Source: Lentibacillus jeotgali (lineage in GTDB: Bacteria; Bacillota; Bacilli; Bacillales; Amphibacillaceae). From it: a stretch of 64,000 bases of DNA. The stretch's first letter is position 1, and each line of letters begins with the position of its first letter. Made by a program: the position numbers and the translations under genes. This document shows positions 1-64,000 of this stretch, in pieces. The stretch lies in the NCBI RefSeq assembly GCF_000224785.1, contig NZ_AGAV01000015.1, positions 310,001-374,000 on the forward strand, written 5' to 3'. Under the pieces are notes generated by a model, which worked only from the letters and a program-made list of their open reading frames with translations, searched no databases and was not told the DNA's origin.

Positions 1-235
1 TATTGGCAGCCATATTCTTAAATACTCTCCCCTAAGGGAAGCACCTGCTATTGATATCAGCTGTAATATACAAACCAGTAAACTAAAATCAGAATAACTC
101 CGATATTAATGAGCAATGTTAATAAAATTCCATTATATTCATTTTATCATGACTTCAATATTTCCCGATTAATAAAAGTATATCATAGTTATTGGACACA
201 GATTAAAATATATTTTTAAGCCCTGAACCACTGTC
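1..235. other. Left-edge intergenic stretch
   Basis: No gene is recognised here. The DNA is AT-rich with stop codons in all frames. On the minus strand a GGGGAG motif precedes an ATG at 13-11 that reads off the left edge, so a divergent gene could begin there, but only four codons are visible and it is not called. Confidence 0.4.
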
Positions 236-236
236 A

Positions 237-250
237 TGAAAGCGCTTTAG
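237..250. promoter_or_regulatory. Candidate cre (CcpA) site upstream of oppA
   Basis: TGAAAGCGCTTTAG matches the cre palindrome TGAAARCGYTTTCA at 12 of 14 positions. It lies about 45 bp upstream of the oppA -35 box. CcpA control is inferred from the match alone. Confidence 0.45.
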
Positions 251-293
251 TAATCGTTTTATACCTAATGAGACTTATTCCCTAAAAAAAGCC

Positions 294-323
294 TTTACAA
301 ACTTATAAGAATAATAGTATAAT
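294..323 (+). promoter_or_regulatory. Sigma-A promoter of oppA
   Basis: TTTACA (294-299) and TATAAT (318-323) are separated by 18 bp. This predicts a start of transcription near 330 and a leader of about 60 nt that contains the CodY-like box. Confidence 0.65.
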
Positions 324-347
324 TCATATCAGCGGTTAAATCTGCTA

Positions 348-362
348 AATTATCAGAAAATA
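348..362. promoter_or_regulatory. CodY box in the oppA leader
   Basis: AATTATCAGAAAATA matches the CodY consensus AATTTTCWGAAAATT at 13 of 15 positions. It sits about 20 bp downstream of the predicted transcription start, a place where bound CodY would block RNA polymerase. CodY is the GTP and branched-chain amino acid sensing repressor of low-GC Gram-positives and commonly controls peptide importers. Confidence 0.6.
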
Positions 363-389
363 GGATTAATTAAGGGGGTATTTTTCAGC

Positions 390-2072
390 ATGAAATTCAA
401 GAAGATTTGGCTTTTAGCATTGGCATTATTCTTTAGCTTATTCTTAGCAGCATGTTCCGGTGGAAATGAATCCGGTTCATCGGACGGCTCGAGCGGGGAG
501 GGGTCCGGCGGAAACGGCGGTGAATCCGGCGAAAGTGGCGAAACCGCAATGGCTGAAGACCAGTCACTTACAGTGAATATTAAAACCGAACCACCATCTT
601 TGCACCCAGGTAAGGCAACTGACACAACATCAAATGCGGTGCTTACCCAAGTGTTTGAAGGGTTGACAAGGATGGATCAGAATGGTGAGCCTCAGCCTGC
701 GATGGCAAGTGACATTCAAGTTTCTGATGACAAAAAGACTTATACGTTTACCATTCGTGACGATGCTACATGGTCTAATGGTGACCCTGTAACAGCTCAA
801 GACTTCGCTGACTCGTGGAAATGGGTGCTGAACCCAGACAGCCCTGATACCGATTATGCTTATCAGCTGTATCCAATTAAAGGTGCTGAGGCTGCTAAGA
901 CCGGCGAGGGCTCATTGGATGATGTTGGTATTACTGTTGAAGACGAAAAAACGTTGGTTGTTGAATTGAAAAATCCAACTCCGTATTTTCTGGAATTAAC
1001 AGCATTCTATACGTATTTTCCGGTTAACCAGGATGTAGCCAAAAGTAATGATGAATGGGCTGCAGATGCAGGGGAGGATTACGTAACAAACGGCCCGTTC
1101 CTGCTGGATACATGGGAACACAAGAACCAAATTATACTTAAGAAAAATCCTGACTATTGGGATGCAGAAAACGTACATTTGGAAACAATTACAATGGAAA
1201 TGGTCAATGATGAAAACACGGCAAAAAATATGTATGACCAGGGTGAACTGGATTGGATTGGGGACCCAGTGGATGCAGTTCCATTGGCAGCTATTCCGCA
1301 GATGAAACAGGAAGGAACTTTAAATATATCACCATTGGCGGGAACATATTACTATTCATTTAATACGGAAAAAGAGCCTTTTACAAATCCTAATATCCGT
1401 AAAGCATTCGCACTGTCGCTTAACCGTGAAGCCATTGTAAAAAATATTACCAAAGGTGAAGAGAAGCCTGCCATGGCTCTTGTCCCAACTGCTATTTGGG
1501 AAGAAAATGAAGAAGGTTACTTTGAAGACGGCGATACAGAAAAAGCAAAAGAATATCTTGAAACGGGGCTGGAAGAGCTCGGCCTTGACGAATTGCCAAC
1601 GGTTAAACTTTCATATAACACAGATGAAGGACATCAAGCAATCGCACAGGCTGCCCAGGACATGTGGAAAGAGAATCTTGGTGTAGATGTTCAACTGAAC
1701 AATGAAGAATGGAATGTTTACCTGGATTCCATGAGTGAAGGAAACTACCAGGTAGGTCGCATGGGTTGGAATGCAGACTTCCTTGACCCAATCAACTTCC
1801 TGGAAATCTTTGAAACAGTTGGGGGCAATAACTACACCAACTGGGAAAACGAAGAGTATGCCAGCCTGATTGAACAATCCAGAAGTGAAGAAGATGAAGC
1901 TGCACGTAAAGAACTGCTTCGTGAAGCTGAACAGATTTTCATGGATGAAATGCCGATTGCACCAGTTTACTTCTATTCAAACGTGTATGCCCATAAAGAA
2001 TATGTAAAAGATGTAACAGTCGGCAATTTGGGTACTATTCAATTCAAATGGGGCTACATCGCGGAACATTAA
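390..2072 (+). CDS. oppA: Oligopeptide ABC transporter substrate-binding lipoprotein
   Basis: This 560-residue extracellular lipoprotein captures oligopeptides for the OppBCDF importer encoded just downstream. A type II signal peptide with three early lysines and a hydrophobic core ends in the lipobox LAAC (lipidated Cys22). Residues 23-51 are a Gly/Ser/Glu-rich tether, followed by a SBP_bac_5 domain to the C-terminus. The length is usual for OppA. A GGGGG run upstream serves as the ribosome binding site. The 363-nt gap before oppB contains strong RNA hairpins, so the binding protein is probably made in excess over the membrane parts. PrgZ-like pheromone binding cannot be excluded. Confidence 0.92.
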   Translation: MKFKKIWLLALALFFSLFLAACSGGNESGSSDGSSGEGSGGNGGESGESGETAMAEDQSLTVNIKTEPPSLHPGKATDTTSNAVLTQVFEGLTRMDQNGEPQPAMASDIQVSDDKKTYTFTIRDDATWSNGDPVTAQDFADSWKWVLNPDSPDTDYAYQLYPIKGAEAAKTGEGSLDDVGITVEDEKTLVVELKNPTPYFLELTAFYTYFPVNQDVAKSNDEWAADAGEDYVTNGPFLLDTWEHKNQIILKKNPDYWDAENVHLETITMEMVNDENTAKNMYDQGELDWIGDPVDAVPLAAIPQMKQEGTLNISPLAGTYYYSFNTEKEPFTNPNIRKAFALSLNREAIVKNITKGEEKPAMALVPTAIWEENEEGYFEDGDTEKAKEYLETGLEELGLDELPTVKLSYNTDEGHQAIAQAAQDMWKENLGVDVQLNNEEWNVYLDSMSEGNYQVGRMGWNADFLDPINFLEIFETVGGNNYTNWENEEYASLIEQSRSEEDEAARKELLREAEQIFMDEMPIAPVYFYSNVYAHKEYVKDVTVGNLGTIQFKWGYIAEH

Positions 2073-2108
2073 GAAAGACAAATGAAAATCAGAGAGCACA
2101 AACACGTA

Positions 2109-2138
2109 TTAAGGTATATAGCTTGCTATATGCCTTAA
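2109..2138 (+). terminator. Near-perfect hairpin after oppA
   Basis: TTAAGGTATATAGC and GCTATATGCCTTAA form a 14-bp stem with one G-U pair and a 2-nt loop. No U tract follows, so it looks more like a processing or 3'-protecting hairpin than a full terminator. Confidence 0.5.
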
Positions 2139-2227
2139 TGCGGGCTTTAAATAAAGAAACATATAAACATTACATCAAGAATTTAAACGCCTTTGTATTT
2201 CGATGAAAAGAATTACAGTTATCAACC

Positions 2228-2276
2228 GTTCACTATTTCTCTTAAACTCTTTATGAGTTTGATTGAGGAAGTGGAC
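2228..2276 (+). other. Structured intercistronic RNA between oppA and oppB
   Basis: GTTCACT (2228-2234) can pair with AGTGGAC (2270-2276), TTCTC with GAGGA, and AAACTC (2244-2249) with GAGTTT (2255-2260) around a 5-nt loop. Together they give one long, interrupted hairpin immediately before the terminator-like hairpin. Pairing was done by eye. Confidence 0.45.
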
Positions 2277-2281
2277 TGTTA

Positions 2282-2312
2282 AGGGGTGATTAAATTCACC
2301 CCTCTTTTTATT
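2282..2312 (+). terminator. Intercistronic rho-independent terminator, oppA/oppB
   Basis: AGGGGTGA and TCACCCCT form an 8-bp stem followed by CTTTTTATT. It probably stops most oppA transcripts and lets a fraction read through into oppBCDF, a known way to make more binding protein than permease. Confidence 0.75.
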
Positions 2313-2435
2313 ATAAAAAACATAATACTAATAAGAATTATAAAGTTTGAGGAATTGAGATAATGGGATTCATAAAATAGCTGGACAAGCTTATCAAGGT
2401 TTTAGCAATGGAAAGAAAGGCGGAGGTGTTCAATT

Positions 2436-3371
2436 TTGGCAAAGTACCTGCTAAAACGATTAGGATTCATCGTCATTTCCCTGTTCTTTATCGTGACGAT
2501 TACATTTTTATTAATGCAAGCCGCTCCAGGTGGTCCATTCACATCTGAACGACAGTTACCGCCGGAGATTGAAGCACAACTTAATGAACAGTATGGGCTA
2601 GACGATCCGATATATACTCAGTATTTCGATTATTTAAAAGATGTAGTCACATGGGATTTCGGTCCATCGTTTAAATATCCTGGGCAATCTGTGAATGAAA
2701 TTATCAATCGAAGTGTCCCGTATTCACTTATATTAGGTGCAGAGGCTATTTTCATCGCACTGTCGGTTGGTGTATTTCTAGGAGTGATTGCCGCTATGAA
2801 ACACAATAAATTTGGGGACTATTCAGCGATGGTAATAGCGGTTCTGGGTATTTCAGTTCCAAACTTCATTATGGCAGCCGCTCTGCAATATGTGTTTGCC
2901 ATGCAATTGGGTGCACTGCCGGTTGCCCGGTTTGATTCATTTGCCCATACCATAATGCCAGCAGTCGCTCTGGCAACAACACCACTAGCTTTTATTGCCC
3001 GTTTAATGCGTTCCAGTATGTTGGAAGTATTGAGTTCAGATTTTATCAAAACTGCGAAATCCAAAGGACTAAGCAGTCGTATAGTTACGTATAAACACGC
3101 ATTGAGAAATGCGATTATGCCAGTGGTCTCATATTTGGGCCCATTAGTAGTGGCTATTTTAACGGGAAGCTTTGTTATTGAAAAAATCTTTGCAATCCCG
3201 GGACTGGGCAATGAATTTGTTGAAAGTATAACTAATCGTGACTATACCGTGATAATGGGGACCACAGTATTCTTTAGTGCTCTTTTATTGGTTTCTATTT
3301 TAATTGTCGACTTAATTTATGGATTAATAGACCCTCGTATTAAGGTCGCAGGTAAAGGGGGCAGCAAGTAA
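2436..3371 (+). CDS. oppB: Oligopeptide ABC transporter permease OppB
   Basis: This 311-residue integral membrane permease forms the peptide channel with OppC. An N-terminal anchor segment is followed by a large extracytoplasmic region (about residues 30-95) and a BPD_transp_1 core. The EAA-type loop reads TAKSKGLSS...YKHALRNAI near residues 205-225. The start is TTG at 2436, chosen because GGAGGTG lies about 7 nt upstream. The stop overlaps the oppC start by one base (taATG), so the two are translationally coupled. Confidence 0.92.
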
Positions 3372-4294
3372 TGGCGCAATTAAATTTAAAACCGTCTGAC
3401 TTTGAACCAATCGAATATAGCGAGACCGAAGCCGAGAAAATTGCCGGAGAAAGTACTTCCTTTTGGAAAGACGCCTGGCGTAGATTCAGGAAAAATAAGT
3501 TAGCCCTGTTTGGAGTCGTAATCATTATTTTACTGGGCATTATGTCGTTTATTGGAGGACCAATATCCGGATATAACTATTATTCCAATGATCTGATTAA
3601 TGCAAACCAGCCACCATCAGCCGACCATTGGTTTGGTACTGACCAATTGGGAAGAGATATTTTTGCCCGGACGTGGTATGGTGCGAAAATTTCCCTGTTT
3701 ATTGGTTTAGCCGCAGCATTCCTTGATCTGATTATAGGGGTCTTTTGGGGGGCTACCGCCGGATTTTTTGGCGGAAAAATTGACGAGTACATGATGCGTA
3801 TTGCTGATGTTCTCTATGGCGTCCCATATCTATTAGTGGTTATTTTGTTAATGGTTGTTATGCCACAAGGGTTATGGACTATGATACTGGCAATGACCGT
3901 TACAGGCTGGATTAATATGGCCAGGATTGTACGTGGGCAAGTAATGCAGCTCCGGAATGAGGAGTATGTGATGGCAGCACAATCACTTGGCGCAGGAAAA
4001 GGCAGACTGCTATTCAAACACCTGATTCCGAATACGATGGGACCGATACTTGTTACGTTGACATTAACAATTCCAAATGCCATTTTTACTGAAGCATTTT
4101 TAAGTTACTTGGGATTAGGCGTACCTGCTCCACTTGCAAGCTGGGGAACGATGTCAGACGCGGCATTGCCATATTTGCAATACCAGCCATATCAGCTATT
4201 TTTCCCATCATTTTTCATTGTTTTAACGATGTTAGCATTTAACGTTATGGGTGATGGATTACGGGATGCACTGGATCCAAAGGAACGCAATTAA
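3371..4294 (+). CDS. oppC: Oligopeptide ABC transporter permease OppC
   Basis: Second channel subunit, 307 residues. A cytoplasmic N-terminal segment of about 45 residues containing FWKDAWRRFRKNKLAL is typical of the OppC_N domain. It precedes the first membrane helix and the BPD_transp_1 core. The EAA loop reads AAQSLGAGKGRLLFKHLIPN near residues 198-217. It begins inside the oppB stop codon and is followed 14 nt later by oppD. Confidence 0.92.
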   Translation: MAQLNLKPSDFEPIEYSETEAEKIAGESTSFWKDAWRRFRKNKLALFGVVIIILLGIMSFIGGPISGYNYYSNDLINANQPPSADHWFGTDQLGRDIFARTWYGAKISLFIGLAAAFLDLIIGVFWGATAGFFGGKIDEYMMRIADVLYGVPYLLVVILLMVVMPQGLWTMILAMTVTGWINMARIVRGQVMQLRNEEYVMAAQSLGAGKGRLLFKHLIPNTMGPILVTLTLTIPNAIFTEAFLSYLGLGVPAPLASWGTMSDAALPYLQYQPYQLFFPSFFIVLTMLAFNVMGDGLRDALDPKERN

Positions 4295-4308
4295 TGGGAG
4301 GATAAAAA

Positions 4309-5337
4309 ATGAAAAATGTATTAGAAGTAAATAATCTTTCCGTTTCGTTTGATACGTTTGGCGGTGAAGTGAAAGCTGTACGCGATGTTAACTTTGAATT
4401 AAGTGAAAGAGAAACGCTGGCAATTGTTGGTGAGTCAGGATCCGGGAAAAGTGTTACAGCACAATCAATAATGCAGTTAATTGAAATGCCGCCGGGAAAA
4501 TTCGCTGAGGGATCAATTAAATTTGAGGGCGAAGATATTATTCAAAAATCGGACAAACAAATGGAAGGTATACGAGGTAAAGAAATTAGTATGATATTCC
4601 AAGACCCGATGACTTCATTAAACCCTACTATGAAAATAGGTAAGCAGATTTCTGAAGGCTTGATCAAACATCAGAATATGACAAAAAAAGAAGCCCACAA
4701 GCGTGGGGTTGAATTGCTGACTCTTGTAGGTATCCCCAACCCTGAAACAAGAATTAATCAATTTCCGCACCAATATTCAGGTGGTATGCGCCAGCGAGCA
4801 ATGATTGCGATTGCGCTTGCTTGCAATCCAAAGGTTTTGATCGCGGATGAGCCTACAACGGCATTAGATGTAACCATTCAGGCACAAATACTTGATTTGA
4901 TGCGTGATTTAAAAGAACAAACTGGTACAGCTATTGTTCTGATTACACACGACTTAGGTGTCGTAGCGAATTCGGCTGACCGGGTGGCTGTCATGTATGG
5001 TGGGAAAATTGTCGAAACAGGGTCTGCGGATGAGATTTTTTATAATGCACGCCATCCATATACTTGGGGGCTGTTAGGGTCCATGCCTAGTATTGAGGGC
5101 GGAGATGATGAGTTGCAGGCAATTCCAGGTTCGCCGCCGGATTTGCTGGACCCGCCAAAAGGTTGTCCTTTTGCTGCACGCTGCCCGTATGCTATGAAGG
5201 TTTGTGAAAATCACATGCCGGAGTATACTGAGTTATCTGATACTCAAAAAACAGCATGCTGGCTGCTGGACGAACGTGCCCCAAAAGTTGAACCACCTGA
5301 ATCCGCAATTGTAGGAGGTTCGAAAGTAAATGATTGA
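4309..5337 (+). CDS. oppD: Oligopeptide ABC transporter ATPase OppD
   Basis: One of the two ATPases that energise OppBC, 342 residues. Walker A GESGSGKS is at 41-48, the Q-loop at Gln98, the signature SGGMRQR at 157-163, Walker B VLIADEP at 176-182, and the switch histidine is His214. The C-terminal oligo/dipeptide domain keeps four cysteines (286, 292, 299, 317), the pattern that binds an Fe-S cluster in related DppD proteins. The last codons overlap oppF by 8 nt. Confidence 0.93.
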
Positions 5338-6346
5338 TCAAAGTCAAAAATTACTGGAGATAAAAGATTTAAAAAAACACTTTCCAATGGGCGGTAAAAC
5401 TGTATTGAAAGCAGTTGATGGTATTACATTTGATATTTACAAAGGTGAAACATTTGGTCTTGTTGGAGAGTCTGGCTGCGGGAAATCAACGGCGGGTCGG
5501 ACTATAATGCGACTATATGAAGCCACAGAAGGCGAGGTTGATTTTCAGGGAACGAACGTACATGGGAAAAAATCAAGCAAAGAATTAAAGGAATTTAATC
5601 GAAGTATGCAAATGATTTTTCAGGATCCGTATGCTTCATTGAATCCAAGAATGACCGTAAAAGACATTATCGCAGAAGGCGTCGATATTCATGGTTTAGC
5701 GAAATCGAAAAAGGATCGTTTAAATCGAGTTAATCAATTGCTGGAAACGGTAGGTTTGAACCAGGAACACGGTAACCGTTATCCGCATGAGTTCAGTGGT
5801 GGTCAAAGGCAACGGATAGGAATTGCACGAGCGTTAGCAGTGAGTCCGGACTTTATTGTGGCGGACGAACCTATTTCAGCCTTAGATGTTTCCATTCAGG
5901 CTCAAGTTGTAAACCTGATGAAAAAACTGCAGGAAGAGCATGGATTAACTTACTTATTCATCGCACACGACCTTTCCATGGTAAAGCATATCAGTGACCG
6001 GGTCGGAGTCATGTATTTGGGGAATATGGCTGAAGTGGCAACAAGCGATGATTTGTATCATAAGCCATTGCACCCCTATACACAGGCGCTATTGAGTGCC
6101 ATTCCAATTTCTGATCCGGAAGTGGAACGCTCCAGAGAACGGATAATTATTGAAGGTGATGTTCCTAGTCCGATTGATCCTCCAAGTGGATGCCGGTTCC
6201 GGACAAGGTGCCCATTTGCAATGGATGTGTGTGCCAAAGTGGAGCCTGAATGGCAGGAATATACGAAAGACCACTGGGTAGCCTGTCATTTATATAACGA
6301 CAAGTATAATGACGAATACGAAGCAAGACAAGCAGTACAGAGTTAA
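5330..6346 (+). CDS. oppF: Oligopeptide ABC transporter ATPase OppF
   Basis: Second ATPase of the Opp importer, 338 residues. Walker A GESGCGKS is at 46-53, signature SGGQRQR at 156-162, Walker B FIVADEP at 176-182, His213 in the switch, and C-terminal cysteines at 288, 294, 301 and 319. GTAGGAGG near 5311-5318 is the ribosome binding site, lying inside oppD. It is the last gene of the oppA-BCDF set. Confidence 0.93.
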
Positions 6347-6401
6347 AACCAACGACATAATTCTTTTTTTAAATTGAAGTATGTATTGAAGCCAGATGAA
6401 A

Positions 6402-6436
6402 GGACTCGGTGGGTTTAAGCCATTCGAGTCCCTATT
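6402..6436 (+). terminator. Likely terminator of oppBCDF
   Basis: GGACTCG (6402-6408) pairs with CGAGTCC (6425-6431), leaving a 16-nt loop. The following CTATTATA is only a weak U tract, so some read-through into the next cluster is possible. Confidence 0.5.
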
Positions 6437-6523
6437 ATAACGGATGTATAGACATTTTAGTACTGTGAATTTTTCGAATATACTGTTAATATTGTAATAA
6501 GAAAATCTTGAAAGGGGCTTGTT

Positions 6524-6538
6524 AAATATCTGAAAATA
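6524..6538. promoter_or_regulatory. CodY box upstream of the second peptide-transport cluster
   Basis: AAATATCTGAAAATA matches AATTTTCWGAAAATT at 12 of 15 positions. It lies 120 bp before the first ATPase gene, in a roughly 300-bp leader where no other gene is seen. I could not settle on one promoter. A -10-like TATACT is at 6479-6484 without a convincing -35. Confidence 0.5.
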
Positions 6539-6657
6539 ATTTACACTTTAAATATTACAGCAGTATTTCAAACAAATATAGACGTAAAGAGAAGTCAGAT
6601 TCGAGAATAACAACTAGGTAACCAGGAGAATACCAGTACAGCAATAGGGTGGTCATA

Positions 6658-7674
6658 ATGAATGAGAAGTTACTGGAAATAAAGAATCTAAAAACATCGT
6701 TTAGGATTGAGGATAGATATTATGCAGCAGTTGATGATGTGTCACTGACAGTCAACGAGAATGAAGTGCTAGCCATTGTTGGTGAATCAGGATGCGGAAA
6801 AAGTGCCCTTGCTTTTTCATTAATGGGGTTGCACAATCGAGCGAAAATTGAAGGCGATGTTCTTTTCAAAGGGGACGATGTGACAAAGTATTCTGCAGGG
6901 CAAATGAATAGGCTTCGTGGTCATGAAATGAGCATGATTTTTCAGGATCCGCTAACAGCTTTAAACCCATTAATGAGAATCGGGGATCAAATTGGTGAAG
7001 TATTGTTATTGCATAATAAAAAACTATCAAATTCAAAACGCAAAAGTAAAGCGGTTTCATTGCTGGAAAGAGCGGGGATTGCTCGGCCGGAACATGTATA
7101 TGAACAATTCCCGCATGAACTATCCGGTGGTATGCGGCAGCGGGTTGTTATCGCTATAGCCATTGCAAACGACCCAGAAGTGTTGATAGCCGATGAACCG
7201 ACTACGGCACTGGATGCGACGATTCAGTCACAAATACTGGACTTATTAAATGAATTGAAAGAGGATATGAATGCTGGAATTATCCTGATTACTCACGATT
7301 TAGGTGTTGTGGCTGAAATGGCTGATCGGGTAGCGGTTATGTATGCTGGTCAAATTGTTGAAGTTGCTGATGTGCATGATTTGTTTGGCAACCCTCAACA
7401 TCCGTATACGAGATCACTATTAAGTTCTGTTCCTAATGCTGAGTCGATAGATTCAAAGCTTCATGTTATTCAGGGAATTGTGCCTTCTTTGAAAAACTTA
7501 CCCCGTGAAGGTTGCCGATTTCGTTCCAGAATTCCATGGATCGATGGTGCAGCACATGAAGAAAACCCGAGATTACATGAAATAAGGCCCAATCACTTCG
7601 TCCGCTGTACATGTTATAAAGATTTTTACTTCCCGGATGAGGAAAAGGGGGACCAGAATCATGGCATTTCTTGA
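6658..7674 (+). CDS. Peptide ABC transporter ATPase, OppD/AppD-like (second cluster)
   Basis: First ATPase of a second peptide importer, 338 residues. Walker A GESGCGKS is at 42-49, signature SGGMRQR at 156-162, the Walker B Asp-Glu at 179-180, and His213 in the switch. ATG at 6658 is preferred over GTG at 6649 because AGGGTGG lies 5 nt before it. The C-terminal cysteine motif is altered: Cys286 remains but the second and third cysteines of the usual four are replaced (Ile292, and a run reading PWIDGAAHEEN), with CTC near 317-319. An Fe-S cluster of the usual kind is therefore unlikely. The 3' end overlaps the next gene by 14 nt. Confidence 0.9.
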   Translation: MNEKLLEIKNLKTSFRIEDRYYAAVDDVSLTVNENEVLAIVGESGCGKSALAFSLMGLHNRAKIEGDVLFKGDDVTKYSAGQMNRLRGHEMSMIFQDPLTALNPLMRIGDQIGEVLLLHNKKLSNSKRKSKAVSLLERAGIARPEHVYEQFPHELSGGMRQRVVIAIAIANDPEVLIADEPTTALDATIQSQILDLLNELKEDMNAGIILITHDLGVVAEMADRVAVMYAGQIVEVADVHDLFGNPQHPYTRSLLSSVPNAESIDSKLHVIQGIVPSLKNLPREGCRFRSRIPWIDGAAHEENPRLHEIRPNHFVRCTCYKDFYFPDEEKGDQNHGIS

Positions 7675-8593
7675 GGTGAAAGATCTGAAGGTACACTTTC
7701 CGGTTAAAGGTGGGATATTTGGAAGGACCGTTGATCATATCAAAGCTGTTGATGGTGTCTCTTTTTCACTTGAACAAGGAAAAACATACGGGCTTGTAGG
7801 TGAATCGGGATCAGGCAAAACGACAACAGGTCGGGCAATTATTGGCCTTAATAAAATCACAGCAGGGAAAGTCTCTTATGATGGCCATGACATCACAAAT
7901 ATAAAAAAAGCAGGTTTGGATGTAAGGAAAGAAATTCAAATGATTTTTCAGGATCCTTATTCGTCACTAAATCCTAAAAAAAGAGTTTTAGATATTATCG
8001 CTGAGCCATTGCGGAATTATGAAAAACTATCAAAGCAAGAAGAAAAAAAGCGCGTTCAGGAGTTAGTGGAATTGGTGGGCTTAAGCCCGGAAAGTATTGT
8101 CAAATACCCGCATCAATTTTCCGGGGGTCAGCGTCAGCGAATAGGTGTGGCTAGGGCCATTGCTCTGAAGCCCAAACTCATTATAGCTGATGAGCCGGTT
8201 TCCGCTTTGGATGTATCGGTTCAGGCGCAGGTTCTAAATTTCATGGAAGACATTCAGGAAGAAATGGGGTTAACGTATATTTTCATCGGTCATGATCTAG
8301 GTGTTATTAGACATATGTGCGATGATATCGGAATTATGTATAAAGGCAGGTATGTTGAAGAAGGAACGGTTGAAGATATTTTTAATAACCCGCAGCATAT
8401 TTATACAAAACGTCTGGTTGCAGCTATACCTGATATTAATCCGGAGAATCGTAAAGGCCTGATTAATTATCGTCATGAAATACAAAGAGAATATGAGCAG
8501 TTCTATGACGACTATTTTGGTGATGATGGTTTGGCTTACAGTTTGAAACCTATATCTGATACACATCTAGTGGCACTACCGGAGAAAGGTTGA
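7661..8593 (+). CDS. Peptide ABC transporter ATPase, OppF/AppF-like (second cluster)
   Basis: Partner ATPase, 310 residues. Walker A GESGSGKT is at 47-54, signature SGGQRQR at 154-160, Walker B LIIADE at 173-178. ATG at 7661 is chosen over an upstream in-frame ATG at 7637 because AAAAGGGGG lies just before it and the protein then begins MAFLEVKDLKVHF, the normal start of the domain. Unlike OppF of the first cluster it has no C-terminal cysteine motif. The tail is acidic and tyrosine-rich (EYEQFYDDYFGDD). Confidence 0.9.
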   Translation: MAFLEVKDLKVHFPVKGGIFGRTVDHIKAVDGVSFSLEQGKTYGLVGESGSGKTTTGRAIIGLNKITAGKVSYDGHDITNIKKAGLDVRKEIQMIFQDPYSSLNPKKRVLDIIAEPLRNYEKLSKQEEKKRVQELVELVGLSPESIVKYPHQFSGGQRQRIGVARAIALKPKLIIADEPVSALDVSVQAQVLNFMEDIQEEMGLTYIFIGHDLGVIRHMCDDIGIMYKGRYVEEGTVEDIFNNPQHIYTKRLVAAIPDINPENRKGLINYRHEIQREYEQFYDDYFGDDGLAYSLKPISDTHLVALPEKG

Positions 8594-8598
8594 ATCAT

Positions 8599-9561
8599 AT
8601 GTGGAAATTTACGGTACGACGAACCTTAATAATGATTCCGCAATTATTATTACTGAGTGTACTTGTGTTTCTAATGGCGCAAGCGATGCCGGGCGATGCA
8701 CTGACTGGCCAAATAAACCCTGACCTGGATCCCCAGGAAATGCAGGAACAGCGGGAAGAGCTTGGACTTAATGACCCGTGGCACGTAAAATATGCTGACT
8801 GGATTACTGGAGCATTACAAGGCGACCTTGGGCAGTCCTTCCAGTTTAAGATGCCTGCCTCGGAGCTCATATGGAATAGAATGGTCAACTCCTTTTGGCT
8901 CGGGGTTGCGACATTAATCATTACATATCTGATAGCTATTCCATTGGGGATCACGAGTGGAAGGTTTAACGATTCCTTATTGGACAGTTCGATAACCGGT
9001 TATACGTACATTGGATTTGCAACACCAATCTTTATTTTCGCATTAGTCATGTTATGGATTTTCGGTTACCAATTGGGATGGTTTCCGACCAGCGGAAGTG
9101 TTGCTCCAGGGGTCGAATCGGGTGGTCTAGAATATGTTATGAGCAAAATATATCATTTATTACTCCCTGCAATTTCTCTGGGATTGATTACAACGGTTAA
9201 TACAGTTCAATATTTGCGCAGTGAAATTATTGATACGAAGCAAAGAGATTTTATTATTACAGCCAGAGCGAAAGGTGCGTCTGAATCAAGAGTCTATAAT
9301 CGCCATATTTTCCGTAATTCATTGTTACCTATCGCTGCATTCTTCGGTTTTGAGATTACTGGTTTAATCGGTGGAACAGTATTTGTCGAACGCATTTTCG
9401 GTTATCCGGGTATGGGTGATTTATTTATCGAATCCGTCTTGCTGCGCGATTATACTGTCGTGACATCTGTTGTTCTTTTATTTGGTTTGGCTTCGATTCT
9501 TGGGGCATTGATATCAGATATTATATTAAGTCTGGTAGATCCGCGCATTCGCATTAAATAG
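8599..9561 (+). CDS. Peptide ABC transporter permease, OppB-like (second cluster)
   Basis: A 320-residue inner-channel subunit with an N-terminal helix, an extracytoplasmic segment (about residues 30-90) and five further hydrophobic segments. The EAA loop reads TARAKGASESRVYNRHIFRN. ATG at 8599 is preferred to TTG at 8590 because GGAGAAAGG ends 9 nt before it. The preceding gene stops at 8593, so the genes are tightly packed. Confidence 0.9.
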   Translation: MWKFTVRRTLIMIPQLLLLSVLVFLMAQAMPGDALTGQINPDLDPQEMQEQREELGLNDPWHVKYADWITGALQGDLGQSFQFKMPASELIWNRMVNSFWLGVATLIITYLIAIPLGITSGRFNDSLLDSSITGYTYIGFATPIFIFALVMLWIFGYQLGWFPTSGSVAPGVESGGLEYVMSKIYHLLLPAISLGLITTVNTVQYLRSEIIDTKQRDFIITARAKGASESRVYNRHIFRNSLLPIAAFFGFEITGLIGGTVFVERIFGYPGMGDLFIESVLLRDYTVVTSVVLLFGLASILGALISDIILSLVDPRIRIK

Positions 9562-9590
9562 GAATACGACAGACTTTGGGGTGATTGAAA

Positions 9591-10505
9591 ATGGAAAAAG
9601 AAAACGCGTATACAGACAAGTCCGTGCAGAACTCGGAGGCAAGTGAAAGCCCATCCGGATTCCGTATTCTTTGGCGGGAAATTATGCGGGATAAAATCGC
9701 ACTGATCTCATTAATTCTTTTAATAATAGTTGTTGCGTTCGTATACGGGACATCAATCATCATGGATAAGGAAGAAATCGTTAAAGTAGATTTATTTGCC
9801 ATTCACCAGCCGCCATCTGATGAATTTATCCTTGGTACGGATTATGGCGGACGAGATATTTTTGGACAGTTGATCATTGGAACGCGGAATTCGCTTTCAG
9901 TAGCTATCCTTGTCACGTTGATGACCGGAATCATTGGAATTGTCTACGGTTTAGTATCCGGTTATTTTGGCGGACATGTTGATAATATTATGATGCGTAT
10001 TTTAGACTTCTTTTTGATTTTACCATTTATAATGGTTGTTATTGTTTTTGTAGCGATTGTCCCCAAATATACTGTGGTTTCATTCTCCTTGATTATGACA
10101 GCATTTTTATGGATGGGGATAGCCAGATTGATACGTTCAAAGGCCTTGCAGGAGAGAGAACTGGATTATGCACAGGCCTCTAAAACACTTGGTTCCTCAA
10201 ATCTAAAAATCATGTTTTCACAGGTCCTGCCAAATTTAAGTTCGCTGATTATTGTAACGATGACATTAAATCTGGCAGCAAACATTGGTCTGGAATCCGG
10301 ACTCTCCTTCTTAGGATTTGGATTTCCTGAGAGCACGCCAAGTTTGGGAACCCTTGTCAGCTATGCAACAAACCCGACAACGCTGGAAGAAAGATGGTGG
10401 ATCTGGGTCCCGGCATCCGTCATGATTTTTGTGCTGATGCTTGCTGTCAATAATGTCGGGCAGGCGCTTAAACGTGCAACCGACGCAAGGCAAAGAAGAG
10501 GTTAA
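9591..10505 (+). CDS. Peptide ABC transporter permease, OppC-like (second cluster)
   Basis: A 304-residue channel partner. An acidic N-terminus precedes the OppC_N-type segment FRILWREIMRDKIALISL. The BPD_transp_1 core follows, with the EAA loop ASKTLGSSNLKIMFSQVLPN. ATG at 9591 is chosen over TTG at 9585, since GGGGTGA lies about 7 nt upstream of it. A 147-nt gap separates it from the binding-protein gene. Confidence 0.9.
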   Translation: MEKENAYTDKSVQNSEASESPSGFRILWREIMRDKIALISLILLIIVVAFVYGTSIIMDKEEIVKVDLFAIHQPPSDEFILGTDYGGRDIFGQLIIGTRNSLSVAILVTLMTGIIGIVYGLVSGYFGGHVDNIMMRILDFFLILPFIMVVIVFVAIVPKYTVVSFSLIMTAFLWMGIARLIRSKALQERELDYAQASKTLGSSNLKIMFSQVLPNLSSLIIVTMTLNLAANIGLESGLSFLGFGFPESTPSLGTLVSYATNPTTLEERWWIWVPASVMIFVLMLAVNNVGQALKRATDARQRRG

Positions 10506-10652
10506 TTTGAGGGGGTGAGGATAAATATAACGAGGGAAGCATAAAGGTTACTTACATTGATGCTGCCATTCCGGCATTGATGATGAGTATAAAACTGTCA
10601 GACGGGCAAGTGTCTGACTGAAAAAATTAAAACTAAGGGGAGGGTCTAATGG

Positions 10653-12518
10653 ATGGAAAAGTCTAATGTCACAAAGGCTGTATTTGCACTATTTTTAGTG
10701 TTGCTGCTGGCACTGACAGCCTGCAGCGGCGGATCTGATGACAGTGGCGATTCATCGGATTCCGGTGAAGGAACTGAGGAAGGGTCAAATGAAGGTGGAG
10801 GAGGAGAGGCTTCGGAAGATAAACTGTATTCGATTGAAGATTTTAGTCCTTCAGCTTCAAATGATGGTGAGCCAATTGATGGTGGATCGATAACGTATGG
10901 TCTTGTATCGGATACTTCCTTTGAAGGCACATTGAACTGGAATTTCTACGATGGTGACCCCGATTCACAAATCCTTAAATGGTTCGATGAAGGGTTATTA
11001 ACGTATGACGAAAACTATACGATGACAAATGACGGAGCTGCAACCTTTGAAGTGAGTGATGACAACAAAACATTCACGTTTACGATAAAAGATGGCGTTA
11101 ACTGGCATGATGGCGAACCGGTTACAGCCGAAGACTGGGCATTTGCACATGAAGTCATTGGACATCCGGATTACAATGGTCCGCGTTATAACGCAAGCTT
11201 CCAGAACATCGAAGGAATGGAAGCTTACCATAATGGCGAGGCTGATTCCATTTCCGGAATTGAAGTAGTAGATGAAAAAACGCTAAAGATCACGTACAAA
11301 AAAGCAACACCGTCATTGCTGACCGGCGGCGTTTGGATCTACCCAATGGCCAAACATATTTTTAAGGATATGCCGGTAGATAAAATAGCAGAGTCACCGG
11401 AAGTTCGCGAGCACCCAATTGGATTTGGACCATTTAAAGTGGAAAATATCGTTCCCGGTGAGTCTGTTGTACTGAAGGCAAATGAAGATTACTGGCGCGG
11501 TGAGCCAAATCTTGATGAGGTCGTTATAAAAGTCATCAATCCAGATACGGTTGTTCAGGCACTGGAAAGTGGCGAAGTTGACCTTGTCAGCAAATTCCCG
11601 ACAGATCAGTACCCGGATAATGCTAATTTATCCAACGTTGAATATCTTGGTAAGGTTGATCTTGCCTATACGTATATCGGTTTTAAACTTGGTACTTGGG
11701 ATAAGGAAAATAATGAAGTCAAACCTAATCCTGACGCCAAAATGGCCAATAAAAATCTGCGCCAGGCAATGTGGCACGCGGTTGATAACAAATCCGTCGG
11801 CGAGAAGTTCTATAATGGACTTCGCTGGAACGCGACAACTTTGATTCCGCCATCCCACCCGGCTTATCATGATGAAAACAATCCTGGCCGTGAATATGAT
11901 CCGGAAAAAGCGAAACAGCTGCTGGACGAAGCAGGCTACGTGGACACAAATGGCGATGGTATCCGTGAAGATCCTGATGGTGAGGAATTGACCATTAACT
12001 TTGCCTCGATGTCAGGCGGCGACGTAGCTGAGCCAATCGCGAACTATTATATGCAGGCTTGGGAAAACGTTGGTCTTAACGTTGAACTGCTAAATGGCCG
12101 CTTGCTGGAATTCAACACGTTCTACGATAAAGTAGGTCAAAGCGGAAACGACGATCCTAACGTTGACATCTACCAAGGGGCATGGAATGTCGGCTATGAC
12201 GTTGACCCAACTGGACTTTATGGGCGTAATGCGCTGTTTAACTTCTCCCGTTATGCAAGTGAGAAAAATGATGAACTCCTGGCAAAAGGTGTATCTGAAG
12301 AAGCATTTGATCAAGAAGTACGCCAGGAAGTCTACAATGAGTGGCAGGAATTCATGGTTGATGAGGTGCCGGTCTTCCCAACATTGTACCGCTCATTAAT
12401 CGTTCCGGTTAATAACCGTATTGTCAATTACGACTTGTACGATGACGACATGTCAACGGGCGATACCTACCTTTATGAACTCGGTGTCACACAGGAAGAA
12501 CCAGTGAAAGCAGAATAA
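10653..12518 (+). CDS. Peptide-binding lipoprotein, OppA-like (second cluster)
   Basis: A 621-residue extracellular solute receptor for the second importer. The signal peptide ends in LTAC (lipidated Cys24), then an acidic Gly/Ser/Glu linker (25-52) and a SBP_bac_5 domain. It is about 60 residues longer than the first OppA, within the range for the family. AAGGGGAGGG precedes the ATG. An ATG 4 nt upstream (10649) hits a stop after five codons. As last gene it gives the order D-F-B-C-A, the order I remember for lactococcal opp, and differs from the first cluster (A-B-C-D-F), so this is probably not a recent tandem copy. The peptide size range cannot be told from sequence. Confidence 0.9.
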   Translation: MEKSNVTKAVFALFLVLLLALTACSGGSDDSGDSSDSGEGTEEGSNEGGGGEASEDKLYSIEDFSPSASNDGEPIDGGSITYGLVSDTSFEGTLNWNFYDGDPDSQILKWFDEGLLTYDENYTMTNDGAATFEVSDDNKTFTFTIKDGVNWHDGEPVTAEDWAFAHEVIGHPDYNGPRYNASFQNIEGMEAYHNGEADSISGIEVVDEKTLKITYKKATPSLLTGGVWIYPMAKHIFKDMPVDKIAESPEVREHPIGFGPFKVENIVPGESVVLKANEDYWRGEPNLDEVVIKVINPDTVVQALESGEVDLVSKFPTDQYPDNANLSNVEYLGKVDLAYTYIGFKLGTWDKENNEVKPNPDAKMANKNLRQAMWHAVDNKSVGEKFYNGLRWNATTLIPPSHPAYHDENNPGREYDPEKAKQLLDEAGYVDTNGDGIREDPDGEELTINFASMSGGDVAEPIANYYMQAWENVGLNVELLNGRLLEFNTFYDKVGQSGNDDPNVDIYQGAWNVGYDVDPTGLYGRNALFNFSRYASEKNDELLAKGVSEEAFDQEVRQEVYNEWQEFMVDEVPVFPTLYRSLIVPVNNRIVNYDLYDDDMSTGDTYLYELGVTQEEPVKAE

Positions 12519-12528
12519 CTTGCTTAAA

Positions 12529-12582
12529 AGGCTGCCTCCAAACGCCACCTTTTAGTGGTCTTTTGGGGGCAGTCCCATTTTT
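12529..12582 (+). terminator. Terminator of the second peptide-transport cluster
   Basis: GGCTGCCTCCAAA pairs with TTTGGGGGCAGTCC (minor mismatch and G-U pairs), enclosing a nested CCAC/GTGG hairpin, followed by CATTTTTT. It closes the D-F-B-C-A unit. Confidence 0.75.
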
Positions 12583-12656
12583 TGCCTAAAAGACTGATAG
12601 ACATTATTTCTTTGATGTGACGAGAGGCCTCTTGAAGGATGTTTTGGACATACATA

Positions 12657-12673
12657 TGTAATTTGAATGCTAT
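12657..12673. promoter_or_regulatory. Candidate WalR (YycF) box, distal
   Basis: TGTAAT-N5-TGCTAT matches the WalR direct repeat TGTWAH-N5-TGTWAH at 11 of 12 positions. It lies about 100 bp upstream of the -10 of the LysM/3D gene, a class of gene known to be WalR-activated in B. subtilis (yocH). Confidence 0.4.
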
Positions 12674-12726
12674 TTTGAAACAAACCTATTATATTTGTAA
12701 TATTTACTGCGCATTTCGGTAACTCT

Positions 12727-12777
12727 TGTAACAGACTCTTAATTCCTCTGTAACTGCATTGTCTATAAAGCTATGAT
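12727..12777 (+). promoter_or_regulatory. Promoter of the LysM/3D gene with WalR-like half sites
   Basis: A -10 TATGAT lies at 12772-12777 with no good -35 box. In its place TGTAAC occurs at 12749-12754, 17 bp before the -10, and again at 12727-12732, exactly 22 bp (two helical turns) upstream. Each is followed at the right spacing by a degenerate second half. A weak -35 replaced by repeats suggests an activator-dependent promoter. Confidence 0.45.
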
Positions 12778-12815
12778 AGTATTGTGAATGCAGTAATCAA
12801 AGGAGGGAACTACCT

Positions 12816-13661
12816 ATGAAGAAGTTGGTAGCTTCAATCGCTACGGGAATCATTATTGCTGGCGCTACAGCAACGACTGCGTCTGCAGCAGACTATGATG
12901 TTGAAAAAGGAGACAGCCTTTGGGGTATCGCAAAGGAACATAATACAAGCGTGGATGAACTTGTTGATGTAAACGATTTGGAATCAACAACGATTTATCC
13001 AAACCAGACAATTTCGATCGATGGATCCAACGAGAACAATGGCACATATAAGGTACAAAAAGGTGATACATTATACGATATTGGTAATGAGTTTGGTGTG
13101 TCCGTAAATGAATTGAAAGCTTGGAATAACCTTCAGTCAGATATCATTATCGCTGGTCAACAACTAGCAACGGAAGGTTCAAATGTTGAACAGGGTGAAG
13201 CTCAGTCTGCTTCTGCATCTAAAGCAACTCAATCATCTGAATCAAGTTCATCCAATCAGTCCAGTGAATCAGCGGAGAAGTCTGATGAATCAGAACAAGT
13301 GACTCAAGTATCCACTGACAATAATACAAATGAACAGCAATCACAAGAATCCTCACAGGATAACCCTGAGGGCAAAACCATTACAGCAACAGCAACAGCG
13401 TATACTGCTGACTGTGCCGGGTGCTCAGGTGTTACGGCTACCGGTGTTGACTTGAATGCCAATCCAAACAAAAAAGTCATTGCGGTTGACCCGAGCGTTA
13501 TCCCATTAGGATCAAAAGTTCATGTTGAAGGTTATGGTTATGCAACTGCTGCAGACGTTGGTGGTGCCATTAACGGCAATAAAATCGATGTTCATGTCCC
13601 ATCAGAGAGCGAAGCTAATCAATGGGGCGTTCAAACAGTTGATGTAACAATCGTAGAATAA
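12816..13661 (+). CDS. Secreted LysM and 3D-domain cell-wall protein, YocH-like
   Basis: A secreted peptidoglycan-binding protein of 281 residues, probably a lytic transglycosylase-type cell-wall enzyme. A Sec signal peptide ends at about ASA/AD (residues 24-25). Two LysM repeats follow (about 27-70 and 78-121, each with an xKGDSLW/TLYxI core), then a Ser/Gln/Glu-rich linker (about 125-185) and a C-terminal 3D domain (about 190-281) with the conserved aspartates in AVDPSVIPLGS, ADVGG and KIDVHV. A terminator follows, so it is monocistronic. The same architecture is found in B. subtilis YocH. Confidence 0.88.
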   Translation: MKKLVASIATGIIIAGATATTASAADYDVEKGDSLWGIAKEHNTSVDELVDVNDLESTTIYPNQTISIDGSNENNGTYKVQKGDTLYDIGNEFGVSVNELKAWNNLQSDIIIAGQQLATEGSNVEQGEAQSASASKATQSSESSSSNQSSESAEKSDESEQVTQVSTDNNTNEQQSQESSQDNPEGKTITATATAYTADCAGCSGVTATGVDLNANPNKKVIAVDPSVIPLGSKVHVEGYGYATAADVGGAINGNKIDVHVPSESEANQWGVQTVDVTIVE

Positions 13662-13684
13662 TGATAAGTCAACAATAAAAAGGG

Positions 13685-13712
13685 GAGCATCGCATCAGAT
13701 GCTCTCTTTTTA
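13685..13712 (+). terminator. Terminator of the LysM/3D gene
   Basis: GAGCATC-GCATCA-GATGCTC is a perfect 7-bp stem followed by TCTTTTTATTT. Confidence 0.85.
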
Positions 13713-13785
13713 TTTGACGGTTAAAGTTTCCTAACTTAATAGGTTCTTAGAAAGCGGATCTGAGTCATTCGTATAACAGATCAGC

Positions 13786-13929
13786 CTAATTCAAAATTAT
13801 TGTATTGTTATCATCGCTTTCCTCTTTTTCTACAACGTCATCTGTATCAAAAGTTGTCTGGAAATATCCAACTATTCCAAAACTGACAACCAACCCAATA
13901 AATAGTGTCATCAAAATTTGCTTCATCAT
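13786..13929 (-). CDS. Small single-pass membrane protein, unknown
   Basis: A 47-residue open frame starting MMKQILMTLFIGLVVSFGIV. It has one hydrophobic helix (about residues 5-23) and a short acidic tail (TDDVVEKEESDDNN). GAGAGG lies 7 nt upstream of the ATG at 13929. A second in-frame ATG follows at once and could be the true start. The Lys-then-helix start, outward-facing acidic tail and good ribosome binding site favour a real small gene convergent with the LysM/3D gene. I do not recognise the family. Confidence 0.6.
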   Translation of the reverse strand: MMKQILMTLFIGLVVSFGIVGYFQTTFDTDDVVEKEESDDNNTIILN

Positions 13930-13934
13930 GCGTT

Positions 13935-14175
13935 TTCCTCTCTAATATCTTATATTACAATTATATTACAAACAGAGGGTGTTTTGCCATAAATTTGTTA
14001 AAAAAATAAAAGGGAAATCTTACTATCGCAGAATTAACATCAAAAAAAGACCTATGGTTAATGGCCATTGTAAATACCAAATAATCATATCATGTGTTAA
14101 ACTCAATAATGGAACATGTTAATTCTTTAAATAAAAAATGACTAAAACGCTTACATAATAAAAGGAGGAAATAAA
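13935..14175. other. kbl upstream region
   Basis: No gene is seen. A cre-like CTAAAACGCTTACA (14142-14155, 11 of 14 matches) lies just before the ribosome binding site AAAGGAGG of kbl. It is too degenerate to call as a site with confidence. Confidence 0.3.
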
Positions 14176-15366
14176 ATGACTAGCAGCGTACTGCAAAATT
14201 TCCTGAAAGCGAATATTTCAGACTTAAAAGAACGCGGGCTCTATAATGAAATTGACCCGGTACAGGGAGCAAACGGTCCGGTGATTAATATTGACGGAAA
14301 GAAGCTGATTAATTTATCATCCAATAATTATTTGGGTCTTGCCACCGATGAGCGGTTGAAGGAAGCTGCCAAAGAAGCGGTGGATTCCCATGGGGCAGGT
14401 GCAGGCGCCGTCCGCACGATTAACGGCACACTTGACCTGCACCTTGAGCTTGAAAAGAAACTGGCGGAATTCAAGGGAACCGAAGCGGTCATTTCCTATC
14501 AGTCAGGATTTAATTGTAATATGGCGGCAATTTCTGCGGTAATGGATAAGCACGATGCGATTCTTTCCGACGAATTGAATCATGCGTCGATTATTGACGG
14601 CTGCCGTTTGTCCAAAGCAAAGATTATCCGTTTTAATCACTCGGATATGGACGATTTGCGGGCCAAAGCTAAAGAAGCGGTCGAATCCGGACAGTATAAT
14701 AAGGTGATGGTGATTACAGACGGTGTCTTTTCCATGGATGGTGATATTGCCAAACTGCCGGAAATTGTGGCCATTGCCGAAGAGTTTGACTTGATAACCT
14801 ATGTTGACGATGCACATGGGTCAGGTGTACTTGGTAAAGGTGCCGGCACGGTAAAACATTTCGGGCTGCAGGATAAAGTTGATTTCCAGATGGGGACCCT
14901 GTCCAAGGCAATCGGTGTCATCGGCGGGTATGTTGCCGGCAAAACGGGACTGATTGACTGGCTGAAAGTACGCTCCCGTCCATTTTTATTTTCAACGGCT
15001 GTTTCACCAGCAGACGCAGCTGCAAGTACAAAAGCCGTTGAACTGTTGATGGAATCGACGGATTTAAATGAAAAGCTTTGGGCGAACAGTGATTATTTGA
15101 AAGAGGGGTTGAAAAAGCTCGGATTTGATATTGGCGAAAGTGAAACACCGATTACCCCATGTATTCTGGGTGATGAGAAAGATACGCAGAAATTCAGCAA
15201 GCGGCTGTATGAAGAAGGGGTTTATGCGAAATCAATTGTTTTCCCAACAGTGCCAAGAGGCAAAGGCCGTGTCCGCAATATGCCGACAGCAGCCCATACC
15301 AAAGAAATGCTGGATGATGCGCTCAAGGCCTATGAAAAAATCGGCAAGGAATTGGGACTGATTTAA
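14176..15366 (+). CDS. kbl: Glycine C-acetyltransferase (2-amino-3-ketobutyrate CoA ligase)
   Basis: A 396-residue cytoplasmic PLP enzyme of the alpha-oxoamine synthase family that cleaves 2-amino-3-oxobutyrate with CoA to glycine and acetyl-CoA. The expected PLP residues are present: His136 stacking on the ring, Asp211 and His214 in DDAHGSG, and the Schiff-base Lys244 in GTLSKAIG. The N-terminal substrate loop reads NNYLGLA. The length is normal. The next gene encodes the matching threonine dehydrogenase, so the pair makes a threonine breakdown pathway. BioF is the main alternative, but gene context favours Kbl. Confidence 0.93.
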
Positions 15367-15433
15367 AAGTGATGCCCATAATTAACTTCATGAATAAACA
15401 TATTTGCTGGAAGGATAGCTGGGGGAAATAACG

Positions 15434-16369
15434 ATGAAAAAAATTCTGGTTACTGGGGCGATGGGTCAAATCGGCTCAGAGCTTGTCAGGAAACTGCGGG
15501 AAAATTATGGCCCATCTAATGTTATTGGAACCGACCTTTGGAAAAAAGAAGAAACGGAAGGTCCATTTGAGATTGTTGATGTGACCGACGGAAAGGCAAT
15601 ACATGACGTAGCCAAAAAACATAACGTCGATACGATCATGCATCTGGCTGCTTTGTTGTCGGCCAAGGCGGAATCAGCCCCGCAACTAGCATGGGACTTG
15701 AACATGGGCGGATTGATGAACGCTCTGGAAGCAGCGCGAGAACTTGATTTGCAATTTTTCACGCCGAGTTCGATTGGCGTATTCGGCCCGACAACGCCAA
15801 AGCAAAACACGCCGCAGGAAACAACAATGCGCCCGACAACGATGTATGGTGTCAATAAGGTGGCTGGGGAGCTTCTATGTGATTATTACTATTATCGATA
15901 TGGCCTGGACACGCGCGGTGTCCGCTATCCTGGCTTGATTTCCTATATGACCCCGCCAGGCGGAGGAACAACGGATTATGCAGTGGAAATTTATTATGAG
16001 GCGATCAAGCATAAAAAGTACACGTCCTATATTGCAGCCAACACGTACATGGATATGATGTATATGCCGGATGCTTTGAATGCGATTATTAAGTTGATGG
16101 AAGCCGACCCCGACAAGCTTGTCCACCGCAATGCTTATAATATTTCAGCTATATCCGCAACACCGGAGGATTTTACAGACGCTATTCGAAAGCATATTCC
16201 GGAGTTTGAACTGACATATGACGTTGATCCTGTCCGTCAGCAAATCGCCGACAGCTGGCCGGACAGTATTGATTCGTCTGCAGCTAAAGAAGAATGGGGC
16301 TTTGAAGCGGCATATGATATAGACCGGATGACAGCAGATATGTTGGCAAAAATTCGGGAGAAATCATAA
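15434..16369 (+). CDS. tdh: L-threonine 3-dehydrogenase, SDR (epimerase-like) type
   Basis: A 311-residue NAD-dependent extended SDR that oxidises L-threonine to 2-amino-3-oxobutyrate, the substrate of Kbl. The Rossmann motif GAMGQIG is at residues 8-14, the catalytic serine lies in PSS (112-113), and the active-site YGVNK gives Tyr138 and Lys142. This is the short-chain type, unrelated to the zinc-dependent Tdh of E. coli. It lies 67 nt after kbl with GGGGG before the ATG, and a strong terminator follows. Confidence 0.9.
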
Positions 16370-16414
16370 AATAAGCAGTCCAATTAAACAAAGATTGGAC
16401 TGCTTATTTTTATG
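16370..16414 (+). terminator. Terminator of kbl-tdh
   Basis: AAGCAGTCCAAT pairs perfectly with ATTGGACTGCTT across a 9-nt loop, followed by ATTTTTAT. The A-rich 5' flank could also let it serve the convergent ABC-F gene. Confidence 0.88.
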
Positions 16415-16473
16415 ATTTAACTCAAAGGCAGAAAATCGATCGAGTTGTATACCCGATCGATCAAGCCATCAAG

Positions 16474-18096
16474 TCAGCTCGCATACATGGCTTCAACTTT
16501 CTCTTGCAATTCTTTATCCGCAATATATTCGTCATAGCTCATTTCTTTATCGACAATACCCTGAGGCGTGATTTCAATCAGCCGGTTGGCAATCGTCTGA
16601 ATGAACTCGTGGTCGTGGGAAGTGAAAAGCACCGATCCTTTAAACCGTTTCAGCCCATTGTTCAGGGATGTGATTGATTCCAGATCCAAATGGTTCGTCG
16701 GTTCATCCATTACTAGAACGTTAGCACCTGAGAGCATCATTTTCGACAGCATGCAGCGGACACGTTCGCCGCCGGATAGGACGCTGGCTTTCTTCAGTGC
16801 CTGGTCACCCGAGAACAGCATCCGGCCAAGGAACCCGCGCAGAAAGGTTTCCGTTTCATCTTCCGGTGAATATTGCCGGAGCCAATCAACCAGTGTTAAG
16901 TCGCTGCGGTCAAAATAGTCAGCATTATCCCTTGGGAAGTAGGATTGTGATGTTGTGACACCCCACTTGTATGTGCCGGCGTCAGGCTCCATATTACCCA
17001 TTATAATCTCGAAAAGTGTCGTCTTGGCAATATCGTTTTTTCCAACTAAAGCGATTTTGTCATCTTTTTTCATGGTAAAGCTGACATTGTCGAGCACTTT
17101 TTCACCGTTGATCGTTTTAGTTAAGCCATCAACGAACAAGAGATCGTTACCGATTTCACGGTCCGGTGTGAAGTTAATATACGGATACTTTCGGGATGAC
17201 GGTTTAATGTCATCCAGCGTAATGCTGTCGAGAAGTTTTTTCCGTGATGTGGCCTGCCGCGATTTTGATGCATTTGCACTGAACCGCTCGATAAATGCTT
17301 TCAGGTCTTTGATTTTTTCTTCTTTCTTCTTGTTTTCTTCCTGAGCCATTTTTTTGGCCAGCTGGCTGGATTCATACCAGAAGTCATAGTTACCGACGTA
17401 AATTTCAATTTTTCCGTAGTCAACATCTGCAATGTGTGTGCATACTTTATTTAAAAAGTGGCGGTCATGAGAAACAACGATCACTGTATTTTCAAAGTTG
17501 ATCAGAAACTCTTCCAGCCACTGAATGGCGTGAATGTCCAAACCGTTTGTCGGTTCATCCAGAAGCAAAATATCCGGGTTTCCAAAGAGTGCTTGTGCAA
17601 GCAATACTTTGACTTTCTGGTCTTCGGGCAGCTCCGCCATTTTTGCTGAATGAAGGGATTCACCAATACCGAGCCCTTTCAACAGAACGGCTGCATCGGA
17701 CTCTGCTTCCCAGCCGTTCATTTCAGCAAATTCACCTTCGAGTTCAGCAGCACGCATGCCATCCTCTTCGGAAAAATCAGGTTTCATATAAATCGCGTCT
17801 TTTTCCTGCTTGACCTCATACAAACGTTCGTGCCCCATCAGAACAGTTTCCAGAACATCATATTCTTCAAAGGCAAAGTGATCCTGCTGCAGCACAGCCA
17901 TTCGTTCATTAGGAGATGTGGAAACACTGCCTGATTGCGGCTCAACGTCACCGGACAGGACCTTCAGGAAAGTGGATTTGCCGGCACCATTCGCACCAAT
18001 GACACCATAACAGTTGCCAGGCGTGAATTTTAGGTTCACATCCTCGAATAATTTCTTATCAGCATATCGCAAACTTACATTATTAACCGTTATCAT
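16474..18096 (-). CDS. ykpA: ABC-F family ATPase, YkpA/YbiT-like
   Basis: A 540-residue soluble protein with two ABC domains joined by a charged helical linker (about 245-290) and no membrane segments, as in ABC-F translation factors. NBD1 has canonical Walker A GANGAGKS (34-41) and Walker B LLLDEPTN (177-184) but a degenerate signature, LPEDQ (156-160). NBD2 has an altered Walker A, GKNDIAKT (352-359), but canonical LSGGE and LVMDEPTNHLD. The two composite sites are therefore unequal, with one canonical and one degenerate. Family members act on the ribosome. I recall similar NBD2 changes in YkpA homologues, so this may be a subfamily trait. Its exact role is unknown. Confidence 0.85.
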   Translation of the reverse strand: MITVNNVSLRYADKKLFEDVNLKFTPGNCYGVIGANGAGKSTFLKVLSGDVEPQSGSVSTSPNERMAVLQQDHFAFEEYDVLETVLMGHERLYEVKQEKDAIYMKPDFSEEDGMRAAELEGEFAEMNGWEAESDAAVLLKGLGIGESLHSAKMAELPEDQKVKVLLAQALFGNPDILLLDEPTNGLDIHAIQWLEEFLINFENTVIVVSHDRHFLNKVCTHIADVDYGKIEIYVGNYDFWYESSQLAKKMAQEENKKKEEKIKDLKAFIERFSANASKSRQATSRKKLLDSITLDDIKPSSRKYPYINFTPDREIGNDLLFVDGLTKTINGEKVLDNVSFTMKKDDKIALVGKNDIAKTTLFEIIMGNMEPDAGTYKWGVTTSQSYFPRDNADYFDRSDLTLVDWLRQYSPEDETETFLRGFLGRMLFSGDQALKKASVLSGGERVRCMLSKMMLSGANVLVMDEPTNHLDLESITSLNNGLKRFKGSVLFTSHDHEFIQTIANRLIEITPQGIVDKEMSYDEYIADKELQEKVEAMYAS

Positions 18097-18330
18097 TCAT
18101 TAACGTCCTCCAATTAATATCATCACCGTTAGCTTAAGGGATTTAGGCCATTTCGTCAACGTAAATGGATTGTTGGCACCTATTTGTTCACAAAAATTTT
18201 AGAAAAATTGATTTTGCTGCTTAGAAAATTTGGCTTGTCGCCAAGCTTTCATGGCGAAAGCTTAAGTTCTGCCAAAAAGGATTATATTTTCCTGGGGGTT
18301 TATGCAACAATGTAAAAAAGTATTTGCGGG
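18097..18330. other. Intergenic region upstream of ykpA
   Basis: No gene is seen. A perfect inverted repeat AAGCTTTC/GAAAGCTT lies near 18245-18265. TATATT near 18288 could be a -10 for the small frame that follows, but its -35 is poor. Confidence 0.4.
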
Positions 18331-18444
18331 ATGACGGAGGGAGAGGCCTATGGAAGGAAAAAGCACCCCGCTACACCGAAAGCGTCGAAGGAATCATTCG
18401 TATTTATATTGACAGAAAAAATAAAAAGGCTTGTGATTAAATGA
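18331..18444 (+). CDS. Candidate small ORF, 37 residues, unknown
   Basis: The frame begins MTEGEAYGRKKHPATPKASK and ends KRLVIK. It is strongly basic and is followed after 3 nt by a rho-independent terminator on the same strand, which suggests a short transcript here. Its own ribosome binding site is weak. Inside it, GGAGG precedes an out-of-frame ATG (18350) that opens a 20-residue basic peptide. It could therefore be a small protein, a leader peptide or a non-coding RNA. No family is recognised. Confidence 0.3.
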   Translation: MTEGEAYGRKKHPATPKASKESFVFILTEKIKRLVIK

Positions 18445-18446
18445 TC

Positions 18447-18480
18447 AGAACCTTACAGTGGATGTAGAGGTTCTTTTGTT
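18447..18480 (+). terminator. Terminator-like hairpin
   Basis: AGAACCT and AGGTTCT form a 7-bp stem around a loop of about 14 nt, followed by TTTGTTT on the plus strand. It may end the small frame before it. On the minus strand it could also serve the exporter gene. Confidence 0.5.
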
Positions 18481-18522
18481 TGGCGCGGTTTACTGTTTAA
18501 TTGAAAAAAGAACAATCATTCA

Positions 18523-18999
18523 CTATAAATTTACTAATGATGAAACTAATCCTTCTGCCACTACAGATAATGTTGCCATTATGACTGCCAGCGTACTAAC
18601 TCCCAGAGTTGTCCAAATAAACACTTGATTTCTCGAGGCTCCAAGAGTCGTTATGGCACCAGCACCAATTTGGCTACTAAACAAAATAGACGATAAAAAA
18701 CATACGCCGGTTGCCCCAAAACGATCAAAAGTTCTTTTTATTCGGGGGTTAATTCCCACAGGTGCTCTATCTCTCTTCCGAAGTTTATTATATACTGTGT
18801 GAAAGAGTTTGTTAATTTCAGTTCCAAAAAATACAAAAAACAGGACACTAATCGCATTTCCGAGAATGGCTACAATTAGTGCTGCAAAAGGCGGAAAGTT
18901 GAAAACGATGATTGCCGTTGGAACAGTTAAAAATACTTCAAGAAATGGAACCATACTTATAAAAAATATAAAAATACATTGAAGCAAAACGTTTTCCAT
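18523..18999 (-). CDS. Small multidrug-export-type membrane protein (COG2426)
   Basis: A 158-residue polytopic membrane protein with about four hydrophobic segments, the pattern and length of the COG2426 putative small multidrug export family. Glycine/alanine-rich helices carry conserved-looking FLEVFLTVP and FGATGVCFLSSILF stretches. It is transcribed away from a TetR-type regulator with only 86 nt between them, a common arrangement for a repressor and its exporter. Transport of drugs is a family name, not something the sequence proves. Confidence 0.7.
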   Translation of the reverse strand: MENVLLQCIFIFFISMVPFLEVFLTVPTAIIVFNFPPFAALIVAILGNAISVLFFVFFGTEINKLFHTVYNKLRKRDRAPVGINPRIKRTFDRFGATGVCFLSSILFSSQIGAGAITTLGASRNQVFIWTTLGVSTLAVIMATLSVVAEGLVSSLVNL

Positions 19000-19022
19000 A
19001 TTAAATACCTGCCTTTTCCTTG

Positions 19023-19065
19023 TTAGGTCAACTGACTTAAATACATTATAATACAGATGACTTAA
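19023..19065. promoter_or_regulatory. Candidate TetR operator between exporter and regulator
   Basis: TTAGGTCA-AC-TGACTTAA (19023-19040) is an inverted repeat with one mismatch. The half site TGACTTAA recurs at 19058-19065. A TATAAT -10 for the regulator lies between them at 19047-19052, so a bound dimer would cover both divergent promoters. Confidence 0.5.
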
Positions 19066-19085
19066 AAAATCAAAGGAGTTATAAT

Positions 19086-19682
19086 ATGCCTAAAAAAATA
19101 AATCATGCTGAAAGAAAAGATCAAATTGTAGATGCAATGTTTCGTATTATTCATTATTCAGGTTTCGAAAAAGCGACATTACGTGAAATTGCCAAAGAAG
19201 GAGAATTATCTTTAGGTTCTGTTCAATACTTTTTTCCAAAACAAAAGGATATATATATGTTCGCAATGGAGGTTATTTATCAAAGGTTTGAGGAGAGAAT
19301 GCAAAAGGTCGTTCAGGTAAACCAAGGAGGATTTGAAAACGCAGTTCGTATGATAAAACAGATTGTTCAAGCTAATACCGAAGAAGAAAGAATGGAAAAT
19401 GATATTTGGATGAAATTTTCCATCATGGCAACGATGAACCCGGAATACCTCGCGACAAAAGACAGATTCCGAGAAGTAAACCTTAATTTTGCAAAGGATA
19501 TTTTAAGGATGCTTTATAACAACGGGTATATTTATAACCCCATTAATGTTAAAGATAATGCAAATTCGTTAACAATATTCATTCACGGCTTAGTATTTGA
19601 ATCTGTCATTTATGCCAATTTATACAACAGTCAAGTCATTGAAAAAGAAATCACAGAATATTTACGAAAAGTGTGTAATTAA
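19086..19682 (+). CDS. TetR/AcrR family transcriptional regulator
   Basis: A 198-residue DNA-binding repressor. The N-terminal helix-turn-helix (about residues 10-57) reads ATLREIAKEGELSLGSVQYFF. The helical remainder is the ligand and dimer domain, with a BetI-like C-terminus. AAAGGAG lies 8-10 nt before the ATG. Divergence from the small exporter suggests that it controls that gene and itself. The inducer is unknown. Confidence 0.85.
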   Translation: MPKKINHAERKDQIVDAMFRIIHYSGFEKATLREIAKEGELSLGSVQYFFPKQKDIYMFAMEVIYQRFEERMQKVVQVNQGGFENAVRMIKQIVQANTEEERMENDIWMKFSIMATMNPEYLATKDRFREVNLNFAKDILRMLYNNGYIYNPINVKDNANSLTIFIHGLVFESVIYANLYNSQVIEKEITEYLRKVCN

Positions 19683-19823
19683 AATAGATAAATTTTACTT
19701 TCGCTCTTCCTGAAACGGGTACGCCAATTGAATAACTTACCTTACTTCAAAAGTGGACCATAGTTTATTTTATGCTACAAAAGGATACAATGAAAAAACG
19801 ACTGGAAGTGAGGTGTTCGGCAG

Positions 19824-20300
19824 ATGGATAAGGTTGATAATCCGCAAAAGAAGTATGAAAGCCGCAATCTATGGGCAGGCATTCTTTTTGGCATTGGATT
19901 TGCTGCCTTCTTAGATGAATTTATTTTTCACCAGCTGCTGGGCTGGCATCATTTTTATGATCGATCAACAACTCGAATTGGCATTTTGTCTGATGGACTA
20001 TTCCATGCTTTCAGCTGGTTTGCAACTGTCGGATCGCTATTCATGGTTGCAGATCTCCGGCGCAGGGACACCTGGTGGCCAAAAAGGTGGATCGGTGCAG
20101 CACTTGTGGGCTTAGGGGGATTCAATCTCTATGACGGCATTGTTCAGCATAAAATTATGCGAATACATCAAGTGCGCTATAATACCGGCAACCTGTTGAT
20201 GTATGATATGTTATGGAATATGATAGCGGTCATCATTTTAACTATTGGCATTGTCGTAATGCTTCAGACAAGAAAAAGAATGAAAGAAAGGGTAAGCTGA
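19824..20300 (+). CDS. DUF2243 membrane protein
   Basis: A 158-residue protein with four predicted membrane helices and the DUF2243 hallmark GFAAFLDEFIFHQLLGWHHFY, including histidines that could bind metal. It is followed after one nucleotide by a CtaG-like gene, the usual partner of DUF2243. Function is unknown. The pairing hints at a role in copper handling or cytochrome oxidase assembly. Confidence 0.82.
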   Translation: MDKVDNPQKKYESRNLWAGILFGIGFAAFLDEFIFHQLLGWHHFYDRSTTRIGILSDGLFHAFSWFATVGSLFMVADLRRRDTWWPKRWIGAALVGLGGFNLYDGIVQHKIMRIHQVRYNTGNLLMYDMLWNMIAVIILTIGIVVMLQTRKRMKERVS

Positions 20301-20301
20301 T

Positions 20302-21099
20302 ATGCAGAATCATTATCATTACCTGCCCGTATTTGCTGAATGGGTGCTTGCCTTTCCTTTTCTGGCGGCCCTGATTGTTTACACGGGGGCTTTATTTATT
20401 TCGAGAAGAAAAGGCAGAAAGTGGCCGGTGTTCCGCACATTTCTTTGGTTAACCGGCATCGTTCTCTGTCTGATCTCTGTTGCTGGACCGCTGGCACGTC
20501 TGGCTCATGCAGACTTCCGGATACATATGGTAGGTCATCTTTCTCTTGGTATGTTGGGTCCACTGCTGCTGACGTTAGGTGCTCCGGTGAAACTTCTGCT
20601 CCGTTCCCTTTCTGTCCATCAGGCCAAACGTTTGACCCGGATTTTGCGCAGCTGGCTACTTGGATTTTTAAGTAATCCTGCTGTAACGGCAACCTTGAAT
20701 ATAGGTGGTCTTTGGGTTCTTTACACAACTGATTTGTTCACGATAATGCATGAGAGCCCGCTTTTGCATATCTTCGTCCACCTTCATATATTTCTGGCAG
20801 GATATCTGTTTACCGTATCGCTAATTTATGTAGAACCGATTCCGCATCGAACCAGCTACTTATACCGTAGCACCATATTAGTGTTAGCACTCGCCGCCCA
20901 CGGCATTTTGTCGAAACATATTTATGCATGGCCTCCGGAGGGTGTTCCCAAGGTTGAAGCCGAAGTCGGTGGCATGCTGATGTATTATGGCGGAGATGCC
21001 GTAGATCTGATAATGATTATTATCCTGTGTTGTCATTGGTATCATGACACTAAACCTAGGGAAACGGTGAACGGCGGGGTCCTTGCTCCAGAAACATAG
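20302..21099 (+). CDS. ctaG: Cytochrome c oxidase assembly factor CtaG-like protein
   Basis: A 265-residue polytopic protein of the caa3-type CtaG family (about seven hydrophobic segments). Conserved histidine-bearing stretches include HMVGHLSLGMLGP near residues 74-86 and LHIFVHLHIFLAGYLF near 154-169. Family members help to assemble the copper site of caa3 oxidase. It is translationally coupled to the DUF2243 gene. No oxidase genes are nearby, so this may be an accessory paralogue. Confidence 0.8.
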   Translation: MQNHYHYLPVFAEWVLAFPFLAALIVYTGALFISRRKGRKWPVFRTFLWLTGIVLCLISVAGPLARLAHADFRIHMVGHLSLGMLGPLLLTLGAPVKLLLRSLSVHQAKRLTRILRSWLLGFLSNPAVTATLNIGGLWVLYTTDLFTIMHESPLLHIFVHLHIFLAGYLFTVSLIYVEPIPHRTSYLYRSTILVLALAAHGILSKHIYAWPPEGVPKVEAEVGGMLMYYGGDAVDLIMIIILCCHWYHDTKPRETVNGGVLAPET

Positions 21100-21149
21100 A
21101 TTCAATACAAACCGATTTTAAGAGGAAGCGGCGCGGTTGGCCGATACTT

Positions 21150-21776
21150 TCAGTAGTATCGTTTCTCAATTCCCAATGTTTCGTAAGGTATTTCAATATT
21201 AAAAGCAAGATTGTTAGATTCCAGGTCAAAACTTTCGACACTGACGTTTAAATTACTTCTGATCTCCATGTCAGTTACCGCGACATAGATTTCCTCATTT
21301 TCCGGATCAACTGTCACCCATTCAGGCATTGGCAGATATTTCTTCAGGTATTCCATAATCTTTTTATTCGGCAGTGCCAACTGGCCGATCGAAATTGATT
21401 CCTGTTTCAGGATGACATCGCCGTTGTCCTGGACAACCGGTTCCAGATGAACGGAAACCGGAACAGTCGATGAAAAGACAGGAAGCTCTCCGATCAATTC
21501 CACATCCTCATCCAGTGAAACACTGTACTGATGATCAGTGTCGTCCAGCAGTTTTTCAATATAGGCATTCACCAGCTCATTGACGTTTTGTTTTGAGGTT
21601 CGCACCGTAAACTCCGAGCTGTCTTGTGTATTTTCTTCTGACGGTGATGGTGTCTCCGTTTCAGACACAGGCCAGAAAATCAGTGCCAGCATACAAAGGA
21701 GAACCAGCACGTTAGCACCAAAGAGCCAGAAGAAAAAGTGTTTCCATTTATTTCGTTTCTTTTTATGTTTCGGCAC
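21150..21776 (-). CDS. ypmS: YpmS family membrane-anchored protein
   Basis: A 208-residue protein with a basic cytoplasmic start (PKHKKKRNKWK), one membrane helix (about residues 14-32), an acidic linker and an extracytoplasmic DUF2140-type domain. The start is GTG at 21776 with AGGGGGCGG upstream. It follows ypmR by 12 nt, the same pairing as in B. subtilis. Function is unknown. The context suggests envelope lipid or wall work. Confidence 0.82.
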   Translation of the reverse strand: MPKHKKKRNKWKHFFFWLFGANVLVLLCMLALIFWPVSETETPSPSEENTQDSSEFTVRTSKQNVNELVNAYIEKLLDDTDHQYSVSLDEDVELIGELPVFSSTVPVSVHLEPVVQDNGDVILKQESISIGQLALPNKKIMEYLKKYLPMPEWVTVDPENEEIYVAVTDMEIRSNLNVSVESFDLESNNLAFNIEIPYETLGIEKRYY

Positions 21777-21788
21777 AGTGTCCGCCCC

Positions 21789-22697
21789 CTATTGATCTGT
21801 TAAATATTTCAAGACACGTCTGGCAAAAAGCTGGTACCCCTTATGACTCGGGTGGAAATTATCGTCTGCGAACAATTCTTTATCCCCGCTTTTGAATAGA
21901 TCCGCAATTGGTATAAATGTCGCATTATCATATTGTTCCGTCACGTTCTGGCTGGTTTCATTCCAGTCCTCGACAATCATGCTCAGTTCTTCTATATTCG
22001 GAAAGTAATGCATGAAAGGATTATATATTCCGATCAGATAAATCTCAGTGTTATCATTTAAAGCGTTTATTTTATCAAAAATTTGATGTAAATTATCTTC
22101 GTATGTTTCTTGTGCCGATGTGAAATTCTTAATCTTCAAGTCAGTAAAATTTTCTTTGACGACCTGCATGATATCATTTGCCCCAATAGTAATCAGCACC
22201 ATATCGGCATTTTCAACAGACTGAGCTACCTTTGGTTTCTCGAGCCGCTTAAGAAGCTGATCCGAGCGGTGGCCGCGTTTGCCGTAATTATCAAATGTTA
22301 CCAGTTGATTGTTATGGTTAATCGTATTATCCATAATACCGACATATCCACCCTCTACAATGCTATCACCGACACCCTGGGTTAAGGAATCACCAAGTGC
22401 TGTAACATTTGCCTCCCGATTTGAATAAAAGTCAATGGTACGTTGGACGGCTTCACTGAAAATGTCCTGCAGGTTAGTAATGGGCTCCCCAGCTGTCTCT
22501 GCAGACGCCTGCTCTCTCACCTGAGAGGATGCTTCTTCTTCGTTGTCAGTGTTTTCGGTATCTTGTTTCTGCTCCTGCTGTTCAGTATTATCGCTGGTTT
22601 CATTCATAGCATCTTTCGGCGGATCTACGACGAGAAAGAGGGTTATACCTATAAGCAGTATGCCCAAAATAATGAGCATGTATCGTCTTCTGTTCAT
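21789..22697 (-). CDS. ypmR: SGNH/GDSL hydrolase, YpmR-like lipase/esterase
   Basis: A 302-residue membrane-anchored hydrolase. An N-terminal helix and an acidic Glu/Gln/Asn linker (about residues 25-75) precede the SGNH fold. Block I reads ALGDSLTQG (nucleophile Ser), block III ITIGANDIM, and block V DNFHPSHKGY with the Asp-x-x-His pair. ATG at 22697 is used since AGGTG precedes it by 8 nt. A GTG three codons upstream is possible. The natural ester substrate is unknown. Confidence 0.82.
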   Translation of the reverse strand: MNRRRYMLIILGILLIGITLFLVVDPPKDAMNETSDNTEQQEQKQDTENTDNEEEASSQVREQASAETAGEPITNLQDIFSEAVQRTIDFYSNREANVTALGDSLTQGVGDSIVEGGYVGIMDNTINHNNQLVTFDNYGKRGHRSDQLLKRLEKPKVAQSVENADMVLITIGANDIMQVVKENFTDLKIKNFTSAQETYEDNLHQIFDKINALNDNTEIYLIGIYNPFMHYFPNIEELSMIVEDWNETSQNVTEQYDNATFIPIADLFKSGDKELFADDNFHPSHKGYQLFARRVLKYLTDQ

Positions 22698-23063
22698 GAT
22701 TTTCACACCTATTATAAGTTATTCTGGTGGTGATGGGTTTTATCTTATATATACAGGATTATACCTTGCAAGTGTTATGCTTTCCTGTACATTTCCCCCC
22801 GCATCTAACGGTCAGTAATCCGCCAAAGAACGGCGGCTAACTGCCCCTAAATGCCCGATTCTGTTCAACTAACATTCAATGGGGAAAAAGCGCTCCATTG
22901 AATGAAGTTTTACTTTATTATACCATGATTATGCTTGGCTAATCCCCACTATATATCATATTTAAACTTAAAAAGTTCGCCTTCGGTTGAGGGCGAACTT
23001 TTATCGTATAAGTCAGTGGGGAAAAGTGTCCCGCTGAATGACGTTTCACGTTATTAATTGCTC
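22698..23063. repeat. Composite hairpin repeat, copy 1 (about 22793-22925), plus solo hairpin (about 23018-23042)
   Basis: Part one carries AACGGTCAGTAAT, then a CCGCC/GGCGG hairpin, then AACTGCCC. Part two carries TTCAACTAACATTCAATGG, then a perfect ATTCAATGG/CCATTGAAT hairpin with an A-rich loop, ending GAAGTTTTACTTTAT. A second stand-alone version, CAGTGGG...CCCGCTG, lies next to the 3' end of metY. It belongs to a dispersed family seen elsewhere in the window. No gene is visible. Confidence 0.6.
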
Positions 23064-24827
23064 TTAAACTTGGGCGTTTGCAGGTGTTTTTTGGACGCCG
23101 TTTTGCCGGATACGGATCGCTTCTTCATACGCATTTTTGTCTGAAACAACCGTTGTTCCGGCACTCTGCACGTTCTCCAGCGTCTGGTTTGCAACAAGGT
23201 TTTCGGCCCAAACAATGCTGGTGTTTGTCTCGCTCAGTTGTTCGGCTATGTCGGCTGGAAGTGCCTGATCATTTGTCAGAACAGCATCGACTGTTAACGG
23301 GACGCTGTTTAATTGTTGATATGTTTCGTCAGTTAAAATTGCGTTTCCTGGCGAGTTAACCGAAACAATCTGGAATCCGAGCTGCTGCAGCTGTTTTGCG
23401 CTTTGGTAAACTGAACTGTCAGGTGAATCCAGCCCGTATACTGCAATTGTTTTCTGGCGTATGCCGCCATCCGCGCGGTCAAATGGGGAAGCGAGGAGCC
23501 AGTTAATAGCATCTTCCTCGGTCGGCTCGATGGTTGGTGCCTCATCGGTTGCCTTGGCAATCGCCTGATCAAGGTCAGCCAGCGTATCTTTAGTTGATTC
23601 CAGACCGATTGACAAACGGACCAACTCTTCTGTCACACCGCTCTTTTTCAGGTCTTCTTCGCCAAGCTGTTGGTGGGTGGTGGATGCCGGGTGTATAATC
23701 AGTGATTTGGCATCCCCGACGTTGGCAACATGTGACCAAAGGTTAACGCTGTCGATCAATTTCCTGCCTGCCTCACGTCCGCCTTTAATGCCGAATGTGA
23801 TGATGGATCCATAACCGCTTTGCAAATATTTATTCGCTAAATTGTGTGAAGGGTGTTCTGCCAGCCCAGGGAAGTTGACCCATTCCACGGCCGGATGATT
23901 TTTCAAGTAGTCTGCCACCACTTCAGCATTTTGATTATGGCGTTCAATGCGAAGATGGAGTGTTTCAAGCCCTTGCAGCAGCAGGAATGCATTTTGCGGA
24001 CTTAAAGAAGCTCCGATATCCCGCAGCAGCTGAACACGCAATTTCGTGGCAAATGCAGCCGGTCCGACATCTACATAACGCAAGCCGTTATAGCTTTCAT
24101 CCGGTTCGGTAAATCCAGGGAAATTTCCATTGCCCCAGTTAAATCGTCCACCATCAACAACAACGCCCCCAATTGTGGTGCCGTGGCCACCGATCCATTT
24201 CGTAGCTGAATGGACGACAATGTCAGCTCCCCATGAAAGTGGTTTGGTCCCATACGGTGTTGCAAATGTATTGTCAATAATAAGGGGGATATCGTGATCG
24301 TGTGCAATTCCGGCAAGTGCTTCAAGGTCCAAGACGTTCAAGCTTGGGTTGGTAATGATTTCGCCGAAAATCGCTTTGGTTTTATTAGTAATCGCATTTT
24401 GGATCGTTTCATGGTCTGTGCCATCAACGAGCTTCACATTAATACCGTATTTGGGTAATGTGTTGGCAAATAGATTGTATGTGCCGCCGTACAGATTACT
24501 GTCAGCAATTATTTCATCGCCGCTTCCGGCAAGATTCAAAATGGATAAGGTGATGGCGGCCATACCGGATGAGGTAGCAACGGCTGCAACACCATCTTCA
24601 AGCAGAGCAATTCGCTGTTCAAACGCATCGTTGGTGGGATTCATGATACGGGTATAAATATTGCCTGGCTCGGTAAGCCCGAAAAGGCTCTGAGCGTGTT
24701 CAGTATCCCGGAACACATATGACGTTGTCTGATAGATTGGGACCGCGCGTGAACCTGTTGCCGGGTCTGGCTCCTGGCCTCCATGAAGCAGCTGTGTTTC
24801 CTGGTTGGGCAGATGAAAATTGGTCAT
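23064..24827 (-). CDS. metY: O-acetylhomoserine sulfhydrylase (MetY) with extra C-terminal domain
   Basis: A cytoplasmic PLP enzyme that makes homocysteine (or methionine) from O-acetylhomoserine and sulfide (or methanethiol). Residues 1-426 form a complete Cys/Met-metabolism fold with the PLP lysine in [11 protein letters not shown] and IYTRIMNPT near residue 65. Residues 427-587 are an added domain with a Rossmann-like start ([20 protein letters not shown]) resembling CoA_binding_2 proteins, whereas typical MetY stops near 430. ATG at 24827 is chosen because AAGGAGG lies upstream. A longer frame to 24914 would run into the riboswitch terminator. Expression is controlled by an S-box. Confidence 0.88.
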
Positions 24828-24892
24828 GATAAATTCCTCCTTAAGAAATGGTGTATTGTTGTAAACAATGAGACTCGGCGGATGGAGGAGGG

Positions 24893-24931
24893 AAGAAACA
24901 ACAACCCCCTTCATAAGAGAAGAGGGTTGTT
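24893..24931 (-). terminator. S-box terminator
   Basis: On the minus strand AACAACCC pairs with GGGTTGTT (plus strand 24924-24931 and 24900-24907), followed by a T-rich tail. Inside it, CTCTTAT can pair instead with ATAAGAG of the riboswitch P1 helix, giving the expected antiterminator. Confidence 0.85.
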
Positions 24932-24947
24932 TATGTAACCGGTCCTC

Positions 24948-25065
24948 CTCTTATCTTCCAGATCCCGCCTGATCTGTAGGATTTAGCACCTTTCAAGGCA
25001 AAGTGTTTTACCTCGATGGTTGCCGGGCTTCGTAGGGCCTATCCCTCCACCGCTCTTGATAAGAG
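24948..25065 (-). ncRNA. SAM-I (S-box) riboswitch
   Basis: Reading the minus strand, P1 opens with CTCTTATCAAGAG, then GGTGGAGGGA, GGCCCTACGAAGCCCGGCAACC and later AAAGGTGCTAAATCC, closing with GATAAGAGG. These are the conserved S-box blocks in the right order and spacing. High S-adenosylmethionine should favour the terminator and switch metY off. Confidence 0.95.
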
Positions 25066-25128
25066 ATTCAAATGTTAGTAATTTAATGAACATTATATAC
25101 ATTGTTCAGTCTATTAGTCAAGCCGTTT

Positions 25129-26031
25129 TTAAATTTTTTCCCGGCGGCTTTTTGGTTTTTGGTATGTGGAAGCCATATAAATAATAAGCGCTATCCAGAT
25201 AAGTGCAAAGGACATGAGATGGGCGCCGGAAAACGTCTCGTCATATACAAACACACCGAGAATCAGCATCAGGGTCGGGGCGATATATTGCAAAAATCCC
25301 ACCATTGATAATGGAATCTGTTTGGCCCCGGTTGCAAACAGTAGCAGTGGAACAGCCGTCGCAACCCCTGCTCCGATCAGTAATGGTCCGGATGCGGTGA
25401 ACATGACGTCCGGTTCGATGGAGCTGTCCGGTATGATAAGTAAATAAATAAGGGCAATGGGTGTAACAATCATGGTTTCAATCGTCAATCCGAACATGGC
25501 ACTGATGTTGACAGTCTTTTTCAGAAGTCCGTAGATGGCAAAACTGAATGCCAGCACTAATGAGACCCATGGAAACACACCATAACTGATGGTGAGATTG
25601 ACGACACCAATACCAGCCAGGATAAATGAAAACAGCTGCCGCCTTGTTAATGTTTCTTTCAGCACGATCATCCCAAGTAAAATACTGACGAGCGGATTAA
25701 TGTAATAGCCAAGGCTTGACTGGATGACATGATCATTATTGACAGCCCAAATAAAGGTGAGCCAGTTCAGGCTGATAACGATGGAAGCAAGCGTGATCCC
25801 GAGCAATTGCTTCTTGTCTCTGAGTATTCTTTTGCACTCCTGAATGAACGGCCTCCATTTTCGGACAGCCAGAACGATAGCGATCATAAAGATGAACGAC
25901 CATAGAATGCGGTGGGCAAGTATTTCACCGGGGGGTGTGTCTTTAAGCAGCTTCCAGTAAATCGGCAAAAAGCCCCATAAAAAATAAGCTCCAGCTGCAT
26001 ACAGAATGCCTGCTTTGTTTTCCTGATTCAT
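25129..26031 (-). CDS. rarD: EamA family transporter RarD
   Basis: A 300-residue protein with about ten membrane helices in two EamA halves. The N-terminus, GILYAAGAYFLWGFLPIYWK, and the following HRILWSFIFM are typical of RarD. The length is normal. The substrate is unknown despite the historical link to chloramphenicol sensitivity. It is transcribed toward the S-box leader, and its upstream DNA is one of the 21-bp repeat arrays. Confidence 0.88.
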   Translation of the reverse strand: MNQENKAGILYAAGAYFLWGFLPIYWKLLKDTPPGEILAHRILWSFIFMIAIVLAVRKWRPFIQECKRILRDKKQLLGITLASIVISLNWLTFIWAVNNDHVIQSSLGYYINPLVSILLGMIVLKETLTRRQLFSFILAGIGVVNLTISYGVFPWVSLVLAFSFAIYGLLKKTVNISAMFGLTIETMIVTPIALIYLLIIPDSSIEPDVMFTASGPLLIGAGVATAVPLLLFATGAKQIPLSMVGFLQYIAPTLMLILGVFVYDETFSGAHLMSFALIWIALIIYMASTYQKPKSRREKI

Positions 26032-26083
26032 GGTAAGCCTCCTTGTATAATGGTTGTTGGTACAGGCGAATTGGGGTGCACCC

Positions 26084-26251
26084 GTGTGAGAAATGCCTCA
26101 ACACGTGCAGGAGTGGGGTTAATTCGCGCGACGAACCACGGAATGCGTGCAGCGGACGCCCAAACTTGTGCGGGGATGCCCTTAATTCGTGCGAGAACTG
26201 CCCAAGCTCGTGCAGAAATCGCCTCAACTCATGCGAGGCACCAAAATCTGC
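26084..26251. repeat. 21-bp tandem repeat array A (8 units)
   Basis: Eight adjacent units of about 21 bp begin GTGCGAGAA or variants and end CCAACTC or TTAATTC. Units differ at several positions. The core CTCGTGCGAG is an interrupted palindrome. The unit closely resembles that of array C. It lies in the divergent gap between rarD and methionine gamma-lyase. Long reading frames here exist only because the period is a multiple of three. Confidence 0.75.
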
Positions 26252-26375
26252 GAACCCAACTCCTACAGCACATACCCGCTCAGCACTAAACTGAACAGCC
26301 TTTTCATTATGTAAATAATCTAAGTTTAGAATCTATTTTAGTAAAAAGCAATAGCTGGCGCCCATCGTTTTTAAA

Positions 26376-26389
26376 CGAAAACGCTTTCG
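26376..26389. promoter_or_regulatory. Candidate cre site upstream of methionine gamma-lyase
   Basis: CGAAAACGCTTTCG matches the core of the CcpA consensus TGAAARCGYTTTCA at 12 of 14 positions. Its centre is about 48 bp upstream of the predicted transcription start, a position that would fit activation as well as repression. Confidence 0.45.
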
Positions 26390-26395
26390 AAAATC

Positions 26396-26424
26396 TTGGA
26401 AATGCAATAAGATGATAGTATAAG
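26396..26424 (+). promoter_or_regulatory. Sigma-A promoter of methionine gamma-lyase
   Basis: TTGGAA (26396-26401) and TATAAG (26419-26424) are 17 bp apart, with an extended TG-type context (GATGATAG) before the -10. Transcription would begin near 26431, giving a leader of about 165 nt. Confidence 0.55.
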
Positions 26425-26429
26425 AGTTT

Positions 26430-26585
26430 TCCCTTTAACAGACAGTAAGCTCTCCCACAACAAAGTGGCAGTAGACCATCGCCAATAGGGGTAACCGTCT
26501 GTAAAGGTCTGATTTTGGTCAACGACTATCCGGCGGGAAAAAGCGCCCGCAGCGCTCCGCTGAATGAAAATTTACTTTATACAGG
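26430..26585. repeat. Composite hairpin repeat, copy 2, forming the mgl leader
   Basis: Part one reads TTAACAGACAGTAAG and ends in CGTCTGTAAAGGTCTG. Part two carries CCGGCGGG, AAAAAGCGC and CCGCTGAATGAAAATTTAC. It belongs to the family of the copies near 22.8, 37.4 and 54.0 kb. Because the likely promoter lies directly before it, almost the whole 5' leader of the next gene is this element. Confidence 0.55.
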
Positions 26586-26595
26586 GGGATTATGA

Positions 26596-27780
26596 ATGAC
26601 GAACAATCATAAACGATTCAATACATCGGCTATCCATGACGGCTATGACCCGTCTGATCTACTGGGAAGTCTGACTGCGCCGCTGTTTCAGACATCCACG
26701 TTTACATTCGAGACTGCGGAAGAGGGGGAACGCCGTTTTGCCGGTGAGGAAGATGGTTATATGTATTCAAGACTTGGCAACCCGACCGTCACGGTTCTCG
26801 AGGAGAAAATGGCAGCTCTGGAAAAAGGAGAGCGGGGACTGGCATTTGCCTCCGGGATGGCGGCTGTATCAGCAATTTTGGTTGCGCTAACGAAAGCAAA
26901 TGATCATATCTTATGTTCGGCGGGGTTATACGGGTGTACATTTGGTTTAGTGAGCATGATGAAAGAAAAATACAATATTGATCACGATTTTTCGATGATG
27001 GAGACAAAGGATGAGGTACGGGGATTAATCCGCCCGGAAACGGCCTGCATTTATGTTGAGACACCGATTAACCCGACGATGAAACTGATTGATCTACAAA
27101 TGGTTGCCGAGGTGGCACATGAGTGTGGCATCCCGGTTGTCGTTGATAACACATTTGCGTCACCCTATCTCCAGCGCCCGCTTGAACTAGGATGTGATGT
27201 CGTTATTCACAGTGCAACCAAATACATTGGCGGACATGGTGATGTCATAGCCGGGGTTGCTGTCGGGAAGAAGGATTTCCTTGATCATGTCCAGATGACG
27301 ACACAAAAGGATATGGGCGGTATCATGTCACCGCTTGATGCGTGGCTCCTGATCAGAGGGTTGAAGACCTTGCCAATCCGGGTTGACCGTCATTGTGATA
27401 ATGCAGAAAAGATTTACGCGAAACTAAACAAGCATCCCAAGGTCAGCCGTGTTCTTTACCCGGATGACAGTGATCATCCTGATTATCACATTCGGCAAAA
27501 GCAAATGAAACGAGGTGGCGGCCTTATTTCCTTTGAAGTCAAGGGGACAAAGAAGGATGCCCAGAAAATGCTGAACAATCTCGGTTTTATCAAAATTGCC
27601 GTCAGCCTGGGGGATGCCGAGACTTTAATTCAGCACCCTGCAACAATGACCCATTCAGTCGTACCGGAAGCATCCCGGCAGCAAATGGGGGTAAACGACC
27701 AGCTTATCCGGTTATCGGTCGGCCTTGAAGAATGGGAAGACATCTGGGGAGACCTGGAACAGGCGCTGGATCAGCTATAA
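26596..27780 (+). CDS. megL: Methionine gamma-lyase
   Basis: A 394-residue PLP enzyme that splits L-methionine into methanethiol, 2-oxobutyrate and ammonia. It begins like known methionine lyases (AIHDGYDP) and keeps Tyr57 and Arg59 in YSR, Tyr112, Cys114 in LYGCTF (the cysteine that sets methionine lyases apart from cystathionine lyases), Asp184 and the PLP Lys209 in HSATKYIGGHG, plus KDMGG. AGGGGG lies 7 nt before the ATG. Cystathionine or homocysteine gamma-lyase activity is the alternative. Its stop overlaps the convergent SDR gene by 6 nt. Confidence 0.82.
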   Translation: MTNNHKRFNTSAIHDGYDPSDLLGSLTAPLFQTSTFTFETAEEGERRFAGEEDGYMYSRLGNPTVTVLEEKMAALEKGERGLAFASGMAAVSAILVALTKANDHILCSAGLYGCTFGLVSMMKEKYNIDHDFSMMETKDEVRGLIRPETACIYVETPINPTMKLIDLQMVAEVAHECGIPVVVDNTFASPYLQRPLELGCDVVIHSATKYIGGHGDVIAGVAVGKKDFLDHVQMTTQKDMGGIMSPLDAWLLIRGLKTLPIRVDRHCDNAEKIYAKLNKHPKVSRVLYPDDSDHPDYHIRQKQMKRGGGLISFEVKGTKKDAQKMLNNLGFIKIAVSLGDAETLIQHPATMTHSVVPEASRQQMGVNDQLIRLSVGLEEWEDIWGDLEQALDQL

Positions 27781-28335
27781 TGGCCGCTGATCCCAGGGTT
27801 CAATTGTCCCGACGACCGATTCGTCTTTATCCGATTCAATTGCCTGAATGACGCCATCTGAAATTTCGCCGTGGGTTAGCCATCTTGATTGATTATTTTC
27901 CTGAGTAAATCCAAGGTAAACACGCTTGTACAGACAGAGTTCCGGTACGGGCGTGTTTTCTTTGATCCAAAAACCGGCGCTGCTCTGAATGTGAAATAAG
28001 CGCCATGAATTGTCTGTATGATAATCCTGTATGACGTCCAAAATATCGGATAGCGCATTTGGAGCAGTCGAGTGAATCCAGCTGACAATGATATCTGGGA
28101 GCCCATCAGCCGCCAAGATCCTATTCACCTGTTGTTTCAGCTGTTCACTATCGCGATAATCAACCGATATGCCACAGCTACTTTCGGGATGCTTGCATTC
28201 AAGCTGTACATCTTGCAACTTTTGCCTATCACGGCCGATGATATATACCGAATAACCAATTTCATTAAGCCAGCGGGAAACGCCTCGCAGCATACCAGAG
28301 CCCCCGATGACCAAAGCAATTTTTTTAGCTGTCAC
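27775..28335 (-). CDS. Short-chain dehydrogenase-like protein
   Basis: A 186-residue protein with an N-terminal Rossmann motif (IALVIGGSGMLRGVSRWL) and NAD(P)-binding features such as GRDRQKL. The classical SDR YxxxK is not intact: the equivalent region reads LYKRVYLGF. The protein is shorter than typical SDRs (about 250), so it may be a non-catalytic or atypical member. GTG at 28335 is chosen because AAAGGAGG lies 7 nt upstream, although an ATG nine codons earlier exists. Confidence 0.65.
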   Translation of the reverse strand: MTAKKIALVIGGSGMLRGVSRWLNEIGYSVYIIGRDRQKLQDVQLECKHPESSCGISVDYRDSEQLKQQVNRILAADGLPDIIVSWIHSTAPNALSDILDVIQDYHTDNSWRLFHIQSSAGFWIKENTPVPELCLYKRVYLGFTQENNQSRWLTHGEISDGVIQAIESDKDESVVGTIEPWDQRPL

Positions 28336-28492
28336 GTAAAATCCTCCTTTATGTTCACGCACTTTAATAAAAACTGGTCCGAGTCATCCCGATAATGGTT
28401 TCTCAGGAGCGATTCAATATCAGATTAACGTACTAAGGAAAATTATGCTATGATAAGGTGAAATGGCACGTTTAAAAAGAGAGGTTTTACAC

Positions 28493-29935
28493 GTGGGGAT
28501 ATGGTCAATATTACTGGGAATCATTCTTTTTTTAAATATAGCCCTGGCGTTAGCTATCATTTTTCTGGAGCGGAAAGATGCTTCGGCAACATGGGCGTGG
28601 CTGATGGTGCTGCTGTTTCTACCTATTGCCGGGTTTATTTTGTATTTAATTTTTGGGCGGCGGATCAGCGGACAGCGGATTTTTACCTGGGATACAAAAA
28701 TGAAATTAGGGGTGAAATTTGCTGTACAGGAACAACTGCGTGCGCTGGAAGATGATACTTTCCAATATAAAAATTCAAAACTGGCAGAGTACAAAGGCCT
28801 GTACTATTTACATCTGCGCAATGATGATGCGATATTAACACAGGATAACAGTGTTAACATTTATACAGACGGCAGAGAAAAGTTTGATGCAATGATCCAG
28901 GATATGGAGCAGGCGGGAGACCATATTCATTTGTTGTATTATATCCTACGCCATGACCGGCTGGGTAAACGTGTGGCGGATGTGCTGATCCGAAAAGCCA
29001 AACAAGGAGTCGAAGTACGTGTCCTGTACGATGACATGGGATCAAGAGGCATCAGCAAAAAGTTTATTCGCCGTATGCGGCGGGCGGGAGTTGAAATCGA
29101 ATCATTTTTTCCGTCAACTATTCCGAAAATCAATTTTAAGATCAATTACCGCAATCACCGGAAGCTTTCCATCATTGACGGTAAAATTGGCTATATCGGC
29201 GGTTTTAATATTGGTGATGAATACCTTGGCGACAGTAAAGAATTTGGCTACTGGCGCGACACCCATTTACGTATATGCGGTGATGCAGTTGCCAATATGC
29301 AGACCAGGTTTATTATGGACTGGAATCAAGCATCACGGCACGATATCGTGTATGATGAGCGGTATTACGCTTATGGGAAAAACGGCGATGTCGGTGTGCA
29401 GGTAGTTTCCAGTGGGCCGGATTCCGACTGGGAGCAGATCAAGAATGGCTATATTAAGATGATTATGTCGGCAAAGGAATATGTGTACATTCAGACGCCA
29501 TATTTCATTCCGGATGACAGCCTCCAGGATGCACTGCGTATTGCTGCGTTATCAGGTGTTGATGTGAAAGTCATGATTCCGAATAAGCCGGATCACCCGT
29601 TCGTCTATTGGGCAACCTTATCCTATATCGGCGATTTGCTGAAAGCAGGGGCCGAAGTCTATGTATATCAGAAAGGGTTCCTCCATGCGAAAACGATTAT
29701 TGTCGATGGAAAAATTGCCTCAGTCGGGACAGCGAATATTGATGTGCGAAGTTTCCGCCTGAATTTTGAGGTGAACGCGTTCCTGTATAATCAAGGCTTG
29801 TCAGAAAGGCTTTTGGAGGCGTTTGTTGACGACATCGCCCATTCGACCCAAATGACCCCAAAATTGTACAGGGAGCGGTCAATTGGTGTACGATTTAAAG
29901 AATCAATTTCAAGATTAATTTCTCCGATATTGTAG
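28493..29935 (+). CDS. cls: Cardiolipin synthase
   Basis: A membrane enzyme that joins two phosphatidylglycerols into cardiolipin, about 480 residues. Two N-terminal helices precede two phospholipase D motifs, NHRKLSIIDG (HxKxxxxD) in the first half and HAKTIIVDG in the second, both complete. GTG at 28493 is preferred, since AGAGAGG ends 8 nt before it and the length then matches ClsA. An in-frame ATG at 28463 would add ten residues. Cardiolipin is often raised in salt-adapted Gram-positives. Confidence 0.92.
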   Translation: MGIWSILLGIILFLNIALALAIIFLERKDASATWAWLMVLLFLPIAGFILYLIFGRRISGQRIFTWDTKMKLGVKFAVQEQLRALEDDTFQYKNSKLAEYKGLYYLHLRNDDAILTQDNSVNIYTDGREKFDAMIQDMEQAGDHIHLLYYILRHDRLGKRVADVLIRKAKQGVEVRVLYDDMGSRGISKKFIRRMRRAGVEIESFFPSTIPKINFKINYRNHRKLSIIDGKIGYIGGFNIGDEYLGDSKEFGYWRDTHLRICGDAVANMQTRFIMDWNQASRHDIVYDERYYAYGKNGDVGVQVVSSGPDSDWEQIKNGYIKMIMSAKEYVYIQTPYFIPDDSLQDALRIAALSGVDVKVMIPNKPDHPFVYWATLSYIGDLLKAGAEVYVYQKGFLHAKTIIVDGKIASVGTANIDVRSFRLNFEVNAFLYNQGLSERLLEAFVDDIAHSTQMTPKLYRERSIGVRFKESISRLISPIL

Positions 29936-29985
29936 TGGATAAAATGGGTACAATATCAGTAAACTTATGAAACGGAGGCAATGAT

Positions 29986-30507
29986 ATGGATAAGAAACCT
30001 TGCAGAGATTCGCTTGCTGTTAAGACGTCACATGTGCTGCCACCCGATACCAATAATCATGGAACGTTATTCGGGGGCAAACTGATGGCTCATATTGATG
30101 ATGTTGCTGCGATTGCGGCTGTGAGACACGCGCGAAAACCGGTTGTAACGGCATCAACAGATTCGGTTGATTTTCTGTCGCCGGTCAAAGAAGGGGATTC
30201 CATTTGTGTCGAGGCATATGTCACGTGGGCACACCATACATCTATGGAGGTATTTGTGAAGGCAGTGACTGAAAATTTGCTGACGGGTAGTCGGAAAGTG
30301 TGCACGACAGCTTTTTCAACCTTTGTAGCAATAGGGGACGATGGAAAGCCAGTTTCTGTCCCGCAGGTTTATCCTGTTTCGGCACAGGAGAAACAATTGC
30401 ACGAATCCGCACCTGAACGCGCGACCCAACGAAAAAAACGCCGGGAGCATTCCAAAGAGATGGCCGCAACGTTTGGCACCGATTACCCGTGGAACGAGGT
30501 GGATTAG
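29986..30507 (+). CDS. ykhA: Acyl-CoA thioesterase, YkhA-like hotdog protein
   Basis: A 173-residue cytoplasmic hotdog-fold thioesterase that hydrolyses acyl-CoA. The family block VLPPDTNNHGTLFGGKLMAHID is intact, including the Asn and Asp positions used in catalysis. A second block reads VDFLSPVKEGDSICVEAYV. The C-terminal 25 residues are charged. It lies 50 nt after cls with GGAGG before the ATG and could be co-transcribed. Confidence 0.88.
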   Translation: MDKKPCRDSLAVKTSHVLPPDTNNHGTLFGGKLMAHIDDVAAIAAVRHARKPVVTASTDSVDFLSPVKEGDSICVEAYVTWAHHTSMEVFVKAVTENLLTGSRKVCTTAFSTFVAIGDDGKPVSVPQVYPVSAQEKQLHESAPERATQRKKRREHSKEMAATFGTDYPWNEVD

Positions 30508-30749
30508 GCGGGAAACGTAAATTTCGTTGGGCTTTAAACCTTGTGGTTGATATGAAATGTGACTTAGTGAAAAATTGTAAGCTTAAACACCACTTCGGAA
30601 ATACACTTCGCGCACCTTAGGGCGGCTGGTGAGCCTCCGCGTGCTTTATGCTCGTCGCGTTGTAAGTTATTTCGGTACAGCATACGCTCCTCGCAACTCA
30701 AAGCTGATTCGGTAGAGTCGGCACAAGGTCATGGGGCGCTCTGAATTTC
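30508..30749. other. Non-coding stretch after the thioesterase gene
   Basis: No gene is recognised. It holds an imperfect GC-rich region around 30595-30710 (GCACCTTAGGGCGGCTGGTG and ACGCTCCTCGC) that looks like a degraded repeat. No second copy was found in the window. Confidence 0.35.
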
Positions 30750-30896
30750 GCGCGGGGATTGCATGAAATCGCGCGTGGCTCACCGAATTTCGCGCAAGGG
30801 TGGCATGAAATCGCGCGACACTCTCTGGATTTCGCACGAGAGTGTCACGAAATCGCGCGATACCCTCTGAATTTCGCGCGAGGATTCCTCGTACTC
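30750..30896. repeat. 21-bp tandem repeat array B (7 units)
   Basis: Seven 21-bp units each begin GCGCGA or a close variant and end GAATTTC or GAAATC. Most cores read TCGCGCGA or TCGCGCG, an 8-bp palindrome. The intervening bases vary strongly. It lies between the 3' ends of the thioesterase and HxlR genes. Confidence 0.78.
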
Positions 30897-30965
30897 AATC
30901 GAACTTTTGTGCTTTTCGATTGATTTTCTCCCTTAATTGCTGTTGAATACAGGGGTACTGATAAA

Positions 30966-31091
30966 ATGGCTCCACAGACGAAGCGATTTTATGACCGGGC
31001 ACGCGGGGGTTGTCTTATCGTCTCAGCGGACAGAGTGTTTGCTGATGACATTGAAAACATGGCAAGCTGCTTAAATAAGAATTGTCACTAA
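30966..31091 (+). CDS. Candidate small ORF, 41 residues, unknown
   Basis: The frame begins MAPQTKRFYDRARGGCLIVS and contains three cysteines. AGGGG lies about 11 nt upstream, a weak fit. It ends just before the HxlR terminator hairpin. Nothing is recognised, and it may be a chance frame or a gene remnant. Confidence 0.22.
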   Translation: MAPQTKRFYDRARGGCLIVSADRVFADDIENMASCLNKNCH

Positions 31092-31117
31092 AAAGAGCCC
31101 GTCATACAGGCTCTCAG
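31092..31117 (-). terminator. Terminator-like hairpin after the HxlR gene
   Basis: GAGCC and GGCTC pair around a 9-nt loop. On the minus strand the stem is followed by TTTTTAG, consistent with ending the HxlR transcript. Confidence 0.6.
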
Positions 31118-31118
31118 A

Positions 31119-31448
31119 TCATGCATGTGATGTTTCAGCATTGTCAGCTGATACCCATTCATCTGCCCAATTTTGGATTTCCTGGATGACAGGTTCCAAA
31201 GCCTTTCCTTTTTCGGATAAGCAATACTCAATGCGGACTGGAAATTCAGAGTATATATTGCGTTCAACAATACCTTCCTTTTCAAGCATTTTCAGTCGAT
31301 CAGAGAGCAATCGTCCACTTATAGGCAAATCTGTTTCCATTTCGGAAAAACGTTTTGCGCCTTTCAACAGTTCAAACAGTATCAAGCCAACCCAGCGTTT
31401 ACTGATAATTCCCATTGCACCTTCAAAGCGCGGACATAAATCAGCCAT
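31119..31448 (-). CDS. HxlR/DUF24 regulator, YodB-like redox sensor
   Basis: A 109-residue winged-helix repressor. The N-terminus MADLCPRFEGAMGIISKRWV carries Cys5 in the CPxxE context of YodB and CatR, where the equivalent cysteine senses quinones and disulfide stress. The recognition region reads ISGRLLSDRLKMLEKEGIV. The C-terminal cysteines that pair with the N-terminal one in YodB are absent. The only other cysteine is near residue 76. A TTAC-N5-GTAA palindrome lies 36 nt upstream of its start. The target may be itself or a gene elsewhere. Confidence 0.82.
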   Translation of the reverse strand: MADLCPRFEGAMGIISKRWVGLILFELLKGAKRFSEMETDLPISGRLLSDRLKMLEKEGIVERNIYSEFPVRIEYCLSEKGKALEPVIQEIQNWADEWVSADNAETSHA

Positions 31449-31483
31449 GACCTTTCACCTCTCTCTGATTAATGATAATATGA

Positions 31484-31496
31484 TTACGAAAAGTAA
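31484..31496. promoter_or_regulatory. Candidate operator of the HxlR regulator
   Basis: TTACGAAAAGTAA consists of perfect arms TTAC/GTAA around 5 bp. It lies just upstream of the regulator gene, where autoregulation is common in this family. Only one copy is visible here. Confidence 0.4.
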
Positions 31497-31610
31497 CCTA
31501 ATTCGATTATAACACAATGAGCCTCTCGGGTAAATTCAATTTTCAGTCCTACTGATCTTATTCAAGATATTTGGTCATTTATAGCATTTGTGAAATAATA
31601 ACATCATAAA

Positions 31611-31827
31611 GTGCGTGTTCAAAAAGGAGGATAAAAAGGATCGAGAAGTTCGAGGCGGCGTAGTTTCGAGAAGCGGAATGTATGCATTTAAATACATGAG
31701 CACAAGGAAAGCTGCCCTGAATCCGCTTCGCACGCAGGAAAAGTGGTTTTCCTTTCCAAGGAGCGGAGAAACAAGCCAACGCCGAAATTCGATGTGTCAT
31801 TTTTACCGGACTTTTTGAACAACCTCA
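31611..31827. mobile_element. MITE-like element, long copy
   Basis: GTTCAAAAAG (31617-31626) and CTTTTTGAAC (31811-31820) form perfect 10-bp terminal inverted repeats. Internally GAAGCGGA pairs with TCCGCTTC, and CAAGCCAACGCCGAAATTCG starts a block of about 40 bp shared with the short copy near 53.3 kb. No transposase is encoded. It lies just upstream of the aminopeptidase gene and may supply its leader. Confidence 0.6.
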
Positions 31828-31855
31828 TAAAACAACATTTTGGAGGTTTTTTGTA

Positions 31856-33100
31856 ATGGCAGATCAAAAAACAAAGGAAAAATATGCGGAACTGGCGCTG
31901 CGTACAGGTGTCAATCTGCAAAAAAATCAGGCACTGATGATCAATGCGCCAATAGAGGGAGCGGATTTCACCCGGATCGTGGCACGAAAGGCGTATGAAC
32001 TGGGAGCCAAGGATGTACATATCAATTGGGCGGATGATGAGCTGACCTTGCTGAAATATGAGAATGCACCTGATGAGGTCATTGAAGATTTTCCAGAATG
32101 GCGGGTTAAACTGTATGAATCGTATGCTGAAGACGGGGCAGCCGTGCTTTCGATTCGCTCAACCAACCCCGATTTGTTAAAAGATATTGATTCCTCACGG
32201 GTTGCGATGGCGAATAAGGCGTCGGCACAGGCCATGAAGAACTTTCGCCAATACACGATGAACGACAGGATTACATGGTCAATTATCTCAATCCCGACTG
32301 GTGACTGGGCACAAAAAGTTTTTCCGGATAAATCACGTGAGAACGCGGTGGCTAGTTTATGGGATGCTATCGTTAAAATTGTCCGTGTTGATCAGGCTGA
32401 CCCAATTGCAGCGTGGGATGCCCATAATGAAACACTGAAAACGGCACGTGAAATCTTGAATCGTAAAAAGTATACGAAGCTGATTTATAAAGCACCCGGA
32501 ACGGATCTCGAAATCGGGCTTCCACAAGGCCACATCTGGAAAGGCGGTTCAGCGGTTTCCGAACAGGGAACGACGTTTAATCCGAATATGCCGACCGAAG
32601 AGGTTTTTTCGCTGCCGCATAAGTATCATGTGAACGGCACAGTAGCAAGCACAAAGCCACTCAACTATGGCGGCAGTCTGATCGATAACTTCAGCCTGAC
32701 GTTCAAGGATGGCAAAGTGGTCGACTATAAAGCTGAGCAGGGTGAAGAGACACTTAAGCATCTGCTGGAAACAGACGAGGGTGCAAGCCGTCTTGGTGAG
32801 GTGGCACTTGTACCGCATGAATCACCTGTCTCCCAGTCAGGGCTGATTTTTTACAATACCCTGTTCGATGAAAATGCATCATGCCACATCGCATTGGGAA
32901 AAGCCTATCCAACCAATTTGGAAGGCGGTGCGGCAATGGACGATCAGGAGCTTGATAAGCACGGTGTGAATGACAGCCTGACACACGTCGATTTCATGAT
33001 TGGCTCTGAAAATCTGGATATTGATGGCGTTCTGGAAGACGGCACGACAGAAGCGGTGTTTCGGAATGGCACATGGGCGCTGAACGTGAAAGGAGACTAA
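31856..33100 (+). CDS. ampS: M29 family metalloaminopeptidase
   Basis: A 414-residue cytoplasmic aminopeptidase of family M29 (AmpS/PepS/AmpII type) that removes N-terminal residues from peptides, a fitting partner for the peptide importers. Characteristic blocks are NQALMINAPIEGADFTRIV near the start, GTDLEIGLPQGHIWKGG, and GEVALVPHESPVSQSGLIFYNTLFDENASCHIALGKAYP, which supplies the metal-binding Glu and His. GGAGG precedes the ATG. The length is normal. Confidence 0.92.
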   Translation: MADQKTKEKYAELALRTGVNLQKNQALMINAPIEGADFTRIVARKAYELGAKDVHINWADDELTLLKYENAPDEVIEDFPEWRVKLYESYAEDGAAVLSIRSTNPDLLKDIDSSRVAMANKASAQAMKNFRQYTMNDRITWSIISIPTGDWAQKVFPDKSRENAVASLWDAIVKIVRVDQADPIAAWDAHNETLKTAREILNRKKYTKLIYKAPGTDLEIGLPQGHIWKGGSAVSEQGTTFNPNMPTEEVFSLPHKYHVNGTVASTKPLNYGGSLIDNFSLTFKDGKVVDYKAEQGEETLKHLLETDEGASRLGEVALVPHESPVSQSGLIFYNTLFDENASCHIALGKAYPTNLEGGAAMDDQELDKHGVNDSLTHVDFMIGSENLDIDGVLEDGTTEAVFRNGTWALNVKGD

Positions 33101-33143
33101 TTGGATGAGCCGTAATCGCATAGCTAGTGAGTGACACAAACTT

Positions 33144-33332
33144 GTGCGAGGGCAGCGGAAACTGGTGCAGGAATGGCACAAACTTGTGCGAGAACAGCGA
33201 AAACTCGTGCAGGAATGGCACAAACTTGTGCGAGAACAGCGAAAACTCGTGCAGGAATGACACAAACTCGTGCGAGAACAGCCCAAACTTGTGCGAGAAC
33301 AGCACCGATACGTGCGAGCAACACACGAAAAC
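33144..33332. repeat. 21-bp tandem repeat array C (9 units)
   Basis: Nine 21-bp units alternate between GTGCGAGAACAGC- and GTGCAGGAATGGC-type, giving a 42-bp higher-order period in the middle. Arms CTCG/CGAG form an interrupted palindrome. It is close in sequence to array A and lies between the convergent ampS and recQ genes. Confidence 0.8.
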
Positions 33333-33390
33333 ACCCGGCGATTGGGGCCCAGATCGCGTGATGCATCCTAATACTAGTCTGCATCCTTAA

Positions 33391-33434
33391 CTAAAAAGGT
33401 GTCAGGTTCTAACAATAAATCTGACACCTTTTTT
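33391..33434. terminator. Bidirectional terminator between ampS and recQ
   Basis: AAAAGGTGTCAG pairs perfectly with CTGACACCTTTT across a loop of about 15 nt, with T runs on both sides. Confidence 0.85.
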
Positions 33435-33448
33435 CCCTCTTATACGTT

Positions 33449-35593
33449 TTACATCAGCCCATTCTTCACTAGGACAGCTTTAATTTTCACATAAGCGTAT
33501 TCATCCGGTAATGACTCTTTCAAAGGTTTCAATCGTAAATCTTCAAGTTCATCCCGTGCAGCCAGAATAGCCGATTCCTCTTCTCGATTGAAAAATATTT
33601 CCCATGCCAGCGGGTGTCCGTCTTTGAACGCCTTAAAAATATGCCCTTCGATGGTCTGCGGTGTCAGATCGCGGATGAGGGCGATATCTTTTATCGATTT
33701 GCCCGACTGGAACATCGTATAACTGATCAGGTGGCTCGGGCGGTCATCAGCTTGTTCTTTCTTTTGGGAAACAGGAGGAGCACCGGCTATTTTAACAGGC
33801 CTGGATACGTCGGGGTTTTCTCTTAGCCAGTCTTTAACAGCCACCAGGAATGCTTCACCGTACTGATCGTATTTCTTTTCACCGACTCCTTTAATGGACA
33901 GCATATCCTCTTTTGTTTCGGGAAAATAGCGGCTCAGTTCTTTTAATGTGGCATCTGAAAACAGTACATATGGCGGCACACCTTGTTCGTCCGCCATTTG
34001 TTTCCGTAATTCGCGCAAAGAAACAAACAGCTCCTCCTGATAATCTGCAGTTTCATTTGATGGTATCGGGGCTGTATACATCCAGACAGGTTGCTTCCCC
34101 TTCAGGACATCAACTGAATGGTGGTTGAGCCTTAATGTCGGGAATTTGCCGTCCTGTGTTGCGAGTAATTGTTCGGCAACCAAAAACTGAATCCGTTCCG
34201 TGAGTTCTTTTTCTGTATAGGCAGACAGAATGCCATAAGTGGAGAGCGTGTGCAGGCGAAATTGATGCAAACGGCTATCCTTGGACCCTTTAAGCACTTT
34301 AGCTGTCATGCTTACCCCAAACCGTTCACCCATCCGTTTGACACAAGACAAAATCATTTGTGCTTCTTCTGTGATGTCAATCCGTTCCTGACGGTAAAGG
34401 CAATTGCTGCAACGTCCGCAAGTGCTTCCGGCAGACCCCTCGTCATTAAAGTATTCTAGAATATACGACGTTAGACAGCCATGTGTATGACAATAGTTGA
34501 TCATTGCCTGCAGTTTCCGGTACTCATTTTGTTTGGCATGTTCATCAATTAATGATTGTTCGATCAGAAATTTTTGCAGCTGGACATCCTGCGGGGAGAA
34601 CAGCAGAATGCAATCACTATGCTCGCCGTCGCGTCCGGCTCTGCCTGCTTCTTGATAGTATGCTTCAATCGTCATCGGCATGGCGTAATGAATGATAAAC
34701 CTGACGTTGCTTTTATCAATGCCCATGCCGAACGCGTTTGTCGCGATCATGACGGCTTTTTCATCATGGATGAACGACGCCTGAGCATGTTTCTTTTCGC
34801 CCTTTGTAAGCCCGGCATGGTATTTGGCCGCGGGGTACCCCCGCTTAGTTAATTGTTCGTGCAGAGTATCAGCTTGTTTGCGTGTTGCTGTATAAATAAT
34901 GCCGGATTCATCCTGATGTTCCTTCATAAATGAACGGATATATGTTGCTTTATCTTTACCTTTTACGACATGGAAGGAAAGGTTTTCCCGTTCAAAGCCG
35001 GTCTTGATAACGTTCTGATTGTTGATATGCAACAGTGACTGAATATCAGCCATCACTTCTTCGGTAGCAGTTGCTGTTAACGCCACAGTAACCGGAATAT
35101 CCGGAAGTTGTTTTAAGTTGGGGATGATCGATCTGTAGCTTGGTCTGAAGTCGTGCCCCCATTGGGAGATGCAGTGTGCTTCATCAAATGCCACTAACGC
35201 AATACGAATTCGCCGTATCGCGGAGATAAACATAGACGATTCAAAACGCTCCGGTGCGACATAAACAAACTTGCAGCTGCCCGCTTCGATGTCGCGGAGG
35301 CGTGATTGCTGTTCGGCGGCTGTGAGCGAGCTATTTATGTAGGTGGCCGGAATCCCTAATGCCTGCAGCGCATCCACCTGGTCTTTCATAAGTGAGATAA
35401 GCGGGGAAATAATGATGGCAACACCGTCCATCGTCATGCCGGGAATCTGGTAGCACAGTGATTTGCCGCCGCCCGTCGGCATAACTGCCAGTGTATTTCT
35501 GCCATTCGTGATGCTGTCGATTGTCTGTTTCTGGCCGGCACGAAATGTATCATAGCCAAAATATGTCTGCAGCATTTGCTCAGCATTTCTCAT
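33449..35593 (-). CDS. recQ: ATP-dependent DNA helicase RecQ
   Basis: A 714-residue 3'-5' DNA helicase. Walker A PTGGGKS is at residues 39-45, with DEAH followed by CISQWGHDFRPSY (aromatic loop). Helicase motif VI reads QEAGRAGRDG, and zinc cysteines read CGRCSNC. An RQC winged helix and an HRDC domain (around 510-600) follow, then a C-terminal helix-turn-helix resembling HTH_40 (FQSGKSIKDIALIRDLTPQT). It is about 100 residues longer than E. coli RecQ because of that last domain. AGGAGAG precedes the start. Confidence 0.93.
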   Translation of the reverse strand: MRNAEQMLQTYFGYDTFRAGQKQTIDSITNGRNTLAVMPTGGGKSLCYQIPGMTMDGVAIIISPLISLMKDQVDALQALGIPATYINSSLTAAEQQSRLRDIEAGSCKFVYVAPERFESSMFISAIRRIRIALVAFDEAHCISQWGHDFRPSYRSIIPNLKQLPDIPVTVALTATATEEVMADIQSLLHINNQNVIKTGFERENLSFHVVKGKDKATYIRSFMKEHQDESGIIYTATRKQADTLHEQLTKRGYPAAKYHAGLTKGEKKHAQASFIHDEKAVMIATNAFGMGIDKSNVRFIIHYAMPMTIEAYYQEAGRAGRDGEHSDCILLFSPQDVQLQKFLIEQSLIDEHAKQNEYRKLQAMINYCHTHGCLTSYILEYFNDEGSAGSTCGRCSNCLYRQERIDITEEAQMILSCVKRMGERFGVSMTAKVLKGSKDSRLHQFRLHTLSTYGILSAYTEKELTERIQFLVAEQLLATQDGKFPTLRLNHHSVDVLKGKQPVWMYTAPIPSNETADYQEELFVSLRELRKQMADEQGVPPYVLFSDATLKELSRYFPETKEDMLSIKGVGEKKYDQYGEAFLVAVKDWLRENPDVSRPVKIAGAPPVSQKKEQADDRPSHLISYTMFQSGKSIKDIALIRDLTPQTIEGHIFKAFKDGHPLAWEIFFNREEESAILAARDELEDLRLKPLKESLPDEYAYVKIKAVLVKNGLM

Positions 35594-35624
35594 GGTTCGA
35601 CTCTCCTTTGCCTTTTACCCCCAC

Positions 35625-35690
35625 TTGTAACGGTCAAGTAATCCCCCGCTTAGTGAGTGTTGTAAGCGGGGGATGCTTTTCCACCTTTAC
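35625..35690. repeat. Composite hairpin repeat, partial copy
   Basis: TAACGGTCAAGTAA followed by ATCCCCCGCTTA/TAAGCGGGGGAT, a perfect 12-bp stem with a 10-nt loop. This is part one of the composite family (compare 22.8 kb). Part two is missing. It lies between the recQ start and the brnQ end and may also act as a transcription barrier. Confidence 0.55.
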
Positions 35691-35745
35691 TATCCTAACA
35701 TATTTTAGAGGTAAAGAAGCCGAAAAAATTCTGAAGCCAAAAGCG

Positions 35746-37041
35746 TTAAGCGTTTGAGGGCGGTGCTGCTGGCTTTTTGAACAAATACCCGGTTAACCCG
35801 CCAACGATCGCCGGAACAACCCATCCAAGTCCAAGTGAGAAAAAGGGTAGGTATTCCATGATCGATGTAATGGCAGGCATTTTGAGGCCGAACGCCGCAA
35901 GACCATCATACAACGCCGTAACAGCTGTGAGCAGTATAGCGCCCCGGTACACAGCCTGAGCTCCGCCAAATGATTTATGCAAAAACGTCAGAATGATTAG
36001 CACAATCGCTATCGGATAAATAAACGTCAGGACGGGCACGGATACGCTTATAATGGTATTCAGTCCCTGGTTGGCAATCAGGTAGCTGGCGAACGTGACC
36101 AATGTAATAATCCATTGATATGAAACACCGCTCAGCTTATGGAAAAACTGGCCGCATGCCACGACAAGACCGACTGATGTTGTAAAACACGCCAAAGCAA
36201 CAATAACTCCCAGCAAAAGCGCGCCAAATGTTCCAAACATCAAATCAGCCGCGCCTGACAGAATAGCCCCGCCGTTGGAAAAGCTGCCTTCAGATGCCAT
36301 CCGTGAACCAATCCAGCCAATGGATGTGTAGACAGTTATCAGCCCGACGCCTGCAATCATTCCGGCTTTCAATGTTGATTTAACCAGTCCTTTGCTCGAA
36401 GAAATGCCGCGGTCTTTGAAGGCGCCTACGACGATGATGCCAAACGCAAGTGCTGCAATCGCATCCATTGTCAGATAGCCTTCAACAAAGCCGGTGAAAA
36501 ATGGGGATTGCATATATTTCTGACCAGGAGCTTCCGGTACAGAATTAAGCAGTAAGAATCCTCCGACGCAAAGGATGATAATCGTAAGTACTAACAAAGG
36601 TGTTAAGAACTGGCCAATCCGGCCAACCATTTTTGACGGATTTCTGCTTACTGCATAGACAAGCACGAAAAAGATCGTCGTAAACAGGAATAATATCAAT
36701 GCCGATCCACTTGTAAATGGTTCCATGCTCATTTCAAATGCGACAGTGGCTGCACGGGGGATGCCGAAAAATGGCCCGATCGCAAGGTACACCACTGACG
36801 TGAACACTAAGCCGAATAATGGGTGTACACGGTCAGCGAGTTCTCTTGCATCGTTTTTGACAAACGAAACGGCAGCGACCGCAAGCACAGGGAGACCGAC
36901 ACCAGTAATGACAAAACCGGCAATTGCCGACCAAAAGGACGTTCCGGACTCGATTCCTAAAGTCGGCGGATAAATCAGGTTACCTGCACCAAAAAATAGT
37001 GCAAATAACATAAAACCGATGATGATAGAGTCTTTGTTCAT
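35746..37041 (-). CDS. brnQ: Branched-chain amino acid transporter BrnQ
   Basis: A 431-residue LIVCS-family carrier for leucine, isoleucine and valine, driven by Na+ or H+, with about twelve membrane helices. The N-terminal block FMLFALFFGAGNLIYPPTLG is the family signature. A CodY-like box lies upstream, which fits the usual control of this uptake system by branched-chain amino acids. Confidence 0.93.
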   Translation of the reverse strand: MNKDSIIIGFMLFALFFGAGNLIYPPTLGIESGTSFWSAIAGFVITGVGLPVLAVAAVSFVKNDARELADRVHPLFGLVFTSVVYLAIGPFFGIPRAATVAFEMSMEPFTSGSALILFLFTTIFFVLVYAVSRNPSKMVGRIGQFLTPLLVLTIIILCVGGFLLLNSVPEAPGQKYMQSPFFTGFVEGYLTMDAIAALAFGIIVVGAFKDRGISSSKGLVKSTLKAGMIAGVGLITVYTSIGWIGSRMASEGSFSNGGAILSGAADLMFGTFGALLLGVIVALACFTTSVGLVVACGQFFHKLSGVSYQWIITLVTFASYLIANQGLNTIISVSVPVLTFIYPIAIVLIILTFLHKSFGGAQAVYRGAILLTAVTALYDGLAAFGLKMPAITSIMEYLPFFSLGLGWVVPAIVGGLTGYLFKKPAAPPSNA

Positions 37042-37079
37042 AATGATTTTTCCCTTCTATTATTAGACACAAAAGATTA

Positions 37080-37094
37080 AAAAGTCAGAAAATA
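37080..37094. promoter_or_regulatory. Candidate CodY box upstream of brnQ
   Basis: AAAAGTCAGAAAATA matches AATTTTCWGAAAATT at 11 of 15 positions. It lies 39 nt before the brnQ start, in what is probably the leader or promoter. This is a weaker match than the two opp sites. Confidence 0.4.
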
Positions 37095-37404
37095 TGGGCT
37101 AAAATAATTTAATTGCCATAAAACAAAGATAGTCTAACAAGGCAGATTATAACTTGTCAATGTGTTTCAGACGTTATGTATGACGTTTTTGTGTGGGCCG
37201 TTTAAGACAAGGCAGCCATTTTTTAATATTTAATTGTTTACATTTACTTTCTGCCCATTTAAAATAACTTTACCTACACTAACTGGCAGTATTTCTTTAC
37301 AAATTATACGAAACGAAGTCAAGTGGAAGGGGCGGAGATCACGCCTATAAGGACTGCTCATTCCCCTGCAGGCGGCGGAAGTCTTCTGTAGATCGCCGCT
37401 TTTA

Positions 37405-37510
37405 TTTTAACAGGCAGTAAGTTATCGATACCATATAAGTCAAGCGGGATTCAACAGGCTGCAAAGGTCCGGTTCGCTCATCTGGGAATAAGGGAGTAAC
37501 ATTCCACTGA
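37405..37510. repeat. Composite hairpin repeat, degenerate copy
   Basis: TTAACAGGCAGTAAG, then AGCGGGATTCAACAGGC, then TGCAAAGGTCCGGTTCGCTC. These are the ordered blocks of the composite family. The terminal CATTCAGTGGG hairpin is not preserved. The rest of the gap from 37042 to 37571 holds no gene that I can see. Confidence 0.45.
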
Positions 37511-37571
37511 TTACAAATTCACTTGATATTACGGCTATTTATGGAAAGTATATATTTAAGGGGGGACAGTT

Positions 37572-39434
37572 ATGGTTCCATCTCTTTTGTTTGAAGTTAT
37601 GTTAGTCGGTCTCCTTGGGATAGGTTCTCAATGGGTTGCCTGGCGGTACAGACTGCCGGCAATTGTTATCATGTCCATTACCGGTTTACTGGCAGGGCCT
37701 GTTCTGGGACTTATGAACCCTGAGGAAGACTTTGGGGATTTATATAATCCAATCATATCTGTTGCAGTTGCCATCATTCTTTTTGAAGGCAGTCTGAATT
37801 TGAGCTTCAAAGAAATCCGGGGTCTTGGAAGGCCCGTGTTCCGGATTTCAACGATCGGTGCATTTTTGGCATGGATCCTCGGATCTCTGACAGCCCATTA
37901 TATTGCAGGTCTCAATTGGGCCGCCGCATTTGTCATCGGCGGGTTGTTTATTGTGACAGGACCTACTGTCATCATGCCGCTCCTGCGACAGTCAAAACTG
38001 AAGCCGCGCCCTGCTAAAATCCTTAAATGGGAAGGGATTATTGTCGATCCGATCGGTGCACTGCTTGCTGTTTTTGCTTTTGAAATTATCACGTTTCTGA
38101 CTGCAAGCAGCCCGGATGGTTCACAACTGCTCATATTCTTTGCGGCATCCCTTTTTGCCGTTATATTGGGCTGGGGGTGCGGCAAAGGGATCGGCTGGAT
38201 GTTCGAAACGGGGCATATTCCGGAATTCCTGAAATCACCTGCCGTGTTCATTGTTGTCATCGCCTGTTTTACGCTTGCAGATGAAATTGTCCATGAAACG
38301 GGGCTTTTAGCTGTGACGTCCATGGGGATGACCCTGGCCAATATGGGAATCAGTTCAGTTGCAGACATGCGCCATTTCAAGGAAAACGTGTCGCTCTTGC
38401 TGATCTCGGCAATCTTTATTATGCTGACAGCGTCACTGGACATGGAGACACTGCTGAAAGTATTAGACCCGAATATTATAGGCTACGTACTGCTTATGAT
38501 GCTCATTGTCCGACCTTTGTCCATTTTCCTGTCAACCATCGGAACGGACCTGGCTTTAAATGAAAAAATACTGCTGAGCTGGATTGCCCCAAGGGGTATT
38601 GTGGCGCTCACGGTTTCCGGATACTTCGCTTCAATATTGAGCGAGGGGGGATATGCGGATGCGACACTTATTACAACAATTACGTTCGCACTTGTGTTTA
38701 CGACCGTTGTTGCGCATGGGTTTTCGATCGGCTGGCTTGCCAACAAGCTGCATCTTTCCATGGAAGGCAGGCCGGGAACCCTAATTGTCGGGAGCAATAA
38801 TTTCACGGTGAACCTGGCACGATCGCTGCAAAAAGCAAAGGCACCAGTCATCATTGTCGATACATCCTGGGAAAGACTGCGGAAAGCCCGTGAAGCAGGA
38901 ATCCCATTCTATCACGGGGAAATGTTGTCGGAACAGACAGAATATCATCTGGACACGATCCCTTACGACTATATGATTGCTGCAACTGAGTATAATTCAT
39001 ACAACGCTCTTGTCTGTACAACATTCATGCCGGAGTATGGCAGGACAAATGTATTTAAGGTGAGTCCATATCGCCACGATCTGAATGGCATGGGCGATAT
39101 CGTCAATAAAGTCGGGGGCAGGATTTTGTTCAGACAGGATCTATCCTTGGCAGATCTGAATGAGAAAACCAGACAGAATTATATTTTCCGTCAGACGAAC
39201 ATCACCAATCAATACAGCTATAAACAATACTTAAATGAGAAAGACGAAAATACTGTATTGCTTTATATTATGAAGCCATCAGGCATAATGAAGTATTACT
39301 CGGAAGAATTGCGGGTGACACCGGAACCTGGTGATACGGTCGTTAGTCTGACACCGCCGGTTAAGGAAAAGCAGAAAATCCAGAGACGTCTGGAGAACCA
39401 GCGGAGCAATGGAAATGGAAAAAGTAAACAATGA
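37572..39434 (+). CDS. CPA1 family sodium/proton antiporter with RCK-like domain
   Basis: A 620-residue secondary transporter. About twelve to thirteen membrane helices (residues 1-395) carry the CPA1 sequence FIVTGPTVIMPLLRQ and GIIVDPIGALLAV, whose aspartate is the usual ion-binding residue. A cytoplasmic TrkA-N/RCK-like nucleotide domain follows (about 400-520, GTLIVGSNNFTVNLARSLQ), then a charged C-terminal tail. It probably exports Na+ (or K+) in exchange for protons. GGGGG precedes the ATG, and it is monocistronic with a terminator after it. Confidence 0.88.
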   Translation: MVPSLLFEVMLVGLLGIGSQWVAWRYRLPAIVIMSITGLLAGPVLGLMNPEEDFGDLYNPIISVAVAIILFEGSLNLSFKEIRGLGRPVFRISTIGAFLAWILGSLTAHYIAGLNWAAAFVIGGLFIVTGPTVIMPLLRQSKLKPRPAKILKWEGIIVDPIGALLAVFAFEIITFLTASSPDGSQLLIFFAASLFAVILGWGCGKGIGWMFETGHIPEFLKSPAVFIVVIACFTLADEIVHETGLLAVTSMGMTLANMGISSVADMRHFKENVSLLLISAIFIMLTASLDMETLLKVLDPNIIGYVLLMMLIVRPLSIFLSTIGTDLALNEKILLSWIAPRGIVALTVSGYFASILSEGGYADATLITTITFALVFTTVVAHGFSIGWLANKLHLSMEGRPGTLIVGSNNFTVNLARSLQKAKAPVIIVDTSWERLRKAREAGIPFYHGEMLSEQTEYHLDTIPYDYMIAATEYNSYNALVCTTFMPEYGRTNVFKVSPYRHDLNGMGDIVNKVGGRILFRQDLSLADLNEKTRQNYIFRQTNITNQYSYKQYLNEKDENTVLLYIMKPSGIMKYYSEELRVTPEPGDTVVSLTPPVKEKQKIQRRLENQRSNGNGKSKQ

Positions 39435-39435
39435 C

Positions 39436-39472
39436 AAGAGAAGGCTGTCCGGATAGGGCAGTCTTTTTTAGT
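39436..39472 (+). terminator. Terminator of the antiporter gene
   Basis: GGCTGTCC and GGGCAGTC form a stem with one G-U pair, followed by TTTTTT. Confidence 0.75.
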
Positions 39473-39524
39473 GGCAGCTTCAGCTTGAGACCGTCAAACA
39501 TGGGCGCGAGCGCTTCCCCCCAGA

Positions 39525-39562
39525 AATAAAAACGGGATGTCCATCACAGGCACCCCGTTAAA
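39525..39562 (-). terminator. Terminator of the small coiled-coil gene
   Basis: On the minus strand AACGGGGTG and CATCCCGTT pair with small mismatches around a short loop, followed by TTTATTTC. Confidence 0.7.
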
Positions 39563-39564
39563 TT

Positions 39565-39744
39565 CTAATCCATCTCATCCATTTTTTTGTTCAATTCAGC
39601 CAGCCGCTCCTCGATTTCAATTAATTTTCTTTCGCCGGCCGATGTATTGACGCCAAACGAGGTGGCTTTTTCCACGTCGCCCTGAATCCGTATATAATCC
39701 GATTTCAGTTCTGCCATTTCCGCTTCGATTTGCGATTTTGTCAT
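39565..39744 (-). CDS. Small coiled-coil protein, possibly SE1832 family
   Basis: A 59-residue, almost entirely helical protein (MTKSQIEAEMAELKSDYIRI...) with heptad-like leucine and isoleucine spacing and no membrane segment. ATG at 39744 has GGGAG 8 nt upstream. Short proteins of this type are common in Bacillales and carry the label SE1832. I place it there from memory and with limited certainty. No function is known. Confidence 0.7.
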   Translation of the reverse strand: MTKSQIEAEMAELKSDYIRIQGDVEKATSFGVNTSAGERKLIEIEERLAELNKKMDEMD

Positions 39745-39833
39745 GATTATCACTCCCACCTAACAGTTTAGCTGAGATTCCCTTTACAAAACAAGGGGGT
39801 TGTGCACGCTGCCTTTTACCATAAGACCCGCCA

Positions 39834-40916
39834 TTAAATCAATGCATCCTCCTCATCCTTTTGCGCATCCTGATAGGTGTGGTAAAAGTGACTGATAATC
39901 GTTTTAACCACCGCGTATAATGGGATTGCAAACAGCATCCCTAGCAGGCCTCCGATACTTCCAGCGGCAAGCACAATTGTGATGACCGTCAATGGGTGCA
40001 GGTGCAGCGCTTTGCCCATCACGTTTGGTGATACCAAGTTACCCTCAATCTGCTGGGCAACAATCATAACGATGGCTATCCACACTGGCATGAGCGGGTC
40101 CTGAAAGACTCCGACTATAATGGCCGGTGTTACCGCCAGATACGGACCGATAAACGGGATGACGCAGATCACCATACCGAAGATTGCCAGTGTCAGGGCA
40201 TAGTTCAGGTTGATAATCGAATAGCCGATATACAACAGAACACCGATGCAAAGCGCGACAATCAGCTGTCCCTGAATGTAAGATGTTAAGGTCTCATCAA
40301 TTTTATATAAAAGCGACCGGATGTTGGCTGCTTTCTTTTTTTCAAAAAACTGCGTAATAAACGGAACAAACTTTTCCCCGTCCTTCAACATGAAAAACAG
40401 GAAAAACGGTATCAGCACCAAAGCAAATAGAATACTGATAAACTCGCCGATGAATCCAAAAATGAAAGACATGGTCGATTCAATATAGGATTGCAGGTTC
40501 GAAGTGATGTTGTTAATCGTTTCATTCACTTCGGGCGGGATGGAATTTTGGTTGTCCTGCCAATAATCAATAAAATCCTCTACAGCTGAAACCCATCCCG
40601 GTATATTGTTGATCAGGGTGGAAAATTGACTTTGCAAAATCGGGAAAATATATCTGGAGACTATGAACAGGGCAACGACTAAAATGATAAACACGCCCGT
40701 GATTGCCAATATCCTGTGCAGCCGCAGTTTTTCCAATAAATGCATCAGGGGCCGGGTTATGTAAAAAAGCAACCCTGCACCGATGATTGGAAAAGCGACG
40801 GCACCTACGTATTGGAAGATTGGATCGAAAATGAAGTTAGCTGCCTTTATGAGCAAAATCAGCAGAAATACAAGAATAAACAAAATCAGCGTCTGGAACC
40901 AGCGTTTTTGAATCAA
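39834..40916 (-). CDS. AI-2E family transporter (YtvI/YdbI/PerM-like)
   Basis: A 360-residue polytopic protein with about eight hydrophobic segments and a central extracytoplasmic or amphipathic region (about 90-150). The family C-terminal block reads QIEGNLVSPNVMGKALHLHPLTVI. The superfamily is named for autoinducer-2 export, but several Gram-positive members act in ion homeostasis, so the substrate is open. The C-terminal tail is acidic. Confidence 0.85.
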   Translation of the reverse strand: MIQKRWFQTLILFILVFLLILLIKAANFIFDPIFQYVGAVAFPIIGAGLLFYITRPLMHLLEKLRLHRILAITGVFIILVVALFIVSRYIFPILQSQFSTLINNIPGWVSAVEDFIDYWQDNQNSIPPEVNETINNITSNLQSYIESTMSFIFGFIGEFISILFALVLIPFFLFFMLKDGEKFVPFITQFFEKKKAANIRSLLYKIDETLTSYIQGQLIVALCIGVLLYIGYSIINLNYALTLAIFGMVICVIPFIGPYLAVTPAIIVGVFQDPLMPVWIAIVMIVAQQIEGNLVSPNVMGKALHLHPLTVITIVLAAGSIGGLLGMLFAIPLYAVVKTIISHFYHTYQDAQKDEEDALI

Positions 40917-41113
40917 CTATCATCACAACTTTCCTGTGTAAGATCACTTTTGAACAACTTCATAAATCTATTCTAACCGTTCTCAAGATTAATAGAAAGC
41001 TATTTTTATATTTTTACCAGTACGACACATGTGTAAACATGGAAAATAGAAGACAGGCCAAAAGTATGATAGAATGCCTATTAAAGATTGATGTCGAAAA
41101 GGGTGAGGACGCA

Positions 41114-42850
41114 ATGAGTCACTGGGAAAATGTATACGAGAAATGGCGTTCATTTGAAAGGTTGAATCCGGATCTGAAACAGGAACTGGATATGCTAGCT
41201 GATAACCAAAAAAAATTGGAAGATGCATTTTATACTGAATTGACCTTTGGAACTGGTGGTATGCGCGGCGAACTCGGTCCGGGGACTAACCGGATGAACA
41301 TTTATACTGTCAGGAAGGCTGTTAATGGACTGGCCAATTATTTGCAGGACTACGTTGAGGATGTACACGAGCGAGGGGTTGCTGTTGCTTATGACTCCAG
41401 ATATAAGTCACAGGAATTTGCACTTGAGACGGCAAAGGTGCTTGGGGCGCACGGGGTTAAGTCATATGTGTTTGATACCATTCATCCGACGCCGTTGCTC
41501 TCGTTTGCCGTAAGATATCTGGGAACCGCTGCCGGTGTTATGATAACGGCAAGCCATAACCCGCCGGAATACAATGGTTTCAAGGTATACAATGAAGATG
41601 GCGGACAGATTATACCTGAGGAAGCGAGTGACATCATCGATTATATCCAGGAAACTGAAGATGAATTGACAGTTTCTTATCTTGAGCAAGACGAGCTGGA
41701 AGAACAGAAAATGCTTAACTGGATTGGCTTGGAAGCTGACAATGCCTATTTGGAACAGCTGGCAGGAATATCCAGGCTGGATGCTGGTGAGCGGCAGCAG
41801 GATAAAGATTTACAGATTGTTTTTACACCGTTGCATGGCACAGCTCATGACCTGGTATTGAGGGGATTGGAACAGCTAAAATTTAATCATGTAGATGTGG
41901 TAGAGGAACAGGCTGTGGCAGATCCAGAGTTTTCAACCGTTGAGTCGCCAAACCCGGAAGAGCACCAGGCCTTTACGATGGCGATTGAACTTGGCAAACG
42001 AACAAATGCGGATGTGTTAATCGGGACAGATCCCGATGCTGACCGGCTTGGGGTAGCCGTTAAAGATTCATCCGACGCATACACGGTGCTGACAGGAAAT
42101 CAGCTTGGCGCATTAATGCTGGATTATATCCTGAACCATAGCGATCCCGCTTTGCCGGGAGATGCCCGGCTGATAAAAACAATTGTCACATCCGAACTTG
42201 GACGAAAAATTGCTGGCAATTATGGTGTTGAAACAATTGATACACTGACAGGATTTAAATATATCGGTGAAAAAATCCGGCAATTTGAATCAACTGGTGA
42301 GACATTCGTTTTCGGTTATGAGGAAAGCTACGGCTATTTGGTCAGCGATTTTACCCGGGATAAAGATGCTGTCCAGGCGGCCGTTCTTGCCTGTGAAATG
42401 GCTTATTATTGGAAGAAACAGGGCAAGACACTTTTCGATGTGCTGCACGACCTCTATGAAAAATATGGCTATCATCTGGAGGACATGTCCTCACTGACGT
42501 TAAAAGGAAAAGAGGGCGCAGAAAAAATAGCTTCCATTATGGAGACAATCCGGAAAGAACCCTTAACAGAGGTTGGAGGCCTGCAGGTTAAGTATGTTGA
42601 GGATTATTTGGCAGGTGAACGGACTGCAATCGGCACGAACCGGACGGAGACGATAGAACTGCCACAGGAAAATGTCGTGAAATACATTCTGGAAAACGAC
42701 AGCTGGATTTGCCTGCGCCCGTCAGGAACCGAACCGAAAATCAAATGTTATTATGGTGTGTGCGAACCAGGCAAACAGGAAAGTCAAGAACGCCTCGCCA
42801 GCCTGAAACATGATATGGAAGACGTCATCAATAACATTCATAACGATTAG
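41114..42850 (+). CDS. pgcA: Alpha-phosphoglucomutase / phosphomannomutase PgcA
   Basis: A 578-residue cytoplasmic enzyme that interconverts glucose 6-phosphate and glucose 1-phosphate for glycolipid, teichoic acid and UDP-glucose synthesis. The phosphoserine lies in ITASHNP (Ser147), the Mg-binding loop is TDPDADRLG (Asp306, 308, 310), the sugar loop is GYEESYGY and the phosphate-binding site reads RPSGTEPKIK. ATG at 41114 is used because GGGTGAGG precedes it and the length matches B. subtilis PgcA. An earlier in-frame ATG at 41039 lacks a site. Confidence 0.93.
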   Translation: MSHWENVYEKWRSFERLNPDLKQELDMLADNQKKLEDAFYTELTFGTGGMRGELGPGTNRMNIYTVRKAVNGLANYLQDYVEDVHERGVAVAYDSRYKSQEFALETAKVLGAHGVKSYVFDTIHPTPLLSFAVRYLGTAAGVMITASHNPPEYNGFKVYNEDGGQIIPEEASDIIDYIQETEDELTVSYLEQDELEEQKMLNWIGLEADNAYLEQLAGISRLDAGERQQDKDLQIVFTPLHGTAHDLVLRGLEQLKFNHVDVVEEQAVADPEFSTVESPNPEEHQAFTMAIELGKRTNADVLIGTDPDADRLGVAVKDSSDAYTVLTGNQLGALMLDYILNHSDPALPGDARLIKTIVTSELGRKIAGNYGVETIDTLTGFKYIGEKIRQFESTGETFVFGYEESYGYLVSDFTRDKDAVQAAVLACEMAYYWKKQGKTLFDVLHDLYEKYGYHLEDMSSLTLKGKEGAEKIASIMETIRKEPLTEVGGLQVKYVEDYLAGERTAIGTNRTETIELPQENVVKYILENDSWICLRPSGTEPKIKCYYGVCEPGKQESQERLASLKHDMEDVINNIHND

Positions 42851-42984
42851 ATTGAAAGAATAAGGGGCTATGAGACATTTCCCTTATCATTTTGATTGCA
42901 GACACTCACCATGATTCAGTATTGACATTTCGTGGGATAAGCGGTTTAATAGATATAGAAAATAAACGGAAAATGGAATATTCC

Positions 42985-43097
42985 TGAAGGGGAGTAGCTG
43001 CACAATTAACGTCGTCATTTCGAGATGGATAATCTCCGGCTTAATTGGCAACAAACGTTGTTAGCGAGACCTTTACCACTGACGGTAAGGGTCTTTT
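42985..43097 (+). ncRNA. yybP-ykoY (manganese) riboswitch
   Basis: The diagnostic AAGGGGAGTAGC (42987-42998) and GCGAGACC (43065-43072) elements are present at the right spacing, with internal helices between. The end is a terminator, GACCTTTACC/GGTAAGGGTC then TTTTTT (43068-43097). This class senses Mn2+ and turns on Mn exporters, so the terC gene 52 nt downstream should be induced by manganese. Confidence 0.9.
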
Positions 43098-43148
43098 TTA
43101 TGGTCCTTGCCTGCTGGTGGGGCCATTTTTCATGAAGGGGAGATGACA

Positions 43149-43931
43149 GTGGAAGCACAACTGTTGGTTGAATATTTGTGGGTGCTTGTCGTACTGGTCG
43201 GGCTGGAGGGCCTCCTGGCTGCGGATAATGCGCTGGTGCTCGCTATCATGGTGAAACACCTTCCGCCGGAAAAGCGTAAGAGAGCACTCTTTTACGGGCT
43301 GGCTGGTGCGTTTATATTGCGGTTCGGTTCATTGTTTGTCATTTCATTTCTCGTTGATGTGTGGCAGGTACAAGCTCTTGGAGCGCTCTATCTGTTAGGC
43401 ATATCGGGTAAAAACTTATATGACAAATTCACCAATAAAGAAGACGATGATATAGAAGAAGGAAAGGCGGAAAAGGCTGGCAGCGGCTTCTGGATGACTG
43501 TTGTTAAGGTGGAGTTTGCCGATCTGGCATTTGCAGTCGATTCCATTTTAGCTGCCGTTGCCCTTGCTGTAGCACTGCCGGAGACAGCTTGGCCTGAGGT
43601 TGGCAGCCTTGATGGTGCTCAATTTGCCGTCGTCTTCGCTGGCGGGATGATCGGTCTGATTATTATGCGGTTTGCCGCAAACATTTTTGTGGAACTGTTA
43701 AACAAGCGGCCTGGTTTGGAAATAGCGGCATTTGTCATCGTCGGATGGGTAGGCGTAAAACTTTCGCTGATTGTGCTGGCACATGAGGAGATCGCCTTGA
43801 TTCCGCATGCCTTCCCACATTCAACAGTATGGAAGATTATATTCTATTCTGTTCTTGTGATAATTGCCATTACCGGATGGTTTGCATCTGACAAGATAAC
43901 TGAAAAAACGCCGCAGCATGATCATTCGTAA
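43149..43931 (+). CDS. TerC family metal exporter, YkoY-like
   Basis: A 260-residue integral membrane protein of the TerC/Alx family with about seven helices. The conserved acidic positions are in EGLLAADNALVLAIM and VEFADLAFAVDSILAAVALA, which line the ion path. GTG at 43149 is chosen because AAGGGGAG lies about 6 nt before it. An ATG two codons earlier would abut the site. The Mn2+ riboswitch in front argues strongly for manganese export, as for YkoY in B. subtilis. Confidence 0.9.
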   Translation: MEAQLLVEYLWVLVVLVGLEGLLAADNALVLAIMVKHLPPEKRKRALFYGLAGAFILRFGSLFVISFLVDVWQVQALGALYLLGISGKNLYDKFTNKEDDDIEEGKAEKAGSGFWMTVVKVEFADLAFAVDSILAAVALAVALPETAWPEVGSLDGAQFAVVFAGGMIGLIIMRFAANIFVELLNKRPGLEIAAFVIVGWVGVKLSLIVLAHEEIALIPHAFPHSTVWKIIFYSVLVIIAITGWFASDKITEKTPQHDHS

Positions 43932-43989
43932 CATACGCCAAACTGTCTTTCGGCTGGAAAGATGATTGTTATGAAGGAGTGATAAGATA

Positions 43990-44349
43990 ATGCCGGTAAA
44001 TTTGAAACGGGTTTATGATGAAGCGGATCAACATGATGGTGTTCGTGTGCTGGTCGATCGGGTATGGCCACGCGGTATGTCCAAGGAAAAAGCGCAACTC
44101 GATCATTGGCTGAAGGAAATCGGCCCGTCCAATGATTTGCGCAAATGGTTCGGTCACGATCCCGATAAATATGAGGAATTCAAGCAACAATATAAGGAAG
44201 AGCTTGAAGAAGGCGACCAACAGGAAGAATTACAGAAACTAAAAAATCTCACCAAAGAACATGATAAAAATCTGACATTGCTATTTTCGGCTAAGGATAA
44301 GGAACACAATCAGGCCAGAGTGCTGAAGGAAATACTAGACAGGCAATAA
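43990..44349 (+). CDS. DUF488 family protein
   Basis: A 119-residue soluble protein with the DUF488 hallmark VLVDRVWPRGMSKEKAQLDHWLKEIGPS and LLFSAKDKEHNQARVL near the end. The function is unknown. It follows terC by 58 nt with AAGGAGTG upstream and shares its terminator, so it may belong to the same Mn-responsive transcript. Confidence 0.85.
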   Translation: MPVNLKRVYDEADQHDGVRVLVDRVWPRGMSKEKAQLDHWLKEIGPSNDLRKWFGHDPDKYEEFKQQYKEELEEGDQQEELQKLKNLTKEHDKNLTLLFSAKDKEHNQARVLKEILDRQ

Positions 44350-44361
44350 TTCATGAGACAG

Positions 44362-44393
44362 ATCCCCGCTGCATAGAAGGTGGCGGGGTTTTT
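44362..44393 (+). terminator. Terminator of terC-DUF488
   Basis: CCCCGC and GCGGGG form a stem around a loop of about 13 nt, followed by TTTTT. Confidence 0.8.
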
Positions 44394-44604
44394 AGGCTGT
44401 TTTGCTGCTGCGGAGATCTGACTGTGTACAGACCTATTGTCAGTCTAAATTGTGAACTTCATCATTATGGGCGGATGCTAACATATTTTGCATTGACAGC
44501 TTTGTTTGGTGCCTGAATGTTGGACAAACAGTTTTATAGATGATGTTAATGATTGGTGTTATTCTTGGTACAGCAATACATTATAGTTTGACCGAGGTGA
44601 TCAA

Positions 44605-45045
44605 ATGGCACAGCATTATTTTCATTTAAAAGCAGATTGGCCGGGCGGCAGGAACACCACAGGTTCGATCGATGCCGGCAACTTAAAGACGAAGATTTCC
44701 ATCCCACCTGAAATGGATGGACCGGGAGTAGGCACAAACCCCGATGAAATGTTACTGGGTGCAGCGGCCACATGTTATCTGATAACACTCGCGGCCATGA
44801 TTGAACGCAGAGATCTCCCGCTCAAGGAGATGTCGCTCGATTCTGAAGGGATTGTCGATGTAACAGATGGTATCTTCACATATGAAAAAATCATTCATAA
44901 ACCATACGTTGCACTAAAGGAAGATGCTGAAGACAAGGACTATAAAATGCTGAATAAATTGATCGAAAAAGCCGAATCGGGCTGTATGATCTCCCGTGCC
45001 ATCGAAGGTAATGTAGCGCTGGAACTGCAGCCGGATATTAAGTGA
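44605..45045 (+). CDS. OsmC-type peroxiredoxin, SACOL1771-like
   Basis: A 146-residue cytoplasmic thiol peroxidase of the OsmC/Ohr fold. The two redox cysteines are in place: Cys57 in GAAATCYLITLA and Cys127 in ESGCMISRA, the OsmC peroxidatic and resolving pair. The NPDEMLLGA block before Cys57 is typical. It reduces organic or fatty acid hydroperoxides. GAGGTGATC lies before the ATG. Confidence 0.88.
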   Translation: MAQHYFHLKADWPGGRNTTGSIDAGNLKTKISIPPEMDGPGVGTNPDEMLLGAAATCYLITLAAMIERRDLPLKEMSLDSEGIVDVTDGIFTYEKIIHKPYVALKEDAEDKDYKMLNKLIEKAESGCMISRAIEGNVALELQPDIK

Positions 45046-45076
45046 GCCGGGGTGCTTCCCTCGGGCTTTTTTTTCA
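45044..45076 (+). terminator. Terminator of the OsmC-like gene
   Basis: AGCCGGGG and CCCTCGGGCT pair imperfectly around a short loop, followed by TTTTTTTT. Confidence 0.75.
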
Positions 45077-45095
45077 TAGAAGCAGTTTACCATGA

Positions 45096-45124
45096 TTGAC
45101 ACGTTATGGTTATCTTAGTATATT
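45096..45124 (+). promoter_or_regulatory. Sigma-A promoter of tcyP
   Basis: TTGACA (45096-45101, perfect) and TATATT (45119-45124) are 17 bp apart. Transcription would start near 45131, leaving a leader of about 110 nt that holds the dyad below. Confidence 0.7.
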
Positions 45125-45144
45125 AATAAAGTACATTAGTTTTA

Positions 45145-45173
45145 TCGGAATAATAGATTATAATTCTTTCCGA
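45145..45173. promoter_or_regulatory. Candidate operator in the tcyP leader
   Basis: TCGGAA and TTCCGA are perfect inverted arms 17 bp apart, placed just downstream of the promoter. The AT-rich spacer and GGAAT element recall sites of CymR, the cysteine repressor that controls tcyP in B. subtilis, but I cannot confirm the consensus from memory. Confidence 0.4.
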
Positions 45174-45239
45174 CAGGGAGTCAGTGGGTCATACACCACG
45201 TCTTTCGCATAACCTAACAACAGGAGGGGGAAAACGCGT

Positions 45240-46634
45240 ATGGATACATTCTTTGTTTTTTTGAATGTCGCTGTGCTTGTCGCACTGGTCGGACTGTTAA
45301 TCCGCATGCAAGTGAAGCATTATTCTTTCAGTAAGCGGGTATTTACCGGACTTGGCCTTGGCATTGTACTTGGTGCAGTCCTGCAGGCAATCTACGGGAC
45401 AGGTTCAGAAGTAATGACCCAGACGACTGCATGGTATGATATTGTGGGTAGCGGCTATGTCCAATTATTGATGATGATTGTTGTACCGCTTGTGATGGTT
45501 TCCATCATTCAGTCTATTATTAATTTGGAAAAGTCATCTGATCTTGGAAAGATGTCCGGCTGGATTATCGGATTTCTTGTGTCGACCGCAATGGTAGCAG
45601 CACTTGTGGGTATTGGCACTGCAGCGGTATTTAATTTGGATGCAAGTGAAATTGAAGCGGGCCAGGCTGAACAGGAACGCGGTTCAGTAATGGAATCACA
45701 GCTTGGAGATGTAGAAGGAATGACAATACCTGAGCAGATTTTGAGCTTCATCCCGTCAAATATATTTCAGGATATGACACAGGACCGTCCGACATCGGTC
45801 ATTGCCATTGTCATCTTTTCAATGGTTGTTGGGATTGCCGTTTTAGGTCTTCGCCGGAAAAAACCGGATGAAGCAGCATTATTCACAAAAGGTGTCAATG
45901 CTATATTCGCCGTCGTGATGCGCATCGTAACATTGATTCTGCGCCTGACGCCATTCGGCATACTCGCACTGATGGCGACGACAGTAGCAACGACTGATGT
46001 AGCGGGAATTGTGGAACTTGGTAAATTTGTGATTGCATCTTATGGAGCACTGATTGCCATGTTCATTATCCATCTGCTGCTGGTTGGCGTATTTGGCCTC
46101 AATCCAATGACTTATTTGAAAAAAGTTATGCCGGTTTTAACTTTTGCGTTCACGTCACGTTCAAGCGCTGGGACGATCCCATTGAATATTCAGGCACAAC
46201 GGAATTCGCTTGGTGTTGATCAAGGTATCGCCAACATGTCAGCATCATTTGGTGCTACCATCGGACAAAATGGCTGTGCGGGCATTTATCCTGCCATGCT
46301 TGCTGTTATGATCGCACCATCCGTCGGAATAAATCCGCTCACACCGGAATTCATTATTCAGCTTGTCCTGATTATCGGTATCAGCTCGTTTGGCGTAGCA
46401 GGTGTCGGCGGCGGCGCAACGTTTGCAGCATTAATTGTGCTCTCATCAATGGGGCTTCCAGTAGCTTTGGCAGGCTTATTGATATCGATCGAAGCGTTAA
46501 TCGATATGGGCCGCACTGCATTGAACGTCAACGACGCAATGCTGACAGGCACACTGACGTCCCGCGTCATGAAAAAGCTCAATTTACAAACGTACAATGA
46601 CAAGACAGCCATTGAACAGGAAACAGCTGTTTAA
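45240..46634 (+). CDS. tcyP: L-cystine symporter TcyP
   Basis: A 464-residue member of the dicarboxylate/amino acid:cation symporter family. Eight membrane helices and two re-entrant hairpins are suggested. Key stretches are TFAFTSRSSAGTIPLN (first serine-rich hairpin), ASFGATIGQNGCAGIYPAM and GVAGVGGGATFAALIVLSSMG (second hairpin). The match to TcyP is good over the whole length. AGGAGGGGG precedes the ATG. It imports cystine as a sulfur source, in line with metY and methionine lyase in the window. Confidence 0.92.
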   Translation: MDTFFVFLNVAVLVALVGLLIRMQVKHYSFSKRVFTGLGLGIVLGAVLQAIYGTGSEVMTQTTAWYDIVGSGYVQLLMMIVVPLVMVSIIQSIINLEKSSDLGKMSGWIIGFLVSTAMVAALVGIGTAAVFNLDASEIEAGQAEQERGSVMESQLGDVEGMTIPEQILSFIPSNIFQDMTQDRPTSVIAIVIFSMVVGIAVLGLRRKKPDEAALFTKGVNAIFAVVMRIVTLILRLTPFGILALMATTVATTDVAGIVELGKFVIASYGALIAMFIIHLLLVGVFGLNPMTYLKKVMPVLTFAFTSRSSAGTIPLNIQAQRNSLGVDQGIANMSASFGATIGQNGCAGIYPAMLAVMIAPSVGINPLTPEFIIQLVLIIGISSFGVAGVGGGATFAALIVLSSMGLPVALAGLLISIEALIDMGRTALNVNDAMLTGTLTSRVMKKLNLQTYNDKTAIEQETAV

Positions 46635-46646
46635 TTGGTTAGTGAA

Positions 46647-46676
46647 AAGCCGCTCCAAGTAGAGCGGCTTTTTTGG
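46647..46676 (+). terminator. Terminator of tcyP
   Basis: AAAGCCGCTC-CAAGTA-GAGCGGCTTT is a perfect 10-bp stem followed by TTT, merging into the next inverted repeat. Confidence 0.9.
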
Positions 46677-46712
46677 TATTTTGCGCCGAGCTCCAAGGCG
46701 CAAAATACCAAA
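46672..46712. repeat. 16-bp perfect inverted repeat before array D
   Basis: TTTGGTATTTTGCGCC (46672-46687) and its exact reverse complement (46697-46712) flank a 9-nt loop. It overlaps the T tract of the tcyP terminator and touches the first unit of the 21-bp array. It could act as a second terminator for either direction. Confidence 0.85.
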
Positions 46713-46714
46713 TT

Positions 46715-46882
46715 GCGCGAGGACGCCACCAAATTGCGCGAGGACGCCACCAAATTGCGCGAGGACGCCACCAAATTGCGCGAGGACGCCACCAAATTGC
46801 GCGAGGACGCCACCAAATCGCGCGAGGAAGCCACCAAATCGCGCGAGGAAGCCACCAAATCGCGCGACAGCGCACCTTTCGC
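46715..46882. repeat. 21-bp tandem repeat array D (8 units)
   Basis: Eight units of the form GCGCGAGGACGCC-ACCAAAT[T/C]. The first four are identical, the fifth differs in its last base, the sixth and seventh read GGAAGCC, and the last is degenerate. It is the most uniform array of the window, so probably the youngest. It lies between the convergent tcyP and ligD genes. The 127-codon plus-strand frame through it (heptads KLREDAT) also crosses the tcyP terminator and is not called as a gene. Confidence 0.88.
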
Positions 46883-46908
46883 AGATTTTCGACCACTGCA
46901 GAAAATCC

Positions 46909-48705
46909 TCAGCCCCGAATCATCGCTAACACATCATCCAGCACCTGCTTTTTGCCTGTCGCAAAATAGCCTGCAAACGGGCATCCAACGGTTTGGATAC
47001 GCTCCACCACATTATTAGTCGTAAACATATCGGGGCGCAAATCATCATTAACTTCATCCCAGAATAATGGGGCGGCAACTGTCGCGTCACTCCGCTTCCT
47101 TGGGGAATATGGTGCGACAATCGTTTTACCTTCCCCGTGCTGCAAGTAGTCAATATACAGCCGGTCACCGCGTTTATTTTTAAATCGCTCTGTCGTAAAC
47201 AAATCCGGGTAGCTCTTTTCCAGTGTCCAGGAAATCGCCTGAGTAAATACCCCCGTCTCTTCATACGTCATGCTGCCCGCGGACAGAGGAATATGAATCT
47301 GCAGCCCTTTTCCGCCGGACGTTTTGACAAATGATATCAGACGGAGGTCATCCAGTATTTGCTTCAGCAGCCCCGCGGCTTTCACAGCAAGCGAAAAATG
47401 CTCCCGATCAGGTGGATCGAGGTCAAAGACAATTTCAATCGGGTGTTCATTTCCGACTGCCTGAAACGGAATGTGATATTCCATCGTTCCGTGATTGGCA
47501 AACCACATGAGTGAATCAAGGTCATTACAAACAAAATGCATGTCATGATCATCATGCCTAACACCTTTGATAAACGTCGGTGCATAATCCGGTAAATGCT
47601 TCTGGAAAAATGATTCACCTTCCACGCCATCGGGGCAGCGGATAACCGTAAGCAGATGCTGGTACAAGAAGGGGAGCATGTACGGGGCAATTTCCCGCAT
47701 ATAGACGAGCAAATCGCCTTTTGTCAATCCCGGTTCCGGCCAGAAAGTTTTATCGGTGTTTGATGCTTCAACACTCTCGGGCAGCATAGCCATATCCAGC
47801 TGCAATTGCTTCAGCGTGCAATTGGCGGCTGACTTCTCCGGGACAAGCTGCTTGAATTCAGGTTCACGCAGCTCACCCTTCAGCAAATCCAGCGTATGTA
47901 TTTCAGCACAAATGGCCGGCGGGAGGCGATAGCCTTCATCCACTTCAGTCCCCTTAGCTAAAAATAAATTTCTTAATGTCGCAAACGTCTCGTCATCAAG
48001 TCCATGCTTGCATTTACCAATTTCCATGACATCATGATTCCGGTAAACACAAGCGGTAAAATAATTATTTTTCGGATTATAAAATGTCAGAAACGCTTGT
48101 ATCGTCCGCCAGTTTTTGATTTTGAACCAGTCATGGTGTTTTTTGCCTTGCTGATACCGGCTGTTTTTGCGCTTGGCAACCATCCCTTCCGCTTTATGTG
48201 CAAACAATTCCTTCCAAAGCACGTTTGCATTTTCCGTATAGCCAACATAACGAAGGCGCTCTCCCAGCTGATTTCCATGATCAAAAATATCCGCCAGTTT
48301 CCGCTTTCGCTGGTCAAATGGATATTCAGCAAGTTCAGTACCTTTGCACATGAGCACATCAAACGCCATGAAACTGGCCGGACGAGCTGCAGCCGCCTCA
48401 TTAATGCTGTCGCTTTTTTGCAAACGCCCGCGCTTTTGAATCAGCGAAAAATTCGCCTGATACGCATTATTTATAACAACTAGTTCTCCGTCGATTTCAA
48501 GCGGCAGATAATCCCGGACCCGTGATTGCTGACTCTTGCATTCTTCAATGATTTCGGGGAAACTCGCACTCAAATCGACATCGTTACGGCTGATTAACTG
48601 GATGGCGTTTTCATGCCAGTACAGCACGCAGCGGTATCCATCATATTTCACCTCGTAAACCCAATCTGCACCTTCCGGAATGTCACTGCTTGCGATTGGT
48701 TTCAT
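46909..48705 (-). CDS. ligD: NHEJ ATP-dependent DNA ligase LigD (ligase and polymerase domains)
   Basis: A 598-residue repair enzyme that joins double-strand breaks with Ku. The N-terminal half is an ATP-dependent ligase with the adenylated lysine in VKYDGYR (Lys20) and LEIDGELVV. The C-terminal half is a primase-type polymerase with IVFDLDPP (catalytic aspartates), KTSGGKGLQIHIPL and the RGDRLYIDYLQ block. The mycobacterial-type nuclease domain is absent, as in B. subtilis. ATG at 48705 is chosen because GAGGTG lies 6 nt upstream. GTG codons further up are possible. It is divergent from ku. Confidence 0.92.
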   Translation of the reverse strand: MKPIASSDIPEGADWVYEVKYDGYRCVLYWHENAIQLISRNDVDLSASFPEIIEECKSQQSRVRDYLPLEIDGELVVINNAYQANFSLIQKRGRLQKSDSINEAAAARPASFMAFDVLMCKGTELAEYPFDQRKRKLADIFDHGNQLGERLRYVGYTENANVLWKELFAHKAEGMVAKRKNSRYQQGKKHHDWFKIKNWRTIQAFLTFYNPKNNYFTACVYRNHDVMEIGKCKHGLDDETFATLRNLFLAKGTEVDEGYRLPPAICAEIHTLDLLKGELREPEFKQLVPEKSAANCTLKQLQLDMAMLPESVEASNTDKTFWPEPGLTKGDLLVYMREIAPYMLPFLYQHLLTVIRCPDGVEGESFFQKHLPDYAPTFIKGVRHDDHDMHFVCNDLDSLMWFANHGTMEYHIPFQAVGNEHPIEIVFDLDPPDREHFSLAVKAAGLLKQILDDLRLISFVKTSGGKGLQIHIPLSAGSMTYEETGVFTQAISWTLEKSYPDLFTTERFKNKRGDRLYIDYLQHGEGKTIVAPYSPRKRSDATVAAPLFWDEVNDDLRPDMFTTNNVVERIQTVGCPFAGYFATGKKQVLDDVLAMIRG

Positions 48706-48732
48706 TAATGTCACCTCAACCACCTCTCTCTA

Positions 48733-48762
48733 TAAAATGCCTCACATGAAAGGATAAATTCA
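48733..48762 (-). promoter_or_regulatory. Sigma-G-like promoter of ligD
   Basis: On the minus strand TGAATT and CATTTTA are 17 bp apart, close to the forespore sigma-G pattern (TGNATR and CATNNTA). The homologous gene in B. subtilis is forespore-expressed, which supports the call. Confidence 0.45.
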
Positions 48763-48781
48763 CGCATCAATTGCCAAACTA
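48752..48781 (+). promoter_or_regulatory. Sigma-G-like promoter of ku
   Basis: GGATA (fits GNATR) and CAAACTA (one mismatch to CATNNTA) are 18 bp apart, giving a start just before the ku ribosome binding site AAAGGAGG. It overlaps the divergent ligD promoter. Matches to these short patterns can occur by chance. Confidence 0.35.
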
Positions 48782-48803
48782 TACGTAAAAAGGAGGCTTT
48801 TTC

Positions 48804-49646
48804 ATGCACACGATGTGGAAAGGAACCATCAGTTTCGGGCTCGTTAACATCCCGGTGAAAATGCACGCCGCAACTGAAAACAAAGATATAAAACTGCGGA
48901 ATCTGCATAAGGAATGCGAGACACCGGTCAAATATCAAAAAGTGTGCCCGAACTGTGACCGTGAAGTTGAAAATGATGAGATTGTTAAAGCGTATGAATA
49001 TGCCAAAAATAAATTTGTCGTGCTTGATGATGAGGAATTGAAGAATTTAAAGAAAGAACAGGCGGATAAAGCTGTTGAAATAATGGATTTTGTCAGCTTG
49101 GACGAAATTGATCCAATTTATTTTGAGAAAAGCTATTACCTCTCACCGAATGAAGGCGGAGCAAAATCTTACGGCCTTCTCCGTTCAGCACTTGAAGATA
49201 CCGGTAAAATTGGAATTGCCAAAATGATGATCCGCTCAAAGGAGCAGCTTGCCGTCATCAGGATTTATCAGAATACGCTCGTTGTCGAAACGATTCACTA
49301 TCCGGATGAGGTGCGTGATGTCAAAGATGTTCCGAATGTTCCGGCAGAAACCGACAATGCAGAAAAAGAGCTCGATACGGCGAAAATGCTTATCGATCAG
49401 ATGACAGCTGAATTCGATCCGGATAAATACCACGACGAATACCGCACGGCCTTAATGGAACTGATTGAGGCGAAGAAAGAAGGGGATGAAGTGACCACAA
49501 CGACCGAGAAACCGCAGCCGGACAATGTCACGAATCTTATGGACGCCCTTCAGGAATCGCTTAACCGTGCCCAGAAAGACAAGAAGCCAAAGACAAAACA
49601 AAAATCAGCTACCTCACCAAAAGAGAAGAAGAAAGTGGCAAAATAA
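48804..49646 (+). CDS. ku: Ku DNA end-binding protein
   Basis: A 280-residue bacterial Ku homodimer subunit that encircles broken DNA ends and recruits LigD. The start MHTMWKGTISFGLVNIPVKM is the family signature. CPNCDREVENDEIVKAYEY and the beta-barrel core follow, and the C-terminal 40 residues are a Lys-rich tail that usually contacts DNA. The gene is divergent from ligD over a short gap, making a complete two-component NHEJ module. Confidence 0.94.
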   Translation: MHTMWKGTISFGLVNIPVKMHAATENKDIKLRNLHKECETPVKYQKVCPNCDREVENDEIVKAYEYAKNKFVVLDDEELKNLKKEQADKAVEIMDFVSLDEIDPIYFEKSYYLSPNEGGAKSYGLLRSALEDTGKIGIAKMMIRSKEQLAVIRIYQNTLVVETIHYPDEVRDVKDVPNVPAETDNAEKELDTAKMLIDQMTAEFDPDKYHDEYRTALMELIEAKKEGDEVTTTTEKPQPDNVTNLMDALQESLNRAQKDKKPKTKQKSATSPKEKKKVAK

Positions 49647-49707
49647 TGACATTCTTTTCATTCCATTTACGATTTACTAACAAATGACGTTTACCTGGCG
49701 TAACTCG

Positions 49708-49732
49708 GTTTTACATGGGGTATAGTGGGTAT
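49708..49732 (+). promoter_or_regulatory. Candidate sigma-B promoter
   Basis: GTTTTA (fits GTTTWW) and GGGTAT (fits GGGWAW) are 13 bp apart, the sigma-B general stress pattern. It lies about 80 bp upstream of the acyltransferase/epimerase pair. Confidence 0.4.
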
Positions 49733-49760
49733 AGAAAAGTCAAAGAAATTTAAAGAGGTT

Positions 49761-49789
49761 GTTCAAAAAATCTATCCTCTTTTTTGAAC
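49761..49789. repeat. Short hairpin related to the MITE-like termini
   Basis: GTTCAAAAAA and TTTTTTGAAC are perfect 10-bp arms around a 9-nt loop. They equal the terminal repeats of the elements at 31.6 and 53.3 kb with no interior, like a collapsed copy. It sits 25 bp before the acyltransferase start. Confidence 0.5.
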
Positions 49790-49813
49790 ACACAAGTAAA
49801 GGGATGAAAGAAC

Positions 49814-50842
49814 GTGGAGAGAAATGCTTACTTTGACAATGCAAAATTGATCCTGATATTTCTGGTCGTGTTTGGTCACGTTATTCAGCCTTTTGTGGAT
49901 GGATCTCAGGGTTTGAACACATTATACCTCTGGATTTATACATTCCATATGCCTGCTTTCATTTTACTGGCAGGTTTTTTCGCAAAAGGTGCCGGGAATA
50001 TCAGTTATATCACGAAATTAGCTAAAAAATTATTGATACCCTATCTGATTTTCCAGGTTATCTATACAGGTTATTATTTTCTGATCGACAAAGACGGCTG
50101 GCAGCTGGAGGTGTTCTATCCCCACTGGGCTTTATGGTTTTTATTCAGCTTATTCAGCTGGCATATGCTACTGATCCTGTTCAAAAAAATGCCGGCTGTA
50201 ATGGGATTGTCTATCTCGATTGGCATCGGGCTGATTGTCGGCTACTTTGGCGATGTCGGTCATATGTTCAGCTTGTCGCGTACCTTTGTATTTTTCCCGT
50301 TTTTCCTTATGGGTTACTGGGTGACGCAAACACAGATCAAGTGGCTGAAACAGATTCAGCTGCGGACAGCCGCTTTAATTGTGATGGCTGTTGTGGCGGC
50401 AGCGATTTTCGTTGCCCCGGATTTCAATACAGGCTGGCTGCTGGCTTCTAAATCATACAGTACTTTAGGGCTGCCTGAGTATGGTATTATAGCAAGACTG
50501 CTTGTTTATATAACATCTGCGCTCATGACAGCCAGTGTGTTGGCCTGGATGCCTGAAAAACGCAATAAATTAACCGATTTGGGAACGCGAACACTTTATG
50601 TTTATTTATTGCATGGGTTCTTTGTCCAGTTTTTCCGGGCAGCTGATTGGTTTGCCGTCAATCATGTTATCGATTTAATTGGTCTTGCTGTCATGTCGGC
50701 ACTGATCGTGCTTGTCTTATCCAGCAGACCGGTACAGAGCATCTGGCAGCCGGCTATAGAAGGTAGACTGTCCATCTTGAAAAACAAATACAAACAACGA
50801 TTCGGTACGAGAAGGCAATATGGTGAAGACGCAAGTGCATAA
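49814..50842 (+). CDS. Acyltransferase 3 family membrane protein
   Basis: A 342-residue protein with about ten membrane helices and the acyltransferase-3 features RNAYFDNAKLILIFLVVFGHVIQP (catalytic-type histidine in the first helix) and FHMPAFILLAGFFAKG. Such enzymes O-acetylate surface sugars or wall polymers. The start is GTG with GGGATGAAAG upstream. The next gene, a sugar-nucleotide-type reductase, begins 33 nt later, so both may act on surface glycans. Confidence 0.8.
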   Translation: MERNAYFDNAKLILIFLVVFGHVIQPFVDGSQGLNTLYLWIYTFHMPAFILLAGFFAKGAGNISYITKLAKKLLIPYLIFQVIYTGYYFLIDKDGWQLEVFYPHWALWFLFSLFSWHMLLILFKKMPAVMGLSISIGIGLIVGYFGDVGHMFSLSRTFVFFPFFLMGYWVTQTQIKWLKQIQLRTAALIVMAVVAAAIFVAPDFNTGWLLASKSYSTLGLPEYGIIARLLVYITSALMTASVLAWMPEKRNKLTDLGTRTLYVYLLHGFFVQFFRAADWFAVNHVIDLIGLAVMSALIVLVLSSRPVQSIWQPAIEGRLSILKNKYKQRFGTRRQYGEDASA

Positions 50843-50875
50843 ACAGGTAACTTCTTAAAAGGGAAGGTGAAACCA

Positions 50876-51703
50876 ATGAATGTATGCGTGTTTGGAGCAA
50901 GCGGTTATTTAGGTGCGTCAGTTTATCAGCTATTAAAAGAGATACCGGGGACAGATGTTGCAGGGACGTATTTGGAAGATCCGGCCGTGTTCGATGATCT
51001 GTATAAGTTGGATGTTAACCAGCCTGAGTCCTTTTCGGAATACTTTAAGCAAACTCAGCCGGATGTTATTGTTTGGTCTGTTATGAGCGGCCCGAATGAG
51101 GATGAGCTGATTCAGGAAGGTCTCCGGCATCTGATCACCCATATCACACCTGATACAAAATTAGTTTATGTTTCATCGGATTTTGTTTTTGCGGATGGCT
51201 ATGGGCCGTACTCTGAAGGTGATTCGACGTCAAAATTGCCCGCGGAACACGTGCTGAGCACCTATGCAAATGCTAAAGTTAAAGCTGAAAACTTTATTAC
51301 CCAGGATTTAAGCAATTACGTTATTTTACGCGCCGGTCCGATATATGGGGAAAATAAAATCGGTAAACTCGATGAACGAACCGATCAATTAATTTATCAG
51401 CTACGATTGGGCAACAGGATAGCGTTTCGTGATGATCTGATCCGGACATTTGTTCATGTCGGGGATCTTGCCGGGGTCATAACGGAGTTTATCCAAAATG
51501 ATCAGACAGGAATCTATCATGCCGGTCCGGATAAAAGTTACAGTTTCTATGAATTCATGCAACAAATGGCCGAAAAGCGCGGCTTTAATCGGGAGCTTGT
51601 GGAAAAAGCTCCTGAAGACGAAGAGGTTGATAAGGAAGTTCCTAAAAATACCGTGTTAAACACTGAAAAAATTACCCAAGCGGTGAAACAAACATTTCGT
51701 TAA
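50876..51703 (+). CDS. NAD(P)-dependent sugar epimerase/reductase (RmlD-like)
   Basis: A 275-residue extended SDR. The Rossmann motif GASGYLG is at residues 7-13. The substrate-binding part reads SSDFVFADGYGPYSEGDSTSK, like RmlD (dTDP-4-dehydrorhamnose reductase). The usual YxxxK site is replaced by a YANAKVKAE stretch, still Tyr-x-x-x-Lys. ATG at 50876 follows GGGAAGGTG. The true sugar is not identifiable. Pairing with the acyltransferase suggests envelope polysaccharide work. Confidence 0.72.
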   Translation: MNVCVFGASGYLGASVYQLLKEIPGTDVAGTYLEDPAVFDDLYKLDVNQPESFSEYFKQTQPDVIVWSVMSGPNEDELIQEGLRHLITHITPDTKLVYVSSDFVFADGYGPYSEGDSTSKLPAEHVLSTYANAKVKAENFITQDLSNYVILRAGPIYGENKIGKLDERTDQLIYQLRLGNRIAFRDDLIRTFVHVGDLAGVITEFIQNDQTGIYHAGPDKSYSFYEFMQQMAEKRGFNRELVEKAPEDEEVDKEVPKNTVLNTEKITQAVKQTFR

Positions 51704-51734
51704 ACGCGTATAATAGAATACCCCCTTATAGTAG

Positions 51735-51776
51735 AAAGACGCCCCGTCCATCAATGAGATGACGGGGCGTCTTACT
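51735..51776. terminator. Strong bidirectional terminator
   Basis: AAGACGCCCCGTC and GACGGGGCGTCTT form a perfect 13-bp stem around a loop of about 12 nt between two convergent genes. T tracts are short on both sides. Confidence 0.8.
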
Positions 51777-51827
51777 GACAAAGGTACATATGGCATTTGT
51801 GGGGAATATCAAGGTTCTGTCAATAAG

Positions 51828-53177
51828 TTAAAATATCATATGCGCAAAAAGCGTAATGATCGGCAACGTTATAATTGTCCGCAGCAAAAAGATAACAAAT
51901 AGATCTATTAACGAAACCGGTACTTTGGAGCCAAGCAAAAGTCCACCGACCTCTGACATGTAAATCAGCTGGGTGACGGATAATGCTGCAATAATGAACC
52001 GGGTGATTTCCGCTTCAATCGATGCCCCGATCACCGCCGGCAGGAACATATCAGCAAATCCGATTAATATAGTCTCGGACGCTGCCTCTGCATACGGCAC
52101 CTGCATCAATTCAAGGAGCGGGATAAACGGCATTCCGAGCCAGCTGAAGACAGGTGTGAATTCAGCAATAATCAGTGCAATTAGACCAAATGCCATGACA
52201 ATTGGTGCAACACCCATCCACATATCAAGAATGTTTTGGCTGCCTTCTTTAAAAAACTTATAGACACTTGTTTCTTTTCCCGCTCGGTCCAGCGCTTTTT
52301 TGTAACCGAATGTGAAAACGTTGTAACCTTCAGGGATTTCTTCGTCAACACCGCCCGCCGAATCGCTAACGTACGTATCCGCCTTTCGTGATAATGGCGG
52401 AATCCGCGGCATTATCAGTGCTGCGATTAATCCCGCGAAGATAACTGTCAGGTAAAAAGGAACAAACATATGCCCAAGTCCGACTTCACTGATAATGACA
52501 AGGGTGAACGTAATTGAAACCACAGAGAATGTTGTCCCAATAACCGCAGCTTCACGTTTGGTGTAGTAGCCTTCCTCATACTGTTTACTGGTCAGCAGCA
52601 CCCCGATCGTCCCATCACCGATCCATGAGGCAAGTGAGTCGATCGACGACCGTCCTGGAAGTTTAAATAATGGGCGCATGATTTTGGTCATCAGTGTGCC
52701 GAACAATTCGAGCAGCCCATAATTCATCAATAATGGCAAAAACAATCCGGCAAATAAAAAGACAGCAAACAAAACATGCAATAAATCGCCCAATAAAAGC
52801 TGACCTGTATTCGCCCCATGCACAGCCTCAGGACCAAGCCGGAAGAATACCATAACAGCAAAGATCGCCGCTGCCACACGTGTTATCGTCCAAAATGTGC
52901 TTTTGTAAAACAGCTCATGAAAAAAAGGTGTTCCGGAAAATGCATCAGGCCCCTTTATTTTGGCGATGACCGTCAATAGTGCCGTCAGAACAATGATAAT
53001 CGTCATAATAGCAGAAAGATGCCCCGAAAGCGCGGTCTGAACCCAGCCGGCTAAAACAGCAATCGGAATGGTCATGCCATCGCCGGAGCTGACCGGCGTC
53101 ATGAACAGGAAGATCCCCAAAAGGGACGGGATAATGAACCTTAGATGGTCACTTGTGTTATACGGGTTATGGTTCAT
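51828..53177 (-). CDS. YjiH family membrane protein (nucleoside-recognition/Gate domains)
   Basis: A 449-residue polytopic protein with about ten helices and two Gate (nucleoside recognition) regions, for example SSIDSLASWIGDGTIGVLLTSKQYEEGYYTKREAAVI. This matches the YjiH family of unknown function, which is related to spore maturation proteins SpmA/SpmB. ATG at 53177 is used, with GAGAGGGGG just before it. An ATG eleven codons upstream is less likely. Confidence 0.8.
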   Translation of the reverse strand: MNHNPYNTSDHLRFIIPSLLGIFLFMTPVSSGDGMTIPIAVLAGWVQTALSGHLSAIMTIIIVLTALLTVIAKIKGPDAFSGTPFFHELFYKSTFWTITRVAAAIFAVMVFFRLGPEAVHGANTGQLLLGDLLHVLFAVFLFAGLFLPLLMNYGLLELFGTLMTKIMRPLFKLPGRSSIDSLASWIGDGTIGVLLTSKQYEEGYYTKREAAVIGTTFSVVSITFTLVIISEVGLGHMFVPFYLTVIFAGLIAALIMPRIPPLSRKADTYVSDSAGGVDEEIPEGYNVFTFGYKKALDRAGKETSVYKFFKEGSQNILDMWMGVAPIVMAFGLIALIIAEFTPVFSWLGMPFIPLLELMQVPYAEAASETILIGFADMFLPAVIGASIEAEITRFIIAALSVTQLIYMSEVGGLLLGSKVPVSLIDLFVIFLLRTIITLPIITLFAHMIF

Positions 53178-53271
53178 GATTTTCCCCCTCTCAAACCTCT
53201 TTTTCTTCATTATATCGGAAGTGATGGCGACTGACTACATGAAATTGGAATTGTATTATTTTTAATTAGTA

Positions 53272-53347
53272 GTGCGTGTTCAAAAGAGAGGATAACAAGC
53301 CAACGTCGAAATTCGATGTGTCATAGTTACCGGACTTTTTGAACACC
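53272..53347. mobile_element. MITE-like element, short copy
   Basis: The termini GTGCGTGTTCAAAAG and CTTTTTGAACA match those of the long copy at 31.6 kb. The interior shares about 40 bp beginning CAAGCCAACG and ending TACCGGAC with only a few differences, but lacks about 140 bp of the long copy. No gene is visible in the rest of the gap up to 53586. Confidence 0.6.
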
Positions 53348-53586
53348 CTTTAGTATTCATATTTGAATCAGCAGTTGAATATATTTAACAGAGCATGTCC
53401 GATTGCAGGACAAAAGGATTCGTTTAACTCAACAGAGAGAAGGGAAATGTAAAAATGAATATCAGCGGTTTGCAAAACTCAAACCGTATATGGGATCATT
53501 AAAATAAAGCTTGCGTTTGCGTGTGTTTTTGGTTATGTTGATTAAAACGTCAGTGATATCAAATAAAAAGAAAAGGAGTGCTGACC

Positions 53587-53901
53587 ATGAGTGATTTTCT
53601 GAAAAAAGGCTTTCTCCTGGGTCTTGGTGCAGCCGTTACCGGAAAAGAAAAATTGGATAAACGATTGAATGAAATGGTTGAAAAAAACGAACTAACACAG
53701 GAGCAGGCAAGGACGGTCATGCGTAATTTTATGGATAAAGGCGAAATGAAAACAGATGAGTGGAATACCAAACAATATGAACAAACGCAGAAAATGGCCA
53801 AAGATCTCGGCATTGCAACGAAAGAAGATATAAATGAACTGCGTGCTCGGATTTCTGACTTGGAAAGCCAGTTGGAGGAGCAAAAGCAGCCGGAACAGTA
53901 A
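53587..53901 (+). CDS. Phasin-like coiled-coil protein
   Basis: A 104-residue protein with an amphipathic start (MSDFLKKGFLLGLGAAVTGKEKLDKRL) and two long charged helices that end in a coiled coil (ELRARISDLESQLEEQ). This is the layout of small proteins labelled polyhydroxyalkanoate synthesis regulator phasin. No PHA genes are nearby. ATG at 53587 has AAGGAG about 10 nt upstream. The function remains uncertain. Confidence 0.65.
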   Translation: MSDFLKKGFLLGLGAAVTGKEKLDKRLNEMVEKNELTQEQARTVMRNFMDKGEMKTDEWNTKQYEQTQKMAKDLGIATKEDINELRARISDLESQLEEQKQPEQ

Positions 53902-54014
53902 ATTGTTGAAGTTTGTCGGTTATCTGTATATTTTGTAAATTTTAACTTTTAGTATTGATTCCCTGGCGGATTAGCAGTACAATAAGGTTAACATAAAAGC
54001 AGTGTACGCTATTC

Positions 54015-54135
54015 CGCCTTAACGGGAAGTAAGACTCCGCTTCAATCGTTCATGAAAACACGGAAAGATACGTGGGGATAACAGCCCGTAAAGGTCCGGT
54101 TCGTTCAACTAACATTCAGTGGGAAAAGAATTGAG
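54015..54135. repeat. Composite hairpin repeat, copy near 54 kb
   Basis: TTAACGGGAAGTAAG, then TCCGCTTCAATCG, GGGGATAACAGCCCG, TAAAGGTCCGGTTCG and TTCAACTAACATTCAGTGGG. GGG...CCC and related arms allow nested pairing in part one. Part two stops after the left arm of its hairpin. It ends next to the ribosome binding site of the following small gene. Confidence 0.6.
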
Positions 54136-54150
54136 GGGGCTCTCAGCGTT

Positions 54151-54291
54151 ATGGAAAGCTTTTTGCAGGTAAGAGAAAGTACAGAAGAGCAGCTGGGCAG
54201 GAAACTTTATGAACGTGAGCTTGTCTTTCTGCAATGGGTTTATGAACGCTATACTGAAGAAAACGAACAGCAGGTAAACATTAGTCTTTAA
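54151..54291 (+). CDS. Small soluble protein, 46 residues, unknown
   Basis: The frame begins MESFLQVRESTEEQLGRKLY and continues ERELVFLQWVYERYTEE. It is amphipathic, charged and probably helical. GAGGGGG lies about 11 nt before the ATG, somewhat far. Its clean start just after a repeat, protein-like composition and place before ywdI support a real gene. No family is recognised. Confidence 0.5.
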   Translation: MESFLQVRESTEEQLGRKLYERELVFLQWVYERYTEENEQQVNISL

Positions 54292-54448
54292 TAATATAGG
54301 AAGTGAAAAAGTCTTGGAACCGGCCAAGGCTTTTTGTATGGCCAAAAATGAGTTCGTGTTATACTGACTGATGTGAGTTATGAAAAAACTGCGTGCTGAT
54401 TTTTATCATAGGAGCGTCTATCTGCTAAATCCACAAAAAGGAGAGGTC

Positions 54449-54736
54449 ATGATGGCAGTTGCGACAGACACGATACTTAGAAAAATACAGCGGGAACTGA
54501 CGGAAGCCCAGAAAATGGCTACTGATGAAACGGCAGTGAAAAAACATGCTGCAAATATCCAGCTTCTTTGTGAGTTATTAACGGATGAACAGTCTGTCCT
54601 GGAATCTGAACCCAATGTGACAGACCGTGAGTTGAAAGCGATGATGGGAAGTGAAGCGGTTAAGCGTCAGCCGGACCCCGCACACGATTCGATTGATCAT
54701 GACGGTGCTAACGGAAAGTCTCTTTTTGATTTTTAA
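54449..54736 (+). CDS. ywdI: DUF5327 protein YwdI
   Basis: A 95-residue helical, charged soluble protein (TDTILRKIQRELTEAQKMATDETAVKKHAANIQLLCELL) that matches the small DUF5327 family found next to DUF423 genes in Bacillus. AAAAAGGAGAGG directly precedes tandem ATGs at 54449 and 54452, and either may be used. The function is unknown. Confidence 0.75.
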   Translation: MMAVATDTILRKIQRELTEAQKMATDETAVKKHAANIQLLCELLTDEQSVLESEPNVTDRELKAMMGSEAVKRQPDPAHDSIDHDGANGKSLFDF

Positions 54737-54761
54737 CAGCCGAGAGAAGAGGTGGATATAA

Positions 54762-55130
54762 ATGAAATTGTTTTTAGTTCTGGGAGCGATTAATGGGTTT
54801 TTAGCCGTTGCTCTGGGTGCATTCGGGTCACATGGGCTTGAAGGAAAGCTATCTGAAAAGGCCTTGGGTACATGGGATAAGGCTGTCAATTATCAAATGT
54901 TTCACACGATGGCTTTATTGGTGACCGGTTTACTGCTTGCTAGACTGCAAAGCGGCGGGATGACCTGGGCCGGCTGGTTGTTCTTTATCGGCATTGTCCT
55001 GTTTTCCGGCAGTCTATATATCTATTCAGTCAGTGGCATCAAAACGTTTGCCATGATAACACCATTCGGCGGAGTAGCCTTTTTAATCGGCTGGATTTTG
55101 CTAGGGTATGCTGTGATAAAGTATTTGTGA
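54762..55130 (+). CDS. ywdK: DUF423 membrane protein YwdK
   Basis: A 122-residue protein with four membrane helices and the DUF423 signature NGFLAVALGAFGSHGLEGKLS near the start, followed by NYQMFHTMALL and GSLYIYSVSG. The family is widespread but of unknown function. It lies 25 nt after ywdI, so probably the same transcript, as in B. subtilis. Confidence 0.88.
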   Translation: MKLFLVLGAINGFLAVALGAFGSHGLEGKLSEKALGTWDKAVNYQMFHTMALLVTGLLLARLQSGGMTWAGWLFFIGIVLFSGSLYIYSVSGIKTFAMITPFGGVAFLIGWILLGYAVIKYL

Positions 55131-55169
55131 ATGTGGATTTGAAATTGCATTTTACACCTGCAGTGGGGA

Positions 55170-55421
55170 CTATAGTGAGAAAAATAGGATTGTAGCCAAA
55201 AGCATCAGCATTCCTGCTTTGGCAACCTGTTTAATGCCTTCGGTAGAGCGGTTGGTGTTAAGAAGAAAAAGTCCTTCAGAAAATATGCTGAAGGCGAGCA
55301 GATATACACACAACAGCATAATGATCACATACCCCTGCACGATGGCAATCAGCCCGATTACGACCGCGAGTGCCAAGGACAGCAGTTCTATGCGTATGTA
55401 TTTTTCATATGGATTGTGCAT
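55170..55421 (-). CDS. Small membrane protein, unknown
   Basis: An 83-residue protein with three hydrophobic segments (about 10-30, 32-52 and 66-83) and the start MHNPYEKYIRIELLSLALAV. ATG at 55421 has AAAGGGGC upstream. It is not part of the B. subtilis arrangement as I remember it. It could be a local acquisition or a lineage-specific gene. It lies downstream of gerQ on the same strand. Confidence 0.6.
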   Translation of the reverse strand: MHNPYEKYIRIELLSLALAVVIGLIAIVQGYVIIMLLCVYLLAFSIFSEGLFLLNTNRSTEGIKQVAKAGMLMLLATILFFSL

Positions 55422-55454
55422 AACAATTGCCCCTTTTGTGTGTGAAAACATCCA

Positions 55455-55488
55455 AGCGCCCGATGAAGCCGGGCGCTTTCTTTTATTA
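55455..55488. terminator. Hairpin downstream of gerQ
   Basis: AGCGCCCG and CGGGCGCT pair around about 7 nt. A T-rich tract (TTTCTTTT) follows on the plus strand. The minus-strand tract is weak, so termination of gerQ may be partial. Confidence 0.55.
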
Positions 55489-55511
55489 GGTTTTGAGCGA
55501 AGACATATCGG

Positions 55512-55979
55512 TTATCTTGGCGGGGTTTGCGATATTTGCCCGTCATTACCATACGGGTACTGATAATTCAGTTCCTCTTCAAACGTGACATAATCCAGAT
55601 AGACCATTAAGAGCAGATATCTTCTGCCAGTTTGCGGGTCCCGTAAGATAATATGATCTCTCCCGGCTGCCTCAACAATTCCCCGGAAAACTTGCGCATT
55701 CCATTCCTCATTGTTTTCAAACGTCATATAGACCGTGGCGCGTTTACCTTCATTCAGCCGCAGAATGTTTTCAATGTAAGATTGTTCCATCGGCAGCATA
55801 CCCTGAGCATTTTGAGCCTGTTGCTGCATTTGTTGTTGCTGATTTTGCGGCGGCGTCGTCTGTCTTGAATCGTAAATAGGATAGTACGCTGGAGATGACT
55901 GCGGATAATAGTAGTAGGGATATGGCTGATACGGATAGTAGCTGGCGTACGGATAGTTTGTGTTGTCTTTCTCACTCAT
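55512..55979 (-). CDS. gerQ: Spore coat protein GerQ
   Basis: A 155-residue inner-coat protein needed for localising the cortex hydrolase CwlJ and cross-linked by transglutaminase. The N-terminal half is low-complexity (Tyr/Pro repeats, then Gln-rich). The C-terminal half is the conserved GerQ domain (YIENILRLNEGKRATVYMTFENNEEWNAQVFRG...). AGGAGG precedes the ATG. Its presence shows that the organism makes endospores. A mother-cell promoter is expected, but I could not pick one out. Confidence 0.92.
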   Translation of the reverse strand: MSEKDNTNYPYASYYPYQPYPYYYYPQSSPAYYPIYDSRQTTPPQNQQQQMQQQAQNAQGMLPMEQSYIENILRLNEGKRATVYMTFENNEEWNAQVFRGIVEAAGRDHIILRDPQTGRRYLLLMVYLDYVTFEEELNYQYPYGNDGQISQTPPR

Positions 55980-56164
55980 GAAAAAAACCTCCTATATAGA
56001 ATTAATATACTTTTGTACATTACGAAAATACTTCATTTTTTCAAGTTCATGATGTTATGGTCTACTGGATATATATATGAAAAGAGAATGAAATTGATGA
56101 CAGGTGCGGAGAAAAAAGTGTGGGTTTGTTTTTTTAGGGAAGGGAGACAACTGTCTGTATACTA

Positions 56165-56200
56165 AAAATCAGCGGGAAATAGCGCCCCGCTGAATGAAGT
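56165..56200. repeat. Solo composite-family hairpin near hemQ
   Basis: CAGCGGG-AAATAGCGC-CCCGCTG, then AATGAAGTTT. This is the second half of the composite element alone. It sits directly after the hemQ stop codon and could form the 3' end of its message. Confidence 0.55.
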
Positions 56201-56204
56201 TTCT

Positions 56205-56945
56205 TTAAACTTTTAAGTACGCATCAATATCTTCTTTAGCCAGATGGTTGCCGACGAAAAACGCGCCAAATTCGCCGTAGAGAGCGCTCACTTCGTCAAA
56301 GCGCATTTCGTAGACGATTTTTTTGAGTTGAATCACGTCGTGGGCGAACAGCGTGACACCCCATTCCCAGTCATCGAAACCGAATGATCCGGTAATGATC
56401 TGCTTGACTTCGCCGGCATATTGACGGCCAGTTTTCGAATGTTCATAAAGTAGTCTCGCCCGTTCTTTGAAATTAAGTGAATACCAGTTTTCTTCTCCCT
56501 GACGGCGTTTGTCCATTGGGTAAAACGAGACATGCTCCCATTTCGGCAGAATCGGATAGAGCCGTTCACGTGTCTTCGGATCATCTGCCGAGCTGTTGCC
56601 GCTGTACTGCGAAAGTTCCACAACGGAGACATATGAGTAGGCCGGGCGCAAAAACTCGGCAAATTTGGATTTATTGAATTCTGTTTCGATATCAGTCAAT
56701 TCGTTCATCGTCGGACGTAAAAACATAAACATCAAGTCAGCTTTCTGTCCCACAATTTTATAAAGTACATGACTGCCGTTTTCGGCTTCTTCCACTGCTT
56801 CCCATGTCGTTAGCAGATTTTTGAATTCGTCAATTGCCGCCGTCCGTTCTTCATCCGACACTGCTTTCCAGGACGTCCAATCAATGGTACGCATGTCGTG
56901 GAGACAATACCAACCGTCCAATGTTTTTACTGCTTCAGCTGCCAT
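56205..56945 (-). CDS. hemQ: Coproheme decarboxylase HemQ
   Basis: A 246-residue enzyme of the chlorite-dismutase fold that makes the last step of the Gram-positive (coproporphyrin) heme pathway, converting coproheme to heme b. The catalytic tyrosine and lysine lie in FYPMDKRR (about Tyr142 and Lys146), and the axial-type His is in [12 protein letters not shown] (about His169). The N-terminus [10 protein letters not shown] is typical. The gene is divergent from pta, as in B. subtilis. Confidence 0.92.
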
Positions 56946-57226
56946 AACTAATCTCTCCTTTATTGAAGTAGGGTCATATTCATATTGGGTGAAATTGTTT
57001 ATTGAAATCGGCCTTTAACCGATTTCTCTCATGCTGAGCCCGGCGTTGGTTGGGTAGATCGTTATCCGGGTGATATTGTTTCACGTTTTAACTATATCAC
57101 ATTTAGGGTACGATAAGCATGAATCAGGGTGTTTGTCATGTTTCTGTCAAAAAGGCATAACACCCAAATGTTTGTGTTTTCAGGATTAAATAATTCACGT
57201 ATCATAGAGGGCAGGAGGTGCTCCCG
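56946..57226. other. hemQ/pta divergent intergenic region
   Basis: No gene is seen. A perfect 8-bp stem GAAATCGG/CCGATTTC with a 7-nt loop lies at 57004-57026. Promoters for both genes must lie here, but none has two good boxes. Confidence 0.5.
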
Positions 57227-58195
57227 ATGAGTAATCTTTTTGAGGAAATAAAAGATCAGCTGGCAAATGCTGATAAAAAAATTGTTTTTCCCGAGGGGCG
57301 CGATGAACGGATTCTGACAGCTGCCAGTCAGCTGGGTGCATCCGGCATTGTGACACCAATACTGCTTGGTGACAAAGGAGAAATAAAACAACAAGCGGAA
57401 TCGGCAGGCGTTAATGTGTCAGCATGTGAACTGATCGACCCGCATGACTTCCCGGAATTTGATGAGATGATTGATGTGTTTGTCAAGCGCCGGAAAGGGA
57501 AAGTCACAGCTGATGAAGCCCGCCAGACGCTCCTGGATGAAAATTATTTTGGAACGATGCTTGTCTACATGGACAAGGCGGACGGGCTTGTCAGCGGTGC
57601 GGCTCATTCGACAGCTGATACCGTACGCCCCGCATTGCAGATCATTAAGACGAAAGAAGGGGTTAAGAAAACATCCGGCGTCTTTATCATGGTCCGCAAC
57701 GATGAAAAATATGTGTTTGCCGATTGTGCTATCAACGTGAATCCTGACAGTCAGGACTTGGCTGAGATTGCTGCTGAAAGTGCCAATACGGCTAAACTGT
57801 TCCGTGTTGACCCGCGGATTGCGATGCTTAGTTTTTCCACGAAGGGCTCTGCCCAATCTGAAGAGACCGAGAAAGTGGTAAATGCGTTAGAGCTGGCGAA
57901 AGAGAAAAACGCATCACTTGTGATCGACGGTGAATTCCAGTTTGATGCAGCCTTCGTGCCGAGTGTCGCGGCCAAAAAGGCACCGAACGCCGTAATCAAA
58001 GGTGATGCCAGTGTCTTTATTTTCCCGAGTCTTGAAGCGGGAAACATCGGTTACAAGATCGCCCAGCGGTTAGGTGAGTTTGAAGCAGTCGGCCCGATTT
58101 TGCAGGGTCTGAATAAACCGGTCAATGACCTGTCACGCGGATGCAGTTCCGAGGATGTCTATAATCTCGCGCTGATTACAGCGGCACAGGCGTAA
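57227..58195 (+). CDS. pta: Phosphate acetyltransferase
   Basis: A 322-residue enzyme that converts acetyl-CoA and phosphate to acetyl phosphate in overflow metabolism. The single-domain form is typical of Bacillus. Family blocks include IVFPEGRDERIL near residue 20, DGLVSGAAHSTADTVRPALQIIKT and DPRIAMLSFSTKGS. ATG at 57227 has AGGAGGTG upstream. A terminator follows. Confidence 0.94.
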   Translation: MSNLFEEIKDQLANADKKIVFPEGRDERILTAASQLGASGIVTPILLGDKGEIKQQAESAGVNVSACELIDPHDFPEFDEMIDVFVKRRKGKVTADEARQTLLDENYFGTMLVYMDKADGLVSGAAHSTADTVRPALQIIKTKEGVKKTSGVFIMVRNDEKYVFADCAINVNPDSQDLAEIAAESANTAKLFRVDPRIAMLSFSTKGSAQSEETEKVVNALELAKEKNASLVIDGEFQFDAAFVPSVAAKKAPNAVIKGDASVFIFPSLEAGNIGYKIAQRLGEFEAVGPILQGLNKPVNDLSRGCSSEDVYNLALITAAQA

Positions 58196-58199
58196 TACG

Positions 58200-58232
58200 A
58201 GCGTACAGCATAAGGCTGTGCGCTTTTTTGAT
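58200..58232 (+). terminator. Terminator of pta
   Basis: GCGTACAGC and GCTGTGCGC pair (one G-U) around ATAAG, followed by TTTTTT. Confidence 0.85.
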
Positions 58233-58419
58233 GGGTGCTTAATTTGCGTGCCGGAATTCTTACGTCGATAAACCACCAGATTGCCTGTATGACAAGATAT
58301 AATCATATCCTCCTTTTAGGCAATGTTTAAATTAAATGAATTTTGAATTGTTAGATTAGAGCTAATCATGTAAAATAAAGCCATTAAACTTTTCTACACG
58401 TTTTGAAAGGGGTGCGGCA

Positions 58420-59682
58420 ATGGAGCCGAGTCAGTCAGGTAACACGCATGTAGAATCACCGAAGAAAAGGAAGATATCATATGTCGGTCCCGGTCTGGTT
58501 GTAGCCGTGGCCGGGGTCGGCGCAGGGGACTTGGTGGCAGCCCTTGTGGCTGGTGCTGACTTTGGCCTGATGTTAATTTGGGCTGTTATTTTAGGTGCGT
58601 TTCTAAAATACATCTTAAATGAAGGCGTTGGGCGCTGGTACTTGGCAACCGGGCAAACCATCTTACAAGGATGGCGGTCCTTGGGAAGCTGGGTTTCAGG
58701 CTATTATGTGGTCTATGTTGTCCTATTTGGGCTTATTTATGGCGCTGCCGTGACGTCCGCATGCGCTCTGTTTATCTCTGCGTTATTCCCGGTTCTGCCT
58801 GTTTGGGGATGGGCCCTCATCCATGCACTGATTGGGCTTGCTGTAGGATGGTTCGGGGGCTATCAAAAATTTGAACGCATTATGCAATTTTTTGTTATTG
58901 TCATGTTTATTACCGTCGTTGGTTCTGCGCTATTTGTCTTGCCCAACATCGGCGAATTAGCGAACGGTTTAGTGCCCCGGATGCCGGATGGATCTTTTTT
59001 ACAGACGCTGGGTTTGATTAGCGGTGTCGGCGGGGCTGCTTCCATTCCTTATTACTGCTATTGGATACGCGAGAAAAATTGGCAGGGCGGTTCGTGGATT
59101 TCCGTTATGCGCCTTGATTCAGCCGTTGCTTATATTATAACCGGTATTTTCTGTTTTGCGCTTATGATTGTGGCTTACCAGTTTTTGTATGGAGCAGGCA
59201 TATCGATTTCGGGGAATGAAGGTCTTGTCACAATGGCCGAGATTTACGGTGAAAGGTTTGGAGCCGTCGCAACTTGGCTGCTGTTGATCGGTTTTTGGGC
59301 AGCTGCATTTACATCCTTGTTGTCTGCTTGGAACGGACTTCCGTATATATTTGCGGATTTTGTTCAATTGTTAAAGAACAAAGATAAAAATTCAAATCGT
59401 GATATTTCTGAAAAGGATCCTGCTTATCGCGCATACTTGCTTTGGCTGACATTTCCATCCATGCTGTTTCTGTTTATAGATGACCCGGTGTTGCTTGTTT
59501 TGATCGGATTGGCATTCAGCGCAACCATCCTTCCTTTTCTTGCAATAACGCTGATGCTGTTATTAAACTCAAAAAATGTGGAAAAGGTTTATAGGAATGG
59601 TGTGGCCAATAATCTGATTTTAGGCGGAATTATTGTTATCTTTGTAGTGATGGCAGGTATCGAATTATACAACTCTTTTTAA
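58420..59682 (+). CDS. Nramp-like transporter lacking the canonical metal motifs
   Basis: A 420-residue protein with about eleven membrane helices and the Nramp/LeuT-type fold. In canonical Nramp proteins helix 1 carries Asp-Pro-Gly-Asn and helix 6 Met-Pro-His. Here helix 1 reads GVGAGDLVA (about 32-40) and the helix 6 region reads GGAASIPYYCYW (about 204-215). The metal-ligating Asp/Asn/Met set is thus changed, so the substrate may differ from Mn2+/Fe2+. The gene begins with GGGGTGCGGCA before the ATG and has 39 nt before the next gene. Confidence 0.75.
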   Translation: MEPSQSGNTHVESPKKRKISYVGPGLVVAVAGVGAGDLVAALVAGADFGLMLIWAVILGAFLKYILNEGVGRWYLATGQTILQGWRSLGSWVSGYYVVYVVLFGLIYGAAVTSACALFISALFPVLPVWGWALIHALIGLAVGWFGGYQKFERIMQFFVIVMFITVVGSALFVLPNIGELANGLVPRMPDGSFLQTLGLISGVGGAASIPYYCYWIREKNWQGGSWISVMRLDSAVAYIITGIFCFALMIVAYQFLYGAGISISGNEGLVTMAEIYGERFGAVATWLLLIGFWAAAFTSLLSAWNGLPYIFADFVQLLKNKDKNSNRDISEKDPAYRAYLLWLTFPSMLFLFIDDPVLLVLIGLAFSATILPFLAITLMLLLNSKNVEKVYRNGVANNLILGGIIVIFVVMAGIELYNSF

Positions 59683-59721
59683 GTATTAGATGGTCACAGT
59701 CATGATAAGGAGATGAGTTGA

Positions 59722-60513
59722 ATGGGTATATTTGCAAATGATGCTTTAAAAGGGGAGCATGTCCTGGTCACTGGCGCAACGGGTGGCATTGGCTCTGAAA
59801 CAGCAAAGGTACTGGCAGAGATGGGCGCATCTATCACACTGACGGGACGGCGCGGGAATATATTAGAAGATTTGGCTGCTGAAATTCATGAAGCCACGCC
59901 TGATGCTAACGTATTCACCCATACGGCGGACATCGCAAATGAAGAAGAGCGCAATGAGCTGGTGAAAAGTGCTGAGAAGGCGTATGGACCGATCACATTA
60001 CTGGTCAATAATGCCGGGATTTCCGGCGGCGGCCCTGTTGGGCAACTCGAACAGGAGGACATGGAACGGGTCATGCATCTGAATTACACATCAGCCGTTC
60101 TGCTGACACAATTGATTTATGAATCAATGAAAAAGCAGCAGCGAGGCGCAATTGTCAATGTCACGTCATTATCCGGCCTGCGCGGAACATATGGCGGAAC
60201 GGCTTATGCGGGATCAAAATTTGCTATGACCGCATTTACGCATTCGATGGCGCTTGAAGCGATCGAACATGGTGTGCGTGTCAACGCGGTCAGCCCCGGA
60301 TTTGTCGATACGGATATGGGGAGGTCATCCGCTCAGAAAAAAGCAGACCGAAAAGGCGTTTCACTTCAAGAAGTTATTGAGGATTCGATTCCATCGGGAC
60401 GCATGACTAACCCACGGGAAGTGGCCAATACAATCGCCTTTCTATTAACCGACGCTGCAGAAAACATTGTGGGTGAGTCTGTGAAACTGTCAGGCGGCAG
60501 TGTGTTGCGCTGA
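59722..60513 (+). CDS. SDR family oxidoreductase, FabG/YqjQ-like
   Basis: A 263-residue classical short-chain dehydrogenase. The cofactor motif TGATGGIG is near residues 17-24, NNAGISGGG follows, the catalytic serine lies in NVTSLSG, and the YAGSK motif supplies Tyr and Lys. The ending DAAENIVGESVKLSGGSVL is typical. It might reduce a 3-oxoacyl or other ketone. Nothing points to a definite substrate. AAGGAGATG precedes the ATG, and it may share a transcript with the Nramp-like gene. Confidence 0.8.
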   Translation: MGIFANDALKGEHVLVTGATGGIGSETAKVLAEMGASITLTGRRGNILEDLAAEIHEATPDANVFTHTADIANEEERNELVKSAEKAYGPITLLVNNAGISGGGPVGQLEQEDMERVMHLNYTSAVLLTQLIYESMKKQQRGAIVNVTSLSGLRGTYGGTAYAGSKFAMTAFTHSMALEAIEHGVRVNAVSPGFVDTDMGRSSAQKKADRKGVSLQEVIEDSIPSGRMTNPREVANTIAFLLTDAAENIVGESVKLSGGSVLR

Positions 60514-60535
60514 GATGGAAGTTACAAAACATGGG

Positions 60536-60682
60536 CGGGAGTCATCATAACATGGACGCGAAAACGAAAACTTGATCCCTAGAAAACAATCTTCGTCCCG
60601 AGAATGAAAATTTCTGCCCGTGGGGAGGGGACTTCTGCTCGAAAATCAAAACTTCAGCGCGAGAAATTAAAATTCCGCCAAA
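60536..60682. repeat. 21-bp tandem repeat array E (7 degenerate units)
   Basis: Seven successive 21-bp units share a loose pattern CGNGAGAAN-AAAACTTCTGCC. Identity between neighbours is low, so this looks like the oldest array. It lies between the convergent SDR and lipL genes. Confidence 0.6.
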
Positions 60683-60707
60683 GCGCCTCTCCAGCCATGT
60701 AAAATAC

Positions 60708-61559
60708 TCACTGCATCTTGGAAACATCCTCATTCCGCTTCACCATCAGCTCATACCGCTTCTCAAATTGAATGAGCTCTTCATCAGAAAAATCGTCTGT
60801 AACAATCCGGTCGCTCACATCCCTGATCCCTTGCAGCACGCGCTCTTTCATCGCATCTACCGTCAACGCCACATCAAGCAATTCTGATAAAGAAGCCATC
60901 ACTGATGGGTCAACGTCCGGATAGTCAAATTTCGTTTCCTCACCTTTTTTGGCGACATCGTAAAAATCGCGAATTAGCCGTGCACGCTCGCGGCCTTTTC
61001 CCTCAACATCAAGATAAATCTGGATCGCAGCACCGTCCTTGACTCGCCGCTGTGAAATGCCGGCAAATTTGCGACCGTCGATGCTCAGGTCATAATCACC
61101 GGGGCAATATGAGCTGGTAATTTCATATGCTTCAATCTCGTCTGTTAAGTCCTGCAATATGTAGCGGATGAAACTTACCATCGCTTCATAGCAGTCATAA
61201 ATGGAGATACGCTTCATATCGGACAGAACGAGTGAAATATTCAGCACCCCGGCATCAAGTGCAACAGCCAGACCGCCGGAATTCCTGACTATCGTCTGGT
61301 AGCCGCGGTCAACGAGCAACCTGACCCCATCCTCCAGGTATGGCAGCCGTGAGTCGGGAATGCCCAGTACAACCGTATCCGGATGGACCCAAAGACGGAC
61401 TGCGGGAACGGCCTCTTCACTGTAAGCAAACAATGACAACACATCGTCAACAGCAAACGACGTCAGTGCGGTATATGATTTTCCGTGGAAAAAACTTTTT
61501 TTCGAGTGGTCCAGATAACGAAATCGCCTGTGTGCGACAACATCTTTCCAATTTTTCAT
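60708..61559 (-). CDS. lipL: Octanoyl-[GcvH]:protein N-octanoyltransferase LipL
   Basis: A 283-residue amidotransferase that moves octanoate from GcvH to the E2 subunits of 2-oxoacid dehydrogenases during lipoate synthesis. The fold is that of lipoate/biotin ligases. The catalytic cysteine lies in SSYCPGDYDLS (Cys152), followed by GRKFAGISQRR with the invariant lysine. ATG at 61559 has AGGAG 6 nt upstream. An ATG seven codons earlier is less likely. The gene is divergent from ywfO. Confidence 0.9.
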   Translation of the reverse strand: MKNWKDVVAHRRFRYLDHSKKSFFHGKSYTALTSFAVDDVLSLFAYSEEAVPAVRLWVHPDTVVLGIPDSRLPYLEDGVRLLVDRGYQTIVRNSGGLAVALDAGVLNISLVLSDMKRISIYDCYEAMVSFIRYILQDLTDEIEAYEITSSYCPGDYDLSIDGRKFAGISQRRVKDGAAIQIYLDVEGKGRERARLIRDFYDVAKKGEETKFDYPDVDPSVMASLSELLDVALTVDAMKERVLQGIRDVSDRIVTDDFSDEELIQFEKRYELMVKRNEDVSKMQ

Positions 61560-61646
61560 AGGTTGCTCCTTTAATGACATCTTTTATCCTAGGGGTAATT
61601 ATTATATAATATATGATAACATTGTCGAAAGAAACGGGTTGAAAAG

Positions 61647-62978
61647 ATGCCATATAAAGACGAGCAATTACACGAAGAAAAAGTATTCAAAGACCCGGTA
61701 CACCGCTATGTTCATGTTCAGGACCGGGTGATCTGGGATCTGATTGCTGCACCTGAATTTCAGCGGCTGCGGCGGATTAAGCAGCTCGGGACATCATATC
61801 TGACATTTCATGGTGCCGAACACAGCCGTTTCAATCATTCGCTTGGTGTTTACGAGATTGTCCGGCGCATTATCGGCAACTTTGAGGACCGGGATGACTG
61901 GAATGATGACGAACGGCTTCTTTGTTTATGTGCGGCACTGCTGCATGATTTGGGACATGGGCCGTTTTCACATTCATTTGAGAAAGTGTTCAAATTAGAC
62001 CATGAACACTTCACCCAGCAGATTATCCTGGGGGACACGCGAATACATACAATTCTCGAGCTTGTTGAGCCGGGTTTTTCGCAAAAAGTGGCTGACGTGA
62101 TTGACAAAACATATGAAGATAAACTGGTTGTCAGTCTGATTTCCAGCCAGATTGATGCTGACCGGATGGATTATTTGCAGCGCGATGCTTATTTTACCGG
62201 TGTCAGCTATGGTCACTTTGACATGGAGCGGATTCTAAGGGTAATGCGGCCGATTGAAGATCAGGTTGTGATTAAATCAAGTGGCATGCATGCGGTTGAA
62301 GACTATATCATGAGCCGCTATCAGATGTACTGGCAGGTTTATTTCCACCCGGTTACACGCAGCGCCGAAGTGATTTTGTCGAAAATCCTTCATCGGGCCA
62401 AGTACTTATTTGAAAACAACTATACATTCAAATTAAAGCCGTTCCATTTTGTTTCATTCTTTAACGAGAATGTCGGTCTTGCGGACTATTTAAAACTGGA
62501 TGAATCGATCGTTTTCTATTATTTTCAGCTGTGGCAGGAAGAGGACGATGAGATATTGCGGGACTTGTGCGAGCGATTCATGAACCGGCGTCTGTTTAAG
62601 TATATTGAGTTTAATCCAAACCAGCAGATGAATGAATGGATGGAACTGTATAAATTGTTTCAGAAGGCTGGGATTAATCCCGATTATTACTTGGAAGTTG
62701 ATTCGTCCTCAGACCTGCCGTATGATTTTTACCGGCCGGGTGAAGAGGATGAGCGATTGCCGATAAATCTTCTGACGCAAGACGGGAGTCTGAAGGAACT
62801 CTCGCGAAACTCCGATATTGTTGAATCCATTTCCGGGAAAAAACGAACCGATCACAAGCTGTATTTTCCGGCTGACATTTTGAGGGGACTCAGCAATGAT
62901 GACCCAGTTAAGAAACGGATAATGGAACTTTTGGACTTTGAGCAACACCTGGAAGGAGAGGGAGAAAATGCTGACTAA
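61647..62978 (+). CDS. ywfO: HD-domain phosphohydrolase YwfO
   Basis: A 443-residue protein of the SAMHD1/dGTPase-like HD superfamily. The metal site is supplied by HSRFNHSLGVY (His64) and ALLHDLGHGPFSHS (His100, Asp101), with DADRMDYLQRDAYFTG later. Family members hydrolyse deoxynucleoside triphosphates, often under allosteric control. The product here is not proved. GGGTTGAAAAG precedes the ATG. Its last codons overlap ywgA by 11 nt. Confidence 0.88.
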   Translation: MPYKDEQLHEEKVFKDPVHRYVHVQDRVIWDLIAAPEFQRLRRIKQLGTSYLTFHGAEHSRFNHSLGVYEIVRRIIGNFEDRDDWNDDERLLCLCAALLHDLGHGPFSHSFEKVFKLDHEHFTQQIILGDTRIHTILELVEPGFSQKVADVIDKTYEDKLVVSLISSQIDADRMDYLQRDAYFTGVSYGHFDMERILRVMRPIEDQVVIKSSGMHAVEDYIMSRYQMYWQVYFHPVTRSAEVILSKILHRAKYLFENNYTFKLKPFHFVSFFNENVGLADYLKLDESIVFYYFQLWQEEDDEILRDLCERFMNRRLFKYIEFNPNQQMNEWMELYKLFQKAGINPDYYLEVDSSSDLPYDFYRPGEEDERLPINLLTQDGSLKELSRNSDIVESISGKKRTDHKLYFPADILRGLSNDDPVKKRIMELLDFEQHLEGEGENAD

Positions 62979-63477
62979 TCATGCCAGACTTATGCAATTT
63001 TTTTCGGAAGCAAATGATATCACCGGGCGAAAAAAGCTGCAAAAAATGATTTATATTCTGCAGAAGTGCCACCTGCCGTTTGAAGAGAAATATCAGTTTC
63101 ACTTCTATGGACCCTATTCGGAGGAGCTTTCCCTAAGAGTTCAGGAATTGTGCAATCTCGGATTTATTTCCGAGGAGAAGCAATCGGTGCGCAATTATAT
63201 TCAATATTATTATCAGCTGACTGATGACGGGAAGGCATTTTTGGATCAGTTTCAATTGGATATGCCGGATATGTCAGAGCAGATAGACCTGCTGAAAGCG
63301 AAGAGCTCACGCTTTCTTGAACTTGTTTCCACCATGCTTTACTTTGAAGGGCTGACGATGGAAAAGCTGACTGAAAAAATCCACACCGTCAAGCCGAAGC
63401 AAAAGTATACGAATGCAGAAATAGATGAAGCATTTCAGTTCATCCCTCATCTAAGAGACATTAACCCGATCCAGTGA
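62968..63477 (+). CDS. ywgA: YwgA family protein
   Basis: A 169-residue soluble protein with the YwgA start MLTNHARLMQFFSEANDITGRKKLQKMIYILQK and FHFYGPYSEEL. The fold may resemble winged-helix type proteins. The function is unknown. ATG at 62968 has GGAGAGGG upstream inside the end of ywfO, and the two are translationally coupled. The same pair occurs in B. subtilis. Confidence 0.85.
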   Translation: MLTNHARLMQFFSEANDITGRKKLQKMIYILQKCHLPFEEKYQFHFYGPYSEELSLRVQELCNLGFISEEKQSVRNYIQYYYQLTDDGKAFLDQFQLDMPDMSEQIDLLKAKSSRFLELVSTMLYFEGLTMEKLTEKIHTVKPKQKYTNAEIDEAFQFIPHLRDINPIQ

Positions 63478-63547
63478 GCATTGGATGAAAAACGCTTTCG
63501 TGATATGCTACAATAAGAACCAAGAACAATTCAGGAGGGTTCTTGTA

Positions 63548-64000
63548 ATGGCAGATCAATCTTCCAATCAGAAGAAGAGCAATCAATTTACAATTATAAA
63601 AGACGATCCGAATGACGGGCATGGCGGCTACGGTATCGGATCGATCAGTCTTGAAAATATGTCATCTGTTATAATCGATCCAAATGACGACCGTGCCTTT
63701 GTCGATATGGGCGCGATGCATGCGCGCAGCGAGGTTGAGCGTCGGGTGAAGTTCCAGAATGACAGAGAGGTTGTCAAGAATGGCAAACGCTATTGGATTG
63801 TTTGGGTTACAACTGAAAAAGGCGAAAACGGACCGTATTTTGCAGGCGTTGGGGCCAGTGAGCTCGTTGTTGACCGGTCAATTAAACGTGCATATAAATC
63901 AATGCCGGAACATGTGAAACATATGGAGAAATCATTAAAAGGAAAAATTGTGGTTGAACATATGGACGACCATTCCAAAAAACTATTGCGGGATTTTCTC
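63548..64000 (+). CDS. ywhD: YwhD family protein, 3' end outside the window
   Basis: 151 codons are visible without a stop, from ATG at 63548 (AGGAGGG about 10 nt upstream) to the window edge. The sequence has the YwhD start NQFTIIKDDPNDGHGGYGIGSISLENMS and AYKSMPEHVKHMEKSLKGKIVVEHMDD. Family members are about 170 residues, so roughly 20 are missing. The function is unknown. Part of a cre-like motif (AAAACGCTTTCG) lies 60 bp upstream but is too weak to call. Confidence 0.88.
   Translation, partial: MADQSSNQKKSNQFTIIKDDPNDGHGGYGIGSISLENMSSVIIDPNDDRAFVDMGAMHARSEVERRVKFQNDREVVKNGKRYWIVWVTTEKGENGPYFAGVGASELVVDRSIKRAYKSMPEHVKHMEKSLKGKIVVEHMDDHSKKLLRDFL

Follow-up and report, generated by a model that had tools for sequence, protein, structure and literature searches.

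Iterons and ParR-type centromeres are direct repeats of ~20-22 bp that align bound protein molecules on the same side of the double helix, and on plasmids they are confined to a single locus next to the rep or par genes. On chromosomes, RacA/ram, SpoIIIE/SRS, FtsK/KOPS and Chi are words with an origin-proximal or replication-strand bias, and they occur as dispersed single sites and are not known to form 21-bp arrays. CRISPR loci combine near-identical repeats of tens of bp with unique spacers of similar length. The closest known kind to the arrays described here is the STAR element of Staphylococcus. STAR elements are GC-rich intergenic direct repeats with a conserved short core and locus-specific spacers; the core is 14 bp, T(G/A/T)TGTTG(G/T)GGCCC(C/A), cores lie at least 40 bp apart, and different staphylococcal species have them at different loci (PMC3532100).

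In this study, we analyzed five arrays (A to E) in a window of 64,000 nucleotides (G000:C17:310001-374000) from a genome of 3.78 Mb in 31 contigs. The most frequent unit combines a polar core of 13 bp, AACTYGTGCRRGA, with a variable linker of 8 bp. Like STAR elements, which have no known function, the arrays are GC-rich and intergenic, vary in copy number through expansion and contraction and have locus-specific spacers (PMC3532100). The harvested consensus does not match the STAR core given there, and core-to-core starts are 21 bp apart, rather than at least 40 bp between cores, in 238 of the 249 cases where successive hits lay 20-23 bp apart. Conserved-core intergenic repeats with variable spacers are thus already known; the 20/21-bp spacing, the polarity that follows replication, the gaps common to species and the dense zone are not features of STAR as described (PMC3532100). 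Since the arrays are close in kind to STAR, the statement of the initial annotation that no named family exists holds only for this particular repeat. A literature search, with subscription literature mostly outside its scope, returned no description that we recognized as these arrays. Unlike iterons and ParR centromeres, they form tens of chromosomal arrays with variable linkers, and no rep or par gene lies beside the window arrays, whose nine flanking genes encode transporters and metabolic or repair enzymes. From ram, SRS, KOPS and Chi they differ in arrangement. The core and linker lengths, and linkers that recur within young arrays, differ from the CRISPR pattern, in agreement with the earlier remark that nothing CRISPR-like is present.

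Array A (26084-26251, + strand) consists of degenerate 21-bp units with the type I core and lies between divergent genes for an EamA transporter (-) and a Cys/Met PLP enzyme (+). Array B (30743-30883, no strand assigned) is located 3' of a thioesterase-family gene and has alternating units with the type II core TCGCGCGA and a period of 42 (2 x 21) bp. Array C (33135-33332, +) has 9 type I units with periods of 21 and 42 bp between the convergent M29 aminopeptidase (+) and RecQ-domain helicase (-) genes. Array D (46710-46867, +) has 8 near-identical units of the type I variant AAATTGCGCGAGGACGCCACC between convergent sodium:dicarboxylate symporter and LigD-domain genes, and is abutted by an inverted repeat with 13-bp arms (46675-46709, no strand assigned). 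Array E (60536-60682, +) is a degenerate 20-bp array with cores such as AACTTCAGCGCGAGA, and its convergent neighbours encode a short-chain dehydrogenase and a protein with a lipoyl ligase domain. A + strand gene precedes four of the five arrays. An Rfam scan of the window returned only a SAM riboswitch above the gathering score (24948-25065, - strand), and the arrays had no match.

A period of 21 bp had been proposed for all five arrays. Among lags of 15-30, the best was 21 in A (0.46 identity), B (0.54), C (0.66) and D (0.91), and TRF reported 21 and/or 42 bp for these four. The proposal failed for array E, where the best lag was 20 (0.46 vs 0.38 at lag 21) and TRF gave 20 bp for part of the array; the array itself is real. 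In each array, the observed periodicity was reached at any lag of 15-30 by none of 1000 dinucleotide shuffles. Across the whole window at lags 8-60, identity above 0.55 over a 126-bp stretch was found at 21 and 42 only. A profile trained on contig C15 alone chained 6 units in A, 9 in C and 6 in D, all on the + strand and none on the - strand. D is therefore a GCGC variant grouped with A and C. These results uphold the initial pairing of A with C and separate D from B, the 42-bp TCGCGCGA array. Two further arrays on the same contig (C17:261000-261138 and 278651-278756) have a 21-bp period and a different word, CTAAAGTTCACA, and the first of them is flanked by two terminator-like hairpins as judged by eye.

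The arrays belong to a much larger set in this Lentibacillus-like genome, and arrays sought beyond the window were found both in the same genome and in relatives. The nearest named records to the M29 peptidase of the window are from Lentibacillus salicampi (91%) and L. sp. CBA3610 (90%), with L. persicus, Virgibacillus subterraneus and V. litoralis at 89%. Contig C15 (86 kb) holds 272 chained type I units on the + strand and 0 on the - strand, and the window's contig C17 (379 kb) holds 30 and 0. The unchained profile hits on C17 fell on both strands (43 on + and 31 on -), so the word belongs chiefly to arrays. A sequence-only model built from 73 two-unit pieces (R1) matched 10 of the 12 genus genomes at E 0.001, this genome included; of the two without a match, one (G001) holds arrays of the variant AACTCGCGCGAC. 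In a sample of 298 further genomes from across the phylum, R1 gave 0 matches at 1e-5 under filters that miss weak matches, and a single phylum-wide family was rejected on this basis. With array C as a DNA query, 11 of 40 genomes matched, namely the same number of genus genomes (10 of 12) and G021 from another genus of the family. The G021 array (locus L057, core AACTCGAGCGAC) has units in both directions, and at L057:1400-1800 the direction switches more than once.

The initial annotation described a short palindromic core in most units. We found instead that the unit is polar and that its orientation tracks the direction of replication. Loci of 9 kb or longer contain 75 arrays of type I, defined by a central TGC or AGC, with orthologous and split arrays counted more than once. 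Of these, 73 lie on the G-rich strand, which has positive GC skew and is the leading strand; the remaining two are opposite. Outside these loci, further opposite-strand R1 hits occur at G000 C13:49712 and its C14 duplicate, C29:341360 and G011:3201598. In the G000 stretches examined, 29/29 arrays are on the + strand, which is the leading strand, and one of them (C16:90564) was flagged inside a called ORF. The segments C13:78877-83646 and C14:295553-300322 are one array-bearing segment on two contigs, probably through assembly redundancy, so that 27 of the 29 arrays are independent. The flanking genes of the 29 are arranged +- in 11, ++ in 11, -+ in 4 and -- in 2, with one half known. Array orientation thus nearly always follows replication, independent of flanking gene direction. 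Exclusively convergent placement was rejected: convergent-gene gaps are only enriched (11/29 arrays vs 59/353 gaps over 60 bp).

We take a pair of sites near C17:87-91 kb that match the parS consensus to be an origin marker; a third site with one mismatch lies at 139 kb. GC skew flips at the pair. The two agree on an origin near C17:87-91 kb, which puts the window ~0.22-0.29 Mb away. Units are concentrated in a ~90-kb zone that carries ~40 times more units per kb than contig C17, and in the two genomes mapped the zone is 0.5-0.65 Mb from the origin. Orthologues of C15 proteins (at least 60% identity) are found in array-bearing stretches of G011 (3.21-3.23 and 3.28 Mb), G007 (near 2.55 Mb), G006 (C30, C19 and C50) and G008 (C47, C71 and C20). 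The parS sites of G011 and G007 map to 2.72 and 3.20 Mb, which places the zone ~0.5-0.56 and 0.65 Mb away, respectively. By coordinates, the gap after the malate synthase gene has an array in G000, G006, G008 and G011, and G000 and G006 have in common arrays left of a LysR-type gene and at C15:76128-76528, 78344-78594 and 82697-82978. A dense zone in another genus was not supported: arrays were absent from the G017 stretch that corresponds to the zone, and 400 kb in 20 stretches yielded 3 arrays of 20/21 bp, with one more in the L205 stretch. Placement near the terminus was also rejected: in G011, single 20/21-bp arrays were present in 4 of 20 stretches, which lie between +0.5 and +1.1 Mb from parS, and the other 16 had none. 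R1 hits on the other arm of G011 are at 1.46, 2.19 and 2.22 Mb.

The gaps of the window arrays were compared in the related species. At the array A gap, no array was detected in G006, G008, G004 or G001. The array C gap had 29 harvested units in G006 and 6 in G007, and no array in G004 or G001. At the array D gap, at least one core was present in all six species compared, with 1 in G007, 2 each in G004 and G008, 8 in G001 and at least 27 in G006. The array E gap has clearer 20-bp arrays with a different core, ACATGGGCGCGAAA, in G006 and G007. With 1 to at least 27 units at one gap and no array at some gaps in some species, no single array is essential.

We then compared the two parts of the unit. 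On the C15 lattice of 275 units, core columns averaged 1.25 bits of information and linker columns 0.34, values in which the choice of units by the profile favours the core at array edges (5 of the 276 in-array units were below the profile score and one lay at the contig end). The core mean exceeded the linker mean in all nine species harvested, from 1.22 vs 0.34 in G000 to 1.86 vs 1.48 in G010, where G010 is represented by one homogeneous array and G004, G002 and G001 by 10-18 units. Agreement between units two apart was 0.78 per core column and 0.51 per linker column, and between units from different arrays 0.72 and 0.34. The linkers of adjacent units agreed at 0.33, like linkers of other arrays. 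Because linkers are alike two units apart and not in adjacent units, the arrays grow in two-unit (42-bp) steps, and the dissimilarity of adjacent linkers was no longer read as a sign of saturation. Judged by its higher agreement between units two apart, the core has diverged less than the linker since the units were duplicated. At the fifth core position, T is found in 24/43 arrays of G000 and 4/20 of G006, and in 0/18, 0/8 and 0/6 of G008, G007 and G011, which hints that the word is drifting genome-wide. The core persists, and linkers and unit number turn over.

A polar core that outlasts its linker, a ruler of two helical turns, replication orientation and concentration in one zone together fit a directional protein that loads side by side. 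We therefore favor, with a probability of roughly 0.42, the reading that the arrays are helically phased polar 13-bp sites for a sequence-specific DNA-binding protein with a chromosome-level role. With cores two turns apart, the bound molecules would all sit on the same side of the helix, and the protein could read direction along the chromosome. The claim that all cores share one face suits the 21-bp arrays (two turns of 10.5 bp), but cores in 20-bp arrays would drift around the helix. Orientation and the single zone suggest a role at the level of the chromosome rather than of neighbouring genes; such a protein might organize or anchor the nucleoid or mark the direction away from the origin. 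If a protein binds, the arrays would mark a replication-polar chromosome domain throughout the genus and make it directly accessible to study. A more specific version, which we regard as rather unlikely, is a polar centromere-like zone ~0.5 Mb from the origin with hundreds of phased putative protein sites, in which the word would drift per species while two-turn spacing is kept and other genera of the family would use other words. If true, it would be a chromosome-organizing system not described before.

The period was also surveyed across the family and a few members of its order. In the TRF set (2.57 Mb; noncoding arrays of at least 2.4 copies and at least 60 bp, with long-open-frame arrays dropped), 61 of 63 arrays had periods of 20/21 bp, multiples of it, or 51/52 bp, two arrays being counted twice (L083 = L169 and L156 = L176). 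The periods were 20/21 in 33 arrays, 40-42 in 13, 51/52 in 12, 61 in 2, and 105, 28 and 131 in one each; the 61-bp arrays overlie 20-bp arrays of G007. Of 14 further stretches, 10 came from other families, and these contained a 20-bp array in G031, a 52-bp array in G028 and a single array of 131 bp; noncoding 20/21-bp arrays were absent from nine additional stretches of four same-order genomes. Evidence for arrays beyond the family is therefore thin. A limit of the period to 20/21 bp throughout the class was also rejected, as G061 from another family has noncoding arrays with periods of ~18, 37/38, 42, 51 and 60 bp. Among 80 M29 loci, 7 of 20 TRF arrays begin 34-115 bp past the matched end of the M29 gene, a recurrence confined to a few hundred of ~13,000 bp per locus. 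These seven have different words, come from different genera and have periods of 20 or 52 bp (21 by lag for L156).

This recurrence 3' of one gene, with differing words and periods, supports the view that the arrays are neutral or selfish minisatellites, a strong rival to the protein-site reading that is quite possibly correct. Seed units at gene ends would be multiplied by slippage during replication, in some cases next to a hairpin; orientation would be set by the lagging-template strand, and the core, although functionless, would be kept for amplification needs. The widely varying unit number at one orthologous gap, the homogeneity of young arrays including their linkers (array D; G006), the 42-bp growth steps with linkers that have not fully decayed and the hairpins that abut arrays at D and on C29 all agree with it. 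However, the core is better preserved than the linker between duplicated units and is common to many loci and species, and slippage alone would not predict a dense zone with common sites. If nothing binds, these are unusually clean bacterial minisatellites, with a period locked to the helix while the sequence changes.

The hairpin also raises the possibility that a mobile element of the single-strand kind, REP or IS200/IS605-like, left the arrays as remnants or uses them as targets, in which case a hairpin and core inserted into the lagging-strand template would give the orientation bias. The recurring hairpin, TTTTGCRCC...GGYGCAAAA, was observed beside a core or array at window 46675-46709, G000:C29:246961 and G001 joined-stretch coordinate 77883. 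On C29 it abuts the array at 246983, as in D, and hairpin-like sequence is present at the D position in relatives. We consider this explanation improbable. It accounts for the replication orientation and for the G001 site, where the hairpin has one nearby core without an array, but a scan of the G000 stretches located the pattern at just 2 places, and linkers differ between units, unlike a copied element.

The two weakest explanations concern the transcript and the shape of the DNA. It is very unlikely that the arrays are transcribed as an RNA, serve in termination or encode a repeat peptide: the + strand gene upstream of four of the five window arrays and the inverted-repeat arms in the core would suit this, but orientation is independent of gene direction, no Rfam family at gathering score overlaps the arrays, adjacent cores show no covariation or compensatory pairing (Watson-Crick at 4/9: adjacent 0.46, self 0.44, next-but-one 0.44), and stops in 290 units are close to those of one column-shuffle in all six frames (11/15, 60/68 and 64/64 forward; 44/37, 89/77 and 18/22 reverse). 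DNA curvature or bendability that serves HU-like proteins or gyrase, with the helix and not the core setting the period, would explain why 20/21 and 51/52 bp recur across genera with different sequences, but it is equally hard to sustain, as a wedge model gave no excess curvature in 68 arrays (6.15 vs 6.10 column-permuted, mean rank 0.48) and the core bases are too strictly kept for bendability alone.

Whether or not a protein binds, the 20/21 and 51/52-bp spacing across genera calls for a testable explanation. The arrays of 51/52 bp, or ~5 helical turns, form a second noncoding class, and some of their units have internal inverted repeats. They were observed at L122:7339-7561, L124:7326-7713, L140:12203-12673, L145:7330-7557, L199:8617-8935 and L209:9191-9595. 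In L122, L124 and L145, the array follows the M29 gene and so occupies the gap that in other genera contains arrays of 20/21 bp.
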